NCBI GenBank assembly: GCA_016286165.1
Contig: JAEESE010000001.1
Location: 1-64,000, forward strand
Length of the DNA: 64,000 nt
Reading direction: 5' to 3'
Source: Bacteroidaceae bacterium
GTDB taxonomy: Bacteria; Bacteroidota; Bacteroidia; Bacteroidales; Bacteroidaceae
The notes under the pieces are model-generated. The model had not been told where the DNA came from, did not search any database, and saw only the letters and a list, made by a program, of their open reading frames with translations. The position numbers and the translations under genes are program-made. Numbering within the stretch: the first letter of the stretch is position 1; the number at the start of each line of letters is the position of its first letter. Shown here one piece after another: positions 1-64,000 of this stretch.

Positions 1-110
1 GCCGTGTCCACTTTCTTCGACACACCGAGGAACGGGCAGATTCCGAGGAACTGCGAGAAGACGATGTTGTTGACGAAGATGGCTGAGAAGAAGATTAGTA
101 AGTAAGCCAT
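1..110 (-). CDS. rnfA: RnfA, 5' part only (electron transport complex membrane subunit)
   Basis: Only the first 36 codons are present and the gene runs off the window's left edge. The visible protein starts [17 protein letters not shown] and continues through [14 protein letters not shown], the conserved first membrane segment and loop of RnfA/RsxA/NqrE. It is the last rnf gene of the minus-strand operon and follows rnfE. RnfA and RnfE are homologous inner-membrane subunits thought to form the transmembrane electron and ion path of the Rnf complex. The start codon lies 6 nt from the end of a 147-bp GC-rich hairpin element that fills the rnfE-rnfA gap. Identification is secure from order and sequence; the length is unknown. 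Confidence 0.93.
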
Positions 111-116
111 AATATC

Positions 117-263
117 AGACCCCCTCTCCGCTCCCCTTCAAGGGGAGAGTAGAATGCTTTTGAGCGGATGAGGCTATTAGGGTCATTCTTTTAATTAATA
201 ATTTGTATACTATTCTTGAAAGTGACCACCCTCCCCCTCAAAGGGGGAGTGAGGAGGGGGTCT
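117..263 (-). repeat. Operon-junction hairpin element, copy A (rnfE/rnfA)
   Basis: A 147-bp element. Read along the mRNA (minus strand) it begins AGACCCCCTC, forms a hairpin with arms CTCCCCC/GGGGGAG, has an AT-rich middle with AAAAGAATGACCC, forms a second hairpin with arms CTCCCC/GGGGAG, and ends GGAGAGGGGGTCT. The two ends are near-perfect inverted repeats. It starts 2 nt after the rnfE stop and ends 6 nt before the rnfA ATG, so it occupies the whole intergenic space. Five further full copies are listed separately. Confidence 0.9.
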
Positions 264-265
264 CT

Positions 266-850
266 TCAGATTTTAGCAACCTTCTTAACGATAGCGATGA
301 GATAACCCAAGGCGATGAAAGCTCCGGGAGCAAGGACGAAGAGGAGCATACCGTAGTTCTCCGAGTAGATGGTCACATCGAATATCTTGCCGGTGCCGAG
401 AAGCTCGCGGATTCCACCGAGCAACGTCAAGGCAATGGTGAAGCCAAGACCTATACCGATGCCGTCGAAGAGGCTCTCGATGGGGCCGTTCTTTGCGGCA
501 AAGGCTTCAGCACGACCGAGGATGATGCAGTTCACAACGATGAGGGGAATGAACAGGCCGAGCGTCTTATAGACTTCAGGTGTATAGGCCTGCATGACCA
601 TCTGTAAGGCGGTGACCAAGGAGGCAATCACAACGATGTACGAGGGGATACGAACCTGATCGGGGATGAGGTTCTTGATGCACGAGATGATTAGGTTGGA
701 GAAGATGAGCACAGCCATCGTCGCCAAGCCCATCGACATACCGTTAATGGCGCTGGAAGTGGTTCCGAGCGTGGGGCACATACCAAGAAGAAGGACAAAG
801 GTCGGATTCTCCTTGAGGATGCCGTTCCAAAGAATCTTAATATATTTCAT
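266..850 (-). CDS. rnfE: RnfE, electron transport complex membrane subunit
   Basis: About 194 residues, an integral membrane subunit of the Rnf complex, homologous to RsxE and NqrD. The start chosen is the ATG giving MKYIKILWNGI, because GGAGGAAA lies about 7 nt upstream; a TTG five codons earlier is possible but less likely. The motif NPTFVLLLGMCPTLGTTSS near the N-terminus is typical of the family, and about six hydrophobic segments follow. It lies just downstream of rnfG and upstream of rnfA, the usual Bacteroidetes order B-C-D-G-E-A. Confidence 0.94.
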   Translation of the reverse strand: MKYIKILWNGILKENPTFVLLLGMCPTLGTTSSAINGMSMGLATMAVLIFSNLIISCIKNLIPDQVRIPSYIVVIASLVTALQMVMQAYTPEVYKTLGLFIPLIVVNCIILGRAEAFAAKNGPIESLFDGIGIGLGFTIALTLLGGIRELLGTGKIFDVTIYSENYGMLLFVLAPGAFIALGYLIAIVKKVAKI

Positions 851-868
851 ATTCGTTTCCTCCAATGG

Positions 869-1516
869 TTATTCCGGATTTGCCGGAGATTCAGGACTAT
901 CCGAAGTAGATGATTTGACATTTTGCTGAGCGGAAGCACCAGATTGAGCATCCGTAGCACTCGCTCCGGCATAAGCATGGTAAGCTACATTGACCGCACG
1001 AAGGAAGGCACGGGAGGTGATGGTGGAAGCGGTGATGGCGTCCACGTCGCCACCGTCCTTCGAGACGGTCAATTCCTTCTCTCCAGGATTCTTTCCAATG
1101 ATGTCGCCTTTTTCACCCTTCTGGAACCAGAAACCAGCCTTGGCGCCCAAACCTGGGGTCTCAGCATGGTCGAGGACAGTGTAACCCTTGATGGTGCCTT
1201 CTTCAGCAAAGCCGACGAGCACGCTCAGCTTGCCGCCGAAACCGTTGGGGTCGATAGCTTGCACGGCAACACCCTTGTCCGTCGTGTAGATGATGACGGG
1301 ATTGCCATTGGCATCCTCTGCCTCGGAAGTCTGCTGGACCTGGGCGTCAGCAACGCCCAGCACCGAGTTGATGCCTTCGGCAAGGGTGCGAGCCTTGTTC
1401 TCTTCAATGGGGCCTGCTGTAATCTTGTTCACGTAGGCCAAAGCTCCAGCTGCGATGACCGAGATGAGGGTCAGCACACAGAGCATATTGGGAAGTGTAG
1501 ATGGTAACTTTTTCAT
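869..1516 (-). CDS. rnfG: RnfG, FMN-carrying subunit of the Rnf complex
   Basis: A 215-residue protein with one N-terminal membrane anchor (residues about 9-28) and an FMN-binding domain exposed outside the membrane. The covalent flavin site is normally S-G-A-T; here it reads T-A-S-T in DAITASTIT, with Thr165 the expected attachment residue. GYTVLDHAETPGLGAKA (about 111-127) is the other family signature. The C-terminal 40 residues are Ser/Ala/Pro rich and probably disordered. The start overlaps the rnfD stop by 4 nt (ATGA), implying translational coupling. Confidence 0.94.
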   Translation of the reverse strand: MKKLPSTLPNMLCVLTLISVIAAGALAYVNKITAGPIEENKARTLAEGINSVLGVADAQVQQTSEAEDANGNPVIIYTTDKGVAVQAIDPNGFGGKLSVLVGFAEEGTIKGYTVLDHAETPGLGAKAGFWFQKGEKGDIIGKNPGEKELTVSKDGGDVDAITASTITSRAFLRAVNVAYHAYAGASATDAQSGASAQQNVKSSTSDSPESPANPE

Positions 1517-2490
1517 TTCTTGACCTCCCCGAAGCGTTTAGGTTTGACATAAGTGTTGATGAGCGGTGTGAAGCCGTTCATGATGAGGATGGCGAAGCTC
1601 ATGCCCTCGGGATAGCTGCCGAAGTCGCGAATGAGCACCGTCAGCACACCGATAGCCACGCCATAGATGATCTGGCCTTTACCAGTCATGGGTGAGGTGA
1701 CATAGTCCGTAGCCATGAAGCAGGCACCGAGCATGAGACCACCCGAGAGGATGACCTGAAGGGGATTGGCATAGCTGGGGTCGATGAGATGGAAGAGACC
1801 GGCGAGGACAAACACCGTGCCGAGGATGGACACGGGGATGTGCCAAGTGATGATCTTGCGCCAGAGCATGAAGCAGCAGCCGATGAGCAGGCAAAGCGCA
1901 CTGACTTCACCGAGGGAACCGCCCGTCTGACCAATGAGCATGTCGATGGATGAAGGCAGATTGCTGAGCAGGCTGGCATCGCCCGTCTTGATGGCTTCCT
2001 TCATGAGGGCCAGCGGCGTAGCAGCCGTCTCGACATCCACATAACCCATCTGACCGCTGACGGGCCAAGTAGTCATTTGTACGGGGAATGAGATGAGCAG
2101 GAACACACGGCCTACGAGTGCAGGGTTGAAGGGATTCGTGCCCAAGCCGCCAAACGTCATCTTGCCGATGCCGATGGCCACGAGAGCGCCGATGATGATA
2201 ATCCAGATAGGCAGGTTTGAGGGCAGGTTGAAGCCAAGCAGCAGACCCGTGAGGATGGCAGAGCCGTCGCAGATCGTCAGCTGCTTGCGACCGAGGATGA
2301 AGCGTGTGATGGCCCACTCAAAGAACACGCAAGCTGCCACAGACGTCGCCAGGACGATGGCAGACCCCAGTCCAAAGAAATAAAGCGAGGCGATGAGTGC
2401 AGGCACCAGCGCGATGCACACGCCGTACATATTCTTTTGCACCGAGTCGCCGCCATGGACGTGAGGTGATAGGGAAATTATTGGTTTCAT
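1513..2490 (-). CDS. rnfD: RnfD, FMN-carrying membrane subunit of the Rnf complex
   Basis: A 325-residue multi-pass membrane protein of the RnfD/NqrB family. It starts MKPIISLSPHVHGGDSVQ, contains SAILTGLLLGFNLPSNLP (about 77-94) and GGLGTNPFNPALVGR (about 114-128), and carries a flavinylation-type motif ETAATPL in which Thr158 is the expected covalent FMN site. It follows rnfC across a 146-bp hairpin element that ends 6 nt before this ATG and offers a G-rich Shine-Dalgarno-like run. It overlaps rnfG by 4 nt. Confidence 0.95.
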   Translation of the reverse strand: MKPIISLSPHVHGGDSVQKNMYGVCIALVPALIASLYFFGLGSAIVLATSVAACVFFEWAITRFILGRKQLTICDGSAILTGLLLGFNLPSNLPIWIIIIGALVAIGIGKMTFGGLGTNPFNPALVGRVFLLISFPVQMTTWPVSGQMGYVDVETAATPLALMKEAIKTGDASLLSNLPSSIDMLIGQTGGSLGEVSALCLLIGCCFMLWRKIITWHIPVSILGTVFVLAGLFHLIDPSYANPLQVILSGGLMLGACFMATDYVTSPMTGKGQIIYGVAIGVLTVLIRDFGSYPEGMSFAILIMNGFTPLINTYVKPKRFGEVKK

Positions 2491-2496
2491 AAGAGG

Positions 2497-2642
2497 AGAC
2501 CCCCTCCCCGCTCCCCCTCAAGGGGGAGATTTTAATGTAATGGAGCGGATGAGGCTAATAGGGTCATTCTTTTAAAATTAAAAATGTATGCAATTCATGA
2601 AAGGCGACCACCCTCCCCCCTTAAGGGGAATGAGGGGGGGCT
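2497..2642 (-). repeat. Operon-junction hairpin element, copy B (rnfC/rnfD)
   Basis: A 146-bp copy. Its AT-rich middle is very close to copy A (shared AAAAGAATGACCCTA and GCCTCATCCGCTC), with hairpin arms of C and G runs on both sides. It starts within about 2 nt of the rnfC stop and ends 6 nt before the rnfD ATG. Orientation relative to transcription is the same as copy A. Confidence 0.9.
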
Positions 2643-2643
2643 A

Positions 2644-4014
2644 TTATTTCTTTGTAATACTCTCCATATGCCTTGCCTTTATGATGCCCATCACGGTCTG
2701 CTTGGCCACACGGATGTTGTCGAGCAGCGGACGATTGGAGGGGCAGGTGAAGGCGCAGGAACCACATTCGATGCAGGAGGTGACGTCGTTCTTCTCGCAA
2801 CCATCCCAGTCCTTCAGACGGGTGTAAGCAGCGAGGAGGTAAGGCTCGAGACCCATGGGGCAGGCGCTGACGCACTTGCCACAACGGATACAAGGCGAAG
2901 CTTCACCACGACGACTTTCCTTCTCCGTCATAAGGAGCAGACCGCTGGAGCCCTTGGTGACAGGCACTTCGAGCGACATCAGCGCACGTCCCATCATGGG
3001 ACCACCGCCAATGATTTTACCTGTGTCTGCAGGCATACCACCTGCTTCGTCAATGAGTTGCTGCATGGGTGTTCCGATGCGCGCAAGGAAGTTGGAGGGT
3101 TGAGCAACGCTTTTGCCAGTCACCGTTATGATGCGCTCGATGAGCGGCTTGCGTTTTGTAACAGCCTCGTAGATAGCATAAACCGTACCTACGTTCTGCA
3201 CGATGGCACCCACGTTGATGGGCAGTGCAGGAGGTGCAGGCACCTGACGTCCAATGACGGCATCGATGAGCTGCTTCTCACCGCCTTGCGGGTACTTCAC
3301 TTTGAGAGGTACTACTTCGATGCCGGGGTACTGGGCAGCCTTCTCCTTGAGGAGGTCGGTGAGCAGCTTGATAGCATCGGGCTTGTTCATCTCGATGCCG
3401 ATGTAAGCCTTCGCGCAGTTCACGGCATGTTTGATGAGCTGAACACCTACGAGAATCTGTTCGGGCTTCTCGAGCATCAGGCGATGGTCGGCTGTTAAGT
3501 AAGGCTCGCACTCCACGGCGTTGACGATGATGGCCTCTGCCTTCGTTCCCGGAGGGGGCATGAGTTTCACACCAGTGGGGAAGGTGGCACCACCCATACC
3601 CACAATGCCTGCGGCCTTAATCCGGTTGACGACTTCCTCGGCTGTGATATTGCCAAGATCCTTCATCGTCACGAGTTTGTCTGAGCGGTCGATGTTCTCT
3701 TCCCATTCGTCGCCTTCTACGTCGACGACAACGGCCATGCGGCGTGTGCCGCTTGAGTCTAACACGGCATCAACCTTGCTGACCTTGCCGCTGACACTTG
3801 AGAAGACGGGTACGGAAAGACCCTTGCCGGCTTCGCCAAGCAGCGTACCTACCTTCACCTCATCGCCTTTCTTGACGACAGGCACGGCGGGAGCACCGAT
3901 ATGCTGGAACATAGAAAAGACAGCCTGCTTAGGGATCGCTGCCACTTTGATTGGCGAAGCAGCTGAAAGCTTATTCTCTGCGGGATGAACACCGCCAATA
4001 TTAAATGTCTTCAT
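2644..4014 (-). CDS. rnfC: RnfC, NADH-binding iron-sulfur subunit of the Rnf complex
   Basis: 456 residues. RnfC is the membrane-associated subunit that exchanges electrons with NAD(H) through FMN. The N-terminus (MKTFNIGGVHPAENK) and the barrel-sandwich domain precede the nucleotide/flavin motif GMGGATFPTGVK (139-150). Two 4Fe-4S motifs are intact: Cys375/378/381/385 (CIRCGKCVSACP) and Cys414/417/420/424 (CIECGSCAFTCP). The start overlaps the rnfB stop by 4 nt. The protein lacks the long Ala/Lys-rich tail found in enterobacterial RnfC. Confidence 0.95.
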   Translation of the reverse strand: MKTFNIGGVHPAENKLSAASPIKVAAIPKQAVFSMFQHIGAPAVPVVKKGDEVKVGTLLGEAGKGLSVPVFSSVSGKVSKVDAVLDSSGTRRMAVVVDVEGDEWEENIDRSDKLVTMKDLGNITAEEVVNRIKAAGIVGMGGATFPTGVKLMPPPGTKAEAIIVNAVECEPYLTADHRLMLEKPEQILVGVQLIKHAVNCAKAYIGIEMNKPDAIKLLTDLLKEKAAQYPGIEVVPLKVKYPQGGEKQLIDAVIGRQVPAPPALPINVGAIVQNVGTVYAIYEAVTKRKPLIERIITVTGKSVAQPSNFLARIGTPMQQLIDEAGGMPADTGKIIGGGPMMGRALMSLEVPVTKGSSGLLLMTEKESRRGEASPCIRCGKCVSACPMGLEPYLLAAYTRLKDWDGCEKNDVTSCIECGSCAFTCPSNRPLLDNIRVAKQTVMGIIKARHMESITKK

Positions 4015-5000
4015 GCTTTTTCTTGTTCTTTAGCGGGTTCAACATTCCCAGTCGGAGAACCGACGGGCACAGTGGCTTCCTTTGCGGCAGGCTTCTCTAC
4101 TGCGGGTGCAGCAGGCTTTTCTGTAGCGGGAGCGGCAGGCTTCTCTGCTGCAAGTGCTTCCACCTTCGGCTTCCTTGGCGGGAAGTTGAAGGCATGGATG
4201 GCGTTCTGCGGACATTCGTCCTCACACTTACGACAGAGCTTGCACTTCTCGGCATCGATGTAGGCGAGGTTAGCATCTACGGTGATGGCCTCGAACTTGC
4301 AGACCTTCACGCACTTCTGGCAAGCGATGCAACCTACGCTGCAGGCTTTGCGTGTCTGTGCGCCCTTGTCCTTGCTGTTACAAAGCACCACAACGCGGCG
4401 GTTCTTCAAGCCCTTTAGACGAATCTCGATGATGCCGCGCGGACAAGCCTTGGAGCAGGCACCGCAAGCGGTACATTTCTCTTCATCCACTTCGGGCAGT
4501 CCCGTTTCGGGGTTCATGTGGATGACGTCGAACTGGCAAGCAGCAACACAGTCGCCACAACCGAGGCAACCGAAGGCACAAGCCGTTTCGCCCGAACCCA
4601 GCATCTGCTGAACGCGGCAGCTCTGAGCACCGTCGAACTCTGCAATACGCGGACGGCTCTCGCATGTGCCGTTGCATCGCACGACAGCCACCTTCGGGGC
4701 ACTAGCCTCGGCTTTCATGCCAAGGATGTCGGCCACCTGTTCCATCACGGGCTGTCCGCCTACAGGGCAGAGCAACCCTTCGAGCGAGCCTTTATCGGCA
4801 GCTTTCACGCAAGCTCCGGCAAAACCGCCACAGCCGGGGAAACCACAGCCGCCGCAGTTGGCACCAGGAAGCACGCCTTGCACCTGACCGATGCGCTCGT
4901 CTTCATGCACAGCGAATTTCTTGCCGGCAAGAAACAGGATTAGCGCTGCCACCAGTCCGATGCTGCCAAGAACAATCACTGCAATCAGGATTACATTCAT
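4011..5000 (-). CDS. rnfB: RnfB, multi-cluster ferredoxin subunit of the Rnf complex
   Basis: 329 residues. An N-terminal membrane anchor (about 4-25) precedes the Fe-S motif around Cys49/52/57/78 (NCGGCGFPGCGG). Four further 4Fe-4S signatures follow between residues 141 and 264 (CLGCGDCVAAC, CTACGACSKAC, CIACQKCVKVC, CKLCRKCEDEC). RnfB accepts electrons from reduced ferredoxin. Residues about 277-329 form a Pro/Ala/Lys/Glu-rich tail with repeated EKPAAPA units, probably a flexible linker. It lies 28 nt after the rseC-like gene and overlaps rnfC by 4 nt. Confidence 0.95.
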   Translation of the reverse strand: MNVILIAVIVLGSIGLVAALILFLAGKKFAVHEDERIGQVQGVLPGANCGGCGFPGCGGFAGACVKAADKGSLEGLLCPVGGQPVMEQVADILGMKAEASAPKVAVVRCNGTCESRPRIAEFDGAQSCRVQQMLGSGETACAFGCLGCGDCVAACQFDVIHMNPETGLPEVDEEKCTACGACSKACPRGIIEIRLKGLKNRRVVVLCNSKDKGAQTRKACSVGCIACQKCVKVCKFEAITVDANLAYIDAEKCKLCRKCEDECPQNAIHAFNFPPRKPKVEALAAEKPAAPATEKPAAPAVEKPAAKEATVPVGSPTGNVEPAKEQEKA

Positions 5001-5028
5001 AAATTGTTTTGTGTTAAAAGTTTATTGT

Positions 5029-5448
5029 TTAATGTTTGATGCGGAATGAAAAGGATTGTTGCAAACGTTTACGGAAGAAGAGATAGATGACGACGTAGTA
5101 GAGGGCAACGGTAATCAAAGCACAAAGTGCGCCAAGCGGCTCGCTGCCTGTAAGTCGGATAGCGACGAATAGCACGGGCAACATGAGCAGCAGCGGCAGT
5201 CCGTAGGCTATGATTGCTGCACGACGGCCGTCGGTGAGACGTCCTTCGAGGACCACCTTCTGACCTACCTGATATAACGAAGCCTGCGGAGTGAAGACGT
5301 CCACGTCCTTCTCCTTGGCTTCGGCACTGGAACACATAGCTTTAGCGGCACATGCTGAACAGGCAGCAGTCTGCAGTATGGTAACCACAACCTTTTGGCC
5401 GTCAACAAGTTTCACAACCCCATCGTGCAAAATAAGCTCTTCTTTCAT
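5029..5448 (-). CDS. RseC/MucC-like positive regulator family protein
   Basis: 139 residues, first gene of the rnf operon. The N-terminal half has a cysteine cluster (C-S-A-C-x-A-K-x-M-C, about residues 31-40), and two membrane segments lie at about 82-123. This is the layout of the SoxR-reducing/RseC family, which accompanies rnf operons in many bacteria and is thought to assist Rnf-type complexes. A Bacteroidetes -7 box lies 33 nt upstream. The family match rests on Cys pattern, membrane layout and position; its biochemical role here is inference. Confidence 0.85.
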   Translation of the reverse strand: MKEELILHDGVVKLVDGQKVVVTILQTAACSACAAKAMCSSAEAKEKDVDVFTPQASLYQVGQKVVLEGRLTDGRRAAIIAYGLPLLLMLPVLFVAIRLTGSEPLGALCALITVALYYVVIYLFFRKRLQQSFSFRIKH

Positions 5449-5480
5449 TGAATTATGTGAACGTAACTTTACAAAAGCGG

Positions 5481-5490
5481 CACAAAGTTA
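5481..5490 (-). promoter_or_regulatory. Promoter of the rseC-rnf operon
   Basis: On the minus strand the -7 box TAACTTTG lies 33 nt before the rseC-like start. No clear TTTG -33 box is visible; instead CGCGCGCGTGTACAT sits just upstream, a sequence recurring near two other promoters in the window. Confidence 0.7.
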
Positions 5491-5503
5491 ATAATAATTA
5501 ATA

Positions 5504-5520
5504 TATGTACACGCGCGCGA
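5504..5520 (-). promoter_or_regulatory. CGCGCGCG-TGTACAT upstream element, copy 1
   Basis: Minus-strand CGCGCGCGTGTACAT, about 20 nt upstream of the rnf operon -7 box and overlapping the expected -33 position. A near-identical CGCGCGCGTACAT lies upstream of the glutathione peroxidase gene (about 13700) and a shorter CTCGTGTACAT upstream of rpsP (about 6330). It may be a regulator site or an AT/CG-rich structural element; the function is unknown. Confidence 0.35.
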
Positions 5521-5585
5521 AGAAAGAAAAGTGTGAGCTTTTAAGAATTTTAACACAAGGAGACATCTAAAATGAATTTAGTAGA

Positions 5586-5620
5586 CAAAAAGAAGGCGCG
5601 GCTTCACAGCCACGCCTCTT
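5586..5620 (-). terminator. rpsP terminator
   Basis: On the minus strand, stem AAGAGGCGTGGCT pairs with AGCCGCGCCTTCTT around a GTGA loop and is followed by a T run. It lies about 45 nt after the rpsP stop and upstream of the rnf promoter. Confidence 0.85.
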
Positions 5621-5663
5621 GTATGCTTGTTTGGAAGTATTGTAATTGTTGGAAGCTGTTGGT

Positions 5664-6212
5664 TTAAGCTTCTGCGGGAGCCTCCTCTTCTTGGGGTTCA
5701 GCAGCAGCTTCAGCCTCAGTAGCAGCTTCAGCCTCTGCCTTAGCAGCAGCTTCAGCAGCCTTCTTGTCGGCTACTTTTTTAGCGATCTCTTCATTGGTCT
5801 TCTTCTCTGCCTCAAGAGCAGCAGCAGCAGCGGCCTTCTTGTCAGCAGCGACCTTGTCCTCAACAGCCTTCAGGCCTTTCTGGTGGTCAGCCTTCCAAGC
5901 GTTGAACTTGATTTGTGCGGTTGCCTCATCAAATGCGCCTTTCTTGACGCCACCACGGAGGTGCTTCATGAGGTAAACGCCTTCACCGGAGAGGATGTTG
6001 CGCACGGTGTCCGTGGGCTGTGCACCCGTCTCTACCCAATACAGGGCACGTTCGAATTTCAAATCTACAGTGGCAGGATTGGTGTTTGGATTGTAGGTTC
6101 CAATCTTCTCTGTAAACTTACCGTCGCGCGGAGCTCTTACATCAGCAACGACGATGCTGTAGAAAGCGTAGCTCTTACGGCCATGACGTTGCAATCTGAT
6201 TTTTGTTGCCAT
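5664..6212 (-). CDS. rpsP: 30S ribosomal protein S16 with long Ala/Glu-rich tail
   Basis: 182 residues against about 80-90 in most bacteria. The S16 domain occupies residues 1 to about 90 ([19 protein letters not shown], then [10 protein letters not shown]). The remaining 90 residues are Ala, Lys and Glu rich ([16 protein letters not shown], then [18 protein letters not shown]), a probable helical or disordered extension. Extended S16 proteins are usual in Bacteroidetes. The gene is monocistronic, with its own promoter (6274-6304) and terminator. Confidence 0.96.
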
Positions 6213-6273
6213 AAATGTTTAATAATGAGTTAATAGGTTTGAAACTTATGCTGCCAACTCGTGACAGCGGGCG

Positions 6274-6304
6274 CAAAGGTACTGCTTTCTTCCGACATGG
6301 CAAA
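6274..6304 (-). promoter_or_regulatory. rpsP promoter
   Basis: Minus strand: -33 TTTG (6301-6304), 19-nt spacer, -7 TACCTTTG (6274-6281). This is a full match to the Bacteroidetes housekeeping promoter pattern. Confidence 0.85.
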
Positions 6305-6395
6305 ACATTTCGGCTTCTTTTTTAATAATATGTACACGAGAGGCTAATAAATCTTAATTTTTTTATCTTTTAGGAATAAATGTCACTTATTACAC

Positions 6396-6404
6396 TATCT
6401 TTGC
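6396..6404 (+). promoter_or_regulatory. Promoter of the phosphohexomutase gene
   Basis: The -7 box TATCTTTGC lies 48 nt before the chosen ATG. The -33 region (TTTTAGG) is only a weak match. Confidence 0.65.
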
Positions 6405-6452
6405 AAAGCTAAATATGTGTACAATCATATAATTTACATAAAACTTATCATT

Positions 6453-8198
6453 ATGGACAACGAATTAGTTCAGAAATGCAGAGCCATAGCACAGCAGTGG
6501 CTCTCCTCACCAGTTTATGACGAACAGACCAAGGCCGAAGTGAAGGCTATGCTTGATGCCGAGGACAGCACAGCCCTCGTCGACGCATTCTACCAGACTC
6601 TGGAATTCGGCACTGGCGGCTTGCGCGGCATTATGGGTGCCGGCACAAACCGCATGAACCGCTACATAGTCGGCGCAGCCACACAAGGTTTCGCCAACTA
6701 CATTCTCAAGGCATTTCCCGGTCGTACAGACTTGGCTGTGGTCGTAGGTCACGACTGCCGCAACCATGGCCGTGAATTTGCTGAAACGGTGGCCAACATA
6801 TTCTCGGCCAATGGCATCAAGGTCTACCTCTTTGAGAGCCTACGCCCCACCCCAGAGATATCCTTTGCCATACGTCAACTCAAGGCTCAAGCTGGTGTCA
6901 ACGTCACTGCCTCCCATAATCCCAAAGAGTACAACGGCTACAAGGCTTATTGGGACGACGGCGCTCAGGTGCTCAGCCCGCATGACACCGGCATCATCGA
7001 TGAAGTGAACAAGGTTAAAGTCGAAGACGTCAAATGGGAAGGCAATCCCGACCTCATCCAAATAATAGGCGGCGAGATGGACTGGGACTACCTCCAGGCC
7101 GTAAAGGAAGCCATGGTCGATCAGGATGTTATCTTACGTCAGAAGGATCTCAACATTGTCTATACTCCGCTCCATGGCACTGGCCGCGTTATCATTCCCG
7201 AAGCCTTGCGTTCGTGGGGCTTCCAGAACATCCACGTGGTGCCCGAGCAGATGGTCATCGATGGAAACTTCCCCACTGTGGTCAGCCCCAATCCAGAGAA
7301 CTCCGAGGCCATGACCCTCGGCATGAAGCTCGGCACAAAGCTCAACGCCGACCTCGTCATCGCTTCTGACCCAGACGCCGACCGCCTTGCCATTGTCTGC
7401 CGCAACAGCAAAGGCGAATGGGAAATCCTCAACGGGAACCAGACCTGCATGATGTTTGCTTGGTACATCATTGCCAACAAGAAGAAACTCGGCCAGTTGA
7501 AGGGTAATGAATTTCTTGTCAAGACCATCGTCACCACCGAGATTATCAAGAAGATAGCCGACAAGAACGGCGTAGAGATGATGGACTGCTACACCGGCTT
7601 CAAATGGATCGCAGCCCTCATCCGCGAGAATGAAGGCATCAAGAAGTATATTGGAGGTGGCGAGGAGAGCTTTGGCTTCCTTCCGTTCGACAAGGTGCGC
7701 GACAAGGACAGCCCTGCCTCCATCTGCCTCATTTGCGAAATTGCAGCATGGGCAAAGGACAACGGTAAAACGCTATACGACCTCCTCATGGACATCTACC
7801 TTGAATATGGCTACACAATGAACCACACCGTCAACGTGGTTCGTCCAGGCAAGACCGGCGCTGATGAGATCAAACAGATGATGATTGACTTCCGCGGCGC
7901 CAAGGCTCCAAAGATGCTCGGGGGCTCAAAGGTCATTTGCACCAAGGACTATCAAGCACTCACGGCTACCGACGGCGATGGCAACGTATTCCCACTCGAC
8001 ATGCCAGCTAAATCCAACGTCTTGCAATGGTTTACCGAGGAAGGAGTAAAGGTCAGCGTACGCCCCTCTGGCACGGAGCCTAAGATTAAATTCTACATTG
8101 AAGCACCTGCCGAGATGCAATGCCCCAAATGCTATAACTCAGCATGCGAGGAAGGCATGGCGAAAGTCAAAGCCGTGTGTAAGGATCTTGGAATCTAA
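6453..8198 (+). CDS. Phospho-sugar mutase (phosphoglucomutase/phosphomannomutase family)
   Basis: 581 residues, alpha-D-phosphohexomutase superfamily, interconverting hexose 1- and 6-phosphates. The phosphoserine loop TASHNPKEYNGYK contains the catalytic Ser154; DPDADRLAI is the metal-binding loop, GGGEESFGF the sugar-specificity loop and RPSGTEPKIKFY the phosphate-binding loop. The ATG giving MDNELVQK is preferred to an upstream GTG, since only the ATG fits the distance from the promoter and family N-termini. Glucose 1-phosphate/6-phosphate exchange would serve the glycogen genes further along. It is followed 51 nt later by nudC. Confidence 0.92.
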   Translation: MDNELVQKCRAIAQQWLSSPVYDEQTKAEVKAMLDAEDSTALVDAFYQTLEFGTGGLRGIMGAGTNRMNRYIVGAATQGFANYILKAFPGRTDLAVVVGHDCRNHGREFAETVANIFSANGIKVYLFESLRPTPEISFAIRQLKAQAGVNVTASHNPKEYNGYKAYWDDGAQVLSPHDTGIIDEVNKVKVEDVKWEGNPDLIQIIGGEMDWDYLQAVKEAMVDQDVILRQKDLNIVYTPLHGTGRVIIPEALRSWGFQNIHVVPEQMVIDGNFPTVVSPNPENSEAMTLGMKLGTKLNADLVIASDPDADRLAIVCRNSKGEWEILNGNQTCMMFAWYIIANKKKLGQLKGNEFLVKTIVTTEIIKKIADKNGVEMMDCYTGFKWIAALIRENEGIKKYIGGGEESFGFLPFDKVRDKDSPASICLICEIAAWAKDNGKTLYDLLMDIYLEYGYTMNHTVNVVRPGKTGADEIKQMMIDFRGAKAPKMLGGSKVICTKDYQALTATDGDGNVFPLDMPAKSNVLQWFTEEGVKVSVRPSGTEPKIKFYIEAPAEMQCPKCYNSACEEGMAKVKAVCKDLGI

Positions 8199-8249
8199 AG
8201 AACCGACCTCTACCTCTCTCCCGCAAATGACGGGAAATAACTAAATGAA

Positions 8250-9110
8250 ATGACTACAGAAGAGATGACTTTGCGCAAAGGCAACAGCTCTCGCCCCAAC
8301 AATAAGAGCGGAGGGCAGCTCTCCGTTTGGCTATGCCTTTGCGGCGGCGACATATTGTTAAGAAGAGAGGGAGCTGAGAATGTTTTCTCACTCCCTGTAG
8401 GTGAAGAACCGCCCTTAGCACTGCATCCCTGGAATGTAGTCACCGTCCTCTCTCCCCTTTCCTTAGGGAGAGGGGCCGCGGGAGAGGCCAAGGTTGTCCG
8501 TCTGGACAAGCCAGTGGTAGGCATCGAAGGCCTTGAGATGATGAACCTCCGGGCCTCCTTCGACGTCCTTTCTGAAGAAGAGTACAACCTTGCAGGCAAA
8601 GCAGCCGAGCTCATTTATTGGGATCAGAACAGTAAGTTCTGCGGCTGTTGTGGCGCACCGATGAAGTTTGAAACAGAGATATCGAAACGCTGCATAAACT
8701 GTGGTAAGGAACTTTGGCCGCAACTGGCCACTGCAGTCATCGTTAGGGTTACAAGGAACAACTCTGAAGAGGTCCTTTTAGTTCATGCCAACAACTTCCG
8801 TCGCCCATACTACGGTCTAGTAGCCGGTTTCGTAGAAACAGGCGAGACATTGGAAGAGGCCGTGCAACGTGAGGTGCGCGAAGAGACAGGCATTGAGATA
8901 TCCGACATACGCTATTTCGGTTCACAACCTTGGCCATACCCTTGCGGACTCATGGTAGGTTTCACGGCCAACTATGCATCCGGCGAGATACAATTACAAC
9001 GCTCTGAACTTTCTAAAGGAGGATGGTTCTCACGCGACCAAATGCCCCCAATCCCAGGCAAAGCTTCAATCGCCCGCAGACTCATCGATGACTGGATAGA
9101 ACAAGATTAA
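8250..9110 (+). CDS. nudC: NAD+ diphosphatase / Nudix hydrolase, with an in-frame repeat insertion
   Basis: 286 residues. NudC hydrolyses NAD(H) and can remove NAD caps from RNA. A zinc ribbon (CGCCGAP, then CINCGKE) precedes the Nudix box GFVETGETLEEAVQREVREE, and SQPWPYPCGLM, the NudC-specific motif, follows. Residues about 66-80 (VLSPLSLGRGAAGEA) are encoded by a GC-rich palindromic arm resembling the operon-junction element. This explains why the protein is longer than the roughly 257-residue E. coli enzyme. The insertion lies in the poorly conserved N-terminal domain and keeps frame, so the enzyme is probably active. Confidence 0.9.
   Translation: MTTEEMTLRKGNSSRPNNKSGGQLSVWLCLCGGDILLRREGAENVFSLPVGEEPPLALHPWNVVTVLSPLSLGRGAAGEAKVVRLDKPVVGIEGLEMMNLRASFDVLSEEEYNLAGKAAELIYWDQNSKFCGCCGAPMKFETEISKRCINCGKELWPQLATAVIVRVTRNNSEEVLLVHANNFRRPYYGLVAGFVETGETLEEAVQREVREETGIEISDIRYFGSQPWPYPCGLMVGFTANYASGEIQLQRSELSKGGWFSRDQMPPIPGKASIARRLIDDWIEQD
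8446..8489 (+). repeat. Solitary GC-rich hairpin arm inside nudC
   Basis: CTCTCCCCTTT...GGGAGAGGGG followed by CCGCGGGAGAGGCC. This matches the downstream arm of the operon-junction element (hairpin, then a G-rich terminus) but lies within the coding region and is read in frame. Confidence 0.7.
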
Positions 9111-9180
9111 AGAATAGGAAGAGAAATAAAGGAAAAAGGAAGTTTTAGTGTGTAGAATTTCTCAACTCCTCAAAAAATAC

Positions 9181-9203
9181 TTTTAACTCTCAACTTTCAA
9201 CCA
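9181..9203 (+). repeat. TCAACTCTCAACTTTCAAC-type repeat
   Basis: TTTTAACTCTCAACTTTCAA ends 5 nt before the ATG of the next gene. The same low-complexity word family occurs at 11113-11150, 54897-54928 and 61262-61300. Confidence 0.6.
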
Positions 9204-9205
9204 TC

Positions 9206-9628
9206 ATGAAACAGCTTATACTCTTTGCAATAATGCTTCTGGGCATGCCCCTCATAGTCAATGCTCAGACGATAAGCAATGCCGACAATTTAGTAGTTGC
9301 ACAGGTGGAGAAAGACGGCACGCTCACCGACAGCAACAATGCCGTGATTGCCCGCTTCGAGAGCGATGGCACCATACGCGACAGCAACAATGTCCACAAA
9401 GGCAAGATAGAAAGCGATGGTAGCGTATATGACCAAAACAACACTTATCTGGGCAAGGTAGCAAGCGACGGCAGCGTATACAATTTCCAGAGCAGCTACC
9501 TTGGCAAGATATGGTTCGACGGTTCGATACGCGACAGCGAGAGCCGCACGTTAGGCTACGCCAAGGACGTCAACAAGAACTACGCAGCCGTGTATTTCTT
9601 CTTCCAACAACTGATTATTTCTAAATAA
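9206..9628 (+). CDS. Small secreted protein with 17-residue tandem repeats
   Basis: 140 residues. A signal peptide (MKQLILFAIMLLGMPLIVNA) is followed by five imperfect repeats of about 17 residues, each with a [S/K/F]DG[T/S] turn and a core such as GKIESDGSVYDQNNTYLG. The regular spacing predicts a short beta-solenoid or beta-meander in the periplasm or on the surface. The C-terminus (YAAVYFFFQQLIIS) is hydrophobic. I do not recognise a named function. Similar small DG-repeat proteins occur in gut Bacteroidales (recollection, not checked). Confidence 0.75.
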   Translation: MKQLILFAIMLLGMPLIVNAQTISNADNLVVAQVEKDGTLTDSNNAVIARFESDGTIRDSNNVHKGKIESDGSVYDQNNTYLGKVASDGSVYNFQSSYLGKIWFDGSIRDSESRTLGYAKDVNKNYAAVYFFFQQLIISK

Positions 9629-9652
9629 ATATGTGAAAAAACGGGGAAAAGG

Positions 9653-9685
9653 TTTGGCTGTTAAGCAGAAAAGCATTACCTTTGC
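9653..9685 (+). promoter_or_regulatory. rplU-rpmA promoter
   Basis: -33 TTTG (9653-9656), 20-nt spacer, -7 TACCTTTGC (9677-9685). The transcript would have a leader of about 85 nt. Confidence 0.85.
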
Positions 9686-9689
9686 GCCC

Positions 9690-9760
9690 GATTTGAGACC
9701 GACGGGGCTCATCAAAGAGGTACCACGAAGGTACACGCCTCCCGGTAAAATCCGTTAAAT
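9690..9760 (+). promoter_or_regulatory. rplU leader with a small hairpin
   Basis: The leader contains GTACC-ACGAA-GGTAC, a perfect 5-bp stem-loop, bracketed by GAGG and CCTC that could extend the stem. Ribosomal protein leaders often bind their own product, but no known Bacteroidetes L21 leader consensus is recognised here. Autoregulation is therefore only a possibility. Confidence 0.3.
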
Positions 9761-9775
9761 ACATAATAATCAATC

Positions 9776-10093
9776 ATGTACGCAATCGTAGAGATTAACG
9801 GTCAACAGTTCAAGGCAGAAGCTGGCAAGAAGCTGTTTGTGTACCACATTCAGGGTGCTGAGGCTGAGCAGACTGTTGAATTTGAGAGAGTGTTGTTGGT
9901 AGACAACGACGGCGCAATCACCGTGGGTGCTCCCGTGGTAGAAGGTGCTAAGGTGGTCTGCGAAGTAGTTTGCCCGCTTGTTAAGGGCGACAAGGTTCTT
10001 GTCTTCCACAAGAAGCGCCGCAAGGGCTATCGCAAGCTGAACGGTCATCGTCAGCAGTTCACCGAGTTGAATATCAAGGAAGTTATTGCTTAA
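9776..10093 (+). CDS. rplU: 50S ribosomal protein L21
   Basis: 105 residues, the normal length. It starts [19 protein letters not shown] and ends with the L21 signature [18 protein letters not shown], which contacts 23S rRNA. It is cotranscribed with rpmA 21 nt downstream, the near-universal L21-L27 order. Confidence 0.98.
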
Positions 10094-10114
10094 CCACTAA
10101 AACCCCTAAGAAAC

Positions 10115-10378
10115 ATGGCACATAAAAAAGGTGTAGGTAGTTCTAAGAACGGCCGCGAGTCTGCAGCACAAAGACTCGGCGTGAAGATTTTTGGTGGTCA
10201 GCAGTGTGTTGCTGGCAACGTCATCGTTCGCCAGCGTGGCACGCAGCACTATCCCGGCAAGAATGTCGGCATGGGCAGCGACCATACTTTGTATGCTCTC
10301 ATCGACGGCGTTGTGATCTTCAAGAAGGGTCGCCTCGACCGCTCCACAGTGTCCGTAGAACCCGTAGCAGAAGCATGA
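10115..10378 (+). CDS. rpmA: 50S ribosomal protein L27
   Basis: 87 residues. It starts [20 protein letters not shown] and includes the conserved [17 protein letters not shown]27 reaches the peptidyl transferase centre with its N-terminus. There is no N-terminal extension of the type cleaved in Firmicutes. The next gene starts 7 nt later, suggesting readthrough into the nucleotidyltransferase. Confidence 0.98.
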
Positions 10379-10385
10379 TGGCTGA

Positions 10386-11135
10386 ATGAAACAGGCCATG
10401 GTGTTTGCCGCAGGACTCGGCACACGACTAAAACCGCTCACTGACACGACGCCTAAAGCGCTCGTGAAAGTGGGCGGTTTCGCTTTACTAGAGCACAATA
10501 TCCTAAAGTTGCGCGACGCAGGTTTCGAACGCATCGTGGTAAACATTCATCATTTCGGCGAGCAGATAATAGACTTTCTCAACGAACACGACAATTTCGG
10601 GATTGACATACATATAAGTGATGAACGTGAGATGCTGTTAGACACTGGCGGCGGACTCAAGAAAGCACGTCAGCTTTTCGACCCCGCGAGCCCTATCCTC
10701 ATACATAATGTCGACATTCTTTCTGATGCACCGTTGACTGAGCTCACAGATTTATCTGCATCCACAGGTGCGGCAGTCCTTGCTATTTCCAGGCGCGAGA
10801 GCGCCAGCGGCCGCTATCTGCTTTTCGATGAAGATCAACGACTCGTGGGTTGGACCAACGAACGTACGGGAGAAGTACGGTCTCCATTCACTGATGCCCT
10901 AAGCCTTGCACGCTTGAAAGCGCCCTTCGCCGGCATTCATGCCTTCCACCCATCGCTTTTTCCCCTCATGGACGCTTGGCCCGACCGCTTCAGCATAATC
11001 GATTTCTATCTCAATGCCTGCAGCGTATGTCCAATAATAGGCTTGATGGCCGAGTTCCGTCTGCTCGATGTCGGGAAGCTTGACAGCCTCGTTGCTGCAG
11101 AGAATTTCATAAAAAAGTTGAGAGTTGAGAAATAA
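10386..11135 (+). CDS. MurU-like sugar-1-phosphate nucleotidyltransferase
   Basis: 249 residues. The N-terminus MVFAAGLGTRLKPLTDTTPK is the NTP-transferase signature, and LLDTGGGLKKA with HNVDILSD follows the MurU/mannose-1-phosphate guanylyltransferase pattern. MurU transfers UMP to MurNAc-1-phosphate in the anhydromuropeptide salvage route, working with the kinase AmgK; an AmgK-like domain is encoded at 49361-50908. The specificity is inferred. The last codons (KKLRVEK) are supplied by a TTGAGAGTTGAGA-type repeat, so the native C-terminus may have been replaced. Confidence 0.8.
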   Translation: MKQAMVFAAGLGTRLKPLTDTTPKALVKVGGFALLEHNILKLRDAGFERIVVNIHHFGEQIIDFLNEHDNFGIDIHISDEREMLLDTGGGLKKARQLFDPASPILIHNVDILSDAPLTELTDLSASTGAAVLAISRRESASGRYLLFDEDQRLVGWTNERTGEVRSPFTDALSLARLKAPFAGIHAFHPSLFPLMDAWPDRFSIIDFYLNACSVCPIIGLMAEFRLLDVGKLDSLVAAENFIKKLRVEK

Positions 11136-11150
11136 CAATTAAAAGTTGAC
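11113..11150 (-). repeat. TCAACTCTCAAC-type repeat overlapping a gene end
   Basis: In minus-strand orientation the same words (TCAACTTTTAATTG, TTTCTCAACTCTCAACTTTT) as at 9181 and 54897. The proximal half encodes the last six residues of the MurU-like protein; the distal half fills the gap to guaA. Confidence 0.6.
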
Positions 11151-11156
11151 CGCCCA

Positions 11157-12818
11157 ATGCAAAAGATTATCATTCTGGACTTCGGCTCACAGACCACCCA
11201 GCTCATCGGCCGGCGCATACGTGAATTAAATACGTTTTGCGAGATTCTGCCCTACAACAAGTTTCCCAAGGACGATCCCGATGTCATCGGCGTCATCCTT
11301 AGCGGTTCCCCTTTTAGCGTCTACGACCCGGAAGCCTTCCGCATTGACCTCGATGAGATACGTGGTCGATACCCAGTTCTTGGCATCTGTTATGGAGCAC
11401 AATATATCAGTCACAACCTTGGTGGCCGAGTAGAACCGGCACCTTCGCGCGAATACGGTCGTCAGCACCTCACCACCATAGACCTCTCCAACCCACTATT
11501 CAAAGGCTTCGATGAAGGCTCACAAGTGTGGATGAGCCATGGCGATACCATCACTGCCCTACCCGACGGTTTCCATTGCATTGCTTCCACGGACTCAGTC
11601 AAATACGCAGCCTTCTACTGCCCTGCAGACGGGAGCGCAAGTAGTAATTCCTCTGATCTCAATTCAATTTGGGGAGTTCAGTTTCACCCCGAAGTTTTCC
11701 ATTCCACCCAAGGCACACTTCTCTTGAAGAATTTCGTAGTCGACATCTGCGGCAGCCGTCAGGAATGGAGCGCTGCATCATATGTGGAAACAACTGTAGC
11801 CGAGCTCCGACAGCAACTTGGCAACGACCAAGTAATCCTCGGCCTGTCAGGCGGTGTTGACAGTTCCGTTGCCGCCGTTCTTATTCACCGTGCTATCGGC
11901 GACCGCCTCACATGCATCTTTGTGGACCACGGCCTTCTGCGCAAGAACGAGTTCACGCAAGTCATGGACGATTACAAAGAGCTTGGCCTCAACGTGATAG
12001 GCGTTGATGCTTCCGACAAGTTCTTCGCCGATCTGGCAGGAGCTACCGAACCGGAGGAGAAGCGCAAGATTATCGGCCGCGACTTCATAGAAGTATTCAA
12101 TGAGCAAGCAAGGAAAATCGTAAATGGCAACTCTTCTGAGAGTAAATGCCGCTGGCTTGCCCAAGGCACAATCTACCCCGATCGTATCGAATCACTCAAC
12201 ATTACAGGCAAAGTCATCAAGAGCCACCACAACGTTGGCGGCCTTCCCAAAGAGATGGATCTGCAGTTGTGTGAGCCCTTAAAGTGGTTGTTTAAGGATG
12301 AGGTGCGACGCGTTGGGCGTCAGCTTGGTATGCCCGAACATCTCATTACTCGTCACCCATTCCCAGGACCTGGTTTAGCAGTCCGCATCTTAGGCGAAAT
12401 TACCCCCGAACGTGTTCGCATTCTGCAAGAAGCTGATGATATTTATATCCGTGCATTACGTGAATACAAAGTGCGTCTGAGCGGTGACGAAGCCCGTCGA
12501 GTATTAGCAGCAGGCGTTCCTGCAGAGATGAGCGACGGTGAAGTGGAAGTGTCGCTCTACGATCAGATATGGCAGGCCGGCGTCATCTTGCTTGCCACCA
12601 CCCGTTCCGTTGGTGTTATGGGCGACGAGCGCACTTACGAGCATCCCGTAGCCCTGCGTGCCGTCACCTCCACCGATGCCATGACAGCCGATTGGGCACA
12701 CCTGCCCTACGACTTCCTGGCTCGTGTGTCCAACGACATCATCAATCATGTCCGTGGCGTCAACCGCGTATGCTACGACATTTCCTCCAAGCCACCTGCC
12801 ACCATCGAGTGGGAATAG
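11157..12818 (+). CDS. guaA: GMP synthase (glutamine-hydrolysing)
   Basis: 553 residues, slightly longer than the usual 510-525. The class I glutaminase has Cys78 (LGICYGAQ) and the His187/Glu189 pair (GVQFHPEV). The ATP pyrophosphatase P-loop is [11 protein letters not shown] (240-250). The C-terminal dimerisation domain ends KPPATIEWE, as expected. Two short Ser/Asn-rich inserts (around 168-180 and 320-330) account for the extra length. It makes GMP from XMP, glutamine and ATP. Its 3' end is followed by a strong hairpin. Confidence 0.96.
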
Positions 12819-12883
12819 CACCCCAACCTTTTCATACGCTATTTGCTACTAGAACAAGTAGAGACGCAAGAAGGATTATAATA

Positions 12884-12915
12884 AAAGACCTTTCTCACCA
12901 GTGAGAAAGGTCTTT
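12884..12915 (+). terminator. guaA terminator hairpin
   Basis: AAAGACCTTTCTCAC, CA, GTGAGAAAGGTCTTT: a perfect 15-bp stem 65 nt after guaA. Its central 18 bp are also the first unit of the 22-bp palindromic tandem array. Confidence 0.7.
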
Positions 12916-12978
12916 CCCATTGGTGGGAAATGAGTTTCCCACTGGTGGGAAAAGTGTTTCCCAATGGTGGGAAGAATT
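12891..12978. repeat. Four-unit 22-bp tandem array of palindromes
   Basis: Units start at 12891, 12913, 12935 and 12957 with an exact 22-nt period. Each is an 18-bp palindrome or near-palindrome (TTTCTCACCAGTGAGAAA, TTTCCCATTGGTGGGAAA, TTTCCCACTGGTGGGAAA, TTTCCCAATGGTGGGAAG) plus a 4-nt spacer. Differences between unit 1 and units 2-4 are compensatory across the stem. It lies between guaA and the convergent glutathione peroxidase gene. Confidence 0.85.
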
Positions 12979-13047
12979 ATTTTGGGCTATTTATTGAACG
13001 AATATATTCAACGAAGTGCCGTGTTGCGTATGTGACAAGGTTGAATG

Positions 13048-13596
13048 CTATGCGTTGAGCATGGCTTCGATGTCTTGCTCAAAGTCCTTAGGCTCGGTAG
13101 TTGGGGCATAGCGATGAATGGTGGTTCCGTCCTTGGAGATAAGGAACTTAGTAAAGTTCCAAAGTATGTCACTATCTTTCTCCACGCTCTTGCTAAGTGT
13201 TTTTAGGAGAGCATGCGTTGCCTTAGCCTTCAGTCCGGAGTAGTCTTCAGTGGGAGCCTGTGCCTTGAGGTACTCGAAGATGGGTTCTGCGGAGGGACCG
13301 TTGACATCAGTCTTCTTCATAATTTGGAAAGTGACGCCGTAGTTCAGTTGGCAAAACTCCTCTATCTCACCGTCGGTACCTGGGTCTTGTTCCTTGAACT
13401 GATTGCAAGGAAAGCCAATGATGACAAGGCCGCGGTCGCGGTATTTCTGGTTCAGAGCCTCAAGACCAGCAAACTGAGGAGTGAAGCCGCACTTGCTGGC
13501 AGTATTGACTATAAGCAGTACTTTTCCCTGGAAATCAGCGAAATCAAGTTCCTTGCCTCTGCTCGTGAGGGCTTTAAAATCATAAATCTTCTGCAT
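13048..13596 (-). CDS. Glutathione peroxidase family thiol peroxidase
   Basis: 182 residues. Peroxidatic Cys36 lies in NTASKCGFTPQF, with the family motifs IIGFPCNQFKEQDPG and WNFTKFLI, whose Gln, Asn and Trp complete the active site. Bacterial members use cysteine rather than selenocysteine and usually thioredoxin as reductant, removing peroxides in the cytoplasm; no signal peptide is seen. The start is MQKIYDFKALTS. Upstream sequence holds the second copy of the CGCGCGCG-TACAT element. Confidence 0.93.
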   Translation of the reverse strand: MQKIYDFKALTSRGKELDFADFQGKVLLIVNTASKCGFTPQFAGLEALNQKYRDRGLVIIGFPCNQFKEQDPGTDGEIEEFCQLNYGVTFQIMKKTDVNGPSAEPIFEYLKAQAPTEDYSGLKAKATHALLKTLSKSVEKDSDILWNFTKFLISKDGTTIHRYAPTTEPKDFEQDIEAMLNA

Positions 13597-13698
13597 GATA
13601 AGGTTTGCTTGTAGGTTGTTTCTTAAAAAGGCGGCGCCAGGCCTGCGAGGTCTGACACCGCCATTTGAGGATGCACTTGTGCGAAACGTATAATTAAA

Positions 13699-13714
13699 TA
13701 AATGTACGCGCGCG
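13699..13714 (-). promoter_or_regulatory. CGCGCGCG-TACAT upstream element, copy 2
   Basis: Minus-strand CTCGCGCGCGTACATTTATT, followed 16 nt after the CG block by TACGTTTCG, a near-match to the TAnnTTTG -7 box. The layout resembles the rnf operon promoter. It lies between mscL and the peroxidase gene. Confidence 0.35.
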
Positions 13715-13719
13715 AGGGT

Positions 13720-14118
13720 TTACTTCTTGGCCAGCAGGTCACGAATCTCGGTGAGGAGCTCTTCCTGAGTGGGTGCTGCGGGAGCTTCGGGCTCGGGTGC
13801 GGGCTCTTCCTTCTTTGAGAGCTTGTTCATGGCCTTAACCATGAGGAAAATGCAGAATGCCACGATGAGAAAATCTATGACGTTCTGAATGAATGTACCA
13901 TACTTGAGCACTGCTGCACCTTCACCGTCGCCAATCTTGCAGACAAGGTTCGTGAAGTCTACGTTGCCGGTTAGCATGCCGATGGCGGGCATGAGCACAT
14001 CGTCGACCAACGAAGTGATGATTTTACCAAAGGCACCGCCGATGATAACACCGACTGCCATGTCCATTACGTTGCCTCGCATTGCGAAGTCCTTAAACTC
14101 TTGAAGAAAATTTGCCAT
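13720..14118 (-). CDS. mscL: Large-conductance mechanosensitive channel MscL
   Basis: 132 residues. [27 protein letters not shown] gives the amphipathic N-terminal helix and pore-lining TM1 (shown broken here: [18 protein letters not shown] is the signature). TM2 is about residues 80-97, and the C-terminal helix ends [14 protein letters not shown]. It opens on membrane stretch to release solutes during hypo-osmotic shock. A Pro/Glu/Ala linker ([11 protein letters not shown]) joins TM2 to the last helix. It has its own promoter divergent from 14168. Confidence 0.97.
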
Positions 14119-14146
14119 AATTTAAAGTTTTTGGGGTTTGAATAGT

Positions 14147-14155
14147 GCAAATATA
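14147..14155 (-). promoter_or_regulatory. mscL promoter (-7 box)
   Basis: Minus-strand TATATTTGC, 29 nt before the mscL start. It is only 13 nt from the plus-strand box at 14168, so the two divergent promoters share DNA. Confidence 0.6.
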
Positions 14156-14167
14156 AAACCTTTTTCG

Positions 14168-14176
14168 TAACTTTGC
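14168..14176 (+). promoter_or_regulatory. Promoter for the small lipoprotein ORF and probably gapA
   Basis: The -7 box TAACTTTGC lies 18 nt before the ATG of the 30-codon ORF at 14194 and 200 nt before gapA. No other match was noticed between them. Confidence 0.65.
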
Positions 14177-14193
14177 AGCGAAAATAGAAAAAA

Positions 14194-14286
14194 ATGTCTA
14201 TGAAACCCGCAATTTTCATCATAATCGTGCTCAATTTGCTGCTTTTGGTGGCATGTAAGAGTGCAGAATACTGTAATTGCGGATAG
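14194..14286 (+). CDS. Candidate 30-residue lipoprotein
   Basis: Reading ATG to TAG gives MSMKPAIFIIIV, then LNLLLLVACKSAEYCNCG. The hydrophobic stretch ends in a plausible lipobox L-V-A-C with Cys21 as the lipidated residue, leaving a mature peptide of ten residues with two more cysteines. An A-rich tract precedes the ATG and a -7 box lies 18 nt upstream. It could be a real micro-lipoprotein, or a leader peptide on the gapA transcript. Its shortness means chance is not excluded. Confidence 0.5.
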   Translation: MSMKPAIFIIIVLNLLLLVACKSAEYCNCG

Positions 14287-14375
14287 TGAAACCATAAGCG
14301 CTAAACATTCACGTTTAACGATAAACAAAAGATACAGTCAACATAGTTTTTTTAACCCAAAAAGAAAAAAAAGAA

Positions 14376-15401
14376 ATGACAAAAGTTGCAATTAACGGTT
14401 TCGGCCGTATCGGTCGCCTCGCTTTCCGTCAGATGTTCGAGGCTGAAGGTTATGAAGTAGTCGCTATCAACGACTTGACCAGCCCCAAGATGCTGGCTCA
14501 CCTTCTGAAGTATGACACCGCTCAGGGTGGTTTCTGCGGCAAGTTCGGCGAGAACAAGCACACTGTTGAAGCAGGCGAGGACTTCATCGTAGTCGATGGC
14601 AAGAAGATCACTATCTATGCTATTCCTAACGCTGCTGAGCTGCCTTGGGGCAAGCTGGATGTAGACGTTGTTCTGGAGTGCACAGGTTTCTATACCTCTA
14701 AGGAGAAGGCTTCTGCTCACCTGACCGCTGGTGCCAAGAAGGTTGTCATCTCTGCTCCCGCAGGCAACGACCTCCCCACCATCGTTTACAACGTTAACCA
14801 CAAGACTCTGACTCCTGCCGACACCGTAATCAGCGCTGCCAGCTGCACCACCAACTGCCTCGCTCCTATGACCAAGGCCCTGAATGATTTCGCTCCCATC
14901 CAGAGCGGTATCATGACCACCGTTCACGCTTACACTGGCGACCAGATGATTCTCGACGGTCCTCAGCGCAAGGGTGATGTTCAGCGTGCCCGTGCCGGTG
15001 CCCAGAACATCGTTCCCAACAGCACTGGTGCTGCCAAGGCTATCGGTCTGGTTATTCCCGAACTGAACGGTAAGCTCATCGGCGCTGCTCAGCGCGTTCC
15101 CACTCCCACCGGTTCCACCACTATCCTGCACGCTGTTGTTAAGGGCGAGGTTACCGTTGAGGATATCAACGCTGCCATGAAGGCCGCTACCAACGAGAGC
15201 TTCGGCTACACTGAGGAGAAGCTGGTTTCCAGCGACATCATCGGTATGAAGTTCGGTTCTCTCTTCGACGCCAACCAGACCATGGTCAGCAAGATTGGTG
15301 ATGGCAACTCTCTCGTTCAGGTTGTTGCTTGGTACGACAACGAGAACAGCTACACCAGCCAGATGGTTCGCACCATCAAGTACCTCGCTGAGCTGAAGTA
15401 A
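14376..15401 (+). CDS. gapA: Glyceraldehyde-3-phosphate dehydrogenase
   Basis: 341 residues. The Rossmann start is [20 protein letters not shown]; catalytic Cys157 lies in [13 protein letters not shown]; the C-terminus has [13 protein letters not shown]. It catalyses NAD-dependent oxidation of glyceraldehyde 3-phosphate in glycolysis. Third positions are strongly C-biased compared with neighbours, typical of a highly expressed gene. A classic terminator follows. Confidence 0.97.
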
Positions 15402-15420
15402 TATTCTTATAGAATGCAAC

Positions 15421-15458
15421 AAAAAAGGCTGTACGATGCTTATCGTACGGCCTTTTTT
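15421..15458 (+). terminator. gapA terminator
   Basis: AAAAAAGGCTGTACGAT, loop, ATCGTACGGCCTTTTTT: an approximately 15-bp stem and a T6 tract, 20 nt after the gapA stop. Confidence 0.93.
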
Positions 15459-15494
15459 ATACAGCCTCACCACTTTTAAGTCCTTAAAACAAAC

Positions 15495-16436
15495 ATGTCA
15501 CTTCGCATCATTACTATCCTCGGCCCCACGGCCTGTGGGAAGACGGCTGTAGCCACACAACTGGCAGCCAAGCTCGACGGTGAAATCATATCGGCCGATT
15601 CCCGCCAGGTGTTCAGAGGCATGGACATAGGCACCGGCAAGGATCTTGCTGACTATGACATCAAAGTGAGTGATGCCAGCGGTACGCGGACACTGCACAT
15701 CCCTTACCATCTAATTGACATAGCCGAGGCCGGCACGAAGTATTCCGTGTTCCATTTCCAACGCGACTTCTTCAAAGCCTATGAGGATATCTGCTCGCGA
15801 GGCCGTCAACCTATACTCTGTGGCGGGACTGGTTTGTACATTGAAAGCGTGCTCAGAGGCTACAACCTTGTGGAAGTGCCCGCTAACCACGAAACGCGCA
15901 ATGACCTCGAAGGTAAGACGTTGGCAGAACTGAAGGAAATACTGGCATCGTATAAACAACTGCACAACACAACAGACGTTGACACAGCACGACGAGCCAT
16001 TAGGGCCATAGAGATAGAAGAGTACTATAGAACGCACGGCGTGGACAAAACACTCCCCTCGCCCACCGTTGACTCGCTGACTATCGGCCTTAATATTCCG
16101 CGCGACCTACGGCGTCAACGTATAACCGACCGTCTGCACAAACGACTTAACGAAGGGATGGTGGATGAGGTACAACGCCTACTTGACGAAGGCGTGAAGC
16201 CCGAAGCGCTGATAAGTTATGGCCTCGAGTATCGTTATCTCACGCTCTACCTTACAAATCAAATCTCATACGACGAAATGGTACAACAGCTTGAGATTGC
16301 CATTCATCAGTTCGCCAAACGACAAATGACTTACTTCCGAGGGATGGAACGTCGTGGTGTGACGATTCACTGGATTGATGCCACAAAACCGTTTGACGAG
16401 ATAGTGGAGGAAATAAAGAGGCTTACGAAGGAATAA
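15495..16436 (+). CDS. miaA: tRNA dimethylallyltransferase
   Basis: 313 residues. The P-loop GPTACGKTA lies near residues 9-17, followed by the family motif DSRQVFRGMDIGTGK. MiaA adds the dimethylallyl group to A37 of tRNAs reading UNN codons. The C-terminal helical region includes FAKRQMTYFRGM. The last 14 nt overlap the 3' end of the convergent lipid kinase gene, so no terminator space is left between them. Confidence 0.95.
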   Translation: MSLRIITILGPTACGKTAVATQLAAKLDGEIISADSRQVFRGMDIGTGKDLADYDIKVSDASGTRTLHIPYHLIDIAEAGTKYSVFHFQRDFFKAYEDICSRGRQPILCGGTGLYIESVLRGYNLVEVPANHETRNDLEGKTLAELKEILASYKQLHNTTDVDTARRAIRAIEIEEYYRTHGVDKTLPSPTVDSLTIGLNIPRDLRRQRITDRLHKRLNEGMVDEVQRLLDEGVKPEALISYGLEYRYLTLYLTNQISYDEMVQQLEIAIHQFAKRQMTYFRGMERRGVTIHWIDATKPFDEIVEEIKRLTKE

Positions 16437-17358
16437 TGAGATTGATGTATTCTTGTTTGAGGCCTACACGGAAGGGGGCTTGAACGTTGTCAAGCACTAT
16501 ACCGTCGGTGCTTACACTGGCTTTTTTAATATCGTTGAAGATGACCTTGCGAGGAGTGCGATACGAACGTACGCTCTTGTGGCTTAGGAACTTGCCAGTG
16601 AAAAGCATCCAAAGTCCTTCCAGCAGTTGACGTATCCCAGGATAAGCTATCACACTGACGTCAAGCATGCCATTGTAAGGCACCGCGTTTGGCGTCTGCC
16701 CGTAGGCACGGCTGTTCCCTATGCACACGCTCATCACCTTGCGGTCGATAATCTCTTCGTTGATCTTTAGACTCATTCTGGTTTCCAACCTCTTGAACAG
16801 AAGTCCCAGCATGCTGGCGAAATACGTTAGCGTTGTTAGGCCGAAGATACGACGGGTCTTGAACTTAAGCTTCATGATATTGGCCACCAAACCCACATTC
16901 AAGCAATTGAAGAAATAACGAGACTGAACGTTGTTATCAGCATCGGTGTACACTACCTCTCCAACGTCCACCTGTCTGATGCGCCTGGCCTTAAGCCACT
17001 CGATGGTCTGCTCGTCTTTCTCGTCGTCGAAGCCCCAAAACGAGGCAAAATCGTTGCCACGACCATTGGGGATTACACCGAGTACAGTACGCTGTCGCAC
17101 CTCATCGTCGAACGAGAGCAGCCCGTTCAAAGCCCTGTTCATGGCCGAATCGCCCCCAACAATAATTATTGTGTCGTAGCCATTGGTAATAAGCATCTTG
17201 GTCAATCGCAACACGCTGTCGGGGCCTTCGCTCTGAACGAAATCATAAGCGATAGCCTGAGCATCCAGAAGCTCTTTGATGTGCTCCCAGCGTTTGTGAG
17301 TCCTGCGGACTCCTGGTTTTGGGCAATAAATGATGCCCCATCGGCTGTTGGCAATCAT
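16423..17358 (-). CDS. Diacylglycerol/sphingosine kinase-family lipid kinase
   Basis: 311 residues. The DAGK catalytic motif GGDSAMNRALNGL (about 72-84) is followed by LGVIPNGRGNDFASFWGF, the usual nucleotide loop of this family (GTxNDFAR pattern). A C-terminal beta-sandwich carries RVMSV-like and GILDVSVI-like elements. Bacterial members phosphorylate diacylglycerol or related lipids; Bacteroidales also make sphingolipids, so the true substrate is open. It converges on miaA with a 14-nt overlap. Confidence 0.85.
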   Translation of the reverse strand: MIANSRWGIIYCPKPGVRRTHKRWEHIKELLDAQAIAYDFVQSEGPDSVLRLTKMLITNGYDTIIIVGGDSAMNRALNGLLSFDDEVRQRTVLGVIPNGRGNDFASFWGFDDEKDEQTIEWLKARRIRQVDVGEVVYTDADNNVQSRYFFNCLNVGLVANIMKLKFKTRRIFGLTTLTYFASMLGLLFKRLETRMSLKINEEIIDRKVMSVCIGNSRAYGQTPNAVPYNGMLDVSVIAYPGIRQLLEGLWMLFTGKFLSHKSVRSYRTPRKVIFNDIKKASVSTDGIVLDNVQAPFRVGLKQEYINLIIPS

Positions 17359-17470
17359 GTTGTGAGGTTTTAAAGTCTCTATTCCTGTTCTCCTACCAAT
17401 TGGAGAGTGTCTCGTTCTGCTGATTGGCAGAGACGGAAAAGGAGGCGTGTTATATGTTGTTTGTTTTAAC

Positions 17471-18172
17471 TTAGCCCATTCGGCTTATCTTGGAAAGACG
17501 AGCCTCATCGAGAAGCTTTATTTTGCGTCCGTCCACGGCTACTATACGCTCTGAAGCGAAAGCCGAGAGAGTGCGGATAGCGTTTGCGGTGGTCATGTTC
17601 GACATGTTTGCCAGATCCTCACGGCTTAGATAGATACTCAGAGTGTAACCATCCTCCTCAAGACCATAGTGATCCTTGAGGAATAGGAGGGCGTCGGCCA
17701 GTCTGCCGCGAATATGTTTCTGTGTCAACGTTACAGTGCGCTCGTCGGCTTGGCCGAGATCAGTGGCCAGTCGCTCCACAAAGAACCAAGCCAACAAAGG
17801 ATTTTCCTTGGCCATAGCCATAACTATGTCGATTGGGAAACACACTATCATCGAAGGCTCAAAGGCTATTGCCGACATCAGGAAATCCTCGCCAGCAAAA
17901 GCTGGACGGTAGCCGAAATACTCAATGGATCGTATCACACGGACTATCTGAGTGCGAGCTCCTACGCCCTCGCGACATATCTTAACCTTACCTGACACGA
18001 GACAGTACAAGCTTTCAGGATGAGCCCCTGCTGCATAGATGAGTTCATTCTTGCGGAACTTGTGCAGCGTTGCCACTTTGGACAAGCTCAGACGCTGTGC
18101 TTCTGTTAGCAGCGACATCATATCACCGAGATTGCCAAGCAAGTCGTTAATATTTGCGTCCTTTTTCATCAA
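17471..18172 (-). CDS. Crp/Fnr-family transcriptional regulator
   Basis: 233 residues. An N-terminal cyclic-nucleotide-binding-like beta-barrel (about 30-130, with ESLYCLVSGKVKICREG) joins a long dimerisation helix and a C-terminal winged helix. The recognition region is LSREDLANMSNMTTANAIRTL. The cAMP-contact residues of true Crp (RGE...R) are not obvious, and no Fnr cysteine cluster is seen, so the signal is unknown. The gene is divergent from the glycogen debranching gene with only 189 nt between them. Confidence 0.85.
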   Translation of the reverse strand: MMKKDANINDLLGNLGDMMSLLTEAQRLSLSKVATLHKFRKNELIYAAGAHPESLYCLVSGKVKICREGVGARTQIVRVIRSIEYFGYRPAFAGEDFLMSAIAFEPSMIVCFPIDIVMAMAKENPLLAWFFVERLATDLGQADERTVTLTQKHIRGRLADALLFLKDHYGLEEDGYTLSIYLSREDLANMSNMTTANAIRTLSAFASERIVAVDGRKIKLLDEARLSKISRMG

Positions 18173-18201
18173 TCGTTGCTTTGTTTTTATGTTTTACGGC
18201 A

Positions 18202-18232
18202 CAAAAATAACCATTTCTGATTATTTAGCAAA
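18202..18232 (-). promoter_or_regulatory. Promoter of the Crp/Fnr regulator gene
   Basis: Minus strand: -33 TTTG (18229-18232), 19-nt spacer, -7 TATTTTTG (18202-18209). Confidence 0.75.
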
Positions 18233-18261
18233 ACAAAGAAGCAACTTTTAAATGAAATATT

Positions 18262-18292
18262 TTTGCATATGTAAATAAATTGCTAACTTTGG
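18262..18292 (+). promoter_or_regulatory. Promoter of the glycogen cluster
   Basis: -33 TTTG (18262-18265), 18-nt spacer, -7 TAACTTTGG (18284-18292). Transcription would start near 18298. Confidence 0.8.
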
Positions 18293-18302
18293 ACTGCCTT
18301 AA

Positions 18303-18322
18303 GGCCGTTTTACGGCTTTTTT
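18303..18322 (+). terminator. Short leader hairpin with U tract before the debranching gene
   Basis: GCCGT-TTT-ACGGC followed by TTTTTT, a few nucleotides after the predicted transcription start. It looks like a very short intrinsic terminator within the leader and could attenuate the cluster or simply protect the 5' end. Confidence 0.45.
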
Positions 18323-18361
18323 CGCACGATTATTTACCTTAATTATACCCATTACTAACTT

Positions 18362-20305
18362 ATGAGCTATTTACAGTTTGACAAGACCTTGATGACAAAC
18401 CTGGAGGAGGCTCTCAAGAAGGAAGTGCTGCGAAGCAACCGTTCGGGTGCTTATTCGTGTTCTACAATCCTTGATTGCAACACACGCAAGTACCACGGAC
18501 TGCTTGTTGTTCCAGTGCCCGAGCTCGACGACGAGAACCATGTTCTACTCTCGTCACTCGACTGCACGGTGATACAGCACGGCGCCGAATTCAACCTCGG
18601 GCTCCACAAGTATCAAGGCGACAACTACAGCCCTCGCGGACATAAATATATTCGCGAGTACGACTGTCAGCAAGTACCCACTACCATCTATCGCGTCGGC
18701 GGTGTAATCCTGAAGAAGGAGCTAATGTTCCAGCACTTCGAAGACCGCGTACTCATACGCTACACGCTGCTCGACGCCCACTCCAAGACCACGCTACGAC
18801 TGCAGCCATGGCTCGCTTTCCGCAGCGTTCGCGAGTTCACACACGAGAACCCGCGTGCAAGCCGCGACTATCAGGAGGTGAAGAATGGTATCAAGACATG
18901 CATGTACCCAGGCTATCCCGAGCTGTTCATGCAGCTGAACAAGAAGGCCGAATGGGTGTTTCGCCCCGACTGGTACCGAGGCGTAGACTACCCCAAGGAA
19001 ACCGAACGCGGCTATGCCTCGAACGAGGATCTCTACGTTCCAGGCTACTTCGAGTTCGACATCAAGAAAGGCGAGAGCATCGTGTTTGCAGCCGGTACCA
19101 AGGAATGTAACCCCACCAAGTTAAAGGATCTTGCCGACTACGAGGTGAACATTCGCACGCCCCGCGATAATTTCTATCATTGCCTCGTCAACAGCGCACA
19201 CCAGTTCCTTAATTACCGCGACGGCGAGACATATATTCTGGCTGGATACCCATGGTTCAAATGTCGTGCACGCGACCTCTTTGTATCACTGCCTGGCCTG
19301 ACGCTGACCAACAATGAGGTTGCACACTTCGAACAAGTGATGGCTACCGCAGAGAAAGGCATCCGCGAATTTATCGAGGGTAAGCCTTTGAGCGTTCGTA
19401 TCTACGAGATGGAACATCCCGATGTGTTGTTGTGGGCTGTTTGGTGTATTCAGCAGTACTGCAAGTTCGTTGGCATGGATAAGGGCATTGAGAAGTATGG
19501 AAAGCTGCTACACGCAATCATGGCTTTCCTCTATGGCGGCAAGCATTCGAACTTCTACCTCCACGAAAACGGACTCGTCTATAGCAATGGCCGCGATAAA
19601 GCCATTACCTGGATGAACTCAAGTCAAAACGGACACCCAATAGTGCCGCGCTCAGGCTATATAGTAGAGTTCAACGCGCTTTGGTACAACGCTCTGATGT
19701 TCAGCGCCAACGTGTGCAGAACGATGAACGATGAATCTGAAGCCGCTCCGCTCGAAGGATTGGCTGCCAAGACGAAGAAGAGTTTCATCGACACCTTCCT
19801 TAACGACTACGGCTATCTGCTCGACTATGTCGACGGCACGAATGTCGACTGGAGTGTACGTCCTAATATGATCTTCGCCTGCGCTTTCGACTATTCTCCA
19901 CTCGACGCAAAGCAGAAGAAAGGCGTACTCGATATGTGCACGAAGGAACTACTAACACCCAAGGGCCTACGTACCCTCTCGCCAAAAAGCGGAGGCTATA
20001 ACCCGATGTATGTCGGACCGCAAGCACAGCGCGACTATGCATACCACCAAGGCACTGCTTGGCCATGGCTCGCCGGTTTCTACCTTGAAGCCTGCCTGAA
20101 GGTGTTCGGTTATTCACGCGTAAGCTTCGTAGAGCGCCAGCTCGTAGGTTACGAAGAGGAACTCTTCTACCATTGTATCGGCACCCTGCCCGAAGTATTC
20201 GATGGCAACCCACCCTTCCACGGACGAGGAGCCATGTCTTTCGCAGCCAATGTGGCCGAGATTATGCGCGTAGTGAAATTGCTTGATAAATATATAATGG
20301 AATAA
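18362..20305 (+). CDS. Glycogen debranching enzyme (amylo-alpha-1,6-glucosidase family)
   Basis: 647 residues. An N-terminal glycogen-debranching domain (SYLQFDKTLMTNLEEAL, SGAYSCSTILDCNTRKYHGL) is followed by a GH133-type catalytic (alpha/alpha)6 barrel with TYILAGYPWFKCRARDLFVSL, GLVYSNGRDKAITWMNSS and GTAWPWLAGFYLEACLK. It is expected to hydrolyse the alpha-1,6 branch points of glycogen. It heads a three-gene plus-strand cluster; the next gene starts 19 nt after the stop. There is no signal peptide, so it acts in the cytoplasm. Confidence 0.92.
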   Translation: MSYLQFDKTLMTNLEEALKKEVLRSNRSGAYSCSTILDCNTRKYHGLLVVPVPELDDENHVLLSSLDCTVIQHGAEFNLGLHKYQGDNYSPRGHKYIREYDCQQVPTTIYRVGGVILKKELMFQHFEDRVLIRYTLLDAHSKTTLRLQPWLAFRSVREFTHENPRASRDYQEVKNGIKTCMYPGYPELFMQLNKKAEWVFRPDWYRGVDYPKETERGYASNEDLYVPGYFEFDIKKGESIVFAAGTKECNPTKLKDLADYEVNIRTPRDNFYHCLVNSAHQFLNYRDGETYILAGYPWFKCRARDLFVSLPGLTLTNNEVAHFEQVMATAEKGIREFIEGKPLSVRIYEMEHPDVLLWAVWCIQQYCKFVGMDKGIEKYGKLLHAIMAFLYGGKHSNFYLHENGLVYSNGRDKAITWMNSSQNGHPIVPRSGYIVEFNALWYNALMFSANVCRTMNDESEAAPLEGLAAKTKKSFIDTFLNDYGYLLDYVDGTNVDWSVRPNMIFACAFDYSPLDAKQKKGVLDMCTKELLTPKGLRTLSPKSGGYNPMYVGPQAQRDYAYHQGTAWPWLAGFYLEACLKVFGYSRVSFVERQLVGYEEELFYHCIGTLPEVFDGNPPFHGRGAMSFAANVAEIMRVVKLLDKYIME

Positions 20306-20324
20306 AGAAAGGAGGAAACATACT

Positions 20325-21602
20325 ATGAAAGTATTAATGTTCGGTTGGGAGTATCCTCCTCACGTCTTCGGCGGTCTCGCTACTGCCAATTATGGTATCA
20401 CGCACGGATTGAAAGCCCAAGGTGATATTGAAACGCTCTTGTGCCTGCCTCGTCCTTTCGGCGATGAAGAACAAGACGCTTGCAAGATTATAGGCATGAA
20501 CTCAGTACCCATTGCTTGGCGCGACGTCAACTACGACTACGTTCGTCAGCGCCTCGAAGGCATCATGTCTCCTGAGGACTATTATCGCTACCGTGATCAC
20601 TTATATGCAGACTTCAACTATATGCACGTCAACGACCTAGGTTGTATGGAGTTTGCAGGTGGTTATCCTAAGAACCTCACCGAGGAAATCAACAACTACT
20701 CTATTATCGCTGGTGTAGTGGCACGCACCGAGCAGTTCGACATAATACATGCCCACGACTGGCTAACTTACCCAGCTGGCATACATGCCAAGCAGGTTAG
20801 TGGCCGTCCACTCGTGATTCACGTTCACGCTACCGATTTCGACCGCTCGCGCGGCAACGTGAATCCTACAGTCTATGGCATTGAGCGTAATGGCATGGAT
20901 AATGCCGACTGCATCATGTGTGTATCCGAACTCACCCGTCAGACAGTAATTAACCACTACGGCCAAGACCCTGCCAAATGCTTCGCCATGCACAATGCCG
21001 TCTACCCATTGGCTCCAGAATTGCAGGAGATTGTAGACCAACGACAGCCTTACAAGGACCGCAAGGAGAAAGTTATAACCTTCCTCGGTCGTATCACTAT
21101 GCAGAAGGGGCCTGAGTACTTCATTGAAGCCGCCAAGCGAGTGCTGGAACGTACTCAAAACGTCCGTTTCTGCTTCGCCGGTTCTGGAGATATGATGGAT
21201 GCCATGATTGACATGGCTGCCGCTTATGGCATTGCAGACCGTTGTCATTTCCCAGGATTCATGAAGGGTAAGCAGGTGTTCGAGATATTCCGAGACTCGG
21301 ATGTCTACGTTATGCCTTCCGTATCTGAACCTTTCGGCATCAGCCCCTTGGAAGCCATGCAAAGCGGTGTGCCAAGTATCATCTCCAAGCAAAGCGGTTG
21401 CGCCGAGATTCTCGACAAGTGTATTAAAACCGACTACTGGGATATCGATGCCATGGCTGATGCCATGTACAGCCTCTGCACCAACGACGCCTTGCACGAA
21501 TATCTGCAGGTCGAAGGTAAAAAGGAAGTCGACGGCATCACATGGGAAAAGGTTGGCGTGCGCATACGCAAACTTTATGACCAGTGCCTCGCACGCTACT
21601 AA
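20325..21602 (+). CDS. Glycosyltransferase, GT4/glycogen synthase type
   Basis: 425 residues, GT-B fold. The N-terminus MKVLMFGWEYPPHVFGGLA is the donor/acceptor loop of glycogen synthase-like enzymes, with HAHDWLTYPAGI next. The C-terminal domain has FLGRITMQKGPEYFIEA and VMPSVSEPFGISPLEAM, whose E-P-F-G-I-S-P-L-E motif contacts the nucleotide sugar. It lies between a debranching enzyme and a GH57 amylase, so alpha-glucan synthesis is the likely role. The stop overlaps the first base of hairpin element copy C. Confidence 0.85.
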   Translation: MKVLMFGWEYPPHVFGGLATANYGITHGLKAQGDIETLLCLPRPFGDEEQDACKIIGMNSVPIAWRDVNYDYVRQRLEGIMSPEDYYRYRDHLYADFNYMHVNDLGCMEFAGGYPKNLTEEINNYSIIAGVVARTEQFDIIHAHDWLTYPAGIHAKQVSGRPLVIHVHATDFDRSRGNVNPTVYGIERNGMDNADCIMCVSELTRQTVINHYGQDPAKCFAMHNAVYPLAPELQEIVDQRQPYKDRKEKVITFLGRITMQKGPEYFIEAAKRVLERTQNVRFCFAGSGDMMDAMIDMAAAYGIADRCHFPGFMKGKQVFEIFRDSDVYVMPSVSEPFGISPLEAMQSGVPSIISKQSGCAEILDKCIKTDYWDIDAMADAMYSLCTNDALHEYLQVEGKKEVDGITWEKVGVRIRKLYDQCLARY

Positions 21603-21755
21603 GACCCACCCACGACCCCTCCCGAGGGAGGGGAAGTCTTGGGGATGGTAATCACATAATAAATAAGAATAATAACTTTTAACAATGACCCAATACACCC
21701 TCTAACAACGCGCCAGCCGCTCCCCTCCCTGCGGGAGGGGGCAGAGGGTGGGTCT
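21602..21755 (+). repeat. Operon-junction hairpin element, copy C (glycosyltransferase/GH57)
   Basis: 154 bp, the only copy serving plus-strand genes. It runs AGACCCACCC, hairpin CCCCTCC/GGAGGGG, an AT-rich middle with AACAATGACCC, hairpin CCCCTCC/GGAGGGG, and ends GGGTGGGTCT. Its first base is the last base of the upstream stop codon TAA, and it ends 7 nt before the GH57 ATG. Its orientation relative to transcription matches the minus-strand copies. Confidence 0.88.
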
Positions 21756-21762
21756 TCCTATT

Positions 21763-23352
21763 ATGAAAACAATTTGCTTATATTTCGAGATTCACCAAAA
21801 CGTACATCTCAAGCGCTATCGTTTCTTCGAGATTGGTAAGGATCACTACTATTTCGACGACTACGAGAACGAACGCGGCATAACAGAAACGGCCGAACGT
21901 TCTTATATCCCAGCTATCAAGACATTCATCGAGATGGCTAAACTCTATGGCAAGACTTTCAAGGTCGCTTTCTCCATCAGCGGATGCGCTATCGAACTAC
22001 TGGAGCAATACGCACCCGAGGTCATCGAGCTGCTGCAAGAGTTGAACGACACAGGCTGTGCTGAATTCCTCGCCGAGCCTTATAGCCACGGCCTCAGTTC
22101 CCTGGCCAATGAGGATGTCTTCCGCGATGAGGTAGCCCGTCAGGCCAAAAAGATGAAAGAGCTCTTCGGCAAGAAACCCACAGTACTGCGCAACAGCTCG
22201 CTTATCTATAGCGACGATATCGGCGGCCTCGTGGCCGACATGGGCTATAAGGGAATGATTGCTGAAGGCGCCAAGCACATCCTCGGTTGGAAGTCACCTC
22301 ACTTCGTATATCATTGCGCACAGAATCCCAACCTCAAGCTCTTACTCCGTGACTACAAGCTGAGCGACGATATATCACTACGTTTCAACGATTCATCATG
22401 GAACGAATATCCTCTCTTTGCAGACACCTACATGGATTGGATTGCACAGCTGCCAGAAGAGGAGAAGGTTATCAACATCTTCATGGAACTCTGCGCCCTT
22501 GGCATCTATCAGCCACTGTCGTCTAACATTCTCGAGTTCATCAAGGCTCTGCCTGCTGTGGCCAAGGAACGTGGTATTACTTTCGCTTTCCCGTCTGAGA
22601 TTGTATCGAAGTCGAAGAGCGTCGCACCCATGGAAGTACCTTATCCCATGAGTTGGAACGACGAAGAGCGTGACACCAGCTGCTGGCTCGGTAATGTAAT
22701 GCAGCGTGAAGCTTTCCAGAAACTCTATAGCGTTGCAGAGCGTGTGCTAATCTGTAAGGATCGTCGCATCACTCAAGATTGGGACCGCATTCAAGCCTCA
22801 AACAACTTCCGTTTCATGACGACAAAGAACATGGGCGTAGGCTTCTACCGCGGTATCTACGACAGTCCCTACGATGCTTTCACCAACTACATGAACATCC
22901 TTGGCGACTTCATCAACCGTGTGAACTCACTCTATCCTCTTGACATAGAGAACGATGAGCTCAACGCCCTGCTAACTACTATCCGCAACCAAGCCGACGA
23001 GATTAACGTCAAGGATGCTGAGATTACACGTCTGCAGGCTCGTTTGCAGAAGTATGAGAAGAATGAGGATGAGGCTGAAGAGAAACCTGCAGAGAAGAAG
23101 GCCGCACCTGTAAAGAAGGCTGCTCCGGCTAAGAAAGCTGTTCCAACTAAGAAAGCTGAACCTGCAAAGAAAGCTGCTCCAGCAAAGGCTGTTGCTACGA
23201 AACCTGTTGTAGCAAAGAAAGAAGAGCCGAAGAAGGCTGCTGCACCTAAGAAGGCTACACCTGCAAAGAAGGAGGCTACCGCCAAGAAGGCAGCACCAGC
23301 TAAAAAGGAGGCAAAGGTTCCAGCTAAGAAGGCTGCTCCCAAAAAGAAGTAG
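21763..23352 (+). CDS. GH57 alpha-amylase-family protein with histone-H1-like Lys/Ala/Pro tail
   Basis: 529 residues from the ATG (a GTG five codons earlier lies inside the repeat and is rejected). The catalytic GH57 domain spans about residues 1-390 (KTICLYFEIHQNVHLKRY, FLAEPYSHGLSSL, LRNSSLIYSDDIG). A predicted coiled coil follows at about 395-435 (DEINVKDAEITRLQARLQ). The last ~85 residues are a strongly basic tail of KKAAPAKK-type repeats. GH57 enzymes act on alpha-glucans; the cluster suggests an intracellular glycogen role. The tail resembles eukaryotic H1 or bacterial histone-like tails and is unexpected on a glycosidase. Confidence 0.88.
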   Translation: MKTICLYFEIHQNVHLKRYRFFEIGKDHYYFDDYENERGITETAERSYIPAIKTFIEMAKLYGKTFKVAFSISGCAIELLEQYAPEVIELLQELNDTGCAEFLAEPYSHGLSSLANEDVFRDEVARQAKKMKELFGKKPTVLRNSSLIYSDDIGGLVADMGYKGMIAEGAKHILGWKSPHFVYHCAQNPNLKLLLRDYKLSDDISLRFNDSSWNEYPLFADTYMDWIAQLPEEEKVINIFMELCALGIYQPLSSNILEFIKALPAVAKERGITFAFPSEIVSKSKSVAPMEVPYPMSWNDEERDTSCWLGNVMQREAFQKLYSVAERVLICKDRRITQDWDRIQASNNFRFMTTKNMGVGFYRGIYDSPYDAFTNYMNILGDFINRVNSLYPLDIENDELNALLTTIRNQADEINVKDAEITRLQARLQKYEKNEDEAEEKPAEKKAAPVKKAAPAKKAVPTKKAEPAKKAAPAKAVATKPVVAKKEEPKKAAAPKKATPAKKEATAKKAAPAKKEAKVPAKKAAPKKK

Positions 23353-23375
23353 GCCACTCAACTTTAGTTGACAAA

Positions 23376-23416
23376 AAATACGACCGGTCGAAAATATGTT
23401 TCGACCGGTCGTATTT
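23376..23416. terminator. Bidirectional hairpin with TACGACCGGTCG palindromes
   Basis: AAATACGACCGGTCGAAA (23376-23393), loop ATATG, then TTTCGACCGGTCGTATTT (23399-23416): an 18-bp perfect stem between convergent genes. Each arm holds the internal 10-bp palindrome CGACCGGTCG. The same motif recurs at 44567 and 44611. Confidence 0.75.
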
Positions 23417-23425
23417 ATATATATG

Positions 23426-23500
23426 CCCAGTCTAATCTCGCCATTAGACTGGCCTAATTCCTATTTAAGGCTGACCTTATCCCGCGATTAGACTGGGCTT
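23426..23500. repeat. Nested hairpin repeats CCCAGTCTAATC / GATTAGACTGGG
   Basis: CCCAGTCTAATC (23426-23437) can pair either with the nearby ATTAGACTGG (about 23443-23452) or with GATTAGACTGGG (23489-23500), giving alternative hairpins. It lies directly downstream of the DUF4270-like gene on the minus strand. Confidence 0.65.
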
Positions 23501-23508
23501 ACTTTTTA

Positions 23509-24933
23509 TTAATGATAGGAACTGTATACTACTTGCATGTCAATGGGCTCCGTTCCGCCCTTAAGACGAATGCTTGAGAGGCTGAAGTCGTGGGTTACTG
23601 AAGTCTGCCTTGCCACACCGGATTGCGGATCTGTATAAGTTGAGACTGTAACCGGCACAACAACAACCTTGTTCCAGTCAGGGTATTTCTCCACATACTG
23701 CGCCGATGACAATCCTTCCGTACGCATTGTCTCAGTCTTCTTGCGATGCAGTGCAGCTATGAGGCGGGCCACATTCTCGAAAGTATATGTATTGTAAGAA
23801 CTGGCGAAAGTGGTAGTGAATGACGTTTCTCCGTCGGCTACCTTATGGTTTCTGAAGAAAGCATAAAGATCCGATTTAGGCAGCATCAACAGTTGTGAAG
23901 GTGTGCCAAGGTTATACTGCGACTGCTTATAACTATTGTACTTCGACAATATGACACGTGCACGGGTGATGCTATCTGTTTCGTGGCCGGCATAAATCTG
24001 CTCCACAGGAAGAGTGAGTTCTGTGATAAGAGCCGCGGGAGACTTCAGATAAGTAAACGGCTGGTCGTTAGTATTAATCAAACGCTCGAGGCCGTCGTTC
24101 TGGAAGAAGGAGCTTTGAATTACTTCAGGCGTTGCCGAGAAACGTGAGATGCCGACGTAAGTGGAATCATCGACCACGTATCGGAAATAGACATTCAAAG
24201 CCGAAACATCAAGCGTAAGCATCGTGCCTATTCCGCTTTGCAATTTGAAGTAGAAACCAGGCATGACGTTGTGAATGAAATGCCATGAGTCCTTGAAATA
24301 GTCGGGGTGTTCAACAGCTGTCCGCAGGATGTTTGACCCCCACGCTTTAGGCAGGCGTATACGAACGTTATCATAATGAGTGGCTGATGCACGCTCCACT
24401 TCCGTAAGGCTATAGTCCTTGGGCGTGAACACTTTCTCCGCCAATGGCTTAGCGCCTTCAGGGATGAATTGTTCCAGTTGGTCGGTTGCATAGTAAGTCT
24501 CATCCTCGCGAAGCACGTTATCCTTATCGAGTTCATAGACATAAAGCTTAGTGGGATTGGTACCGTCGCCGAAGAAACTGCTGAAATAAAGGCGCAGCTC
24601 CACTGAGTCTGCTTCTATCTCGCCAGCTGAGTTCTTTACTATAGTCGACACATCAGGCAGTTTGTAATCCTCAAAGGTATGGAACTGAGCCACGAACTCA
24701 GCCTTAACCAAAGCCTCGGTTTCAGGGTCGTATACCTGTCCTATATAGCTTTTCGTGGTGTTTGCCACTACCGAGTCTATTGATGTCGTACGCGAATATA
24801 TCTGGTAGCTTGCAGTAGTCGAGGTGATGGCGTCGTTGTCAATAATAATGCCCATCGAGCCAGTATCCTCGTCGCAGGCAGCAAAGAGGATTGCAGTAGC
24901 CGCTACTGCAATGATTGCTAATCTGAATTTCAT
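23509..24933 (-). CDS. DUF4270-like outer-surface lipoprotein
   Basis: 474 residues. A lipoprotein signal (MKFRLAIIAVAATAILFAAC, Cys20 lipidated) is followed by a long beta-rich domain with GSMGIIIDNDAITSTT and SYIGQVYDPETEA near its start, the pattern I associate with the Bacteroidetes family DUF4270. Such genes commonly sit beside the glycogen synthase gene, as here (63 nt downstream of the GT5 gene). The function is unknown; an envelope location is supported by the signal. Confidence 0.72.
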   Translation of the reverse strand: MKFRLAIIAVAATAILFAACDEDTGSMGIIIDNDAITSTTASYQIYSRTTSIDSVVANTTKSYIGQVYDPETEALVKAEFVAQFHTFEDYKLPDVSTIVKNSAGEIEADSVELRLYFSSFFGDGTNPTKLYVYELDKDNVLREDETYYATDQLEQFIPEGAKPLAEKVFTPKDYSLTEVERASATHYDNVRIRLPKAWGSNILRTAVEHPDYFKDSWHFIHNVMPGFYFKLQSGIGTMLTLDVSALNVYFRYVVDDSTYVGISRFSATPEVIQSSFFQNDGLERLINTNDQPFTYLKSPAALITELTLPVEQIYAGHETDSITRARVILSKYNSYKQSQYNLGTPSQLLMLPKSDLYAFFRNHKVADGETSFTTTFASSYNTYTFENVARLIAALHRKKTETMRTEGLSSAQYVEKYPDWNKVVVVPVTVSTYTDPQSGVARQTSVTHDFSLSSIRLKGGTEPIDMQVVYSSYH

Positions 24934-24996
24934 CGTTTCAGTATGAATCTTATAGTCTTAATATGTTGGAAGACGCCAATCAAGCGTTTCCATTTG

Positions 24997-25809
24997 TTAT
25001 CCTAAATTCTCAAGTAGTTCAAACATGCGGTCTAAGCCGTCGGCTTCGAGATCTAGAGGACCGGCGACTGGCAGTTTCTTTGCCTTGGCATATTCCATCA
25101 GCTGATCGTCCATCGACTCCGGTGTGAAGAACACGCCGTCGCTATAGTCAATTGCCAAATGATACAGGTCTGTGATGTCAAGCTGTTCTGGGTAAGCCGA
25201 AAGCTCATCGGCCGTTAAGCTCTTGAAGACGATGTCCTTACGGAACTGCGGTGTTGTCTTCAGCTTCAGTATGTCGGGTGCAGAAGGCACGAATACCACT
25301 TTGCTGTCGCGGAACGCCAGTTCCTCGTGAAAAGCTTTCTTAATCAATATTGGCGCCACCACTGAAGCCCAACCCTGACATATCACTACATCTGGGTTCC
25401 AACGCATCTTCTTCACCGTTTCGATAATACCACGGGCATAGAACACAGCACGCTCGGAATTGTCGGCATACTCATTGCCATCGGCATCTGTCACCTCAAG
25501 GCGCTTCATGAAACACTCGTCATTGTCGATGAAATAAACGGGCATGCGTGCCGATTGGATAGACGCCACCTTAATGATGAGCAGATGATCGGTCTCATCA
25601 ATGATGAGGTTCATGCCTGAAAGTCGTTTCACTTCATGCAACTGGCAACGACGTTCATTTATAGTGCCCCATTTAGGCATGAACACACGAATCTCGCTGC
25701 CTCGGTCCTGAACGTACTGCGGCGCCTTTCTCGCCCATAAGGAAGTCTCCGTTTCCTGAACAAACGGAGTGATAGCTTGGGTGATGAATAAAATGCGTTT
25801 TGGTGTCAT
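24997..25809 (-). CDS. One-domain glycogen/starch synthase (GT5 N-terminal domain)
   Basis: 270 residues, just over half the length of a normal GT5 synthase (about 480). It matches only the N-terminal Rossmann domain: ITPFVQETETSLWARKAPQY, then MPKWGTINERRCQLHEVKRL and VVICQGWASVVAPILIKKAF. The C-terminal nucleotide-sugar domain is absent, and so is the lysine-containing K-x-G-G-L loop. This short form appears to be standard in Bacteroidales (recollection), so it is unlikely to be a fresh truncation. Whether it is catalytic alone or with the GT at 20325 is unknown. Confidence 0.78.
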   Translation of the reverse strand: MTPKRILFITQAITPFVQETETSLWARKAPQYVQDRGSEIRVFMPKWGTINERRCQLHEVKRLSGMNLIIDETDHLLIIKVASIQSARMPVYFIDNDECFMKRLEVTDADGNEYADNSERAVFYARGIIETVKKMRWNPDVVICQGWASVVAPILIKKAFHEELAFRDSKVVFVPSAPDILKLKTTPQFRKDIVFKSLTADELSAYPEQLDITDLYHLAIDYSDGVFFTPESMDDQLMEYAKAKKLPVAGPLDLEADGLDRMFELLENLG

Positions 25810-25839
25810 AAAATGCTATTATCACTTATTTCACACTGC

Positions 25840-25872
25840 AAAGATATAAAAAAAATTTGGGGTATTTGCAAA
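25840..25872 (-). promoter_or_regulatory. Promoter of the GT5/DUF4270-like operon
   Basis: Minus strand: -33 TTTG (25869-25872), 21-nt spacer, -7 TATCTTTG (25840-25847). Confidence 0.75.
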
Positions 25873-25937
25873 CTTTAGCCGACGAAAGCGGTCTAAAAGG
25901 TGATTTTTTCAATTAATTTTGCACTTTTACTTCGCTG

Positions 25938-25962
25938 TTTGGCAATTATTATGTTAATTTGC
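25938..25962 (+). promoter_or_regulatory. Probable panC promoter
   Basis: TTAATTTGC (25954-25962) resembles the -7 box; TTTG at 25938 is closer than usual for a -33 box. It is divergent from the GT5 promoter. Confidence 0.5.
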
Positions 25963-26010
25963 AGCGTTTTTTGCACAGCGATGCATTAAATAACGACCAA
26001 CAACAACAAA

Positions 26011-26856
26011 ATGAAAGTAGTAACAACTATCAAAGACCTTCAGGCCCAACTCGCTGCCGCCCGCAACGAGGGCAAGAGTATAGGCCTGGTTCCTACCATG
26101 GGAGCCCTGCATGCAGGTCACGCCTCACTCGTTCGTCGGTCTGTAGCCGACAACGATGTCACCGTGGTCAGCATCTTTCTCAATCCAACTCAGTTTAACG
26201 ACAAAAATGACTTGGCACGCTACCCCCGCACGCTCGACAAAGACTGCGAGCTGCTTGAGGCTTGCGGAGCACAACTGGCTTTTGCGCCTTCGGTAGAAGA
26301 AGCCTATCCGGAGCCTGACACACGTCATTTCTCATACCCACCTACCGATGCAGTCATGGAAGGTGCCCGCCGTCCAGGTCATTTTAATGGTGTATGCCAA
26401 ATCGTGTCGAAGCTCTTTTCCTGGGTTGAACCAACAAGGGCTTACTTTGGCGAGAAGGATTTCCAGCAGATTGCCGTAATCCGCCGTATGGTTGAGGATC
26501 TCGGGTTCGGTTTGGAGATAGTACCATGCCCTGTGGTACGCGAAGCCGACGGCTTGGCAATGTCCAGCCGCAACACATTACTTGCTCCCGAGGAGCGTGT
26601 AATAGCACCTCTTATCTATGCAGCCCTCAAGGCCAGTCAGGAATTTGCCAAGAGCCATAGTGTAACGGCTACCATCCAGTATGTAGTGAACCGCATTAAT
26701 GCAGTTGACGGCCTTGATGTTGAGTATTTCTCTATCGTCGATGCCGATTCACTGCTTGATGTTCGCGCGTGGGACGAAGCACCTACAATCGTAGGCTGCA
26801 TCACAGTCTACTGCGGCAGCAAGCCCATCCGCCTCATCGACCACATACATTATTAA
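26011..26856 (+). CDS. panC: Pantothenate synthetase
   Basis: 281 residues, the normal length. The HIGH-like motif is [17 protein letters not shown], with FLNPTQF and [16 protein letters not shown] following; RSSRN-type loop is AMSSRNTLL. PanC condenses pantoate with beta-alanine using ATP. The beta-alanine supplier panD follows 33 nt downstream, making a two-gene pantothenate unit. The start [13 protein letters not shown] is preceded by an A/C-rich tract. Confidence 0.96.
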
Positions 26857-26889
26857 ATTAAGGGACTAAAGAAGATTAAAGTAATAGCT

Positions 26890-27240
26890 ATGACTGTTGA
26901 AATACTGAAATCCAAAATCCACTGCGCAACCGTCACCGAGGCCAACCTCCACTACATGGGCAGCATCACCATCGACGAGGACCTCATGGACGCCGCAGGG
27001 CTTTTCGCCGGCGAACGAGTACACATCGTGAACAACAACAATGGCGAACGCTTTGACACATACGTCATCACCGGTCCCCGGCAGAGTGGATGCATCTGCC
27101 TGAACGGTGCTGCAGCTCGTAAGGTGCAGGTTGGCGACACTGTCATTATCATGGCTTACGCCCAGATGACACCGGACGAGGCCAAGGCCTTCAAGCCCTG
27201 TGTTGTCTTCCCCGACGAGCACAACCACTTGGTCGGTTGA
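26890..27240 (+). CDS. panD: Aspartate 1-decarboxylase (pyruvoyl enzyme)
   Basis: 116 residues. The self-cleavage site Gly24-Ser25 is intact in HYMGSITID, so Ser25 becomes the pyruvoyl group. [17 protein letters not shown] precedes it and [20 protein letters not shown] follows, all family signatures. The enzyme decarboxylates aspartate to beta-alanine for PanC. A bidirectional terminator lies 62 nt downstream. Confidence 0.96.
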
Positions 27241-27302
27241 ACCGTTTGGCTGCACTATTGCTTGCAGACGAACACTCAACTCTTTGATTTCGACAATCAC
27301 AT

Positions 27303-27336
27303 TAAAAGCCCGGACCTAAAGGTTCGGGCTTTTAAG
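27303..27336. terminator. Bidirectional terminator between panD and the PL11 gene
   Basis: TTAAAAGCCCGGACC, TAAA, GGTTCGGGCTTTTAA: flanking A and T tracts let it act on both strands between convergent genes. Confidence 0.88.
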
Positions 27337-27362
27337 CTATTAGCCTACTCCGTTTTTATATC

Positions 27363-30300
27363 TTACTTACCTAAGATGACATTGACCAAAGCCGTCACGT
27401 CAGCAATGGTCTTAATGCCGTCCTCATTGACATCGGCAGCTTTGTTGGAATATAAGGGAAGAGGTTTGCCAAGCAGGATGTTCACGAGCGCCGTAACATC
27501 TGCTATCGTAATGACGCCGTCAAGGTTCACATCACCCAGACCTGCACACTTGTAAGATAGGCAAATGTTATCGAAGCCAACATGAGAATAGTAACGGCCA
27601 AGTTTGTTGCTGATTGAGGCCACGGTGTCAAACGTAGCGCAAATCTGCACTTTATCCATAATGGGAACGCCATCGTGATAGACAGACAATAAGATACCTT
27701 CGATGGCATTTGCCGTGATGACAAAGTGATTCCAAGCCGTAGGTTGATAATCAGGTGTCAGCGTGACATTCTTCACGTAAGGATTTACTGCAATCGTCCT
27801 TACGACTTGGTTGTCAGCATCGGTAATGGTAGCCTCCGAGGCCCAAGCATTAAGCGTGATGGTGAAGAGTGTGCCATTGTTCCCTATGATGGTTGTTGTG
27901 CTGGGATTCTGATTGCTTCCTACCCACGCAAGGTCAAGCTCAAACTGATAGTCCTTAGCGGTTGTGAAGAGCGGATTGTCGGCAAGGGATAGATTAACGA
28001 TGCGGTCGTTGTTATTGTCCAAATAAATGTGGAAGTAGTGACTCTCATCACTTAACGTCTCTCGTCTCATCATTCCGACGCCGCCTGCTGCTATACGGAA
28101 ACCGTAGTTATCATTACTCTCCTCTTCGAAGTCGAGTTCGTAGACCGTCTCATAGAATGAATCATCACGTTCATCAGGGTCAACGTACTCGCCCACAACG
28201 AGATAGAGTTTACCGCCCTCGCTAACAATCTGCAAAGCGCTCGTGCTATTGAGCAAATTTGAACACTCCACAACGATATCCTCAAGACTGCCCTGCCCCA
28301 CTGCTTCAAGCGAACCCAGACGGTACATTCCATCTGCCAGAGGCGTAGCGCTGACGATCTCGAAGACAGGAGCCAAGTACATGGGGCCGTAGGACCAGGA
28401 ACGAGTGCGCAGATTCAACTGTTTCACCACAATGGCATCGCTCTGATCGCCAGCAAGTTGAAGCACTACGCGAGCTCCTTCGTGTAGATTAAGCGTATCT
28501 ATAGTGGCAGTAGCGTAGTCAAGAGCTGAAGCTGTGGAGGCATTGTAGCTGGGATATAGCGTTGCACCGTATTCCAAAGTCAACGGACGATGATATGTAG
28601 CTGCCGTGTAAAGCGCTGTGTGACGATTCATCCATACGGGACTGGACTCCAACGTACCGCGAAAATAAACAGAACCCGCCCAGATATCGGTCGGTCCTGT
28701 ATAAGTGAAAGTGCGGGCTGTGAGCTTTAACAAGCCGTCGCCTTGCTTAACCAGTTGCATCGCTCCCGTGAGGTCACCCTTGCAGGTTGTGCCGCTGATG
28801 GTTGCACCAAGCTGACATGAAGCATAGCTATAACTGATGTTTGCGATGTTGTCGCTGCCAGAGACTGTGGAACGAACATTCATCGTCAGCACCGCAGGGC
28901 TGGCGCCGCCCTCGTCGATGCCTATATTTCCGCCTTCGCACACCATAACGTGCTGTCCGTTCATAGCTGATGTAATGACGCCGTTGGTCGGCAGTTCGGT
29001 TCGGCCAGCGTTAGTCAAAGGCGGAGGTGCCACGGTGAGATCCTCCATTTCACCTACGAAGTAACTCACGTGGGGCGGCTGGTTGTAGCCCAAGGGCTGC
29101 CATACCATAGCCTGACGGTATGCATGATCAAACCATAGCGAAGGCATCCTAAAGGTGGTTGGATCAGTTGTCGTATAGATACGCAACTCGGCGTTATCCC
29201 AAGTTCTCAGGACAAGTTCCTCACGCCAGTCGCCAAGAATATCGCCTTGAGCGCAAGGATTGTTCTTTGAGTCGTTGATCATGGCAATGCCTCCTGTTTG
29301 AATCACACGACCATAACCAGCCTTCAGGACTATGCACTCGCGCTCCGTGCCAGGACTGTTCACGCTCTCATCAAGCAGGTCGCCGTCCCAGTAGATGCGG
29401 AAGTTCAGTGCAGCAGGATCGGCAGTATTAACATTCCAATTGTTTACCCACCCGTCAATCACTTGGTCGGCCGCCAAGGATATCACGCCAGACTGAGTAG
29501 ACATTCCAATACCGCCTGGATAATTGTTCGTGAAGTTACCTGCCATAGCGCGGCCGTCGTCGTTTGACCCTTGGTCACGATAATAGATTTCCGACGTTGT
29601 GGCATTGCGAAAGTTGTTGCTCGGCTTCTCTTCGTTGCAGGCAAAAACTTCCATACCCTTGCGGAAGGGGTCAAGATCTCCCACGTGCAACGCGTCTCCA
29701 TGACCGAGTCCTGTGGTCGAAAGGCCGCGACCATTATTATCAATGACCATGGAACCATAGATTATCTCGTCGCAGCCATCGCCGTCGACATCGGCTATAC
29801 TATAGTTGTGGTTGCCTTGACCATACCACGAACTGCCTGAGGTGTTGCACGTCCATCGCCAACGCTCAGTCAGTTCATGAGTCGCAGGGTTGACGTCATA
29901 GGCAATCATCTTATGACGTGTGTATATACCACGGGCGAGGAAGATGCTGGCATGGCGACCATCGAGGAACGGAGCACCCATGAAATACTTGCTCGAGCGG
30001 TGGCCGTAATTGTCGCCCCAGGCAGAGTTTTCAGAGCTCTCGCCACTCTCCAGACGCGGCAACGGATAGGTCTTCACCCAATATGGGCTGCCCGTTTTGC
30101 CGTTAAGATATATAAGGTACTCGGCACCCGTATGCGTCCATTCATATTGAGCATTGGTGTGGGAATTCAGTGCGCCTCGCGTGTTGACCGAGGTATTACC
30201 CACGTTATATGTACTGCCGTCTGCCATGTGAATGATCATGTTGTCGGCTCCGCGCAGCAGTACCTCTGCTTGTCCGTCCTCATCCCAGTCGTAGCAAACG

Positions 30301-30977
30301 GCATTTAGCTCCGTACAGTTCATGCTCACCATATTTGGGCCGCAGTCAATCCACCATAGCCGGTTACCATTGAGCTCGTAGGCCTCGAACAAAGTATAAG
30401 CAGTTGTGTTCGACTCAAGGTAGCCGTTGTCTGCATCGGTCTGATTGATACGCTTCACAAGCAGATCTATACGTCCATCACCATTTAGGTCGCCGAGCGA
30501 TACGTCATTGAGTGTATAGTTCTGCGTAAAGACAGGAGTCCCCGTTGATGAAGACCAAACGGTAGTGCCCGTGCGGTCCACTACGTCTTTCATCCTTATT
30601 GGCAAGTAGGCGGGGCAAGGGAAAAGTACCTGTTTGCTCTTGTCGATGCGCCCTGTGGACCAAGGCGTAACTGATGCGCAAGCTGCCTGCTCTACGCCTC
30701 CAACCACAGCACGCACAGTATAAGTGTTCGTCTTCTGTCCGCTTGTGTCAGTATAATTGCTCGTCAACAGCGGCTGTGCGTTCAGCTTTACGCCGTTTCT
30801 GTAGACATTGTACGTTACGCCGTAGTACTCATCTGCCAGCACACGCCAACTGACGAATACGCCTTGTTGCAGTTCTACGGCTACCAATCCTCGGTCCAAA
30901 GTATCGGTAGGACGCTGAGCATGAACTGAAAGGATTAATAACGAAGCGAGGATACTGACAAACAAATACTTACGCAT
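27363..30977 (-). CDS. Rhamnogalacturonan lyase (PL11) with C-terminal dockerin
   Basis: 1204 residues, secreted (signal MRKYLFVSILASLLILSVHA). A fibronectin-like N-terminal part leads into a PL11 eight-bladed propeller with many D-x-N/D-x-D-G calcium loops (LGDLNGDGRIDLLVKR, DWDEDGQAEVLLRG, DVDGDGCDEIIYGS). PL11 enzymes cleave the rhamnogalacturonan I backbone of pectin. A beta-rich region and an LamG-like module follow. The last ~60 residues form a dockerin with two calcium-binding repeats (GDVNLDGVITIADVTALV and ADVNEDGIKTIADVTALV). No cohesin or SusC/D pair is present in this window. Confidence 0.88.
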   Translation of the reverse strand: MRKYLFVSILASLLILSVHAQRPTDTLDRGLVAVELQQGVFVSWRVLADEYYGVTYNVYRNGVKLNAQPLLTSNYTDTSGQKTNTYTVRAVVGGVEQAACASVTPWSTGRIDKSKQVLFPCPAYLPIRMKDVVDRTGTTVWSSSTGTPVFTQNYTLNDVSLGDLNGDGRIDLLVKRINQTDADNGYLESNTTAYTLFEAYELNGNRLWWIDCGPNMVSMNCTELNAVCYDWDEDGQAEVLLRGADNMIIHMADGSTYNVGNTSVNTRGALNSHTNAQYEWTHTGAEYLIYLNGKTGSPYWVKTYPLPRLESGESSENSAWGDNYGHRSSKYFMGAPFLDGRHASIFLARGIYTRHKMIAYDVNPATHELTERWRWTCNTSGSSWYGQGNHNYSIADVDGDGCDEIIYGSMVIDNNGRGLSTTGLGHGDALHVGDLDPFRKGMEVFACNEEKPSNNFRNATTSEIYYRDQGSNDDGRAMAGNFTNNYPGGIGMSTQSGVISLAADQVIDGWVNNWNVNTADPAALNFRIYWDGDLLDESVNSPGTERECIVLKAGYGRVIQTGGIAMINDSKNNPCAQGDILGDWREELVLRTWDNAELRIYTTTDPTTFRMPSLWFDHAYRQAMVWQPLGYNQPPHVSYFVGEMEDLTVAPPPLTNAGRTELPTNGVITSAMNGQHVMVCEGGNIGIDEGGASPAVLTMNVRSTVSGSDNIANISYSYASCQLGATISGTTCKGDLTGAMQLVKQGDGLLKLTARTFTYTGPTDIWAGSVYFRGTLESSPVWMNRHTALYTAATYHRPLTLEYGATLYPSYNASTASALDYATATIDTLNLHEGARVVLQLAGDQSDAIVVKQLNLRTRSWSYGPMYLAPVFEIVSATPLADGMYRLGSLEAVGQGSLEDIVVECSNLLNSTSALQIVSEGGKLYLVVGEYVDPDERDDSFYETVYELDFEEESNDNYGFRIAAGGVGMMRRETLSDESHYFHIYLDNNNDRIVNLSLADNPLFTTAKDYQFELDLAWVGSNQNPSTTTIIGNNGTLFTITLNAWASEATITDADNQVVRTIAVNPYVKNVTLTPDYQPTAWNHFVITANAIEGILLSVYHDGVPIMDKVQICATFDTVASISNKLGRYYSHVGFDNICLSYKCAGLGDVNLDGVITIADVTALVNILLGKPLPLYSNKAADVNEDGIKTIADVTALVNVILGK

Positions 30978-31038
30978 ATGGTGATGAGTAGCAAGATATA
31001 TTGTGATGGAAGAGAAGATGTATAGTCATTAGAAATAG

Positions 31039-31101
31039 CAAGACATTGAAAGACACTCCTTGCTTTGCGTAAGCAAAAGGGAAGTGTCTTTCAATGTCTT
31101 G
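31039..31101 (-). terminator. Very long hairpin downstream of the epimerase gene
   Basis: CAAGACATTGAAAGACACT (31039-31057) is perfectly complementary to AGTGTCTTTCAATGTCTTG (31083-31101), and TTGCTT/AAGCAA forms an inner stem. It separates the methylmalonyl-CoA epimerase gene from PL11 on the minus strand. There is no strong T run, so it may be a processing or decay barrier rather than a simple terminator. Confidence 0.6.
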
Positions 31102-31147
31102 GGACGTATCGCCAAGCCCGTTCTGGGGCTAAAGGATTGTCGTCTGT

Positions 31148-31561
31148 TTACTTGTTAGGATCTTCGCAGAGCTCTGTGAGGATACCAACAGTTGACTTCG
31201 GGTGCAGGAAAGCAATCTGCAGACCATCGGCGCCCTTGCGGGGAGCCTCGTCAATAAGGCGGATGCCCTTCTCGCTGACCTCTGCCAGAGCGTTAGCTAC
31301 GCCGTCCTCGATGCAGAAAGCCATGTGGTGGATACCCTTGTTGCCTTTGTCGAGCCACTTCTGGATGGTGCTCTCGGGGCAAGTGGGCTCAAGAAGCTCC
31401 AGCTTAACCTCGCCAACCTTCAGGAAAGCGGTCTTTACCTTCTGGTCCTCAACTACTTCGGTCTTGTAGCACTTCAGGCCCAAAACGTTCTCGAAATACG
31501 GCAGTACCTCGTCGATGCTCTGCACGGCGATGCCCAGATGTTCAATCTTTGAAATCTTCAT
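31148..31561 (-). CDS. mce: Methylmalonyl-CoA epimerase
   Basis: 137 residues, VOC fold. It starts MKISKIEHLGIAVQSIDEVL; metal ligands are the His in IEHLGIAV, the His/Glu of GIHHMAFCIED and the Glu near LTELCED. It interconverts (R)- and (S)-methylmalonyl-CoA in the succinate-propionate route used by Bacteroidales for propionate production or odd-chain metabolism. The mutase and decarboxylase genes are not within the window. It has its own promoter. Confidence 0.93.
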   Translation of the reverse strand: MKISKIEHLGIAVQSIDEVLPYFENVLGLKCYKTEVVEDQKVKTAFLKVGEVKLELLEPTCPESTIQKWLDKGNKGIHHMAFCIEDGVANALAEVSEKGIRLIDEAPRKGADGLQIAFLHPKSTVGILTELCEDPNK

Positions 31562-31610
31562 AATAGTAAAATAATATTGTTTAAAGGGTTAGTTTCTTCA
31601 AATACGACTG

Positions 31611-31642
31611 CAAAATTACTATTTTCTGGCGAACCTGCCAAA
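31611..31642 (-). promoter_or_regulatory. mce promoter
   Basis: Minus strand: -33 TTTG (31639-31642), 20-nt spacer, -7 TAATTTTG (31611-31618). Divergent from the promoter at 31664. Confidence 0.78.
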
Positions 31643-31663
31643 GAAAGACTCAAAAACATTCAC

Positions 31664-31691
31664 TTTGCTACAAATATTTTACTAACTTTGC
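31664..31691 (+). promoter_or_regulatory. Promoter of the 5-formyl-THF cyclo-ligase/GH43 unit
   Basis: -7 TAACTTTGC (31683-31691) with TTTG at 31664-31667; the 15-nt spacer is short. It is 55 nt before the ATG. Confidence 0.68.
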
Positions 31692-31745
31692 AGCGCAAAT
31701 TTATTTCCGGAAGGCTTAAGACATCAGCCCTTCATTCAACAGGCA

Positions 31746-32276
31746 ATGACCAAACAAGAGATACGACAACATATCCGACAACTCAAGAAAGAGTGCACAC
31801 CAGAGCAGCTCCGGCAATTCTCCGACGCTGCATTAGAACACCTGCGCCAACTGCCTGAATGGCATGTTGCAACTACCATACTCCTATACGCATCCTTGCC
31901 CGACGAGGTTCCTACACAGGGCCTCATTGCAGAAGCTCTTGACGAAGGCAAAACGGTGCTGCTGCCTGTGGTACAAGGCGATGAACTGGAGTTACGCGAA
32001 TGCTCCGATTTACAGGACCTACGCCCTGGAGCTTTCAATATCGATGAACCGCAAGGGAAGGCTTTCACGCGCTACGAGGACATCGAACTCGCCATAATCC
32101 CCGGCATGGCTTTCACACCCGACGGCGAGCGACTCGGCCGGGGCCGGGGCTATTACGACCGTTTGATGCCGCATTTGGAAACGGCATTGAAAGTAGGCCT
32201 CTGCTGGCCGTTCCAATTGGTTGAAGAGCTCCCTGCCGAGCCACATGACCAGCCTATGGACATGGTAATATGCTAA
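31746..32276 (+). CDS. 5-formyltetrahydrofolate cyclo-ligase
   Basis: 176 residues. It starts MTKQEIRQHIRQLKKE; the nucleotide/substrate motif near the C-terminus is PGMAFTPDGERLGRGRGYYD, the family hallmark (G-x-R-L-G-x-G-x-G-Y-Y-D). It converts 5-formyl-THF to 5,10-methenyl-THF using ATP. GH43 follows 30 nt later and is probably cotranscribed, though the functions are unrelated. Confidence 0.93.
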   Translation: MTKQEIRQHIRQLKKECTPEQLRQFSDAALEHLRQLPEWHVATTILLYASLPDEVPTQGLIAEALDEGKTVLLPVVQGDELELRECSDLQDLRPGAFNIDEPQGKAFTRYEDIELAIIPGMAFTPDGERLGRGRGYYDRLMPHLETALKVGLCWPFQLVEELPAEPHDQPMDMVIC

Positions 32277-32306
32277 TAATTAATGTAACACCAAACACAT
32301 CTCATC

Positions 32307-33362
32307 ATGCGACGCACATTATTTATTCTCTTAGCCATTTTATTTGTCGGCACAATCTATGCTCAGCCACAGCGACGCTGGCGCCGCGAAGCCTTCACCA
32401 CCGACACTATGATGGTGCATGACCCGGTAATGGCGCAACAAGACGGCACCTTCTACCTCTATGCAACCGGCATGGGCGTTCAACTTGCCACTAGTAAAGA
32501 CCTCACTACGTGGACAGTACAACCGCATGGCGCCCTGACAGAAGTGCCCGCTTGGACGCGCGACAGCGTGCCTGGCTTCCGTTCTCACGTATGGGCACCC
32601 GATATCATCCGCTACCGCGACCGCTGGTGGATGGCCTACTCATGCTCGACCTTCGGGCGCAATACATCAGCCATAGGACTCGCGTCCTCCCCTACTCTTG
32701 ATTTCAATGACTCGCTCAACTACCGCTGGCGCGACGAAGGAGCACTCGTTTGCTCCCGCGAGCGGCGCGACCAATGGAATGCCATAGACCCCAATTTCAT
32801 CATCGATGCCGATGGACAACCATGGCTTACTTGGGGCTCGTTCTGGGACGGCATTCAACTTATACGCCTTAATCCCGAGACAATGCACGTGGCTGATGGC
32901 TGCAAACCTATGACCATAGCACGCCGCATAGCCATGCGCGACACGCTCTCGGCCGAGCCGAATCCCACTTCACGTCATGCTGGTCGCAACGCTATCGAGG
33001 CTCCGTTCATCTTCCGTCACGGAGATTTCTACTACCTCTTCGTGAGTCACGACTACTGCTGTCGGGGCGTCGACAGTAATTATAAAGTAGTAGTAGGACG
33101 AAGCAAAAAGGTTGAAGGACCATATCTCGACGACAAAGGGCGTGATATGAACGCAGGTGGAGGCAGACTCGTCATTCAAGGCGACCACCGAGAATTCGAG
33201 GCGGCCGGCCATTGCGCCGTTTACCATATCGATGGAGCCCAGCCTTACGACCTGTTTATCTGCCACGGTTACAACATCAAACTCAACGGTCAGGCCATTC
33301 TCATAAAGCGTATTATCGAATGGGATAAGGACGGTTGGCCTACATTAAAAGAAAAAAAGTAG
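32307..33362 (+). CDS. Secreted GH43 glycosidase (arabinanase-like)
   Basis: 351 residues with a signal peptide (MRRTLFILLAILFVGTIYAQ). The five-bladed propeller catalytic residues are visible: Asp39 in VHDPVM (general base), Asp161 in AIDPNFI (pKa modulator) and Glu231 in AIEAPFIF (general acid). HVWAPDIIRYRDRWWMAYS and FVSHDYCCRGVDSNYKVVVG resemble endo-arabinan 1,5-alpha-L-arabinosidases. Together with PL11 it suggests pectin side-chain use. The exact substrate is inference. Confidence 0.88.
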   Translation: MRRTLFILLAILFVGTIYAQPQRRWRREAFTTDTMMVHDPVMAQQDGTFYLYATGMGVQLATSKDLTTWTVQPHGALTEVPAWTRDSVPGFRSHVWAPDIIRYRDRWWMAYSCSTFGRNTSAIGLASSPTLDFNDSLNYRWRDEGALVCSRERRDQWNAIDPNFIIDADGQPWLTWGSFWDGIQLIRLNPETMHVADGCKPMTIARRIAMRDTLSAEPNPTSRHAGRNAIEAPFIFRHGDFYYLFVSHDYCCRGVDSNYKVVVGRSKKVEGPYLDDKGRDMNAGGGRLVIQGDHREFEAAGHCAVYHIDGAQPYDLFICHGYNIKLNGQAILIKRIIEWDKDGWPTLKEKK

Positions 33363-33420
33363 CAAAAAATTTGCTCATGTCGGATATTAGTACGACATTT
33401 GCAGCCGAAAACAAATAGTT

Positions 33421-33473
33421 GACGCAACAATCCTGTCAGGCCACGACGAGTGGTAACGCGGGATTGTTGCGTC
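33421..33473 (+). repeat. Hairpin in the leader of the unknown gene at 33565
   Basis: GACGCAACAATCC (33421-33433) pairs with GGATTGTTGCGTC (33461-33473) in a perfect 13-bp stem with a 27-nt loop. It lies between GH43 and the next gene; with no T tract it is not a standard terminator. A weak promoter-like sequence (TTTGCT, then CGACATTTGC) lies just upstream at 33370-33402. Confidence 0.55.
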
Positions 33474-33564
33474 GTTTCGTTTGCAGCAATCAAGCGGCTG
33501 ACCGCGCCGCCGCAGTCAAAGCCTACAGCGTTCTTTGTCTTATTGTCAAACATTGTTGCAAACT

Positions 33565-34050
33565 ATGAAAAAAAGAAAAGTCAACTGCATCTGCAGATGT
33601 ACGCCGCGACAAGGTATCGTGGCCATGAACGTGAAAGAGGCTAAGCAACTCTACGAACAACAGATGAGCGACATCGCTCAGCGCAAGAATCCAAGGCACA
33701 TTGCCGACATAGCCATACAAGTAGGCAACACTCTGCAACGAACCGGGCATCCGAGGCTCGCGCTTACGCTCATGAACGCAGCTCTCTCGCACCTGATCAG
33801 CGTAGACGAAAACCAGTTGCGATACTATGAACGATACGAACAAGTGCCTTCGTACTACACCGACTTCTACATGCCCTGGCGATGGCGAACGAGCGAAGAG
33901 GACGCAAGAAGGCTTGCCGCTGTAATCGACGAGCACTACAACGCGGTAAATCAGCGCCTTGGCTATGACGTTCGATCCCACCTGCGCTTTCGCATCCACG
34001 ACACCTACGAATCACTCTTCGAAGATATCTACGAAACGTGGCGTCAATAA
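33565..34050 (+). CDS. Unknown conserved-looking cytoplasmic protein
   Basis: 161 residues from the ATG at 33565; an alternative ATG at 33625 (MNVKEAKQLYEQQM) would remove a Cys-rich 20-residue start (VNCICRC). The body is helical, with VGNTLQRTGHPRLALTLMNA and SYYTDFYMPWRWRTSEEDAR, and no membrane segment or signal is seen. I do not recognise the family. Codon use fits its neighbours and a clear terminator follows, so it is probably real. Confidence 0.65.
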   Translation: MKKRKVNCICRCTPRQGIVAMNVKEAKQLYEQQMSDIAQRKNPRHIADIAIQVGNTLQRTGHPRLALTLMNAALSHLISVDENQLRYYERYEQVPSYYTDFYMPWRWRTSEEDARRLAAVIDEHYNAVNQRLGYDVRSHLRFRIHDTYESLFEDIYETWRQ

Positions 34051-34537
34051 TCCAGCCGGCAGTCCCCGCGCTGCCGATTAATCACCCCAATAAGCCCTTA
34101 AGGATTCGCTCACGAGTCCTTAAGGGTTTTTCTTTTATCTCTATCTCAAAGTTCTTTTTGACCAAATAAATTCTATAAATCACGATGTGATTTGATGACG
34201 TCACGTTGTGATTTATACAAATCTCGACGTGATTTATAGAAATCACAATGAGATTTTAAGAATACAACCAAAGGATGGAAAATATATGCCCGCAGTCATG
34301 TAATTTACAGATTGCGGGCATACATTTATTCTATTGCGGGCATACATTTATTCTATTGCAGCCAAGAACCAAAGGGATTAGTGGCGCAAAGAGAAGAAAT
34401 TACTGACTCAAGGAGAAAGTATTAGTTGCGCATGAGAAAAGTGTTAGTTGCACAGGAAAAAGGAATTAGCGACGCACAAGAAAGGATTTTGCGACGCACA
34501 GGAAAGGATTTTGCGACGCGTGGGAAAAGGCTTGCAG
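34051..34537. repeat. Non-coding region with a mosaic of short repeats
   Basis: 487 nt without a supported gene. After a terminator (34094-34130) come variants of AAATCACGATGTGATTT and GACGTGATTTATA-type words (about 34175-34256), then two direct copies of ATTGCGGGCATACATTTATT (about 34312-34355) paired with an upstream ATGCCCGCAGT, then degenerate units of GGAAAGGATTTTGCGACGC (about 34455-34525). Each sub-block has its own word. Confidence 0.7.
34094..34130 (+). terminator. Terminator after the unknown gene
   Basis: CCCTTAAGGA, loop, TCCTTAAGGG followed by TTTTTCTTTT, 45 nt after the stop. Confidence 0.88.
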
Positions 34538-35197
34538 TCAATCATCTATGCGCAAGCCGTCAATCTTCTCAAGCCGCTGGCGAAGAAGGGGCATTTGTGA
34601 GGCACGAATTGAGAGTTCCATCATGCAATCATTGTCGAACGTCTGCGAAAGGATGGCAGGTTCCACCTCCTTAACGACGCGCATGACAGCGTTCATGAGC
34701 ACATATTCAAAGTGTATACGAATGCGCTCATCTACTGTGCGTTCTACAATCTCTGCCGCAGCAATGGCTTCGGCTGCTGCTGCCTTGTATGCTTGTATGA
34801 GGCCGCTGGTGCCAAGTTTCACTCCTCCGAAGTAACGGACTACAATAATCAAGATGTCCGTAAGCTCATTCGAATTGATTTGTCCTAAGATAGGCTTGCC
34901 GGCTGTACCGCTTGGCTCGCCATTGTCGTTAGCCCTGAACACCAAACGCTCATGCCCAAGCATATATGCATAGCACACGTGGCGGGCATCATAATACTTC
35001 TTTTGATGTTCTTCGACCAGCGCCTTGATATCATCGACCGTAGAAACAGGAAAAGCGAAGGCAAGGAACTTGCTTCGCTTCTCCGTATATTGGCCCGATG
35101 AGGGCGAGGAAATAGTAAGGTAGGAATCAGCCCCACCCCCTTGTCCCTCCCTTGTAGAGAGGGGAGTAGTATCTTTTGTGGACAGGTTCTGATTCAA
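34538..35197 (-). CDS. YigZ/IMPACT-family protein whose ATG has been lost to a repeat
   Basis: About 195-219 residues. The IMPACT domain begins at SYLTISSPSSGQYTEKRSKF and continues through DARHVCYAYMLG, GEPSGTAGKPILGQI and VRYFGGVKLGTSGLIQAY, all family signatures; the C-terminal domain is EF-G-like. Family proteins are associated with translation or ribosome-related regulation. No in-frame ATG precedes the domain: the first possible start is TTG at 35197, inside hairpin element copy D. It would add about 24 repeat-encoded residues (TTPLSTREGQGGGAD). Either TTG is used or expression is impaired. Confidence 0.82.
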   Translation of the reverse strand: MNQNLSTKDTTPLSTREGQGGGADSYLTISSPSSGQYTEKRSKFLAFAFPVSTVDDIKALVEEHQKKYYDARHVCYAYMLGHERLVFRANDNGEPSGTAGKPILGQINSNELTDILIIVVRYFGGVKLGTSGLIQAYKAAAAEAIAAAEIVERTVDERIRIHFEYVLMNAVMRVVKEVEPAILSQTFDNDCMMELSIRASQMPLLRQRLEKIDGLRIDD

Positions 35198-35271
35198 TTC
35201 TTACAACTTAATGACAGCAACATTTGAGGGTATCCACCCTACCCCTAAAAGGGGGAGTGAGGAGAGGGTCT
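35129..35271 (-). repeat. Operon-junction hairpin element, copy D (DUF1015/yigZ)
   Basis: 143 bp. It begins AGACCCTCTCC within the DUF1015 stop codon (TAG shares AG), has both hairpins, and ends GGGGGTGGGGCTGATT. In the other copies an ATG lies 4-7 nt beyond this end; here the reading frame of yigZ continues back through the arm and no ATG is present. Confidence 0.85.
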
Positions 35272-36514
35272 AAAGTTTGTGAATAACCAACCCGCTCCTT
35301 AGCTTAGGCTCGAACCAAGTAGCCTTCGGAGGCATGATCTTACCGCTATCGGCGATGTCCATGATTTGTTTCATAGAAACGGGATAGAGGGCAAGAGCTG
35401 CACGCATTTCACCGCTGTCAACACGGCGTTTCAATTCGCCCAAGCCGCGCAGACCGCCTACGAAATCGATACGATTAGATGAGCGGAGGTCACCGATATT
35501 AAGTATCTCATCGAGGATAAGGCGCGAGGAGATGTCTACGTCGAGCACACCGATTGGGTCGCTCTCGTCGTATGTACCAGGCTTAGCCGTAAGCGCAAAC
35601 CAATGGCCATCAAGGTAGAGCGAGAACTCATGCAAGCGCTGAGGCTTGTAGATGTCCGTGCCCTTGTCCTCGACAGTGAAGTTCTTGCGCAGAGCATCGA
35701 GGAACGCTTCGCTCGACAAGCCATTAAGATCCTTGACCACACGATTGTAGTCGAGGATGGTGAGCTGCGAAGCCTGGAAGGCTACTGCCATGAAGTAGTT
35801 GTACTCCTCGTCGCCCTTGTGGTTGGGGTTCAACCGAGCTTTCTCCGCTCCTACCAAGGCAGCAGCCGCCGAACGATGGTGGCCGTCTGCGATGTAGAGC
35901 GACGGCATCTTGCGGAACTCCTCGGTTATGAGGGCGATGTCAGCAGCATCGCTGATAACCCAGAACTGGTGGCGGAAGCCGTCGATAGGAGCTATGAAGT
36001 CGTACTCGGGCTCCGTCTGTGCATAACGCTTCAGCAAGGCATCAAGCACAGGATTGTCAGGATAGGCAAAGAAGACCGGCTCGATATTGGCATCGTTCAC
36101 TCTAACGTGCTTCATGCGATCTTCTTCCTTGTCGCGACGCGTAAGCTCGTGCTTCTTGATGGTGCCGTTCATGTAGTCGTCCACGTATGCTCCGATGACA
36201 AGTCCGTACTGCGTCTTGCCGTTCATCGTCTGGGCGTAGATGTAGTAGTGCTCGTCCTTGTCCTGCACAAGCCACCCTTTCTTCTGGAAATGCATGAAGT
36301 TGTCGGCTGCACGTTCATAGACGGCAGGGTCGTACTCGCTCATACCTTCGGGGAAGTCTATCTCGGGTTTTATGATGTGGTAGAGCGACATCTCATTGTC
36401 GCCTGCCTCGGCACGTGCCTCCTCGGAATCGAGGACATCGTAGGGACGGCTCTCCACCTTCTCTACCAAGTCCTTAGGAGGACGCAAGCCACGGAAAGGT
36501 TTAATTGTTGCCAT
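35270..36514 (-). CDS. DUF1015 family protein
   Basis: 414 residues. It starts MATIKPFRGLRPPKDLVEKV and contains PPYDV-like VESRPYDVLDSEEAR, then YIADGHHRSAAAAL, the strongly conserved core of DUF1015. The biochemical function is unknown. In Bacteroidetes it regularly follows serC and serA, as here, which hints at a link to serine or one-carbon metabolism (inference). It is bounded on both sides by hairpin elements. Confidence 0.88.
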   Translation of the reverse strand: MATIKPFRGLRPPKDLVEKVESRPYDVLDSEEARAEAGDNEMSLYHIIKPEIDFPEGMSEYDPAVYERAADNFMHFQKKGWLVQDKDEHYYIYAQTMNGKTQYGLVIGAYVDDYMNGTIKKHELTRRDKEEDRMKHVRVNDANIEPVFFAYPDNPVLDALLKRYAQTEPEYDFIAPIDGFRHQFWVISDAADIALITEEFRKMPSLYIADGHHRSAAAALVGAEKARLNPNHKGDEEYNYFMAVAFQASQLTILDYNRVVKDLNGLSSEAFLDALRKNFTVEDKGTDIYKPQRLHEFSLYLDGHWFALTAKPGTYDESDPIGVLDVDISSRLILDEILNIGDLRSSNRIDFVGGLRGLGELKRRVDSGEMRAALALYPVSMKQIMDIADSGKIMPPKATWFEPKLRSGLVIHKL

Positions 36515-36518
36515 AATC

Positions 36519-36669
36519 AGACCCCCTCACGCACTCCACATAAGAGGGAGAGTGGGATGTATCACCACTATGAGTTTGAGGGTTTTACTTTTATAAGGTT
36601 AGACGAATTGATAACTATTCTTGGGAGCGACCACCCTCCCCCTCACAAGGAGAGGGAGGAATGGGGCCT
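36519..36669 (-). repeat. Operon-junction hairpin element, copy E (serA/DUF1015)
   Basis: 151 bp, the most diverged middle. It starts about 2 nt after the serA stop, and ends GAGGGGGTCTGATT immediately before the DUF1015 ATG (4 nt after GGGTCT). Confidence 0.82.
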
Positions 36670-36671
36670 CC

Positions 36672-37589
36672 TTATTTGTTCACCTGGAACTTAGTGATGC
36701 CTTTCTCCAAGAAGCCAACAATCTGGTTGGCTGCGGCGATACCTGCATTGACATTAGCCTCGGCCGTCTGAGCACCCATCTTCTTAGGTGTGGTGAAGTA
36801 ACGACCTTCGAACTTGGCGAATTCTGCGTCAGCATCGGGCTTGATGTCAGTAACATATTTCAGATCTTCGCGTTCTGCCATGAGAGCAAGCAGTTCGGGC
36901 TCGTTGATAACTTCCTTTCGTGCTGTGTTGACAAGAATGCCGCCCTTTGGCAGTTTGTTTACCAAAGCCTTGTTGATGCTCTGCTTGGTCTCGTCGGTAG
37001 CAGGGATGTGCAGGCTGACGATGTCGCTCTGCTCAAAGAGTTCGTCCTGCGAAGCTACAGCCTTTACGCCGGCTGCCTCGATAACCTCTGCGGGGCAATA
37101 AGCATCGTAGGCCAGAACGTCCATATCGAAGCCCTTGGCAATACGAGCCACATTACGGCCTACATTACCAAATGCGAGGATGCCGAGGCGCTTGCCTTTC
37201 AGCTCTGTGCCGCTGGTACCATTGAAGAAATTACGCTTTGCAAAGACCAAAAGGCCGAACACGAGCTCAGCTACGCTGTTGGCATTCTGGCCGGGCGTGT
37301 TCATAGCAACAACCTTGTGAGCCGTTGCGGCTTCGAGGTCAATGTTATCATAACCGGCACCTGCGCGCACTACTATCTTCAGCTGCTTGGCAGCGTCCAG
37401 GACCTCGGCGTCAACCTTATCGGAACGGATGATCATTGCGTCAACGTCCTTGACAGCATCGAGCAGTTGTGCCTTCTCGGTATATTTTTCAAGCAGGACG
37501 GTTTCATAGCCAGCGGCATCGAAGACCTCCTTAATGCCTTTCACAGCCACGCCGCTAAAAGGCTTTTCTGTTGCGATTAATACTTTCAT
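36672..37589 (-). CDS. serA: D-3-phosphoglycerate dehydrogenase, short form with Lys-type active site
   Basis: 305 residues from MKVLIATEKPF; ten upstream codons belong to the repeat. The NAD-binding loop is GILAFGNVGRNVARI (136-150), with catalytic Arg near RAGAGYDN (75-82). The usual catalytic histidine in T-P-H-x-G-A is missing: the sequence is TTPKKMGAQTAE (266-277). A Lys-containing short form without the C-terminal ACT domain is, from memory, known from Entamoeba and Bacteroides enzymes. It makes 3-phosphohydroxypyruvate, the substrate of SerC encoded just upstream. Absence of ACT implies no serine feedback through that domain. Confidence 0.92.
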   Translation of the reverse strand: MKVLIATEKPFSGVAVKGIKEVFDAAGYETVLLEKYTEKAQLLDAVKDVDAMIIRSDKVDAEVLDAAKQLKIVVRAGAGYDNIDLEAATAHKVVAMNTPGQNANSVAELVFGLLVFAKRNFFNGTSGTELKGKRLGILAFGNVGRNVARIAKGFDMDVLAYDAYCPAEVIEAAGVKAVASQDELFEQSDIVSLHIPATDETKQSINKALVNKLPKGGILVNTARKEVINEPELLALMAEREDLKYVTDIKPDADAEFAKFEGRYFTTPKKMGAQTAEANVNAGIAAANQIVGFLEKGITKFQVNK

Positions 37590-37592
37590 AAT

Positions 37593-37746
37593 CTGCCCCC
37601 CACCCCGCACCCTTCTCAAGGGGAGAGTGGAATGTTTTCCACTTGCGGCTATGGGGTTTGTTTATTAATGATTAAACTTCTTGTTCACTATAATTGAAAA
37701 ACGACCGCCCTCCCCTACCTTTCGGGAAAGGTTCGGGGGTGGGTCT
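37593..37746 (-). repeat. Operon-junction hairpin element, copy F (serC/serA)
   Basis: 154 bp. It begins AGACCCACCCCC 1 nt after the serC stop, shares AACAAACCCCATAGCC with the other middles, and ends GGGGTGGGGGGCAGATT directly before the serA ATG. Confidence 0.85.
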
Positions 37747-37747
37747 T

Positions 37748-38815
37748 TTAGTGCATTGCTTCAAACTCCTTCATGCAAGCAACGAGGGCATTAACGCCTT
37801 CGAGGTCCATAGCGTTGTAGCAACTTGCGCGGAAGCCACCTACATCGCGATGACCTTTCACACCTACCATGCCCTTGCTGGTGGCGAAGGACATGAACTC
37901 GTCCTGCAGGTCCTGATACTCGGGCTTGAGTACGAAGGTGATGTTCATGCGCGAACGGCTGTCCTCCTCGGCTGTGCCGACGAAGAGCTTATTGCGGTCG
38001 ATCTCGCCATATACGATTTCAGCTCGCTCAATGGCACGGCGTTCCATTTCCTTGACACCGCCTGCAGCCTTGATCCACTTAAGGTTCTGTAGTGCGCAGT
38101 AGATAGGTACAGTAGGAGGTGTATTGAACATGCTACCCTTGCTGATATGAGTCTGATAGTTGAGCATCGTTGGGATCGGACGGCTTACCTTGCCTACCAG
38201 GTCTTCCTTGATGATGACGAAGGTCACACCGGCCATACTCAGGTTCTTCTGAGCACCGCCGTAGATAAGACCGTACTTGCTCACATCGATAGGACGGCTG
38301 AAGATATCCGAGCTCATGTCGGCAATCATAGGCACGGGACTATCGTAGTCCTTGAGAATCTCAGTGCCGTAGATAGTGTTGTTAGTAGTGATGTGGAAAT
38401 AATCAGCATCCGTAGGAATCACGAAATCCTTAGGGATGTAGGTGAAGTTCTTATCCTTGCTGGAAGCCACCTCTACGACCTCGCCGAAGAGCTTGGCTTC
38501 TTTCTCGGCCTTGGTAGCCCAAACGCCGGTATTCAGATAAGCGGCCTTGTGCTCTAAGAGGTTATAGGGAACCATGCAGAACTGCAGGCTGGCACCACCG
38601 CCAAGGAACAGCACACTGTAACCTTCGGGGATATCCAAGAGCTCCTTGAACAGAGCTACTGCCTCATCTACGACGGGTTGGAAGTTCTTAGCGCGATGGC
38701 TCATCTCCATCAAAGAAAGACCGCTGCCCTCAAAGTCGAGGCAAGCAGCAGCCGTGGCCTCCATTACTTCGCGTGGAAGTTTGCTGGGACCGGCATTGAA
38801 ATTGTACTTCTTCAT
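37748..38815 (-). CDS. serC: Phosphoserine aminotransferase
   Basis: 355 residues from [18 protein letters not shown]; a longer upstream reading frame crosses the promoter and is rejected. The PLP lysine is Lys190 in [29 protein letters not shown] and [18 protein letters not shown] are family signatures. It transaminates 3-phosphohydroxypyruvate with glutamate in serine and pyridoxal phosphate synthesis. It is the first gene of serC-serA-DUF1015-yigZ, and every junction of that operon carries the hairpin element. Confidence 0.96.
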
Positions 38816-38862
38816 AGGGATTTGTGAGTAAATATTAATTGATTTATGTGCTTTCGATACCG

Positions 38863-38894
38863 CAAAGATACGGGTTTTCGCGCTTGCAGCCAAA
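38863..38894 (-). promoter_or_regulatory. serC operon promoter
   Basis: Minus strand: -33 TTTG (38891-38894), 20-nt spacer, -7 TATCTTTG (38863-38870), 47 nt before the ATG. Confidence 0.82.
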
Positions 38895-38933
38895 CTTTCT
38901 TGAGAAAAAAAGCGTTCGTTCGTAATTATTTCG

Positions 38934-38942
38934 TACCTTTGC
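38934..38942 (+). promoter_or_regulatory. Promoter of the secreted protein gene at 38978
   Basis: -7 box TACCTTTGC, 35 nt before the ATG. Divergent from the serC promoter. Confidence 0.75.
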
Positions 38943-38977
38943 AGCGCAGTTGCAACACATCTATTAATTATACGCGT

Positions 38978-40204
38978 ATGAAAAAACTTCTACTCACTTC
39001 ACTTTTGGCTCTCGCAGCCATCACTACACAGGCACAGATTCAGTTTGAATGGGGCACGGCTTCATGGAACATTGAGAACGGACGTGTATATGAGAACATA
39101 CTGGAATACAATGCCAGTCCTGCTGTACTCTCATTCCCTAACCCTACAGGCTACACGCTGACCTTCTTCGATATCGTTGTTGTTCATTACGACATCTTTA
39201 TGGATGACGCAACGACACCTATTCACGCAAGTTCGATGTCTCAAGGCAGTACAGAAGTGGCCTTGGACTACCCCTTTGTTGAAGGGCATGATTATCGTAT
39301 AGTCACGACCGAAGAACAGCTCTGTCATATTATTCTTGCCACATACTCCACCGACACCCTATCAACCTGTACCGACAGCTACACCATCAGTTTCCGCATC
39401 AACGGTCCTGAGTTGGTTAAGACCTATGACTATAAGGCTATCATGTCCTTGGCCATCCTCAACCAGGAAGAGCAACTCACCTTTTCTGAATTAGACACCG
39501 AGGACATTTGCGCCACTTTAGGCATCAGTGATATCACAGAGGCTAAGCTTATAGGTCTCAACGCTAACGGCTCATACAATAATGCATTCATAAGTGATGA
39601 ATATGGTTACGACGTCTATGACGGCTGGCATGACGCAGATGGCGATTTCACTTTCTGGCTAAATTATGACAACCAAGAACGACGCAACCTCATAGGCCAT
39701 CAGCCCTACCCTGCTGTGTATTGCATGAAGATCAACGAAACATGCGATAGTATCAAGTACTATTACTATGATTCTTGGAAAGAATACAATCCTGACGACC
39801 CAGGTGAAGTGCCGATCGTGGGAGGTGACGGCAATGTAAAACAGCGTGCTCCACACCGTGCTCCCGAGACTCATTACTACAAGGTTGTATGGGATTGGGA
39901 AGAAGAAGACGGCACGATTAAGCAATACACCCGTAGTTATCGATGCGATGAAGGTTCTGAGTACCATGCAAGCTTTATCTTCAAGACCGAAGAGAAAGCC
40001 GTAAAGGTCAATGCAACTATGCTCTTCGTGAGTATTGAAGACTATGAATCAACGCTTACGGGCATTGCCAATCCTCAATACAAGACTACTGCCAAGCCTA
40101 ACACATTATATAATATAGCAGGTATGCGCCAGAATACTTTGACGAAAGGCCTGAATATTGTTGTTGACGGCGACGGTCTCACACGTAAAGTGCTTGTTAA
40201 ATAA
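38978..40204 (+). CDS. Secreted beta-rich protein, possibly DUF4859-like, with T9SS-like C-terminus
   Basis: 408 residues. A signal peptide ([20 protein letters not shown]) precedes beta-rich domains; a middle region ([26 protein letters not shown]) loosely resembles DUF4859, with low certainty. The C-terminus [20 protein letters not shown], then TRKVLVK, has the Y-N-[IV]-x-G and final K-x-[LV]-[VI] pattern of type A T9SS sorting domains, suggesting outer-membrane export and surface attachment. The function is unknown. Confidence 0.72.
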
Positions 40205-40213
40205 ATTATTAAC

Positions 40214-40254
40214 GATAGGGGTTTTCTTGACCAACCCCCTTTATCAAAACAAGA
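40214..40254 (+). promoter_or_regulatory. preQ1 class I riboswitch
   Basis: P1 stem AGGGG (40217-40221) pairs with CCCCT (40236-40240). The loop holds CTTG (40226-40229), which can form the pseudoknot P2 with CAAG (40250-40253). The linker is A-rich (TTATCAAAA). The tail ATCAAAACAAGA is almost the same as in the Thermoanaerobacter preQ1-I aptamer (AACAAAACAAGG, from memory). It ends 5 nt before the ATG of a queuosine-precursor transporter, so ligand-stabilised P2 would hide the ribosome binding region. No terminator follows, implying translational control. Confidence 0.85.
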
Positions 40255-40258
40255 TTTG

Positions 40259-40930
40259 ATGAAAAGAAACGAAACAGTTAGTGTGACGTTCATGCTCATG
40301 GGCGTCACATTTTGCGTTTGCCTTATCCTGGCAAACCTGCTTGCTACTAAGCAAATCCAATGGGGAAGTATTAATCTCACGGCAGGAGTACTCGTATTCC
40401 CTATCTCGTATGTGGTCAACGACTGCATTACAGAAGTATGGGGATACCGGCGTGCGAAACTGATTATCTGGACGGGCTTCGTCATGAACTTTGCCTTCGT
40501 GCTGCTGGCATGGCTGGCCGACCTCATCCCCGGAGCTCCTTATTGGACTAATCAAGAGGGCTTTCACGCCCTGTTCGGTCTGGCTCCGCGCGTTGCCTTA
40601 GGCTCATTTGCAGCCTTCATCGTAGGTTCTTTGCTTAACGCCTATGTCATGAGCCGTATGAAGATTCGCGACAAAGGCCGTAAGTTCTCGCTGCGTGCAA
40701 TAGCTTCTACGATAGTCGGTGAGCTGTCTGATTCGCTCGTATTCTTTCCCATAGCACTCGGCGGAATCGTGCCTAAAGAAAACCTTTTACTGATGATAGT
40801 TTCTCAAGTGGTTTTCAAAACGTTATACGAAGTAATTATGCTTCCTATCACCATCAGGGTAGTAGACTGGTTGAAGAAGACCGAAGGGAGCGATGTATAT
40901 GATGAAGGCATCAAATACACCATCATCTAA
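40259..40930 (+). CDS. Queuosine precursor transporter, YhhQ family
   Basis: About 223 residues and six membrane segments. LILANLLATKQIQWG, GVLVFPISYVVNDCITEVWG and GELSDSLVFFPIALGG are COG1738/YhhQ signatures. It imports preQ0 or preQ1 for tRNA queuosine synthesis. The ATG at 40259 follows the preQ1-I aptamer by 5 nt, giving independent support for substrate and regulation. queC follows 59 nt downstream. Confidence 0.93.
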   Translation: MKRNETVSVTFMLMGVTFCVCLILANLLATKQIQWGSINLTAGVLVFPISYVVNDCITEVWGYRRAKLIIWTGFVMNFAFVLLAWLADLIPGAPYWTNQEGFHALFGLAPRVALGSFAAFIVGSLLNAYVMSRMKIRDKGRKFSLRAIASTIVGELSDSLVFFPIALGGIVPKENLLLMIVSQVVFKTLYEVIMLPITIRVVDWLKKTEGSDVYDEGIKYTII

Positions 40931-40989
40931 CCGAAGGTGAAACATATTGAAACGAGCCAACCTTCAAATCAAATAGCTCTACATATACA

Positions 40990-41661
40990 ATGAAACCTAT
41001 TAATAAAGAAACAGCTCTAGTAGTATTCAGCGGCGGTCAGGACTCCACAACCTGTTTGTTTTGGGCAAAGAAGAACTTCAAGAGCGTTGAAGCCCTCACG
41101 TTCATCTATGGCCAGAAACATGTTGCAGAGGTTGAGATAGCCGAACAGATAGCTAAGGAAGCCGGCGTTCCATGGCATAAGATGGACGTCTCGTTCATCG
41201 GTAAGCTCGGCCGCAACTCGCTCACCGACAGCTCAGTCGTCATGGATCAAGATAAGCCTGCCGACGGGCCTCCCAACACCTTCGTGCCGGGACGTAACCT
41301 CTTCTTCCTGTCGATAGCCGCTGTCTTTGCCCGCGAGCATGGCATAAGTCACTTGGTCACAGGTGTGTCAGAAACCGATTTCAGCGGCTACCCCGACTGC
41401 CGCGACGCTTTCATCAAGTCGCTGAACGTTAGCCTTAACCTCAGTATGGACGAGCAATTTGTGATTCACACCCCGCTTATGTGGATTGACAAGTCGCAAA
41501 CGTGGGCTTTAGCCGACGAGCTCGGAGCCTTCGATATAGTACGATATCGCACCCTAACCTGCTACAATGGCATCCCAAGCGACGGCTGCGGTGAGTGCCC
41601 TGCATGCAAACTACGTCGTGAAGGACTGGAAAAGTACCTAAAAATACGCTCTCGTGTATAA
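40990..41661 (+). CDS. queC: 7-cyano-7-deazaguanine (preQ0) synthase
   Basis: 223 residues. The PP-loop [15 protein letters not shown] lies at about 12-26; zinc ligands are in [14 protein letters not shown] near the C-terminus. QueC turns 7-carboxy-7-deazaguanine into preQ0 using ATP and ammonia. It is downstream of the riboswitch-controlled transporter, so uptake and synthesis of the precursor share one transcript. A terminator follows at once. Confidence 0.95.
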
Positions 41662-41669
41662 ATATTGTT

Positions 41670-41697
41670 AAAGGCTTTGGAAACAAAGCCTTTTTTT
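41670..41697 (+). terminator. queC terminator
   Basis: AAAGGCTTTG-GAAA-CAAAGCCTTT followed by four more T, 8 nt after the stop. The next promoter's -7 box begins only 4 nt later. Confidence 0.92.
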
Positions 41698-41700
41698 ATA

Positions 41701-41709
41701 TACCTTTGC
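41701..41709 (+). promoter_or_regulatory. Promoter of the TlpA-like gene
   Basis: -7 box TACCTTTGC directly after the queC terminator, 66 nt before the ATG; TTTG in the terminator stem (41675) could be its -33 box with a 22-nt spacer. Confidence 0.7.
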
Positions 41710-41775
41710 ATCACAGGAGATTAACAACGAAACAGAAACAATAAATTCAAAGCACAAACAACTATTTTTACGATT

Positions 41776-42624
41776 ATGAAAAAGACCATACTCACATGTG
41801 CACTCGCCCTCGCTGCCATAAGCGCGGCCGCACAGACCGGTGCAACCAGTTTTGTGGATGAGGTGAACGCTCGTTTTGGCCAACGCATGAACGTTATAAA
41901 GGAGAAAGAGACCGAGCTGCGCGCCTTGGTTCAACAGGGCAAGGAGATTACCCCGGAGATACGCGCCAAGGCCGACAGTATCTATCAGATCTATATGACG
42001 ACTTATAATGAAGCCATTCAGGACGTGAAAGCTAAGCTCGAGAGCCACAGCGACGATGCCGCCAGCGTGCAGCTCATCACGAAATACCAGCGCGAGCTCG
42101 GCCTCGACTATCTGGCCAAATTCATGTCTACATACAAGCATGCAGACGCAGAAGCCTTGACATCTCTGCGCGAGACGTTGGCCATTGAAGAGCAGAAGAA
42201 GCCCGGAGCTAAGCTTATTGACTTCTCTTTGCCAGATGAGGCCGGCACAGAGCACGCCCTGAGCGAGTACGTAGGCAAAGGACACTACGTCCTCGTGGAC
42301 TTCTGGGCCAGCTGGTGCGGTCCCTGCCGCCAGGAGATGCCCAACGTAAAGGCCGCATATGCAAAATACCACGACAAAGGCTTCGACATTCTCGGCATAA
42401 GCTTCGACAACACACGCGAGGCGTGGCTCAAAGGCATTGCCGACCTCGGCATGAGCTGGCCCCAGCTTAGCGACGTTCAGGGTTGGAAGAGCCTGGCTGC
42501 ACAGAAGTATGCCGTCCACGCCATCCCCTTCACTATCCTTTTCGACAAAGAAGGCCGCATCGTTGCCACCAACCTTCGTGGCGAGGCTTTAGGCAATAAG
42601 TTGGGCGAGTTGCTGGGAGAATAA
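41776..42624 (+). CDS. Exported TlpA/thioredoxin-like oxidoreductase
   Basis: 282 residues. A signal peptide (MKKTILTCALALAAISAAAQ) is followed by a helical N-terminal domain of about 120 residues and a C-terminal thioredoxin fold with active site ASWCGPCRQEMP and cis-proline region HAIPFTILFDKEGRI. Bacteroidetes have many such periplasmic reductases for cytochrome or thiol homeostasis. RNase Z starts directly after its stop codon. Confidence 0.88.
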   Translation: MKKTILTCALALAAISAAAQTGATSFVDEVNARFGQRMNVIKEKETELRALVQQGKEITPEIRAKADSIYQIYMTTYNEAIQDVKAKLESHSDDAASVQLITKYQRELGLDYLAKFMSTYKHADAEALTSLRETLAIEEQKKPGAKLIDFSLPDEAGTEHALSEYVGKGHYVLVDFWASWCGPCRQEMPNVKAAYAKYHDKGFDILGISFDNTREAWLKGIADLGMSWPQLSDVQGWKSLAAQKYAVHAIPFTILFDKEGRIVATNLRGEALGNKLGELLGE

Positions 42625-43539
42625 ATGCAGCCATTTGATGTTCACATCCTCGGTTGCGGCTCGGCGCTTCCCACACGCAAGCACCTCCCTTCGTGCCAAG
42701 CTGTCAATGTCCGTGGCAAGCTCCTCCTGTTAGATTGCGGCGAAGGAGCTCAGCTGTCGTGGCGCAAGACCGGCCTTAACTGGCAGAACATCACTCACAT
42801 ACTGCTTACACATGCCCATGGCGACCATGTGTTCGGCCTGCCCGGACTGGTCTCCACTATGGGTCTTCTTGGTCGCACATCTCCCCTATTCATCCACGGC
42901 CCAGCTCAGCTGCGCCCGTTTGTCCAATGCATCCTCGCGAATTTCTGCAAGGATCTGGGCTATGAAGTTCACTTTCAGGCCGTCGACACCGAAGCTCACA
43001 CCATCATCTTCGAGGACCGTTCGATGGAAGTATGGTCGTTGCCGCTCAGTCACCGCTTACCATGTTGCGGTTATCTAATTCGTGAGAAAGCCGGTCTGCC
43101 GCACATCCGCCGCGAGATGATTGATTTCTATGAAATTCCTGTTTGGGCAATCAACAACATTAAGGCAGGTGCCGGTTGGGAATTGCCTGATGGAACGGCA
43201 GTGCCTCACGAGCGTCTGACCACGCCGCCCGACCGCGCCAGAGCTTATGCCTACTGCTCAGATACGATGCCCCGTCAGGACCTTATCGAGTGGATTGAAG
43301 GCGTTGATCTGCTCTATCACGAAGCAACCTACGCTGAGACAGAAACTGCGCTGGCCGAGAAATATGGACATTCCACTGCCCTACAAGCAGCAACGGTAGC
43401 AAAACAAGCCAACATACGACGTCTGATGATCGGCCATTTCTCTTCGCGCTACGAGGACGAAAACGTCCTGCTCCAAGAGGCACAAAGCGTATTTCCAAAC
43501 ACTATTCTCGCACACGAAGGCCTAAAAATCACACCATGA
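42625..43539 (+). CDS. rnz: Ribonuclease Z (tRNA 3' processing endonuclease)
   Basis: 304 residues, metallo-beta-lactamase fold. The metal motif is LLTHAHGDHVFGLPGL (H-x-H-x-D-H, about 61-76), with HRLPCCGYLI, YCSDTMP and the C-terminal IGHFSSRYED. It removes the 3' trailer of tRNA precursors. There is no gap from the preceding TlpA-like stop codon, so the two are cotranscribed and probably coupled. Confidence 0.94.
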   Translation: MQPFDVHILGCGSALPTRKHLPSCQAVNVRGKLLLLDCGEGAQLSWRKTGLNWQNITHILLTHAHGDHVFGLPGLVSTMGLLGRTSPLFIHGPAQLRPFVQCILANFCKDLGYEVHFQAVDTEAHTIIFEDRSMEVWSLPLSHRLPCCGYLIREKAGLPHIRREMIDFYEIPVWAINNIKAGAGWELPDGTAVPHERLTTPPDRARAYAYCSDTMPRQDLIEWIEGVDLLYHEATYAETETALAEKYGHSTALQAATVAKQANIRRLMIGHFSSRYEDENVLLQEAQSVFPNTILAHEGLKITP

Positions 43540-43594
43540 CCAGAAAGGCCATAACTAAAAAATGCAAGATTTATTGTATTTTTCTTGGAAAAAA

Positions 43595-43627
43595 TTTGTG
43601 TGAAACGAGAAATCTTCCTATATTTGC
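43595..43627 (+). promoter_or_regulatory. Promoter of the CTD-only protein gene
   Basis: -33 TTTG (43595-43598), 20-nt spacer, -7 TATATTTGC (43619-43627), 28 nt before the ATG. Confidence 0.8.
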
Positions 43628-43654
43628 CCACGAATAAACGTAAATCCATACAAT

Positions 43655-43963
43655 ATGAAGAAATATTACCTCTTGTTGCTATTCGCTACCGCCCTCACAA
43701 CCACTGCGTTAGGTGCGGGAGAGTACGGCGAGTTCGATGATATCTCCGAAGTGGAGGTTACGGGCGTTGCCATCAGCATCAACGGCAATCAGGTCCACGT
43801 GACCGGTGCTGCCGGCCAGACACTCGAGGTGTACAACGTCGCAGGTGTGCGCGTAGGCACATTTAAGATAGACAGCGACGATAAAACGCTCAATCTGAAC
43901 CTCGCCAAAGGCTGCTACATCCTCAAGGTAGGAAAGGTGGTCCGCAAGGTTTCAATCCGATAA
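43655..43963 (+). CDS. Small secreted protein consisting almost only of a T9SS-type C-terminal domain
   Basis: 102 residues. After a signal peptide (MKKYYLLLLFATALTTTALG) and a ~17-residue acidic linker, the remaining sequence has the layout of a type A sorting domain: VHVTGAAGQTLEVYNVAG, then GCYILKVGKVVRKVSIR, with the usual Y-N-[VL]-x-G turn, G-x-Y-[IV]-[VL]-K and a basic end. No cargo domain is present. It may be a very small surface protein, a decoy for the attachment machinery, or the remnant of a larger gene; its own promoter and terminator argue against a simple remnant. Confidence 0.75.
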   Translation: MKKYYLLLLFATALTTTALGAGEYGEFDDISEVEVTGVAISINGNQVHVTGAAGQTLEVYNVAGVRVGTFKIDSDDKTLNLNLAKGCYILKVGKVVRKVSIR

Positions 43964-44026
43964 CCGAATATTACCTTTTAATTAACTAATTAAATCCATT
44001 CCTCACATCTTGCAATAGAAGGAATC

Positions 44027-44063
44027 AGAAAGGGTCGGACTCCTGAGTTCCGACCCTTTCTTC
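44027..44063 (+). terminator. Terminator after the CTD-only gene
   Basis: AGAAAGGGTCGGA, loop, TCCGACCCTTTCT followed by TCT, about 65 nt after the stop and 36 nt before the next ATG. Confidence 0.82.
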
Positions 44064-44098
44064 TAAAGAACTAAAAACGCTCACAACCATAACCACCT

Positions 44099-44536
44099 AT
44101 GAAAGCCACACAGCTGACAATCCAACAAATCCAACGCGCATTGCGCAAGGTAGCCGAGAAGTTCCCGCCTACGGCCGATGCTGTACTCACGGACATACAT
44201 CTTCAGGTGAAGCCTGAGAGCGGTGAGTTGCTGGCATACAACGATGACATGGACGAACTCACGCGCATCGTTGTAGACCAATGGCTGGAGCCTACAGAGG
44301 AAGACCTCTATGACGTGGCCGCCATTGCCATCAAGCAAAGCATCAGCGGGATGAAGGATATGGTTGACAAGATGAGCGTGCTGCACCCCTTCTCGTTCGT
44401 TATGATGGGCGAGGACGGCGAGACGCTGCAGGATATCTATTTGGTCGACGATGATGCCATAATCCTCGACTCCGAGCTGCTGAAAGGACTCGATGAGGAG
44501 CTTGACCAGTTCCTTGAGAATCTGATGCGCGAGTAA
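44099..44536 (+). CDS. Unknown small acidic cytoplasmic protein
   Basis: 145 residues, acidic (many D/E), no signal or membrane segment. An N-terminal helix (QLTIQQIQRALRKVAEKFPP) leads to a beta element (VLTDIHLQVKPESGELLAYN), a long helix, and a beta hairpin with LQDIYLVDDDAIILDSE before a final acidic helix (LLKGLDEELDQFLENLMRE). I do not recognise a named family. Codon use is normal and the start follows an A/C-rich tract, so the gene is probably real. Confidence 0.7.
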   Translation: MKATQLTIQQIQRALRKVAEKFPPTADAVLTDIHLQVKPESGELLAYNDDMDELTRIVVDQWLEPTEEDLYDVAAIAIKQSISGMKDMVDKMSVLHPFSFVMMGEDGETLQDIYLVDDDAIILDSELLKGLDEELDQFLENLMRE

Positions 44537-44566
44537 ATCTGCAAAGACATACAGACAAGCACAACA

Positions 44567-44626
44567 ATACGACCGGTCGTAAAGCCAAACACGTACGGAC
44601 ATGTTTGAAGATACGACCGGTCGTAT
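44567..44626. repeat. Paired TACGACCGGTCGTA palindromes
   Basis: ATACGACCGGTCGT (44567-44580) and ATACGACCGGTCGTAT (44611-44626). The copies are palindromes and can also pair with each other across an imperfect inner stem (AAACACGTACGG / ACATGTTT). The same motif forms the hairpin at 23376-23416. Confidence 0.75.
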
Positions 44627-44639
44627 TGCGTTATTAGAA

Positions 44640-44686
44640 AGGTCTCGTCAGGTGGATCACCTATGGTGGGACACCTGACGAGACCT
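44640..44686. terminator. Strong hairpin between convergent genes
   Basis: AGGTCTCGTCAGGTG pairs with CACCTGACGAGACCT (15 bp perfect), with ATTTTG after it. An inner GGATCACC/GGTGGGAC element sits in the loop. It lies between the unknown gene (plus) and the Spy-like gene (minus). Confidence 0.75.
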
Positions 44687-44722
44687 ATTTTGTTTTGTCG
44701 TTAAATTAGTCTTGTGTCAGCG

Positions 44723-45202
44723 TTAGCGCTGAGGATGCTGGAATTGCCTGCCTGACCTGCCGTTTTGATGACCGCGGTTGTTCTGGACCATGCGCTTATG
44801 GAAGTTGTCCTCAGCCCGCATCACTTTTATTATCTTGTTGGCGGGAACCACTTTCATGATGCGTTTGTAGTATTCCTGTTCCAGCTCGGCCATCTCCACT
44901 TTCAAGGTGTTGATCTTGTTGACGGTAACGGCAGCAGCCTTGGCATCTGTAGGGGCATTGGCCTTCAACTGGTAAATCTGCATGCCCATATCGCGCTGTT
45001 TCTTTCGCAACTCATTGTATAGTGGGAAGAAAGCCTTGGCTTCATCGGCAGTCAGTTCGGCAGCCTTAGCCAGTTCGAACTCCATCATCTGCTGAAACTT
45101 CTGCGGATCGAAACGTGGTTGACGGTTCTGCTGCTGGGCAGGCTGTGCCCAAGTGGCTACGGATAAAAGAATAAGGCTAAGGCCAAGTATAAGCTTTTTC
45201 AT
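44723..45202 (-). CDS. Spy/CpxP-like periplasmic protein
   Basis: 159 residues from MKKLILGLSLILLSVATWAQ, a signal peptide; an upstream 15-codon extension is rejected because the signal would be buried. The mature protein is helical, Gln/Arg/Lys rich, with FELAKAAELTADEAKAFF and LYNELRKKQRDMGMQIYQL, resembling Spy/CpxP chaperones, and ends in an Asn/Gln/Arg/His-rich tail (NNRGHQNGRSGRQFQHPQR). Third gene of a sigma factor operon, it fits an envelope-stress output or sensor. Confidence 0.78.
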   Translation of the reverse strand: MKKLILGLSLILLSVATWAQPAQQQNRQPRFDPQKFQQMMEFELAKAAELTADEAKAFFPLYNELRKKQRDMGMQIYQLKANAPTDAKAAAVTVNKINTLKVEMAELEQEYYKRIMKVVPANKIIKVMRAEDNFHKRMVQNNRGHQNGRSGRQFQHPQR

Positions 45203-45246
45203 TGTGCTGAATGTTTGTGTTTCACATTGATTAGTATCCAATATCA

Positions 45247-45636
45247 TTAGTAGGCTTCAGTCAGATAGTACTCTATCTGGTGATTGTTTACGAGGCCGCA
45301 CGTCATCTCATAGTTCAGAGCCTCGTCGAGTTCCTCGTCGGTAAGGACGATTGTGGTCTGGTCAGATGTGGCATAGAGTTGCGAAGAATCACGATTCACA
45401 TAAAGATATGTGCCGGCTGCCACGCAAACACCTGCCACAACGGCCGCTGCACTGTAACGCACCCACTTACGCCAAGGCGACATCTCCACGCGTTTGGCCG
45501 TTGTCTGCTGCGTGGTAAGCCCTTCTTGGTGTATGCGATCCATCATCCGAGCGGTGAAACCTTCAAAGTAGCCATCGGGCGTTCGAAAGGGGTTCGTGTC
45601 GGATTTGAGGTGCTGTATGAATTCTTCTTCTTTCAT
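45247..45636 (-). CDS. Single-pass membrane protein downstream of an ECF sigma factor
   Basis: 129 residues. A soluble N-terminus (MKEEEFIQHLKSDTNPFRTP, DGYFEGFTARMMDRI) precedes a membrane segment at about 62-80 (SAAAVVAGVCVAAGTYLYV) and a short exported tail. No zinc-binding anti-sigma HxxxCxxC motif is seen. The position after the sigma factor gene makes a regulatory role plausible, but this is inference. Confidence 0.75.
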   Translation of the reverse strand: MKEEEFIQHLKSDTNPFRTPDGYFEGFTARMMDRIHQEGLTTQQTTAKRVEMSPWRKWVRYSAAAVVAGVCVAAGTYLYVNRDSSQLYATSDQTTIVLTDEELDEALNYEMTCGLVNNHQIEYYLTEAY

Positions 45637-45684
45637 AATCTTTACGTTTTTCTGCTTATATTGACTCGCTTAGCCCATAAAGGT

Positions 45685-46245
45685 TTAATCGAGTGAATGG
45701 AAAAAATCAGAAATTTTTCTTACAGCGTGGTGATACGAGGCTTTGAGTGCACCGACACTGGTGCCGAGCATATCGCTCATGTCCTCGTATTTCATCTCTT
45801 CGTAATACTTCAGATTGAACACTTGTCGCTGTTTGTCAGGCAGTTGCGCCACGGCTTGTTGAAGCTGCAGAGCGGTTTCATCGCCGTCGAAATACGGATC
45901 ACTTTCCAATCGTGCCGCAACACCTGCAGCCGCTTCATCGTCAATGCTCAGTGCCTGGCGCTTGCGTTCAAGGAAGTTCAGCGTTTCATTGTTGGCAATA
46001 CGAAAGAGCCAGGTGGAGAGTTTGGATTCAGCGCGGAAGCCATCAAGCCCCATCCAAGCCTTGAGGAACGTGTTCTGAAGCACGTCATCGGCATCGTCGT
46101 GCGACAACACCATACGGCGTATCTGCCAGTAGAGCTGTTCCTTGAAGTGGTCAACAAGGATAGTGAAGGCGCGCTCACGCTGACTGCTGTCGCGCAACTG
46201 CTCTACGATTTTCTGTTCATCCCACTTGGGACTATTGCTTGCCAC
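45685..46245 (-). CDS. ECF RNA polymerase sigma factor
   Basis: About 186 residues from a GTG giving (M)ASNSPKWDEQKI; a TTG 14 codons earlier (46287) is possible. Region 2 contains DADDVLQNTFLKAWMGLDGF and SKLSTWLFRIANNETLNF; region 4 contains LPDKQRQVFNLKYYEEMKYE and the helix-turn-helix GTSVGALKASYHHAVRKI. It heads an operon with a membrane protein and a Spy-like protein, so it probably controls an envelope response. The start codon is uncertain. Confidence 0.9.
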   Translation of the reverse strand: MASNSPKWDEQKIVEQLRDSSQRERAFTILVDHFKEQLYWQIRRMVLSHDDADDVLQNTFLKAWMGLDGFRAESKLSTWLFRIANNETLNFLERKRQALSIDDEAAAGVAARLESDPYFDGDETALQLQQAVAQLPDKQRQVFNLKYYEEMKYEDMSDMLGTSVGALKASYHHAVRKISDFFHSLD

Positions 46246-46316
46246 GGGGCTTACCTGTATTATATAATTAATGTGTACTGTGGGCAATCAGGCATATCTT
46301 TGCCTGTTTATCGAGC

Positions 46317-46325
46317 GCAAAGTTA
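46317..46325 (-). promoter_or_regulatory. Promoter of the sigma factor operon
   Basis: Minus-strand -7 box TAACTTTGC, with CTTG at 46344-46347 as a weak -33 box. This is a housekeeping-type promoter about 72 nt before the GTG. Confidence 0.72.
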
Positions 46326-46410
46326 CGAAAAACTTCATTTCCACAAGCCAGAATAACGACTTTTCTTCAAAAAAGTACTATCTTTAACCTATAATCTCTA
46401 ATCTTTTCAG

Positions 46411-46419
46411 TACCTTTGC
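46411..46419 (+). promoter_or_regulatory. Promoter of the DUF486 gene
   Basis: -7 box TACCTTTGC, 30 nt before the ATG; divergent from the sigma operon. Confidence 0.75.
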
Positions 46420-46449
46420 AGCCAAATTTGAACATAAAAGCTTTATTCC

Positions 46450-46815
46450 ATGCCAGCTCTTCAGACTATTCTTCTCTTGCTCACGAGCAATATCTTCATG
46501 ACTCTTGCCTGGTACGGCCACCTGCGTTTGCAGCAGGCAGGCATCAGTTCTTCCTGGCCTCTCATAGGTGTAATCACCTTTTCATGGGGCATTGCCTTCA
46601 TAGAATATTGCTTCGCCGTTCCGGCAAATCGCATTGGATTCGCAGGCAACGGTGGTCCATTCACCTTAGTGCAGTTGAAAGTTATTCAGGAGGTGATCTC
46701 GCTTACGATCTTCACAGCCATCGTAGGCCTTTTGTTTCAGGGGCAAAGCCTGCATTGGAACCATATCGCAGCTTTCGTCTGTCTGGTGCTTGCGGTTTAT
46801 TTCGTGTTCCTGTAA
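46450..46815 (+). CDS. DMT-superfamily small membrane protein (DUF486)
   Basis: 121 residues, four membrane segments (about 5-22, 34-52, 75-93, 102-120). FMTLAWYGHLRL and EYCFAVPANRIGFAGNGGPF, then LKVIQEVISLTIFT are DUF486 signatures. Members belong to the drug/metabolite transporter superfamily, with unknown substrate. The monocistronic gene faces the TonB-dependent receptor gene, whose stop is only 24 nt away. Confidence 0.88.
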   Translation: MPALQTILLLLTSNIFMTLAWYGHLRLQQAGISSSWPLIGVITFSWGIAFIEYCFAVPANRIGFAGNGGPFTLVQLKVIQEVISLTIFTAIVGLLFQGQSLHWNHIAAFVCLVLAVYFVFL

Positions 46816-46838
46816 AGACAACCGATACAACGCCTTTA

Positions 46839-49283
46839 TTAGAACTCAATCGTCAGACGGCCATTTATCAATCGGCCTGTCAGGTAATTGGGCACGGCAT
46901 ATTGCTGATTAGTAATGTCGGTTATCCACAAGTACGACGACACATTACTGAGGCCAAATAGGTTGAAACAGTCAAGCCCAATCCACGCATCGCGCAGGTT
47001 GCGGCCAAACCCAGTTCTGCGGCGCGATTCCACAGGTCTGAGCAGACGATAACTCATGCCTATATCTACACGGCGATAAGCCGGAGCACGGAAAGCATAA
47101 CGCTCGAGACCAGAGTGCGGCGGGCCGAAAGGCAGACCGTGAGCGAACGCCAACTTCATTGTCATCTTCCAGCGTTCAGTACCCGGGAAATAGTCCGAGA
47201 AGAAGAAGTTGATATTCCATCGCTGGTCCGTAGGCTGAGGGATTGTCTTGCCATGAAGTTTCATGGAGGCTTTCATCAGCGAGAAAGAAATCCACGAGTC
47301 CGTGCCTGGCACGAACTCACCGAAGACCTTGAAGTCTATGCCGGCAACATAACCGGAGCCTTCATTGCGGCCATAGTACACAACCTTGACATTGTCAACA
47401 TTGTAAGGATTCAATCGGCTCTGGGCTTTATAATAGGCTTCGGTGGTGAACTTGAAAGGCCGCTCTGCCACACGGAACTTATACTCAGTAGCTGCTACGA
47501 CTTGGAACGATCGCTGGCTCTTAATGTCTCTGTTCAGTTCAACTATCGTTGCGCCGTCGGCAGTTATAGTGTCGCGCAGTTCCTTGTAGAAAGGTGCCTG
47601 GTAATAAATACCTGTTGCCAAGCGGAATGTAAGGTTGTCATTGGCGGCCGGCACAAATCCTATCGAGGCACGGGGCGAGATAATAGTCTCTTTATTCCAC
47701 GACCAGTGGCTCAATCGGGCTCCGTAGTTGATCGAGAAAATGCCGGCAGAAGCTTCGTGGCGCCAAGTGTCCTGAAGGAAAAAGTCCAATCGGTTGGAAG
47801 CAATGCTCTGCTTGCTCTTGAGATTATATATGAGCGGCAAGCGGTCTTCGGTGTGAGGTATAGAATAGCCTGCCGAATCGCGAAACTCCCACTCGCGGGT
47901 GTTTTCGCGCACTACTTCGTGTTTCCATTGAAGTCCCGACAATATCTGATGCTCGCCAGGATGGAAACTATACGTTGCCCGAACCGATTGTGTCTTAGAT
48001 GTCAGCAAGTTACGGGCATGTTCCATATAGGTACCCACACCTAATTGTTCGGACACTTCTGCCACGTCTAACCAATACTGGCCTTGGATATCATAGGTTT
48101 CACGCTCCTTGGTATAAAACGCTGAAGCGCCAAGCATCAGTTTGGAACGACTGCCCAGGGCGCGCGTCAGGGACAGCGAACCGAAAAGTGTACGGAAAAG
48201 GTCTTGTTCTTTGCCATCAAAAAAGACGTTCAATGTCTTCGGGTCGTCCATTGCGCCGAACTTAGTAGTGCGGTCCTTAGGTTTGAAACGATAACTGTTG
48301 CGCGAGATATATCCTATAACATCTATAGTCCAGCTCTTGGAAGGTGTCCATGACAGATAGGCCTGATAATCGAGGAACGAAGGATCGTACTCGCCTTTTG
48401 TCTGCAACGAGCCGAGCATATATCGGTTTGATTTGAACCTTAGGCCTTGCGACAGCGACATCTTTCCCGCTTTGAAACCGTCGTAAATACTGGCACCCAA
48501 GAGGCTACCGCTGACTGAACCTTCGTGACGCTCAGGCCTGCGATACGTTATGTCGAGAACACTGGACATACGGTCGCCATACTGCACGGCAAAACCACCT
48601 GCCGAAAACTGTACACGCTCTACCATGTCGGAATTGATGACCGACAAACCTTCCTGCTGACCGCTGGAAACGAGCAACGGGCGATAGATTTCAACGCCGT
48701 TGACGTAGACACAGTTCTCGTCAAACGAACCGCCTCGGACATTGTACTGCGATGACAATTCGTTATGAGTGGAAACGCCTGCTTGCGTCGCAACCAGTTC
48801 CTCGACGGCATTACCTGAAGTCGAAGGCAAGCGTTTCAAATCTTCTGTCGATAATTCCTGGGTGCTACCCATCTGGCGACGTACTTCCGTGACGGTCAGT
48901 TCGCCCATATCTGTGCCCGATGAACGCAGGCTCACATTCCAAGTGAGTTTGCCCTGAGGCCGCACAAGGACCTTTTTCTTGCGCTCAAAGCCCATAAGGC
49001 TATAGCCTACGACTACAGAGTCACCCGACTGGAAATCAAATGAATAATGTCCGTCGAGATTTGTAACGCCGCCTGCCATCTGGCCTTCAACCTTAACAGC
49101 CACAAGGGGCAGAGGCTTGCCGTCCTCGTCGGTAACGCGGCCACTTAAAGTACAACTGACGGATTTGACCTTAACGCTGTCAACCCCTACCGAGGAACTA
49201 TCCTGGGAAACATTAGTCACCTCTTGCGCCAAAGCCGCAAGAGTAAGGCTCAAAAAACTGACAAAAGCTATAAGATGCTTCAC
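46839..49283 (-). CDS. TonB-dependent outer-membrane receptor with carboxypeptidase-like N-domain
   Basis: 814 residues. Signal peptide (MKHLIAFVSFLSLTLAALAQ); carboxypeptidase-regulatory-like domain at about 42-115 (LSGRVTDEDGKPLPLVAVKV); plug domain from about 130 (LPSTSGNAVEELVATQAGVS, YNVRGGSFDENCVYVNG); then a beta-barrel. The C-terminus ends in Phe (GRLINGRLTIEF), as expected for outer-membrane barrels. No SusD partner is adjacent, so it is not a typical Sus-type glycan importer; ligand unknown. Confidence 0.88.
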   Translation of the reverse strand: MKHLIAFVSFLSLTLAALAQEVTNVSQDSSSVGVDSVKVKSVSCTLSGRVTDEDGKPLPLVAVKVEGQMAGGVTNLDGHYSFDFQSGDSVVVGYSLMGFERKKKVLVRPQGKLTWNVSLRSSGTDMGELTVTEVRRQMGSTQELSTEDLKRLPSTSGNAVEELVATQAGVSTHNELSSQYNVRGGSFDENCVYVNGVEIYRPLLVSSGQQEGLSVINSDMVERVQFSAGGFAVQYGDRMSSVLDITYRRPERHEGSVSGSLLGASIYDGFKAGKMSLSQGLRFKSNRYMLGSLQTKGEYDPSFLDYQAYLSWTPSKSWTIDVIGYISRNSYRFKPKDRTTKFGAMDDPKTLNVFFDGKEQDLFRTLFGSLSLTRALGSRSKLMLGASAFYTKERETYDIQGQYWLDVAEVSEQLGVGTYMEHARNLLTSKTQSVRATYSFHPGEHQILSGLQWKHEVVRENTREWEFRDSAGYSIPHTEDRLPLIYNLKSKQSIASNRLDFFLQDTWRHEASAGIFSINYGARLSHWSWNKETIISPRASIGFVPAANDNLTFRLATGIYYQAPFYKELRDTITADGATIVELNRDIKSQRSFQVVAATEYKFRVAERPFKFTTEAYYKAQSRLNPYNVDNVKVVYYGRNEGSGYVAGIDFKVFGEFVPGTDSWISFSLMKASMKLHGKTIPQPTDQRWNINFFFSDYFPGTERWKMTMKLAFAHGLPFGPPHSGLERYAFRAPAYRRVDIGMSYRLLRPVESRRRTGFGRNLRDAWIGLDCFNLFGLSNVSSYLWITDITNQQYAVPNYLTGRLINGRLTIEF

Positions 49284-49323
49284 CGATCGGGGTTGAATGG
49301 ATAATACTACATTAATATAACGT

Positions 49324-49362
49324 AAGCGCGTCCCCTATATTGTACAGGACACGCGCTTTTTT
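49324..49362. repeat. GC hairpin between the AmgK-RapZ and TonB receptor genes
   Basis: AAGCGCGTCC (49324-49333) pairs with GGACACGCGCTT (49347-49358) with one bulge and T6 on the plus strand. Both flanking genes are on the minus strand, so the T tract is on the wrong side for terminating them; it lies exactly at the upstream gene's stop codon. Confidence 0.55.
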
Positions 49363-50908
49363 ATTGCTTGACGGGATGAGCAGGGAGCACACTCTTGATG
49401 CCCTGTTCACGATGTTCAACGACCACTTCTATTCCATATTTCGCATTCAGGTGTTCTGCCAAATGCTGAGCACTGTAGACCGAACGGTGCTGCCCGCCCG
49501 TACAACCGAACGAAAACATCAGGTCTGTGAAGCCGCGCTGAAGATAGCGTTCAACGTGAGCATCAGCCAAACGATACACGGAATCCAGGAAGGTCAGGAT
49601 TTCACCGTCGTCCTCAAGGAAACGGATAACAGGTTCATCCAAACCGGTTATCTGCTTGTACGGCTCATAGCGTCCAGGGTTATGGGTGGAACGGCAGTCG
49701 AAAACATAACCGCCTCCGTTGCCGCTCTCGTCGTCAGGAATGCCTTTGCGGTATGAAAACGAGAAGACACGAACGCGCAGAGGTCCTTTGCCATCGTACT
49801 TCGAGAACGTAGCCGGGCCGTCGGCAGGATGAGCCTTATAAACGTTATCGGTAGCCGTGCGGTAGCCGTCGCTTCGTTCTTGCGGCTGCGGCTCCTCGGG
49901 TTGGAATTGAGGCAAAGCGACCAGCGACTCAAGCAGCTCTCGCAGATATGGGTAAGGACATCCGTCTTCCTGCGCCAGCAGCTCGCGTAAGTTCTGCATT
50001 GCTGGCGGAATGCTCTCCAGAAAATGCTTCTTTCGTTCGAAATAACCACGGAATCCGTAGGCACCAAGGACCTGTAGCAAGCGGAAAAGCACGAAGCGGC
50101 GCAAGCGGCGACGGAAATGCTTCTCATCAACTTCGATATACAACTTCAGATTCTTGAGATAGACTTCTATGAGTTCCTCTCTGAGCTCGGTGCTGTAGCG
50201 GGCCGAAGCCTGCCAGAGGAAACTCGCGAGATCATAGCACACAGGACCGCGCCGCCCACCTTGGAAGTCTATGAAATGAGGCTTGTCATGGGCGTCAAGC
50301 ATCACATTACGAGCCTGGAAATCACGATATAAGAAGGCTGTCTGGGCTTCAGCCGTCAAGTCTTTGGCAAACAACTTGAAGGCCGCTTCAAGGCGTAGTT
50401 CGTGGAAATCTATGCCGGTGGCCTTGAGAAAGCAATATTTAAAATAGTTGAGGTCAAACAGAACGCTCGTCTCGTCCATTTCTGCCTGCGGATAGCACAC
50501 ATTGAAATCCAAGCCTACGGCGCCGCGAATCTGCAGCGCCGGCAACTCGGCAATAGTGCTACGCAAAAGACTTTTCTCAGCCTCGTTGTATCGGCCGCCT
50601 GCCTCGCGTCCGCCTTTCAGCGCATCAAACAGCGACCTCGAACCGAGGTCTTCCTGGAGGTATCGCGAGCCATCGTCGGAAACAGCCAGTATACGAGGCA
50701 CCGGCAAATGGAGACTGTAGAAATGACGGGCAAGATATATGAAAGCATGATTCTCGTCCAACGACGTTCCTATCACACCTATCACGCTCTGACCATTGGC
50801 CGCTGTGAACCTGTAATACAGACGGTTACTGCCCGAGCCCGTAATAGTTTCTTCTGTCAGCGGGTCTTGCTGAGCAAAACGCCTGTATAACTCACGTAGT
50901 CTTTCCAT
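49361..50908 (-). CDS. AmgK-like sugar kinase fused to a RapZ C-terminal domain
   Basis: 515 residues, two domains. Residues 1 to about 330 are an aminoglycoside-phosphotransferase fold with catalytic Asp196 (YRDFQARN) and metal Asp214 (FIDFQGGRRGPVCYDLAS), closely matching AmgK, which phosphorylates MurNAc/GlcNAc at C1. Residues about 377-505 match the RapZ C-terminal domain (FSFSYRKGIP, FDCRSTHNPGRYEPYK, FGCTGGQHRSVYSA), which in Enterobacteria binds GlcN6P and RNA; the RapZ N-terminal ATPase is absent. The fusion may join cell-wall sugar salvage to amino-sugar sensing. It is the last gene of a seven-gene run, 2 nt after the permease gene. Confidence 0.87.
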   Translation of the reverse strand: MERLRELYRRFAQQDPLTEETITGSGSNRLYYRFTAANGQSVIGVIGTSLDENHAFIYLARHFYSLHLPVPRILAVSDDGSRYLQEDLGSRSLFDALKGGREAGGRYNEAEKSLLRSTIAELPALQIRGAVGLDFNVCYPQAEMDETSVLFDLNYFKYCFLKATGIDFHELRLEAAFKLFAKDLTAEAQTAFLYRDFQARNVMLDAHDKPHFIDFQGGRRGPVCYDLASFLWQASARYSTELREELIEVYLKNLKLYIEVDEKHFRRRLRRFVLFRLLQVLGAYGFRGYFERKKHFLESIPPAMQNLRELLAQEDGCPYPYLRELLESLVALPQFQPEEPQPQERSDGYRTATDNVYKAHPADGPATFSKYDGKGPLRVRVFSFSYRKGIPDDESGNGGGYVFDCRSTHNPGRYEPYKQITGLDEPVIRFLEDDGEILTFLDSVYRLADAHVERYLQRGFTDLMFSFGCTGGQHRSVYSAQHLAEHLNAKYGIEVVVEHREQGIKSVLPAHPVKQ

Positions 50909-50910
50909 AT

Positions 50911-52098
50911 TTACTGTTGTGCTTTAGCCAGAACGTTAATCTTATGCCTAATGGCGAGCATATTGAAGAACGTGACAATGACAAAGATGCCTACGCCCAC
51001 AAGCAAGGCCGGGGCAAGGGGACCTTCGCTCATAGCCGGGAAGATCTGCCACAGACGTTCAAGATATAAATGTCGGATCCACAGCATCAGAACTATAGCC
51101 AGCACCAGCACTAATGCGTTCAAAGCTATCGTTAGCAACTGATAAGGCAGCGAAACACGGGCGCGGGTATAGCCAATGAGCAGCAGATTCTGAAGCTTGT
51201 CGGAGTTCTTCTGCACCAAGAGAAAGATGCTCAGCATGAGGATGTAGAACGACAAAGCACTGATAAGCAGACCAACGGCCATTACTATGCCAGCAACAAT
51301 CTTGAGGAAATAAGTCATACGCCCGGCTTCGAGGCTATTGTCCTCAAGCTCGTAGCCATGATCCTCAATGAAACGCGCTATAGCATCGTCGGCCGGATTC
51401 TTCACTTCAACTATCAAACGAGTAGGTTTAGGCTCGGCACCAGGTGCCAGTTGGCTGTTGCTCATCTGCATGAAAGCAGCCGGCACGAGCACTGTGTTCA
51501 GTCGTGTGGAGAAGCCTACTACGCGGCCTTTCATCACACGCTCTGCCCCACCCTCGCCACGAAGTCGTAAATCAAGTTGAATCATCGAGACTACGCCCTC
51601 AGAGAGTTTAGGCAGCGACTGACTTTCGGCAAAGCCAAAGTTGTAAAGAGCCAGATAAGTGCGCGGCAAGATGATTGGCACCTCACCCTCCTGCATCGGG
51701 GGCCAGGTCACATCAACGAACTCGTCGGGCACACTCTCGAAGAACATACTCGTGCCCATCTGCGAACCGCCCATCGAGATAGAGGCGTACACCTGATACT
51801 GAGAAGCCTCGAACGAACCCACACGCTTCGCGAATCGCTGAGACTCAAGTTCCTTGATTTCAGCCTCGTCGAACGTTTGAGTCTCGCCTTGGAGCGATGA
51901 AACGGCAGCGATACGCTTTGAAAGAATAATATATGTGTTCTTGATAAAGCTGTCCTCACCACCGAAGGCGGGCAGCACATCTTCATAAAACTGCACGCTG
52001 AGAACCACTGTCAACATTCCGAGAAGGTTGGCAAGGAAAAAGCCCGCAAGCTGTCCTGCGCTGATATGACGGCGCAAAAGTTTCCAAATCAGTTTCAT
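50911..52098 (-). CDS. ABC transporter permease, FtsX/MacB type
   Basis: 395 residues. One N-terminal membrane segment (about 15-37), a periplasmic domain of about 220 residues, and three C-terminal segments (about 268-292, 316-345, 362-385): the four-helix FtsX/MacB layout. Such transporters usually perform mechanical work on lipoproteins or envelope proteins rather than bulk transport. The ATPase gene overlaps its start by 4 nt. Substrate unknown; the DUF4836-like protein upstream may be its partner. Confidence 0.85.
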   Translation of the reverse strand: MKLIWKLLRRHISAGQLAGFFLANLLGMLTVVLSVQFYEDVLPAFGGEDSFIKNTYIILSKRIAAVSSLQGETQTFDEAEIKELESQRFAKRVGSFEASQYQVYASISMGGSQMGTSMFFESVPDEFVDVTWPPMQEGEVPIILPRTYLALYNFGFAESQSLPKLSEGVVSMIQLDLRLRGEGGAERVMKGRVVGFSTRLNTVLVPAAFMQMSNSQLAPGAEPKPTRLIVEVKNPADDAIARFIEDHGYELEDNSLEAGRMTYFLKIVAGIVMAVGLLISALSFYILMLSIFLLVQKNSDKLQNLLLIGYTRARVSLPYQLLTIALNALVLVLAIVLMLWIRHLYLERLWQIFPAMSEGPLAPALLVGVGIFVIVTFFNMLAIRHKINVLAKAQQ

Positions 52099-52739
52099 AG
52101 TCGGAATGTTTTTTCGTAAGGAAGGTCCATGTGGTGACCAATACTTGTTACAATGATGCCTGCTCCCTGACGATTAGCCTCTTCCATCAACAGCTCTCCC
52201 ATTATGCGGCTGTTGTCATCATCGAGATGGCTCACCGGCTCATCAGCCAAGATGAAGTCGAAGGGTTGGCACAACGCACGCATGAAAGCCACGCGCTGTT
52301 GCTGCCCGAAGCTCATTTGAGCGACCCTGGTAGTACGCCTGTCGGCGATGCCGAGGCGGTCGAACCAAGCCTCTATCTCTGCCTTTGTCTTGTGATTTGT
52401 CAGTTGGTTCTTCACCTCTACGTTTTCCCAAGCTGTCAGTTCGGGGAACAACCGCAGCTCCTGAAACAGATAACTCAAAGAGTGCTGCCTGAGCAGGGTC
52501 CATTCCCACATCTTCATGCTCTTGATGTTACGCTCGTCAAACAGGATATCTCCTTCGTAATCATTGCGGTAACCGATAAGGTAACTGCACAACGACGACT
52601 TGCCAGTGCCCGAAGCAGCTTCTACCAAGTAAAGGTGGCCGCGCTCAAAGACTACGTCCTGTTGCCAGGTGTCGGAACAGATATCCGTACGTCCTGCGAA
52701 CACGCGGGGCAAAGTGTTTTGAAGTGTTATCTTATTCAT
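52095..52739 (-). CDS. ABC transporter ATP-binding protein
   Basis: 214 residues. Walker A is AASGTGKSSLC, the signature motif is MSFGQQQRVAF (first residue M, the usual LSGGQ altered to MSFGQ) and Walker B is FILADEPVSHLDD. It partners with the FtsX-type permease. Its start overlaps the DUF4836-like stop by 8 nt, so all three are translationally linked. Confidence 0.92.
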   Translation of the reverse strand: MNKITLQNTLPRVFAGRTDICSDTWQQDVVFERGHLYLVEAASGTGKSSLCSYLIGYRNDYEGDILFDERNIKSMKMWEWTLLRQHSLSYLFQELRLFPELTAWENVEVKNQLTNHKTKAEIEAWFDRLGIADRRTTRVAQMSFGQQQRVAFMRALCQPFDFILADEPVSHLDDDNSRIMGELLMEEANRQGAGIIVTSIGHHMDLPYEKTFRL

Positions 52740-54183
52740 TTGTCAACAATTCTTTGGCTATTAAAGTACCTTCGGGGGCTTTCAGTCGGAACACCAACTG
52801 GTCGGGCTCCGTCATTTCCATGGTCAGACTTTCGAATTTCCTAAACATATCGGGCACAGGCACTTGTTGTGATACTTTGTTTATTATTTCGGGTAGCGCC
52901 AGATAGGCGTACAACCGAGAACCTTTGATATGGCTCTTCTCCTGATTTAGCAAGGCGTTGTCTCCATTTGCCAGGCCGGGTTCATCGCCAGTGTAGAAGA
53001 TTCCTTTGTCCACACCAAGATAAAAGCGACACGAACCCATAGATACGGCGTATTGGCTATTGGCCTGCTGATTAAAAGCAATCAGACCGTTGCCCCAAGC
53101 CCCAGCTTCCTTGAAGAAGTCACTATTGGCCACATGAGCCGTGAGATAGATATTGCTTAGGTCTAAGGACAAGAGGCTTCGCATATTGAACAAAGTCGGT
53201 TTACTCATTTCCAAGGCCACGTCGCCGTCGATGGTTTCGATAATTCTATCTAAATCCAAGACCAGATTCATCGCAGCTAACGCCATGCGAACTTGTTTCG
53301 TAGAACGAAGCATGCCCAAAAGGCTCTTTCCTTCAAAGTTTGCACCTATCCATACTGTGTTTTTGTCGTGAGCATGGCCTATAAGAGTCCCCTTTATCGG
53401 ACGAAGACGCTTGCCCAACTCCTTGATTTGCTCTTTCACGTTATCTTTCAAGGCGACAATTTCTGTATTTAGTTTCAGCACATTCTTGTCTGCTGACAGG
53501 CGCATTCTCAACAGAGCATCTTCACTCTTATTGATATCGAACTTATATAGGAACATGCGAGCCTTGGCAGGTAGCAACTCAGGACCTATCACGGCCACTA
53601 CAGCACCGTCCTTGCGGCGCAGTTGGGCAAACAGTTCGCTTTTCTGCACGCTTTCGTCCTTGTCCTGCTTGAGAAGCCTGGCCATCTCCGAGCGCAACTG
53701 ATCCTGCGCTGCTCCCACGGCGGGGCCAAGTACTAAAGCGAGCGTACCGTCGAAAGCGCAAAGCCATTGCTGCTCAAGCACCACCCACGACATTCCTCGC
53801 TGACGGGCTATGACCGATGCACGGCCCTGCTTATGCAAACCTTCGCACAACGATGTGAAATCGTCCTCATCGTCCATTGCCGCAACAAAACCGATATTAC
53901 CTGTGGCAGAGGCAAAAGCATAGGCCGGGCGCGACAGGTCCAAACCTAGATTTTCCGCGTCAACATCCTGTGAGCGCTCCAACATCTTCACACAGTCAGC
54001 CACGGTCAGTTCGGCCTCTTCAAGGCATGTCTTCAGATCAATGCGGGCCACGCCGACAGCGTCAATAGATATTACATTCAAATAAGCATTACTCGTAAGC
54101 CGAACATAAAAATATGTTCCTGCACCTATCGCTGCAATGAGCGGTAAAACAATGAGTAGTATTTTTGACTTTTTCATATACAT
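52732..54183 (-). CDS. DUF4836-like membrane-anchored protein
   Basis: 483 residues. An N-terminal anchor (KKSKILLIVLPLIAAIGAGT) is followed by a large domain outside the cytoplasmic membrane, with LNVISIDAVGVARIDLKTCL near its start and SKPTLFNMRSLLSLDLSN in the middle. I match it to the Bacteroidetes family DUF4836 from layout and neighbours (rsmE, a DUF151 nuclease). The function is unknown. Overlap with the ABC ATPase gene suggests it acts with that transporter. Start could be the second Met (54177). Confidence 0.68.
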   Translation of the reverse strand: MYMKKSKILLIVLPLIAAIGAGTYFYVRLTSNAYLNVISIDAVGVARIDLKTCLEEAELTVADCVKMLERSQDVDAENLGLDLSRPAYAFASATGNIGFVAAMDDEDDFTSLCEGLHKQGRASVIARQRGMSWVVLEQQWLCAFDGTLALVLGPAVGAAQDQLRSEMARLLKQDKDESVQKSELFAQLRRKDGAVVAVIGPELLPAKARMFLYKFDINKSEDALLRMRLSADKNVLKLNTEIVALKDNVKEQIKELGKRLRPIKGTLIGHAHDKNTVWIGANFEGKSLLGMLRSTKQVRMALAAMNLVLDLDRIIETIDGDVALEMSKPTLFNMRSLLSLDLSNIYLTAHVANSDFFKEAGAWGNGLIAFNQQANSQYAVSMGSCRFYLGVDKGIFYTGDEPGLANGDNALLNQEKSHIKGSRLYAYLALPEIINKVSQQVPVPDMFRKFESLTMEMTEPDQLVFRLKAPEGTLIAKELLTNE

Positions 54184-54185
54184 AA

Positions 54186-54902
54186 TTATCTATTCGCCAG
54201 ACGCATCAGATGAACAGCTACCAGCGCAGCTGTTTCTGTGCGCAAGCGACTCGTGCCAAGCGACACGGAGCGGAAGCCAGCAGCCTCGGCCTTTCGAACT
54301 TCATCAACCGAGAAATCACCCTCTGGCCCTATCAGCACGAGAGCCGGTTGCTTACTTGCAAGTACGTCACCCAAGAAAGGTTTAGCCTCTGAGCCCAGCT
54401 CATAGCAATGGGCTATGAAACGTTGTTCAGGCAGGTCATCGCGCTTAACGAAGGAGCCAAACGCCTCCAGCTCGTCAATGACCGGTTTCCAAGCCTTGTG
54501 ACTCTGCTTCATCGCAGCCACAGCTACGCGCTCCAGACGTTCCGTCTTCACCACACGCCGCTCTGCAAACTGTGTGTCGAGCAGCGACAGATGGTCCATG
54601 CCTATCTCAGTAGCCTTCTCCACCATCCATTCCACGCGGTCTATATTCTTCGTAGGAGCCATGCCCAAGTGTATCGATCCATGCCATTCAGGTTCCTGAG
54701 GCCTGGATTGAGTGATGCGGTATCGGCAATGATGGTTGCTCGCCTCAGTAATTACAGCATCATACAGGCAGCCTTTACCGTCGACAAGCACCAGCTCATC
54801 ACCAACGCCCAACCGCAGCACGCGCATAGCATGCTGGGCTTCATCACCCGGCAATTCGGACAGCTCAGGCTCCGGAACATAGAAATATCTAATCTCTTTC
54901 AA
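54186..54902 (-). CDS. rsmE: 16S rRNA m3U1498 methyltransferase
   Basis: 238 residues. SPOUT fold with the SAM knot near the C-terminus: LVLIGPEGDFSVDEV and VSLGTSRLRTETAALVAVHL, hallmark motifs of RsmE. The N-terminal PUA-like domain begins MKEIRYFYVPEPE. It methylates U1498 of 16S rRNA. It lies 2 nt upstream of the DUF4836-like gene and 28 nt after the DUF151 gene, with a TCAACTCTCAATTG-type repeat in that gap. Confidence 0.94.
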   Translation of the reverse strand: MKEIRYFYVPEPELSELPGDEAQHAMRVLRLGVGDELVLVDGKGCLYDAVITEASNHHCRYRITQSRPQEPEWHGSIHLGMAPTKNIDRVEWMVEKATEIGMDHLSLLDTQFAERRVVKTERLERVAVAAMKQSHKAWKPVIDELEAFGSFVKRDDLPEQRFIAHCYELGSEAKPFLGDVLASKQPALVLIGPEGDFSVDEVRKAEAAGFRSVSLGTSRLRTETAALVAVHLMRLANR

Positions 54903-54928
54903 CTCTCAATTGTCAGCTTTCAACATTT
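54897..54928 (-). repeat. TCAACTCTCAA-type repeat between DUF151 and rsmE
   Basis: Plus-strand TTTCAACTCTCAATTGTCAG then CTTTCAACATTTTC fills the complete 28-nt gap between the two minus-strand genes. Confidence 0.6.
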
Positions 54929-54930
54929 TC

Positions 54931-55527
54931 TTACTCCTCCTCACCGTAAGGATTAGCATCCTCAATCGGGTTTGGGGCTTGATCCCTACGGGCCAACTCG
55001 TCGCGAATCTGCGTCGCAATCTCAAACTGCTCCGTAGCTACAGCATGTTCCAGCGCTTCCTCCAACATCTTACGAGTCAGCGTGGAAATATTTATAGCAA
55101 AGGAATTCTCGCCTGTCTTGCGCATATACTGAGCTTCGAACAAAGCGCTGTCGATAGTTATAGGGCATACTGCAGTGCAAGCTATTACCAGTGCATCGTG
55201 AGCTTGGCATGTGTCTACGACACGTTCTTCACCATTCTGTTCACCCACTATCTTGCACAAAAACGTTCCATTAGCTATACCATAAAACTCTATTCGCTTC
55301 AAGCTAACGCCACACTTCATCAGCAAAAGATTATATGCATCTGCCACAGTCGCGGCCACAGGCATAGGCAAAGGAATCTGCGAACGCATCATCAATGTCG
55401 CAGCACGGCGCGTCGACATCATCACGGGCAAAATCCTCTCGCCACCCTTCTCTCGCAAGATTACCATAGTTCGGCCATCCTTGTTTGCGGTCTGCGCCAA
55501 AGCATTAATTTCCAATTCTATAAGCAT
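54931..55527 (-). CDS. Bifunctional nuclease family protein (DUF151) with UvrB/UvrC motif
   Basis: 198 residues. The N-terminal DUF151/BFN domain (residues 1 to about 135) contains LPVMMSTRRAATLMM and DAYNLLLMKCGVSLKRIEFYG; a UVR-type helix pair follows at about 150-180 (LEEALEHAVATEQFEIATQI), usually a protein-interaction motif. The acidic tail ends EEE. Members have nuclease activity in some bacteria and plants; the role here is unknown. It lies between the nucleoside transporter gene and rsmE. Confidence 0.88.
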   Translation of the reverse strand: MLIELEINALAQTANKDGRTMVILREKGGERILPVMMSTRRAATLMMRSQIPLPMPVAATVADAYNLLLMKCGVSLKRIEFYGIANGTFLCKIVGEQNGEERVVDTCQAHDALVIACTAVCPITIDSALFEAQYMRKTGENSFAINISTLTRKMLEEALEHAVATEQFEIATQIRDELARRDQAPNPIEDANPYGEEE

Positions 55528-55565
55528 CGCTTCCTCACATTAGTCAGCATTCAACTATACCTTTC

Positions 55566-56888
55566 TCACTTCGCATCTTTCGGCGAAGGATTCTTGAACA
55601 GCACAGCAAACAGCAAAGCCACTACCAACGCATAAGTTGCGAAGATAAACCAGCAAGTCTGCCATTCACCTACCAAGAAACCGTCCTGCCAGCTGCAGTA
55701 TTTATTCACTATCTGGCCGGCAATCAGCGTGCCGATTGTTGCTCCAAGACCGTTTGTCATCAACATAAACAAGCCCTGGGCCGACGCCTTTACCGAAGCA
55801 TCGCATTCCTGATCCACAAAGATGCCGCCAGAAACATTGAAAAAGTCAAAGGCTACACCATACACAATGCAGGAAAGAATGAAGAACAGCACGCCAGGCA
55901 TCGTAGGATGACCAATCCCAAAGAACCCGAAACGGAACACCCAAGCAAACATCGACATCAACATCACGGTCTTGATGCCGAACCTGCGCAGGAAGAAAGG
56001 TATCATCAATATGCACAAAGCCTCACTTATTTGCGACAGAGAAGTAAGCAAAGTAGCATTGTTGGCGGCAAACGACGAGGCCACAACCGGATCTGCGGAG
56101 CCCTTGAAACTCGTAATGAACGGACCGGCATAACCATTAGTGACCTGAAGAGCCATGCCAAGCATCGCAGAGAAGATGAAGAACAAAGCCATCTTGCGAG
56201 TCTTGAACAAGCGGAACGCGCTGAGTCCCAATTGATCTGACAGCGTTCCTTGAGGCTTTGCTTCAATCTTACACTCAGGCAGAGTAAAGCAATAACCGAA
56301 CATCAGCAAACTCAACGCACCCGAGACGAAGAACTGCATGTAGGTATACTGGAACTTCATCGCATTCTCAGCCAAAGTGAAGTGGAAACCATCAGCGTCG
56401 TAAGCGGCACAGTTGACAAACCACATAGTTGCAATAAAACCGACAGTACCCAATACCCTTATAGGCGGGAAGTCCTTGACAGTGTCCATGCCGCCGTCCT
56501 TCAATATGGTAAATGCCGTGGTATTGGACAATGCAATCGTAGGCATGAAGAAGGCAACGCTAACAGTGTACAAGCCTATGAACAAAGCCTTGTTAGGTAA
56601 GTCATTACCCAAGCCTGAACGCAGGCCTATCCACCAGCAGCCAAGCATCGCTGCACCTGCTGCCAAGTGACACAAGCCCAGCAACCGCTGTGGCTGGATC
56701 CACTTGTCGGCAATAATGCCCATTATCGTAGGCATGAATATGCTGACAATGCCCTGAATAGCATAGAACCATGCTATCTGACCGCCTAAGCCCACGGAGC
56801 CCAGATAATTTCCCATACATGTGAGGTAAGCTCCCCACACCGCAAACTCAATAAAATTGAGTATTGACAAACGAATTTTTAAGTTCAT
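55566..56888 (-). CDS. Nucleoside:H+ symporter, NupG-type MFS
   Basis: 440 residues and 12 membrane segments. It starts MNLKIRLSILNFIEFAVWGA; FIEFAVWGAYLTCMG and FSGAMLGMALQVTNG-like elements match the nucleoside permease family NupG/XapB (W-G-A-x-L motif). It would import nucleosides by proton symport. It has its own promoter and is the first gene of the minus-strand run ending at 49361. Confidence 0.88.
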   Translation of the reverse strand: MNLKIRLSILNFIEFAVWGAYLTCMGNYLGSVGLGGQIAWFYAIQGIVSIFMPTIMGIIADKWIQPQRLLGLCHLAAGAAMLGCWWIGLRSGLGNDLPNKALFIGLYTVSVAFFMPTIALSNTTAFTILKDGGMDTVKDFPPIRVLGTVGFIATMWFVNCAAYDADGFHFTLAENAMKFQYTYMQFFVSGALSLLMFGYCFTLPECKIEAKPQGTLSDQLGLSAFRLFKTRKMALFFIFSAMLGMALQVTNGYAGPFITSFKGSADPVVASSFAANNATLLTSLSQISEALCILMIPFFLRRFGIKTVMLMSMFAWVFRFGFFGIGHPTMPGVLFFILSCIVYGVAFDFFNVSGGIFVDQECDASVKASAQGLFMLMTNGLGATIGTLIAGQIVNKYCSWQDGFLVGEWQTCWFIFATYALVVALLFAVLFKNPSPKDAK

Positions 56889-56915
56889 TTCGCTAATTTG
56901 ATTATTTATTGCGCT

Positions 56916-56924
56916 GCAAAAGTA
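56916..56924 (-). promoter_or_regulatory. Promoter of the nucleoside transporter operon
   Basis: Minus-strand -7 box TACTTTTGC, 27 nt before the ATG; divergent from the GH16 promoter. Confidence 0.65.
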
Positions 56925-56966
56925 ATAAAAACTTTCTACTTTAGAGTGCTAACTTAAACTTTTTAT

Positions 56967-56975
56967 TACCTTTGC
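56967..56975 (+). promoter_or_regulatory. GH16 promoter
   Basis: -7 box TACCTTTGC, 25 nt before the ATG. Confidence 0.75.
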
Positions 56976-57000
56976 CAGCAAATTAACACACCTTAAGAGC

Positions 57001-57966
57001 ATGACCACACATCTATTATTTATTATTGGCGCTTTATCTTGCGCCGTAGGGTGTAAAGCAGCTACAGCTCAACCTACCGACACAGTTCGTTATCAACTCG
57101 TGTGGGCTGACGAGTTCAATACCGACGGAGCACCAGATTCCACCCGGTGGAGCTTTGAACACGGCTTAGTCCGCAACCACGAACTCCAATGGTACCAAGA
57201 GGACAACGCACGCTGCGAAAACGGCGTGTTAAAGATTACCGGACGAAAGGAACAGGTCGCCAACCCCAACTTCGACGCTCAGAGCAATGACTGGCGCCGC
57301 AACCGCGAAGTGGCCGACTACACCAGCTCGTGCATCGAAAGCCGCAAAAGCTTCTCGTTCCGCTATGGACGACTCGAAGTGAAAGCACGTATACCCGTAG
57401 CCTCAGGCTCATGGCCGGCCATTTGGACACTGGGTAATCAGGGCGGATGGCCAGCCTGCGGCGAGATCGACGTTATGGAATTTTACCGAGTACCTCCCCA
57501 GACAATGGGCATACACCATGACGCAGCCTCGCGCGAACGCACCTTTCCTATAATTTTAGCAAATGCATGCTGGCGAGGACCCGATGGACGTGATGCTTGG
57601 AACACCGGGCGAATTCCCTTCAGCCACTTCACCGAGCGCGATGCCGATTGGGCAAATAAGTTCCACGTATGGCGCATGGACTGGACGCCTGAAGCAATAC
57701 GCCTCTATTTAGACGATGAGCTGCTCAACGACATCCCAACTTCGCAGGCCAATCCTGTAGAGCCTGCTGAGCCGCAAGCACGCATGGGCCGCCAGCGTGG
57801 ACCGCGCTTCAACCCGTTCCACAACGACCGCGAAGGCTTCGGGCACTACATTTTGCTCAATCTGGCCATAGGCTCCAGCGGAGGCACGCCCGACGACAGC
57901 GCCTTCCCCCTTGTCTATGAAATAGATTATGTACGCGTTTGGCAAATGGAAAACCTCAACAAATAA
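57001..57966 (+). CDS. Secreted GH16 beta-glucanase-like enzyme
   Basis: 321 residues. A signal peptide or lipoprotein signal (GALSCAVGC) precedes a beta-jelly-roll GH16 domain. The catalytic motif E-x-D-x-x-E is GEIDVMEF, with Glu155 the nucleophile, Asp157 and Glu160 the acid/base. WADEFNTDGAPDSTRW and GSWPAIWTLG are typical of laminarinase-like members. Substrate is probably a beta-1,3(4)-glucan, but agar- or carrageenan-type specificities are not excluded by sequence reading alone. The next gene starts 14 nt later. Confidence 0.88.
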   Translation: MTTHLLFIIGALSCAVGCKAATAQPTDTVRYQLVWADEFNTDGAPDSTRWSFEHGLVRNHELQWYQEDNARCENGVLKITGRKEQVANPNFDAQSNDWRRNREVADYTSSCIESRKSFSFRYGRLEVKARIPVASGSWPAIWTLGNQGGWPACGEIDVMEFYRVPPQTMGIHHDAASRERTFPIILANACWRGPDGRDAWNTGRIPFSHFTERDADWANKFHVWRMDWTPEAIRLYLDDELLNDIPTSQANPVEPAEPQARMGRQRGPRFNPFHNDREGFGHYILLNLAIGSSGGTPDDSAFPLVYEIDYVRVWQMENLNK

Positions 57967-57980
57967 TCAAAATAAACACT

Positions 57981-60752
57981 ATGCTTAAACACATCATTGC
58001 ATGCATCGGCCTCATGTTCACCGCAACGGCCGGTGCAACTGACTGGCAAGCGACGACGGATGTCGTATGGGCCGGTCGACACTATCGCGAACTGAAGGGC
58101 TTAGCTTCCGGTTATTCCGAGAGCGACAATGCAATCAGCTGGAACTTCGAAGCTGACACGAAAATGATTTTTGCCGTTCACATGCCCGACGGACACGTAC
58201 GTGCTGATATCGTACTACAGCCTAACGCAGGCCGTAAGGTAACGCTGAACGTCCGGATCGTTCACCCCGTCACCGGCACAGAGGTCATCAACCACACCGT
58301 TCAGACCCAGTCCGGAGTGTCAGGAATGCAAGAAGTTGAGATTCTGCCCGACACTGAAATGCCGGCCGACGGCTGGTACTTCATCGAGATAACCAGCCCC
58401 GATGCCCGCTCAAACCTCAATCAGATGAAATGCCTCAACTTCCAACGCACCTCCACAAAGAGCGTTACGGCAGCCAACTCGATGATGGCACCTGCCGTGC
58501 ACCTCTGGTGGACATCAACCGATCCCAAGGCACCCGAAGGCGATTCATTCGATTGGATATACATGGAGGCCCTAATACCCGAGGTCTACAAGCAGTCGTG
58601 CACTTATCAGATGACCATTGGCTCTACCGGGCTCTACTCGGGCATACAGACCAATCACCTGCTGAACAACGACACGTGGACTCACGCCGTCATTTTCTCA
58701 GCCTGGGATGCCGGCGACACCGACAAGGACAAGTCGCTGCCCGACTATATGCGTTCTGGAGCCCTTGACGTGGGCGATGAAGCCTATGCCGTGCGCTTCG
58801 GAGGAGAAGGCACCGGTGCCAGCCTGCGCTACCCCGAGGGACAGCGCTGGCAAACCGACCATTGGGTACAGATGATGATGTATGAGCGCCCCGACTACAT
58901 TGAGCGCGAAACCGTGGATGAATCGGGCAACACAGTGGTAAAGCCCTTCCGCAGCACGCTTCTTTCCTATTGGTATAAGCAAGCAGAAGAAAGCGAATGG
59001 CACTACTTCGGCACATTGCGTGCCGCAGGCACCTACCGTATGGAAGGCAAGGCCTCGGGGCTTTACAGCTTCCTCGAGAACTGGAGCGGCTTCGGAGGCG
59101 ACCGTTATCGTCGTGTTTACTATCGCAACGGTGCCATGCGTTCCACAGCCAGCGGCAAATGGTATAGCCTCAACAAGGCTGGTTTCGGGAGTACACAGCA
59201 TTGGGAAACGCAACGTAACTCGCGCGACGACTATGGTCACGGCGTGACAAGCGTATTCGACAACAGTTTCTACATTGAGGCTGGAGGTCTGCTCGGCGTG
59301 CGCGACAGCGCAGATAGCTACATTCCAGTGCCTCAAGGTCAGATGCCATGGGTCGACACCATTAATGTTCAGGCTCTGCGCGACCGTATAGACAAGGCCG
59401 TACTCAAAGGCTATACCAAAGATATGCGTATGCGTCTGGAGTCTACGGCAGTTATCTCCGACCCCGAGACATGGAAGCTTATATCCTTCTCTGACGAGGA
59501 GACGAAGGAGGAAGGCGAGTATGGACGTGCGGCACAGATTCTTGACGGCAACACGTCGAGCTACTATCGCATGAAAGCTTATTCCAATTACCCCCATACC
59601 TTTGTCTTTGATGCCGGCGAAGAAGTCACGGTAAAGAGCATCGGGCTCTATCAGTCATTCGACCTTAACTACCGTGCACGTCAGGCCCAACTCTCATATT
59701 CTAATGACGGTCAAACATTTACGGCAGCCGGCACTATCAGTTTCGACAACGATGACGCCCCCACTACCGTTCTTGAAACGCCAATCAGCGCTCGCTATTT
59801 CCGTCTGCGTTTCATCCGAGGTCACGGAGCAGGGCACAACCTTGCCATCAACGAAATCTATTTCAAAAAAGACTACCGACTCGCCGACCTCAAGATCCTC
59901 GCGGCTGAGATTCTTAATCAAGAGGACCGCTTCGGCGGCTATCGGCCTCAAGCCCTGCAACAGTTGAAGAGCGTGTACAACAACGGCAACACCGATAACG
60001 CCGAGGCTCTCGTAGAAGCTATACGCTCACTCGGTGAGACGGCTGAGCCCCTAACGCTTGGCAATGTCGATAATAACTACCACATCACATCTTTCACAGC
60101 TTACCAGATTCACAATCCATACGGCTATGGCGACCTTGTCGTGGACGCCGAAGGGCACCTCACACTCGCCGGCGCAACCAAAGAAGAGGCCCGTGAAGCC
60201 TACCGTAGGCATACCCTTGTTTCCAATCCTTACGACAACTGGCTTGTTCTCCGTTCCGAAGAATATAAAGAGTACTATATCTACAATCTTGGTGCAAAGA
60301 AATTCCTCTGCATCGATAACACAAGCATATACCTCTCGGACACGCCTGTTGCCATCGACATTACGGCTGACTCCGGCTTCTTCAACATCGGCATTAAGCG
60401 TTCCAGAATTCAGCTGCAGCCTGCTGAGGAAGTGCCGACCATACGCTCTTCACGTCACAACCAAGCTTGTATGTTCGAACTTCGAAACAACTACGCCTTA
60501 TCACCAGCCGACAAGGATGTGCGTCAGCTCCTGCTTCAATGCGAGATAGCACTCCACGGAGTGCCCGACGGCGTCGTGGATCTCAGTCCAAAGATGCAGA
60601 CAGAGCCCGCCGGTTCGGACATCGTCAGCGTTGTGAACACCCAAGGCATCGTGCTATATCGCGGTAGCTACAACACCATCCCTCGCCTGCCACGAGGCAT
60701 TTACCTCATCCAATCCGGCAAGCATAAAACCAGAAAAATCGTATTCAATTAA
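57981..60752 (+). CDS. Large secreted protein: DUF5077/DUF3472-like with F5/8 type C domain and T9SS-like end
   Basis: 923 residues from MLKHIIACIGLMFTATAGAT, a signal peptide; the longer frame overlaps the GH16 gene and is rejected. The N-terminal beta-sandwich (DUF5077-like) and a region with SFDWIYMEALIP and WSGFGGDRYRRVYYRNG (DUF3472-like) precede a discoidin/CBM32-like domain (about 480-620: AAQILDGNTSSYYRMK, ARYFRLRFIRGHGAGHNLAI). The C-terminus LYRGSYNTIPRLPRGIYLIQ, then KIVFN resembles a T9SS sorting domain. It is probably cotranscribed with GH16 and may bind or process the same glycan. Confidence 0.78.
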   Translation: MLKHIIACIGLMFTATAGATDWQATTDVVWAGRHYRELKGLASGYSESDNAISWNFEADTKMIFAVHMPDGHVRADIVLQPNAGRKVTLNVRIVHPVTGTEVINHTVQTQSGVSGMQEVEILPDTEMPADGWYFIEITSPDARSNLNQMKCLNFQRTSTKSVTAANSMMAPAVHLWWTSTDPKAPEGDSFDWIYMEALIPEVYKQSCTYQMTIGSTGLYSGIQTNHLLNNDTWTHAVIFSAWDAGDTDKDKSLPDYMRSGALDVGDEAYAVRFGGEGTGASLRYPEGQRWQTDHWVQMMMYERPDYIERETVDESGNTVVKPFRSTLLSYWYKQAEESEWHYFGTLRAAGTYRMEGKASGLYSFLENWSGFGGDRYRRVYYRNGAMRSTASGKWYSLNKAGFGSTQHWETQRNSRDDYGHGVTSVFDNSFYIEAGGLLGVRDSADSYIPVPQGQMPWVDTINVQALRDRIDKAVLKGYTKDMRMRLESTAVISDPETWKLISFSDEETKEEGEYGRAAQILDGNTSSYYRMKAYSNYPHTFVFDAGEEVTVKSIGLYQSFDLNYRARQAQLSYSNDGQTFTAAGTISFDNDDAPTTVLETPISARYFRLRFIRGHGAGHNLAINEIYFKKDYRLADLKILAAEILNQEDRFGGYRPQALQQLKSVYNNGNTDNAEALVEAIRSLGETAEPLTLGNVDNNYHITSFTAYQIHNPYGYGDLVVDAEGHLTLAGATKEEAREAYRRHTLVSNPYDNWLVLRSEEYKEYYIYNLGAKKFLCIDNTSIYLSDTPVAIDITADSGFFNIGIKRSRIQLQPAEEVPTIRSSRHNQACMFELRNNYALSPADKDVRQLLLQCEIALHGVPDGVVDLSPKMQTEPAGSDIVSVVNTQGIVLYRGSYNTIPRLPRGIYLIQSGKHKTRKIVFN

Positions 60753-60764
60753 GTCAAGAATCAT

Positions 60765-60804
60765 GAAACGGGCGGGCGCTAACCAAAAAGCGTCCGCCCG
60801 TTTC
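60765..60804 (+). terminator. Terminator of the GH16 operon
   Basis: GAAACGGGCGGGCGCT pairs with AGCGTCCGCCCGTTTC (one mismatch) followed by TTTG; 13 nt after the stop. Confidence 0.88.
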
Positions 60805-60855
60805 TTTGTATCTGAACAATCTAAATCCGGATTAAGACCAAAAGTATCGTGAAAT

Positions 60856-60896
60856 ATGACTGGTCATGTAGGTTGTTCGGTCGCGACCGAACAACC
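60856..60896. repeat. Palindromes downstream of the GH16 operon
   Basis: ATGAC-TG-GTCAT (60856-60867) followed by a 26-bp perfect palindrome whose half is GGTTGTTCGGTCG (60871-60896). The remainder of the 60805-60975 gap shows no gene. Confidence 0.7.
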
Positions 60897-60975
60897 GATT
60901 TGAACGTATGTGTTCTACAACAAGTCTGGACGTATTGGCGGAAGTCCCTTGATAGGCCGATTCAAAGGTCTGTTC

Positions 60976-62340
60976 CTATTTCTGTTTCTTCCCGTAGTCG
61001 GGGTCAATCTTGATGAAGGCTGAGACGGCGAATGTAACGAGGCAGCAGGCCATCACCCACCAGAAGAAACCGAGGTAGCCAAGGCGGTCGGCCATCCAAC
61101 CCGCAATCATACCCGGCAACATCATGCCCAAAGCCTGCATAGCAGTGCAGATGCTGAACACAGCGGTAGAGCGCTCGCCCTGAGAGAAATAGACGAGATA
61201 GAGCATATAGGCGGTGAAGCCGAAGCCGTAGCCGAACTGCTCGATGAAGACGCAGAGGTTGATGATTGAGAACTGAAGGTTGAAAATAGAAAAGCTATTT
61301 GCCTCGGCGAAAACAGCAGAAAATGAAGGAGCTGCATAAGACAGGTAAACGTAGACGAGGTCGGGCAGCGAAATACTAAGTACCATAGGCCACAACCAGC
61401 GCTTCAGTCCGTGGCGCGATACGCACCAGCCACCCAACAAGCCGCCTATAGTGAGGCCTATTATACCCACAGTGCCGTAGACAAAACCCACAGCCTCAGT
61501 TGACAGGGCCAGTCCTCCAGCCTCAGCCGAATCCAAAAGGAAGGGATTGGCAATCTTCACCAATTGCCCTTCGGGGAAACGAAAAAGGAGCATGAAGAGA
61601 AGTGCCGTGAGGATATGGGGTTTGGTAAAGAAGGTTTTCAGCGCTAACCAGAATTCCGTGAACATTGACTGCTGACGATGCTCAGCTATATCCTCGCCCA
61701 TATGCACTCCAACAGACTGACTATTCTCAGCATTTGCAGTGTCTTCGGCAGGGCATTTTACTTTCGGGAGCGACAAGATGTGCCACAACCATAAAGCCAG
61801 GAATGCGCCTGCAAGAACGAAGAACGTAATGCTCCAAGCCATGGGAATCGTATTGGAACGCTCAAGCCAACCGGCAAGCATAACCAACAAGCCCTGCCCG
61901 AAGATTGTGCCGATTCGGTAGAATGTGCTGCGGACGCCTACATAGAGGCTTTGGTCATGCGAATCAAGACCGAGGATATACAGGCCGTCGGCGGCGATAT
62001 CGTGGGTAGCACTGGCAAATGCCAACAGCCAGAAGAAAGCCAACGAGCCTTGTAACCAATAACTTGTGGGCAACGTGAAAGCAATTCCGGCAAAGCCTGC
62101 ACCTATAAACAACTGCATCAGCAACACCCACCATCGTTCCGTTTTAATGGCAGCAACAAAAGGGCTCCACAAGGGCTTGATGACCCATGGCAGATAAAGC
62201 CATGAGGTGTAGAGGGCAAGATCTGTATTTGAGAGTCCAAGCCGTTTGTACATCGTCGTTGCAATCACCATCACAGCGACATAAGGAAGCGCCTCGGCCA
62301 GATAAAGCGACGGCACCCAGGCATATGGTTTATTCTTCAT
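60976..62340 (-). CDS. AmpG-like MFS permease carrying a repeat insertion
   Basis: About 454 residues from MKNKPYAWVPSLY (a Met six codons earlier, 62358, overlaps the upstream stop). LYLAEALPYVAVMVIATTMY and LYLPWVIKPLWSPFVAAI match AmpG/acetyl-CoA-transporter-type permeases, and IEQFGYGFGFTAYMLYLVYF lies in the C-terminal half. Between two membrane segments, residues SFSIFNLQFSIINLC are encoded by a TCAACCTTCAGTTCTC-type repeat, adding about 12-20 residues in frame. The substrate may be anhydromuropeptides or other sugars (inference). Confidence 0.82.
   Translation of the reverse strand: MKNKPYAWVPSLYLAEALPYVAVMVIATTMYKRLGLSNTDLALYTSWLYLPWVIKPLWSPFVAAIKTERWWVLLMQLFIGAGFAGIAFTLPTSYWLQGSLAFFWLLAFASATHDIAADGLYILGLDSHDQSLYVGVRSTFYRIGTIFGQGLLVMLAGWLERSNTIPMAWSITFFVLAGAFLALWLWHILSLPKVKCPAEDTANAENSQSVGVHMGEDIAEHRQQSMFTEFWLALKTFFTKPHILTALLFMLLFRFPEGQLVKIANPFLLDSAEAGGLALSTEAVGFVYGTVGIIGLTIGGLLGGWCVSRHGLKRWLWPMVLSISLPDLVYVYLSYAAPSFSAVFAEANSFSIFNLQFSIINLCVFIEQFGYGFGFTAYMLYLVYFSQGERSTAVFSICTAMQALGMMLPGMIAGWMADRLGYLGFFWWVMACCLVTFAVSAFIKIDPDYGKKQK
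61262..61300 (-). repeat. TCAACTTTCAATTCTC-type repeat inside an MFS gene
   Basis: Minus-strand CTATTTTCAACCTTCAGTTC then TCAATCATCAACC: the same word family as the intergenic copies at 9181, 11113 and 54897, here translated in frame. Confidence 0.65.
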
Positions 62341-62348
62341 AGGAATTG

Positions 62349-63590
62349 TTATTGGCATACGCGGGAGCCGGCATAGAATGCGGCCCAGGCGGGTATGGCA
62401 AGAAGAGAATCGATGAGAAAGAAGGTTGCGAAGCCTGTACGCTCAACGAGCCAGCCTGAAACGGCCAGTGCCGGGAGCATCACAAGCGAGACGAGCGGGA
62501 TGTAGAGGTAGTTGATAGTGCTGCGATAACGCTCGCCAGAGATATAACGTATGAAGACAAGGCACCCGTTCAGGCCGAGACCGAAGCAGAACTGGGCCGC
62601 AAAGGTAGCGACGCAGAGTGGGAACAAGCCCGACGGAGGGTACTGTGTCATCACAAAATAGACCATGGGCGAAAGAGGCATAGCAAGAGCCTGAGGCCAC
62701 AGAAGACGGCGACTGCGGTTCAGACGATAGCCAAGACCTAAGCCTAAGGAAAAGGCTATAACACCCACGGTTCCTTGCGCCAGACCTACCCATTGCAGCG
62801 AACACCCTAAACCTCCCTCAGCGTCAGTAGCCATTAGAAAGAGGACGCGCGTGTAGAACATCAGCGACTGCGGCAGCAGGAAGAGTGTCAGGCAGAGGAT
62901 GACCACCAACCAATTAGGTTTATGAGCTATACGGTCAATAACGCGCATTTCAGCCCTAACGGCACCACCAATAGACTGACTGCGGCCAGCATCACCGACA
63001 TGAGGTGGCTTCAGCACAAAGAAATTGTAAAGTACAAGCAACAGATAAAAGCCTGCCAGCAGGTAAATAGCTGAACTCCACGAGAGAGCGATGGCATTGC
63101 GGCGGTTGTGATAGAACACTTCAAGGAAGCCCACCATCACGATCATCACACCGTAAGTCATCACTACGCTGGCCTGCGAGAAGAACATCTTTGGGCCATT
63201 GAAGATGCGTTGCTCACGAGGACGCAACATTCGTTCGTAATACATGCGTGCCGCAAGTTCGTGCCAAGCACACAACATGCAAAGCACAAAGAGACAGGCG
63301 AAGACCAATATACGACGATGGACAGACGAAGTGCAACAGAAAGCCAGAGTCGTGATAATAATGAATATGCTCAACTCAATGCCGCGAAGCACCAACGAGA
63401 AGTGGCCAACCTGCCGCACTTTTTGTCGAACAAAGCTCTTCAGCACCCAAGGCAAGGAGAGCAATGCGCACAAAAGAGTACAATAATCCCACCCTATACC
63501 CAGCTGCAGGAACATCAGCAGTGCCACGAAGGTTATCATGGCACTGGGAATGGCCTCAGCGGCGAAGAGGGTGGGAATCCAACGCATCAT
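62349..63590 (-). CDS. Second MFS permease of the pair
   Basis: 413 residues, about 12 membrane segments. It starts MMRWIPTLFAAEAIPSAMI; the E-A-I-P turn after the first helix and SLPWVLKSFV correspond to the partner's LYLAEALPYV and LPWVIKPLW, so the two genes are paralogues. Sequence is more diverged and Cys rich. Its stop lies within the upstream start region of the next gene. Substrate unknown; tandem pairs of this type may form two related importers or a complex. Confidence 0.78.
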   Translation of the reverse strand: MMRWIPTLFAAEAIPSAMITFVALLMFLQLGIGWDYCTLLCALLSLPWVLKSFVRQKVRQVGHFSLVLRGIELSIFIIITTLAFCCTSSVHRRILVFACLFVLCMLCAWHELAARMYYERMLRPREQRIFNGPKMFFSQASVVMTYGVMIVMVGFLEVFYHNRRNAIALSWSSAIYLLAGFYLLLVLYNFFVLKPPHVGDAGRSQSIGGAVRAEMRVIDRIAHKPNWLVVILCLTLFLLPQSLMFYTRVLFLMATDAEGGLGCSLQWVGLAQGTVGVIAFSLGLGLGYRLNRSRRLLWPQALAMPLSPMVYFVMTQYPPSGLFPLCVATFAAQFCFGLGLNGCLVFIRYISGERYRSTINYLYIPLVSLVMLPALAVSGWLVERTGFATFFLIDSLLAIPAWAAFYAGSRVCQ

Positions 63591-63596
63591 CAGATT

Positions 63597-63636
63597 AAAG
63601 ATTAAGGATTAAGGACTAAAGTTATATGGTTAAGCC
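63597..63636. repeat. GATTAAGGATTAAGGACTAAAG low-complexity repeat
   Basis: ATTAAAGATTAAGGATTAAG then GACTAAAG, upstream of the MFS pair and downstream of proS. Tandem GATTAA words of this type are a third class of intergenic low-complexity sequence in the window. Confidence 0.5.
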
Positions 63637-63692
63637 TCCACCCTATTAATCTTGTTCTCTTTCAATGACTTAATCGTTCAATCACTGATTTA

Positions 63693-64000
63693 TCAATAAG
63701 CCCTTGCGATAAGGACTCTGTACTTGGCAGGCTTGCCACTGACCATGTCGGTGCCGGGCGTCTGCTCAAAGTCATAGGGAACGCAGCGGATAGTGGCCTG
63801 CGTCTCCTCCTTGATGCGAGCTTCGGTTTCAGGAGTACCGTCCCAATGGCAGAGGAAGAAGCCTCCGTCCTTAATACGGCTCTTGAATTCCTCGTAGTCG
63901 TCGCACTCATAGATATGCTCATCGCGGTACTTGCGAGCTTTCTCGAAGATGGCTGTCTGCATATCATCGAGCACCGACTTCACGTGGGCTGCAATGCCGT
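63693..64000 (-). CDS. proS: Prolyl-tRNA synthetase, 3' part only (archaeal/eukaryotic type)
   Basis: The last ~101 codons; the gene continues beyond the window. Visible sequence includes HVKSVLDDMQTAIFEKARKY, FLCHWDGTPETEARIKEETQ, ATIRCVPYDF and the end KPAKYRVLIARAY, the C-terminal zinc-binding-like domain ending in Tyr that marks the archaeal-type ProS used by Bacteroidetes. It charges tRNA-Pro. Confidence 0.93.
   Translation of the reverse strand, partial: GIAAHVKSVLDDMQTAIFEKARKYRDEHIYECDDYEEFKSRIKDGGFFLCHWDGTPETEARIKEETQATIRCVPYDFEQTPGTDMVSGKPAKYRVLIARAY

Follow-up and report, generated by a model that had tools for sequence, protein, structure and literature searches.

Six copies of a short hairpin element lie between neighbouring genes in the window, that is, the first 64,000 nucleotides of this contig, and they raise the question of what holds a dispersed repeat to a single orientation relative to its flanking genes. 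All six were recovered at the positions reported in the initial annotation, with the inverted ends described there and on the strand of their genes in every case (Table 1). Relative to the upstream stop codon, the left ends of c1 to c6 lie at +2, -1, -1, -2, +2 and +1 nt, and the right ends of c1, c2, c3, c5 and c6 stand 6, 6, 7, 4 and 4 nt before the downstream ATG. c4 is without a nearby downstream ATG: its YigZ-like frame, in a gene scoring slightly below the YigZ family cut-off, begins within the element and encodes LNQNLSTKDTTPLSTREGQGGGADSYLT. The copies belong to one family, with matches of 75-153 bits to a covariance model that counts these six among its 15 training copies. A central motif had also been ascribed to many of them; in exact form on the sense strand, AATGACCC, it is present in c1, c2 and c3 and missing from c4, c5 and c6. 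Identity with a known Rfam RNA family was considered and rejected: a covariance-model search of the window gave no match at gathering thresholds.

Table 1. Element copies in the window and the reading frames that begin within them.
Feature	Position	Strand	Context
c1	117..263	-	rnfE-rnfA junction; 5' arm 210-263, 3' arm 117-168; rnfA ATG 6 nt past right end
c1 mini-ORF	115..186	-	predicted; ATG of AATGACCC to TGA, 23 codons, ends 4 nt before rnfA ATG
c2	2497..2644	-	rnfC-rnfD junction; 5' arm 2591-2640, 3' arm 2497-2549
c3	21602..21755	+	glycosyltransferase-like gene / unnamed gene; lowest score of the six (75 bits)
c4	35129..35271	-	unnamed gene to YigZ-like gene; start of YigZ-like frame derived from the element
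YigZ-like frame	34538..35197	-	TTG start (35197) within c4; family match from residue 25
c5	36519..36669	-	phosphoglycerate-dehydrogenase-like gene to unnamed gene
c6	37593..37746	-	serC to phosphoglycerate-dehydrogenase-like gene

The gene downstream of c1, named from its N-terminus, is presumably rnfA. In the 17 genus relatives measured the rnfE-rnfA junction is element-free, with a gap of 2-9 nt in nine of them. The mini-ORF of c2 is broken, and its orthologous copies L034 and L069 have an ATGA overlap. c4 and c5 flank one and the same unnamed gene, and c5 and c6 share their phosphoglycerate-dehydrogenase-like neighbour.

The family is dispersed over at least 61 places in this genome (a genome list of 56 places had nine below 43 bits removed by hand), and its distribution within the genus is patchy. 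The host bacterial group occurs in ruminant guts. Orientation was counted in three data sets, the third restricted to high-scoring places, with score cut-offs of 66 or 60 bits and gene calls from a custom script. All 96 copies of at least 66 bits at co-directional junctions, in this genome and its relatives, run with the genes, a count that, like the others, takes in orthologous copies and hence non-independent events; without a score cut-off, 113 of 118 do so. Copies of at least 66 bits inside genes follow the gene direction in 34 of 37 cases (34:3 over the three sets). Random orientation, frequent convergent placement and unclustered distances to stop and start codons were not found: at this score three copies are convergent and none divergent, so that such gaps hold 3 of 99 intergenic copies, as against 41-55% of element-free intergenic bases. 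The near-zero distances to both codons likewise extend across the genome and into relatives, with left ends falling -2 to +3 nt from the upstream stop in 54 of 100 junction copies that have a same-strand upstream gene, and this pile-up is seen even where the right end falls within the next gene. The description of the element as filling junctions thus holds for the six window copies and is too narrow for the family, other members of which lie in frame within genes or contribute the C- or N-terminus of a gene product.

In each element a spacer separates two hairpin repeats that are inverted relative to each other, and the termini form inverted repeats. None of 111 copies is flanked by identical sequences of 3 nt or more, and without a target-site duplication insertion is not directly visible. 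Complementarity of the flanks beyond the arms (n = 111) is close to marginal expectation overall, with a small excess at +-3 (48 versus 39.7) and +-5 (39 versus 30.6).

The asymmetry of the element is one of translation. The 103 junction copies comprise 36 in which the called ATG of the next gene lies 2-19 nt downstream (class A) and 67 others; in 59 of the latter an element ATG reads in frame through the right arm into the next gene. The distance from these fusion start codons to the right end of the element is 60-132 nt (60-76 nt in 44 of the 59), so that the Shine-Dalgarno role initially suggested for the element is unneeded in them. Junction copies with a called start more than 20 nt downstream, where the gene call cannot have chosen a start inside the element, have an element ATG in the frame of the gene in 21 of 25 cases, versus about eight expected. 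Among class A copies, 10 of 36 carry a mini-ORF ending near or overlapping the next start, versus 4 of 36 in the antisense control, and an ATGA overlap with the next gene occurs in four copies. Counting against a hand-over of translation, 20 of the 36 lack both an in-frame path and a mini-ORF that stops close to where the gene begins.

Several genes appear to depend on the element for their beginnings. The first in-frame start past the element lies within the conserved domain in proB (79 nt), hisB (81 nt) and the YigZ-like gene (150 nt), and proB and an epimerase have lost the native start; ProB is predicted to carry an element-derived peptide at its N-terminus, e.g. STLPLEGERGGG. Some fusions start in a signal-peptide-like manner. 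The added peptides follow the DNA sequence of the arms across unrelated enzymes, and the frame is preserved in orthologous copies of the epimerase from three species. We infer translation both of the mini-ORFs and of the N-terminal extensions. Genes that hold an in-frame copy in their interior include pyrF, fmt and that of an NtrC-like regulator. In pyrF two arms flank native sequence (a native helix), for which insertion of one block fails as an explanation. The pyrF inserts are mostly low-confidence coil in AlphaFold, and one of them differs between this genome and G003 by six nonsynonymous and one synonymous codons, a relaxed divergence.

Arms of the same kind also occur in longer units. 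Within the genus, 24 of 30 DUF559 loci (33 loci less three without a tblastn match) are bracketed by matched inverted hairpin arms, versus 1 of 103 control genes, and the other six are without arms at the score used. Each of the 24 bracketed units runs in the same direction as the genes on both sides. In 15 units the left arm is placed -13 to +15 nt relative to the upstream stop; the called start of the next gene falls 4-25 nt past the right arm in eight units and within the unit in 15. One unit of this genome, L306, has an arm identical over 36 nt to short copies of the same genome. c1 aligns to the DUF559 unit L036 with similarity extending outside the arms, its AATGACCC region matching the stretch right after the DUF559 stop (29, versus a maximum of 26 in 500 shuffles). 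The motif seems better read as a start codon just 3' of the place that the DUF559 gene occupies in long copies. Over 25 genomes, DUF559 and element counts are correlated (Spearman 0.64), the association of presence and absence being non-significant (Fisher p 0.08); the element-rich G017 gave no DUF559 match in an assembly 80% complete. Outside the genus, arms were found at 13 of 27 DUF559 loci (29 less two at contig edges), four of the 13 not co-directional. The fold of DUF559 matches 3hrl (E 1e-7) and I-Bth0305I (E 2e-5) in Foldseek, with a profile match to the latter (E 1.6e-7) and a weak fold similarity to Vsr. A literature search naming DUF559 had no paper on it among the matches listed, which is weak evidence of absence.

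These observations are, on balance, best explained if a DUF559 mobile element, one that passes translation to the next gene, gave rise to the short copies as its non-autonomous derivatives, a reading that we consider probable, with spread by the nuclease likely. A promoterless unit would insert directly behind an upstream stop codon, its ORF would be read from the host operon transcript, and translation would pass onward either through a stop beside or overlapping the next ATG or through fusion via the right arm. The DUF559 ORF would have been lost from the short copies, which retain both arms and in many cases the start codon too. Persistence in operons is predicted because the element's own start codon, in the observed orientation, hands translation onward; selection for unbroken translation would thus fix the orientation. 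We further infer that the DUF559 nuclease mobilises the short copies in trans.

The initial annotation had placed the action of the element in the mRNA, its outer stem sequestering a G-rich ribosome site or the whole processing or insulating the transcript, with orientation kept for RNA function. This now appears very unlikely. The predicted folds of c1 (z -5.4) and c2 (z -2.8) are strong and the right ends of five window copies lie 4-7 nt before the ATG, but the fold of c4 is no stronger than that of shuffled sequences (z -0.17), in 59 copies the in-frame start precedes the right arm, and others sit within coding frames. A sense-strand RNA hairpin under selection is expected to show an excess of G-U over A-C mismatches, whereas junction copies of at least 60 bits have 118 versus 121 in 22-nt arms, 90 versus 94 in 14-nt arms and 262 versus 293 in 45-nt arms; given this equality, RNA-level selection on the stem is not supported and was rejected. 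The RAYT-like transposase for which a search had been proposed is rejected as partner: PF01797 (Y1_Tnp) was not found in this genome (G000, 92% complete) or in the element-rich G015, G017 and G018. Some match to PF01797 occurs in 6 of 25 genomes; it is weak in G003, G007, G010 and G016 and partial in G003, G010 and G016, of which G003 and G016 are element-rich.

A neutral repeat resembling MITEs or REPINs, surviving where harmless, with incidental translation and an orientation set by putative harm from reverse copies, would account for the patchy distribution, for insertion at a junction with a short native gap and for the relaxed divergence of the pyrF insert. We nevertheless judge it unlikely, as convergent and divergent gaps, expected to be safest, hold hardly any copies and the element ATG is in the gene frame well above expectation. 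The stop-codon pile-up, similar in the short copies and in 15 of the 24 DUF559 units, could instead reflect insertion linked to transcription or translation at operon stop codons (for example through R-loops or mRNA), making orientation mechanistic rather than selected. However, in-gene copies are not located at stops, and selection can give rise to the pile-up, given the short native gap frequently seen in relatives; to our knowledge no enzyme targets operon stop codons in one orientation, and we hold such insertion to be distinctly unlikely. Domestication of the added peptides as beneficial N-terminal tags or regulators is highly improbable: signal-peptide-like fusion starts and the epimerase frame held in three species speak for it, but the peptides mirror arm DNA across unrelated enzymes, most of the pyrF inserts are low-confidence coil, and insertions are patchy between close species.

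Among known systems, the REPIN-RAYT plan combines many short copies with long copies that carry a gene between like ends, and MIRU run in the direction of their flanking genes, as do the 96 high-scoring co-directional copies here. The present family shares with REP dimers, as they are described, two inverted hairpins around a spacer, and with REPINs its many short and gene-bearing long copies; unlike in REPIN/RAYT systems, the gene is DUF559, the orientation is fixed and PF01797 was not found in the four genomes named above. MIRU are described as apparently mobile repeats that insert at start codons, where the ORF inside the repeat is coupled at -4 nt to that of the gene, a likeness to our four ATGA overlaps, although the family here is set apart by its hairpin arms, its copies within genes and its long forms with DUF559. 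By their description, Rickettsia palindromic elements are palindromes of 100-150 bp inside genes with the frame left intact, comparable to the in-frame copies in the conserved genes pyrF, fmt and the NtrC-like regulator; compared with that description, our family differs in belonging to Bacteroidales, in lying mainly at operon junctions in one orientation, in often supplying a start codon and in having long copies with DUF559. ERIC and Yersinia palindromic (YPAL) MITEs are described as short palindromes that can be translated and are joined to genes in the same frame, a feature found here in another host and on another plan, and the description at hand names no nuclease partner for them. Terminal inverted repeats recall DDE-type MITEs, unlike which no target-site duplication of 3 nt or more was seen. 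A nuclease-family gene inside the element, as at the 24 genus loci, recalls homing endonuclease elements; I-Bth0305I is by title a mobile intron protein, whereas the DUF559 gene here is enclosed by hairpin arms, and no intron was seen. A search on Prevotella palindromes gave no paper, and none of the rumen and Prevotella papers listed appeared relevant by title or abstract opening.

It is possible, though we advance this only tentatively, that the family represents a new kind of mobile element, one combining hairpin arms with a DUF559 gene of homing-nuclease fold, lacking a promoter and dwelling in operons by taking over translation and replacing the native starts of core enzymes. With the same reserve, it might shed swarms of short copies that bear start codons, so that dozens of host genes have come to begin their translation in a selfish element. 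On the main reading above, the uncharacterised domain DUF559 is a candidate mobiliser for a swarm of palindromic repeats in genomes (G000, G015, G017 and G018) that show no RAYT, and the strict orientation rule would be explained by translation and not by RNA structure. The N-termini of several Bacteroidales enzymes are likely to be repeat-derived, and the way is opened to test how repeats persist in dense operons.

The six copies (c1–c6) of the hairpin-ended repeat in the window belong to one family, as the initial annotation held. R1, a covariance model of the short element built from c1–c6 aligned in mRNA orientation and nine further copies found with blastn, matches all six at 75–153 bits, always on the gene strand. 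At E ≤ 0.05 there are at least 86 R1 matches in this genome, both strands counted, a lower bound with 150 of 1002 first-look candidates scored; 61 distinct places in the window and fetched stretches reach E ≤ 1e-3. Matches at E ≤ 1e-4 occur in 18 of 41 genomes: this one, 16 of the 24 relatives in its genus and, weakly, one outsider. Other genomes contain the exact right arm (arms are the inverted ends, named in transcription direction) in 41 stretches; Bacteroidaceae or Prevotellaceae stands in the title of 39, and goat, sheep, yak or red deer in several titles.

Orientation was compared in three sets: 61 places in this genome; 56 in loci having the exact right arm, nine weaker places being left out; and 67 in genomes outside model building (G002, G005, G010, G013–G018), picked from high-scoring R1 matches. 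Element strand was taken from R1, and gene strand from a purpose-written codon-usage script, not a standard caller. At scores of at least 66 (142 places), same and opposite orientations at co-directional junctions number 32:0, 24:0 and 40:0 in the three sets, so that the claimed fixed orientation relative to transcription holds at 96:0; orthologous copies are included, and nominal p-values thus overstate the case. Copies within genes are 3:0, 16:1 and 15:2, with 1, 0 and 2 in convergent gaps, none in divergent gaps and 0, 4 and 2 at contig edges. Without a cut-off (184 places), the ratios are 113:5 at co-directional junctions and 44:10 in genes, with 4 convergent and 8 edge copies. Co-directional junctions hold 96 of the 99 intergenic copies scoring at least 66; element-free co-directional gaps in the same loci make up 45–59% of intergenic bases and 65–78% of gene pairs.

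It had also been proposed that the element acts as an mRNA hairpin. G-U pairs are tolerated in a sense-strand RNA stem and A-C mismatches are not, whereas a DNA palindrome treats both alike. In junction copies of at least 60 bits, the paired arms contain 90 G-U versus 94 A-C over 14 nt, 118 versus 121 over the outer 22 nt and 262 versus 293 over 45 nt; in-gene copies have 26 versus 29 over 22 nt. With no G-U excess, selection on a sense-strand hairpin is not supported by this test.

As read from the sequence, the asymmetric feature of the element is its predicted translation. Among 103 junction copies of at least 60 bits, the next called ATG follows the right end by 0–20 nt in 36 (class A; observed distance 2–19 nt, mode 6 nt), lies inside the element in 37, at its end in 5 and farther downstream in 25. 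Outside class A, an element ATG is open in the next gene's frame in 59 of 67 copies (21 expected from open frames), a count that is partly circular in that the gene caller had itself picked those element starts; where the caller did not pick a start in the element, 21 of 25 copies have an element ATG in the gene's frame. An element ATG stays open as far as the right end in 78 of 103 copies in sense versus 25 in antisense. In class A, a mini-ORF ends near the gene start in 10 of 36 copies (4 of 36 in antisense), an in-frame fusion is possible in 6, and the remaining 20 have neither. The mini-ORF of c1, at the rnfE–rnfA junction, runs from AATGACCC to a stop 4 nt ahead of the rnfA ATG, the orthologous rnfC–rnfD copies in L034 and L069 have an ATGA overlap, and the frame of the YigZ-like gene behind c4 begins at a TTG within the element. 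A variant with a signal-peptide-like fused start (such as LLAQVTTPSL) was also seen, once before lgt.

Relatives provide empty sites. The rnfE–rnfA gap without the element is 2–28 nt in 14 of 17 genus relatives measured, and 2–9 nt in 9; rnfC–rnfD gaps are commonly 12–54 nt, some far longer. In relatives, proB has a short native start (such as MKKR-IV or MR-IV), while in this genome and G018 its start lies within the element. This genome, G003 and G010 lack the native start of N-acylglucosamine 2-epimerase (MID-F or similar); in its place is an element-derived start that ends REGQGGGS directly before F, with one extra codon in G003.

Copies also occur inside genes. In pyrF of this genome, G003, L064 and L066, arm peptides occupy two loops flanking a native helix, and the DNA of the loops is inversely complementary (scores 59–64 versus a shuffled maximum of 20); other relatives have native loops or different fillers. 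Across the 120 nearest relatives listed from the protein database, at least one loop is lengthened in 73 and both loops are native in 44, with 3 unparsed. No genome but this one showed the insertion within fmt, a site that could be parsed in 10 of 18 relatives. In-gene copies with canonical ends have lengths of 1 modulo 3 in 19 of 28 cases (eight are 115 nt), perhaps a sign of a constant net insertion length; junction copies (n = 80) are more even (31, 28, 21). Different repeats, including QIVKSSN peptide repeats and tandem spacers, fill pyrF loop 2 in L166 (G017) and L168 (G015) and the rnfC–rnfD gap in L137 and L139; in L139, a coding-looking insert, which we take to resemble a four-helix-bundle protein, adjoins AATTCATAATT repeats.

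Coordinates of individual features
Sequence	Position	Feature
Window	23059-23321	18-nt coding repeat rich in lysine, alanine and proline, near end of gene downstream of c3
Window	44542-44625	pair of 40-nt direct repeats ending in ATACGACCGGTCGTA, their starts 44 nt apart
L099	1935-2095	signal-peptide-like start variant
L095	3119 and 5626	signal-peptide-like start variant
L260, L262, L291, L067		signal-peptide-like start variant
L134	2202-3749	host gene read through left arm, C-terminal nuclease-family fusion
L306	199-1839	host gene read through left arm, C-terminal nuclease-family fusion
pyrF AlphaFold model (mean pLDDT 73)	173-187, 215-240	insert segments, pLDDT <50
pyrF AlphaFold model	193-213	helix between inserts

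The arms also bracket a longer unit. In L036 they span 510 nt and enclose a 123-residue DUF559 (Pfam PF04480) ORF, and the same plan lies directly upstream of fmt in this genome, where the fmt ATG falls within the final DUF559 codons (ATGAATAA, 8-nt overlap). Across the genus, inverted flanks scoring at least 30 were found at 24 of 30 DUF559 loci versus 1 of 103 control genes of 250–650 nt. Each of the 24 units is flanked on both sides by genes running on its strand. In 15 units the left arm sits at −13 to +15 nt relative to the upstream stop; in the others the caller merged the upstream gene with DUF559 (5), or the stop lies further inside (3) or 140 nt away (1). Eight units have the next called start 4–25 nt past the right arm, 15 have it internally and 1 has it at a distance of 55 nt. 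This genome has five units, and in two of them the upstream gene reads through the left arm into DUF559. The arms of this genome's units match its short copies, one identically across 36 nt; c1 aligns to the L036 unit minus its ORF, the AATGACCC stretch of c1 matching the bases directly after the DUF559 stop (score 29 versus at most 26 in 500 shuffles). DUF559 and R1 counts correlate across 25 genomes (Spearman 0.64; presence alone, p 0.08); DUF559 was not found in G017.

A profile search of the PDB matched DUF559 to 3hrl, an endonuclease-like protein (E 4e-21), and 3r3p, a mobile intron protein (E 2e-7), and its AlphaFold model (pLDDT 86) matches 3hrl, I-Bth0305I and, weakly, Vsr. Among its invariant residues are D58, E69, D71 and H75, which we infer to be catalytic. 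In the wider phylum, DUF559 occurs in 78 of 148 genomes, with arms at 13 of 27 scorable new loci versus 1 of 12 controls; orientation is not strict there, 4 of the 13 armed loci not being co-directional. Eleven of the 27 (L334, L336 and nine more) carry DUF559 in frame inside very long frames. In the two that were read, L334 and L336, arm-like peptides adjoin it; those of L334, an N6/N4 DNA methylase, are GGRRPGEG-like.

Translatable palindromes are already known (RPE, ERIC, YPAL and MIRU); among the literature matches listed, from open-licence papers, none reports DUF559 with hairpin arms. Beside the observed structure, orientation, frames and DUF559 bracketing, we favour a DUF559-linked mobile element: a putative promoterless unit with DUF559 as candidate mobiliser, its movement and cutting being predicted, whose short copies would survive by handing predicted translation on to the next gene.
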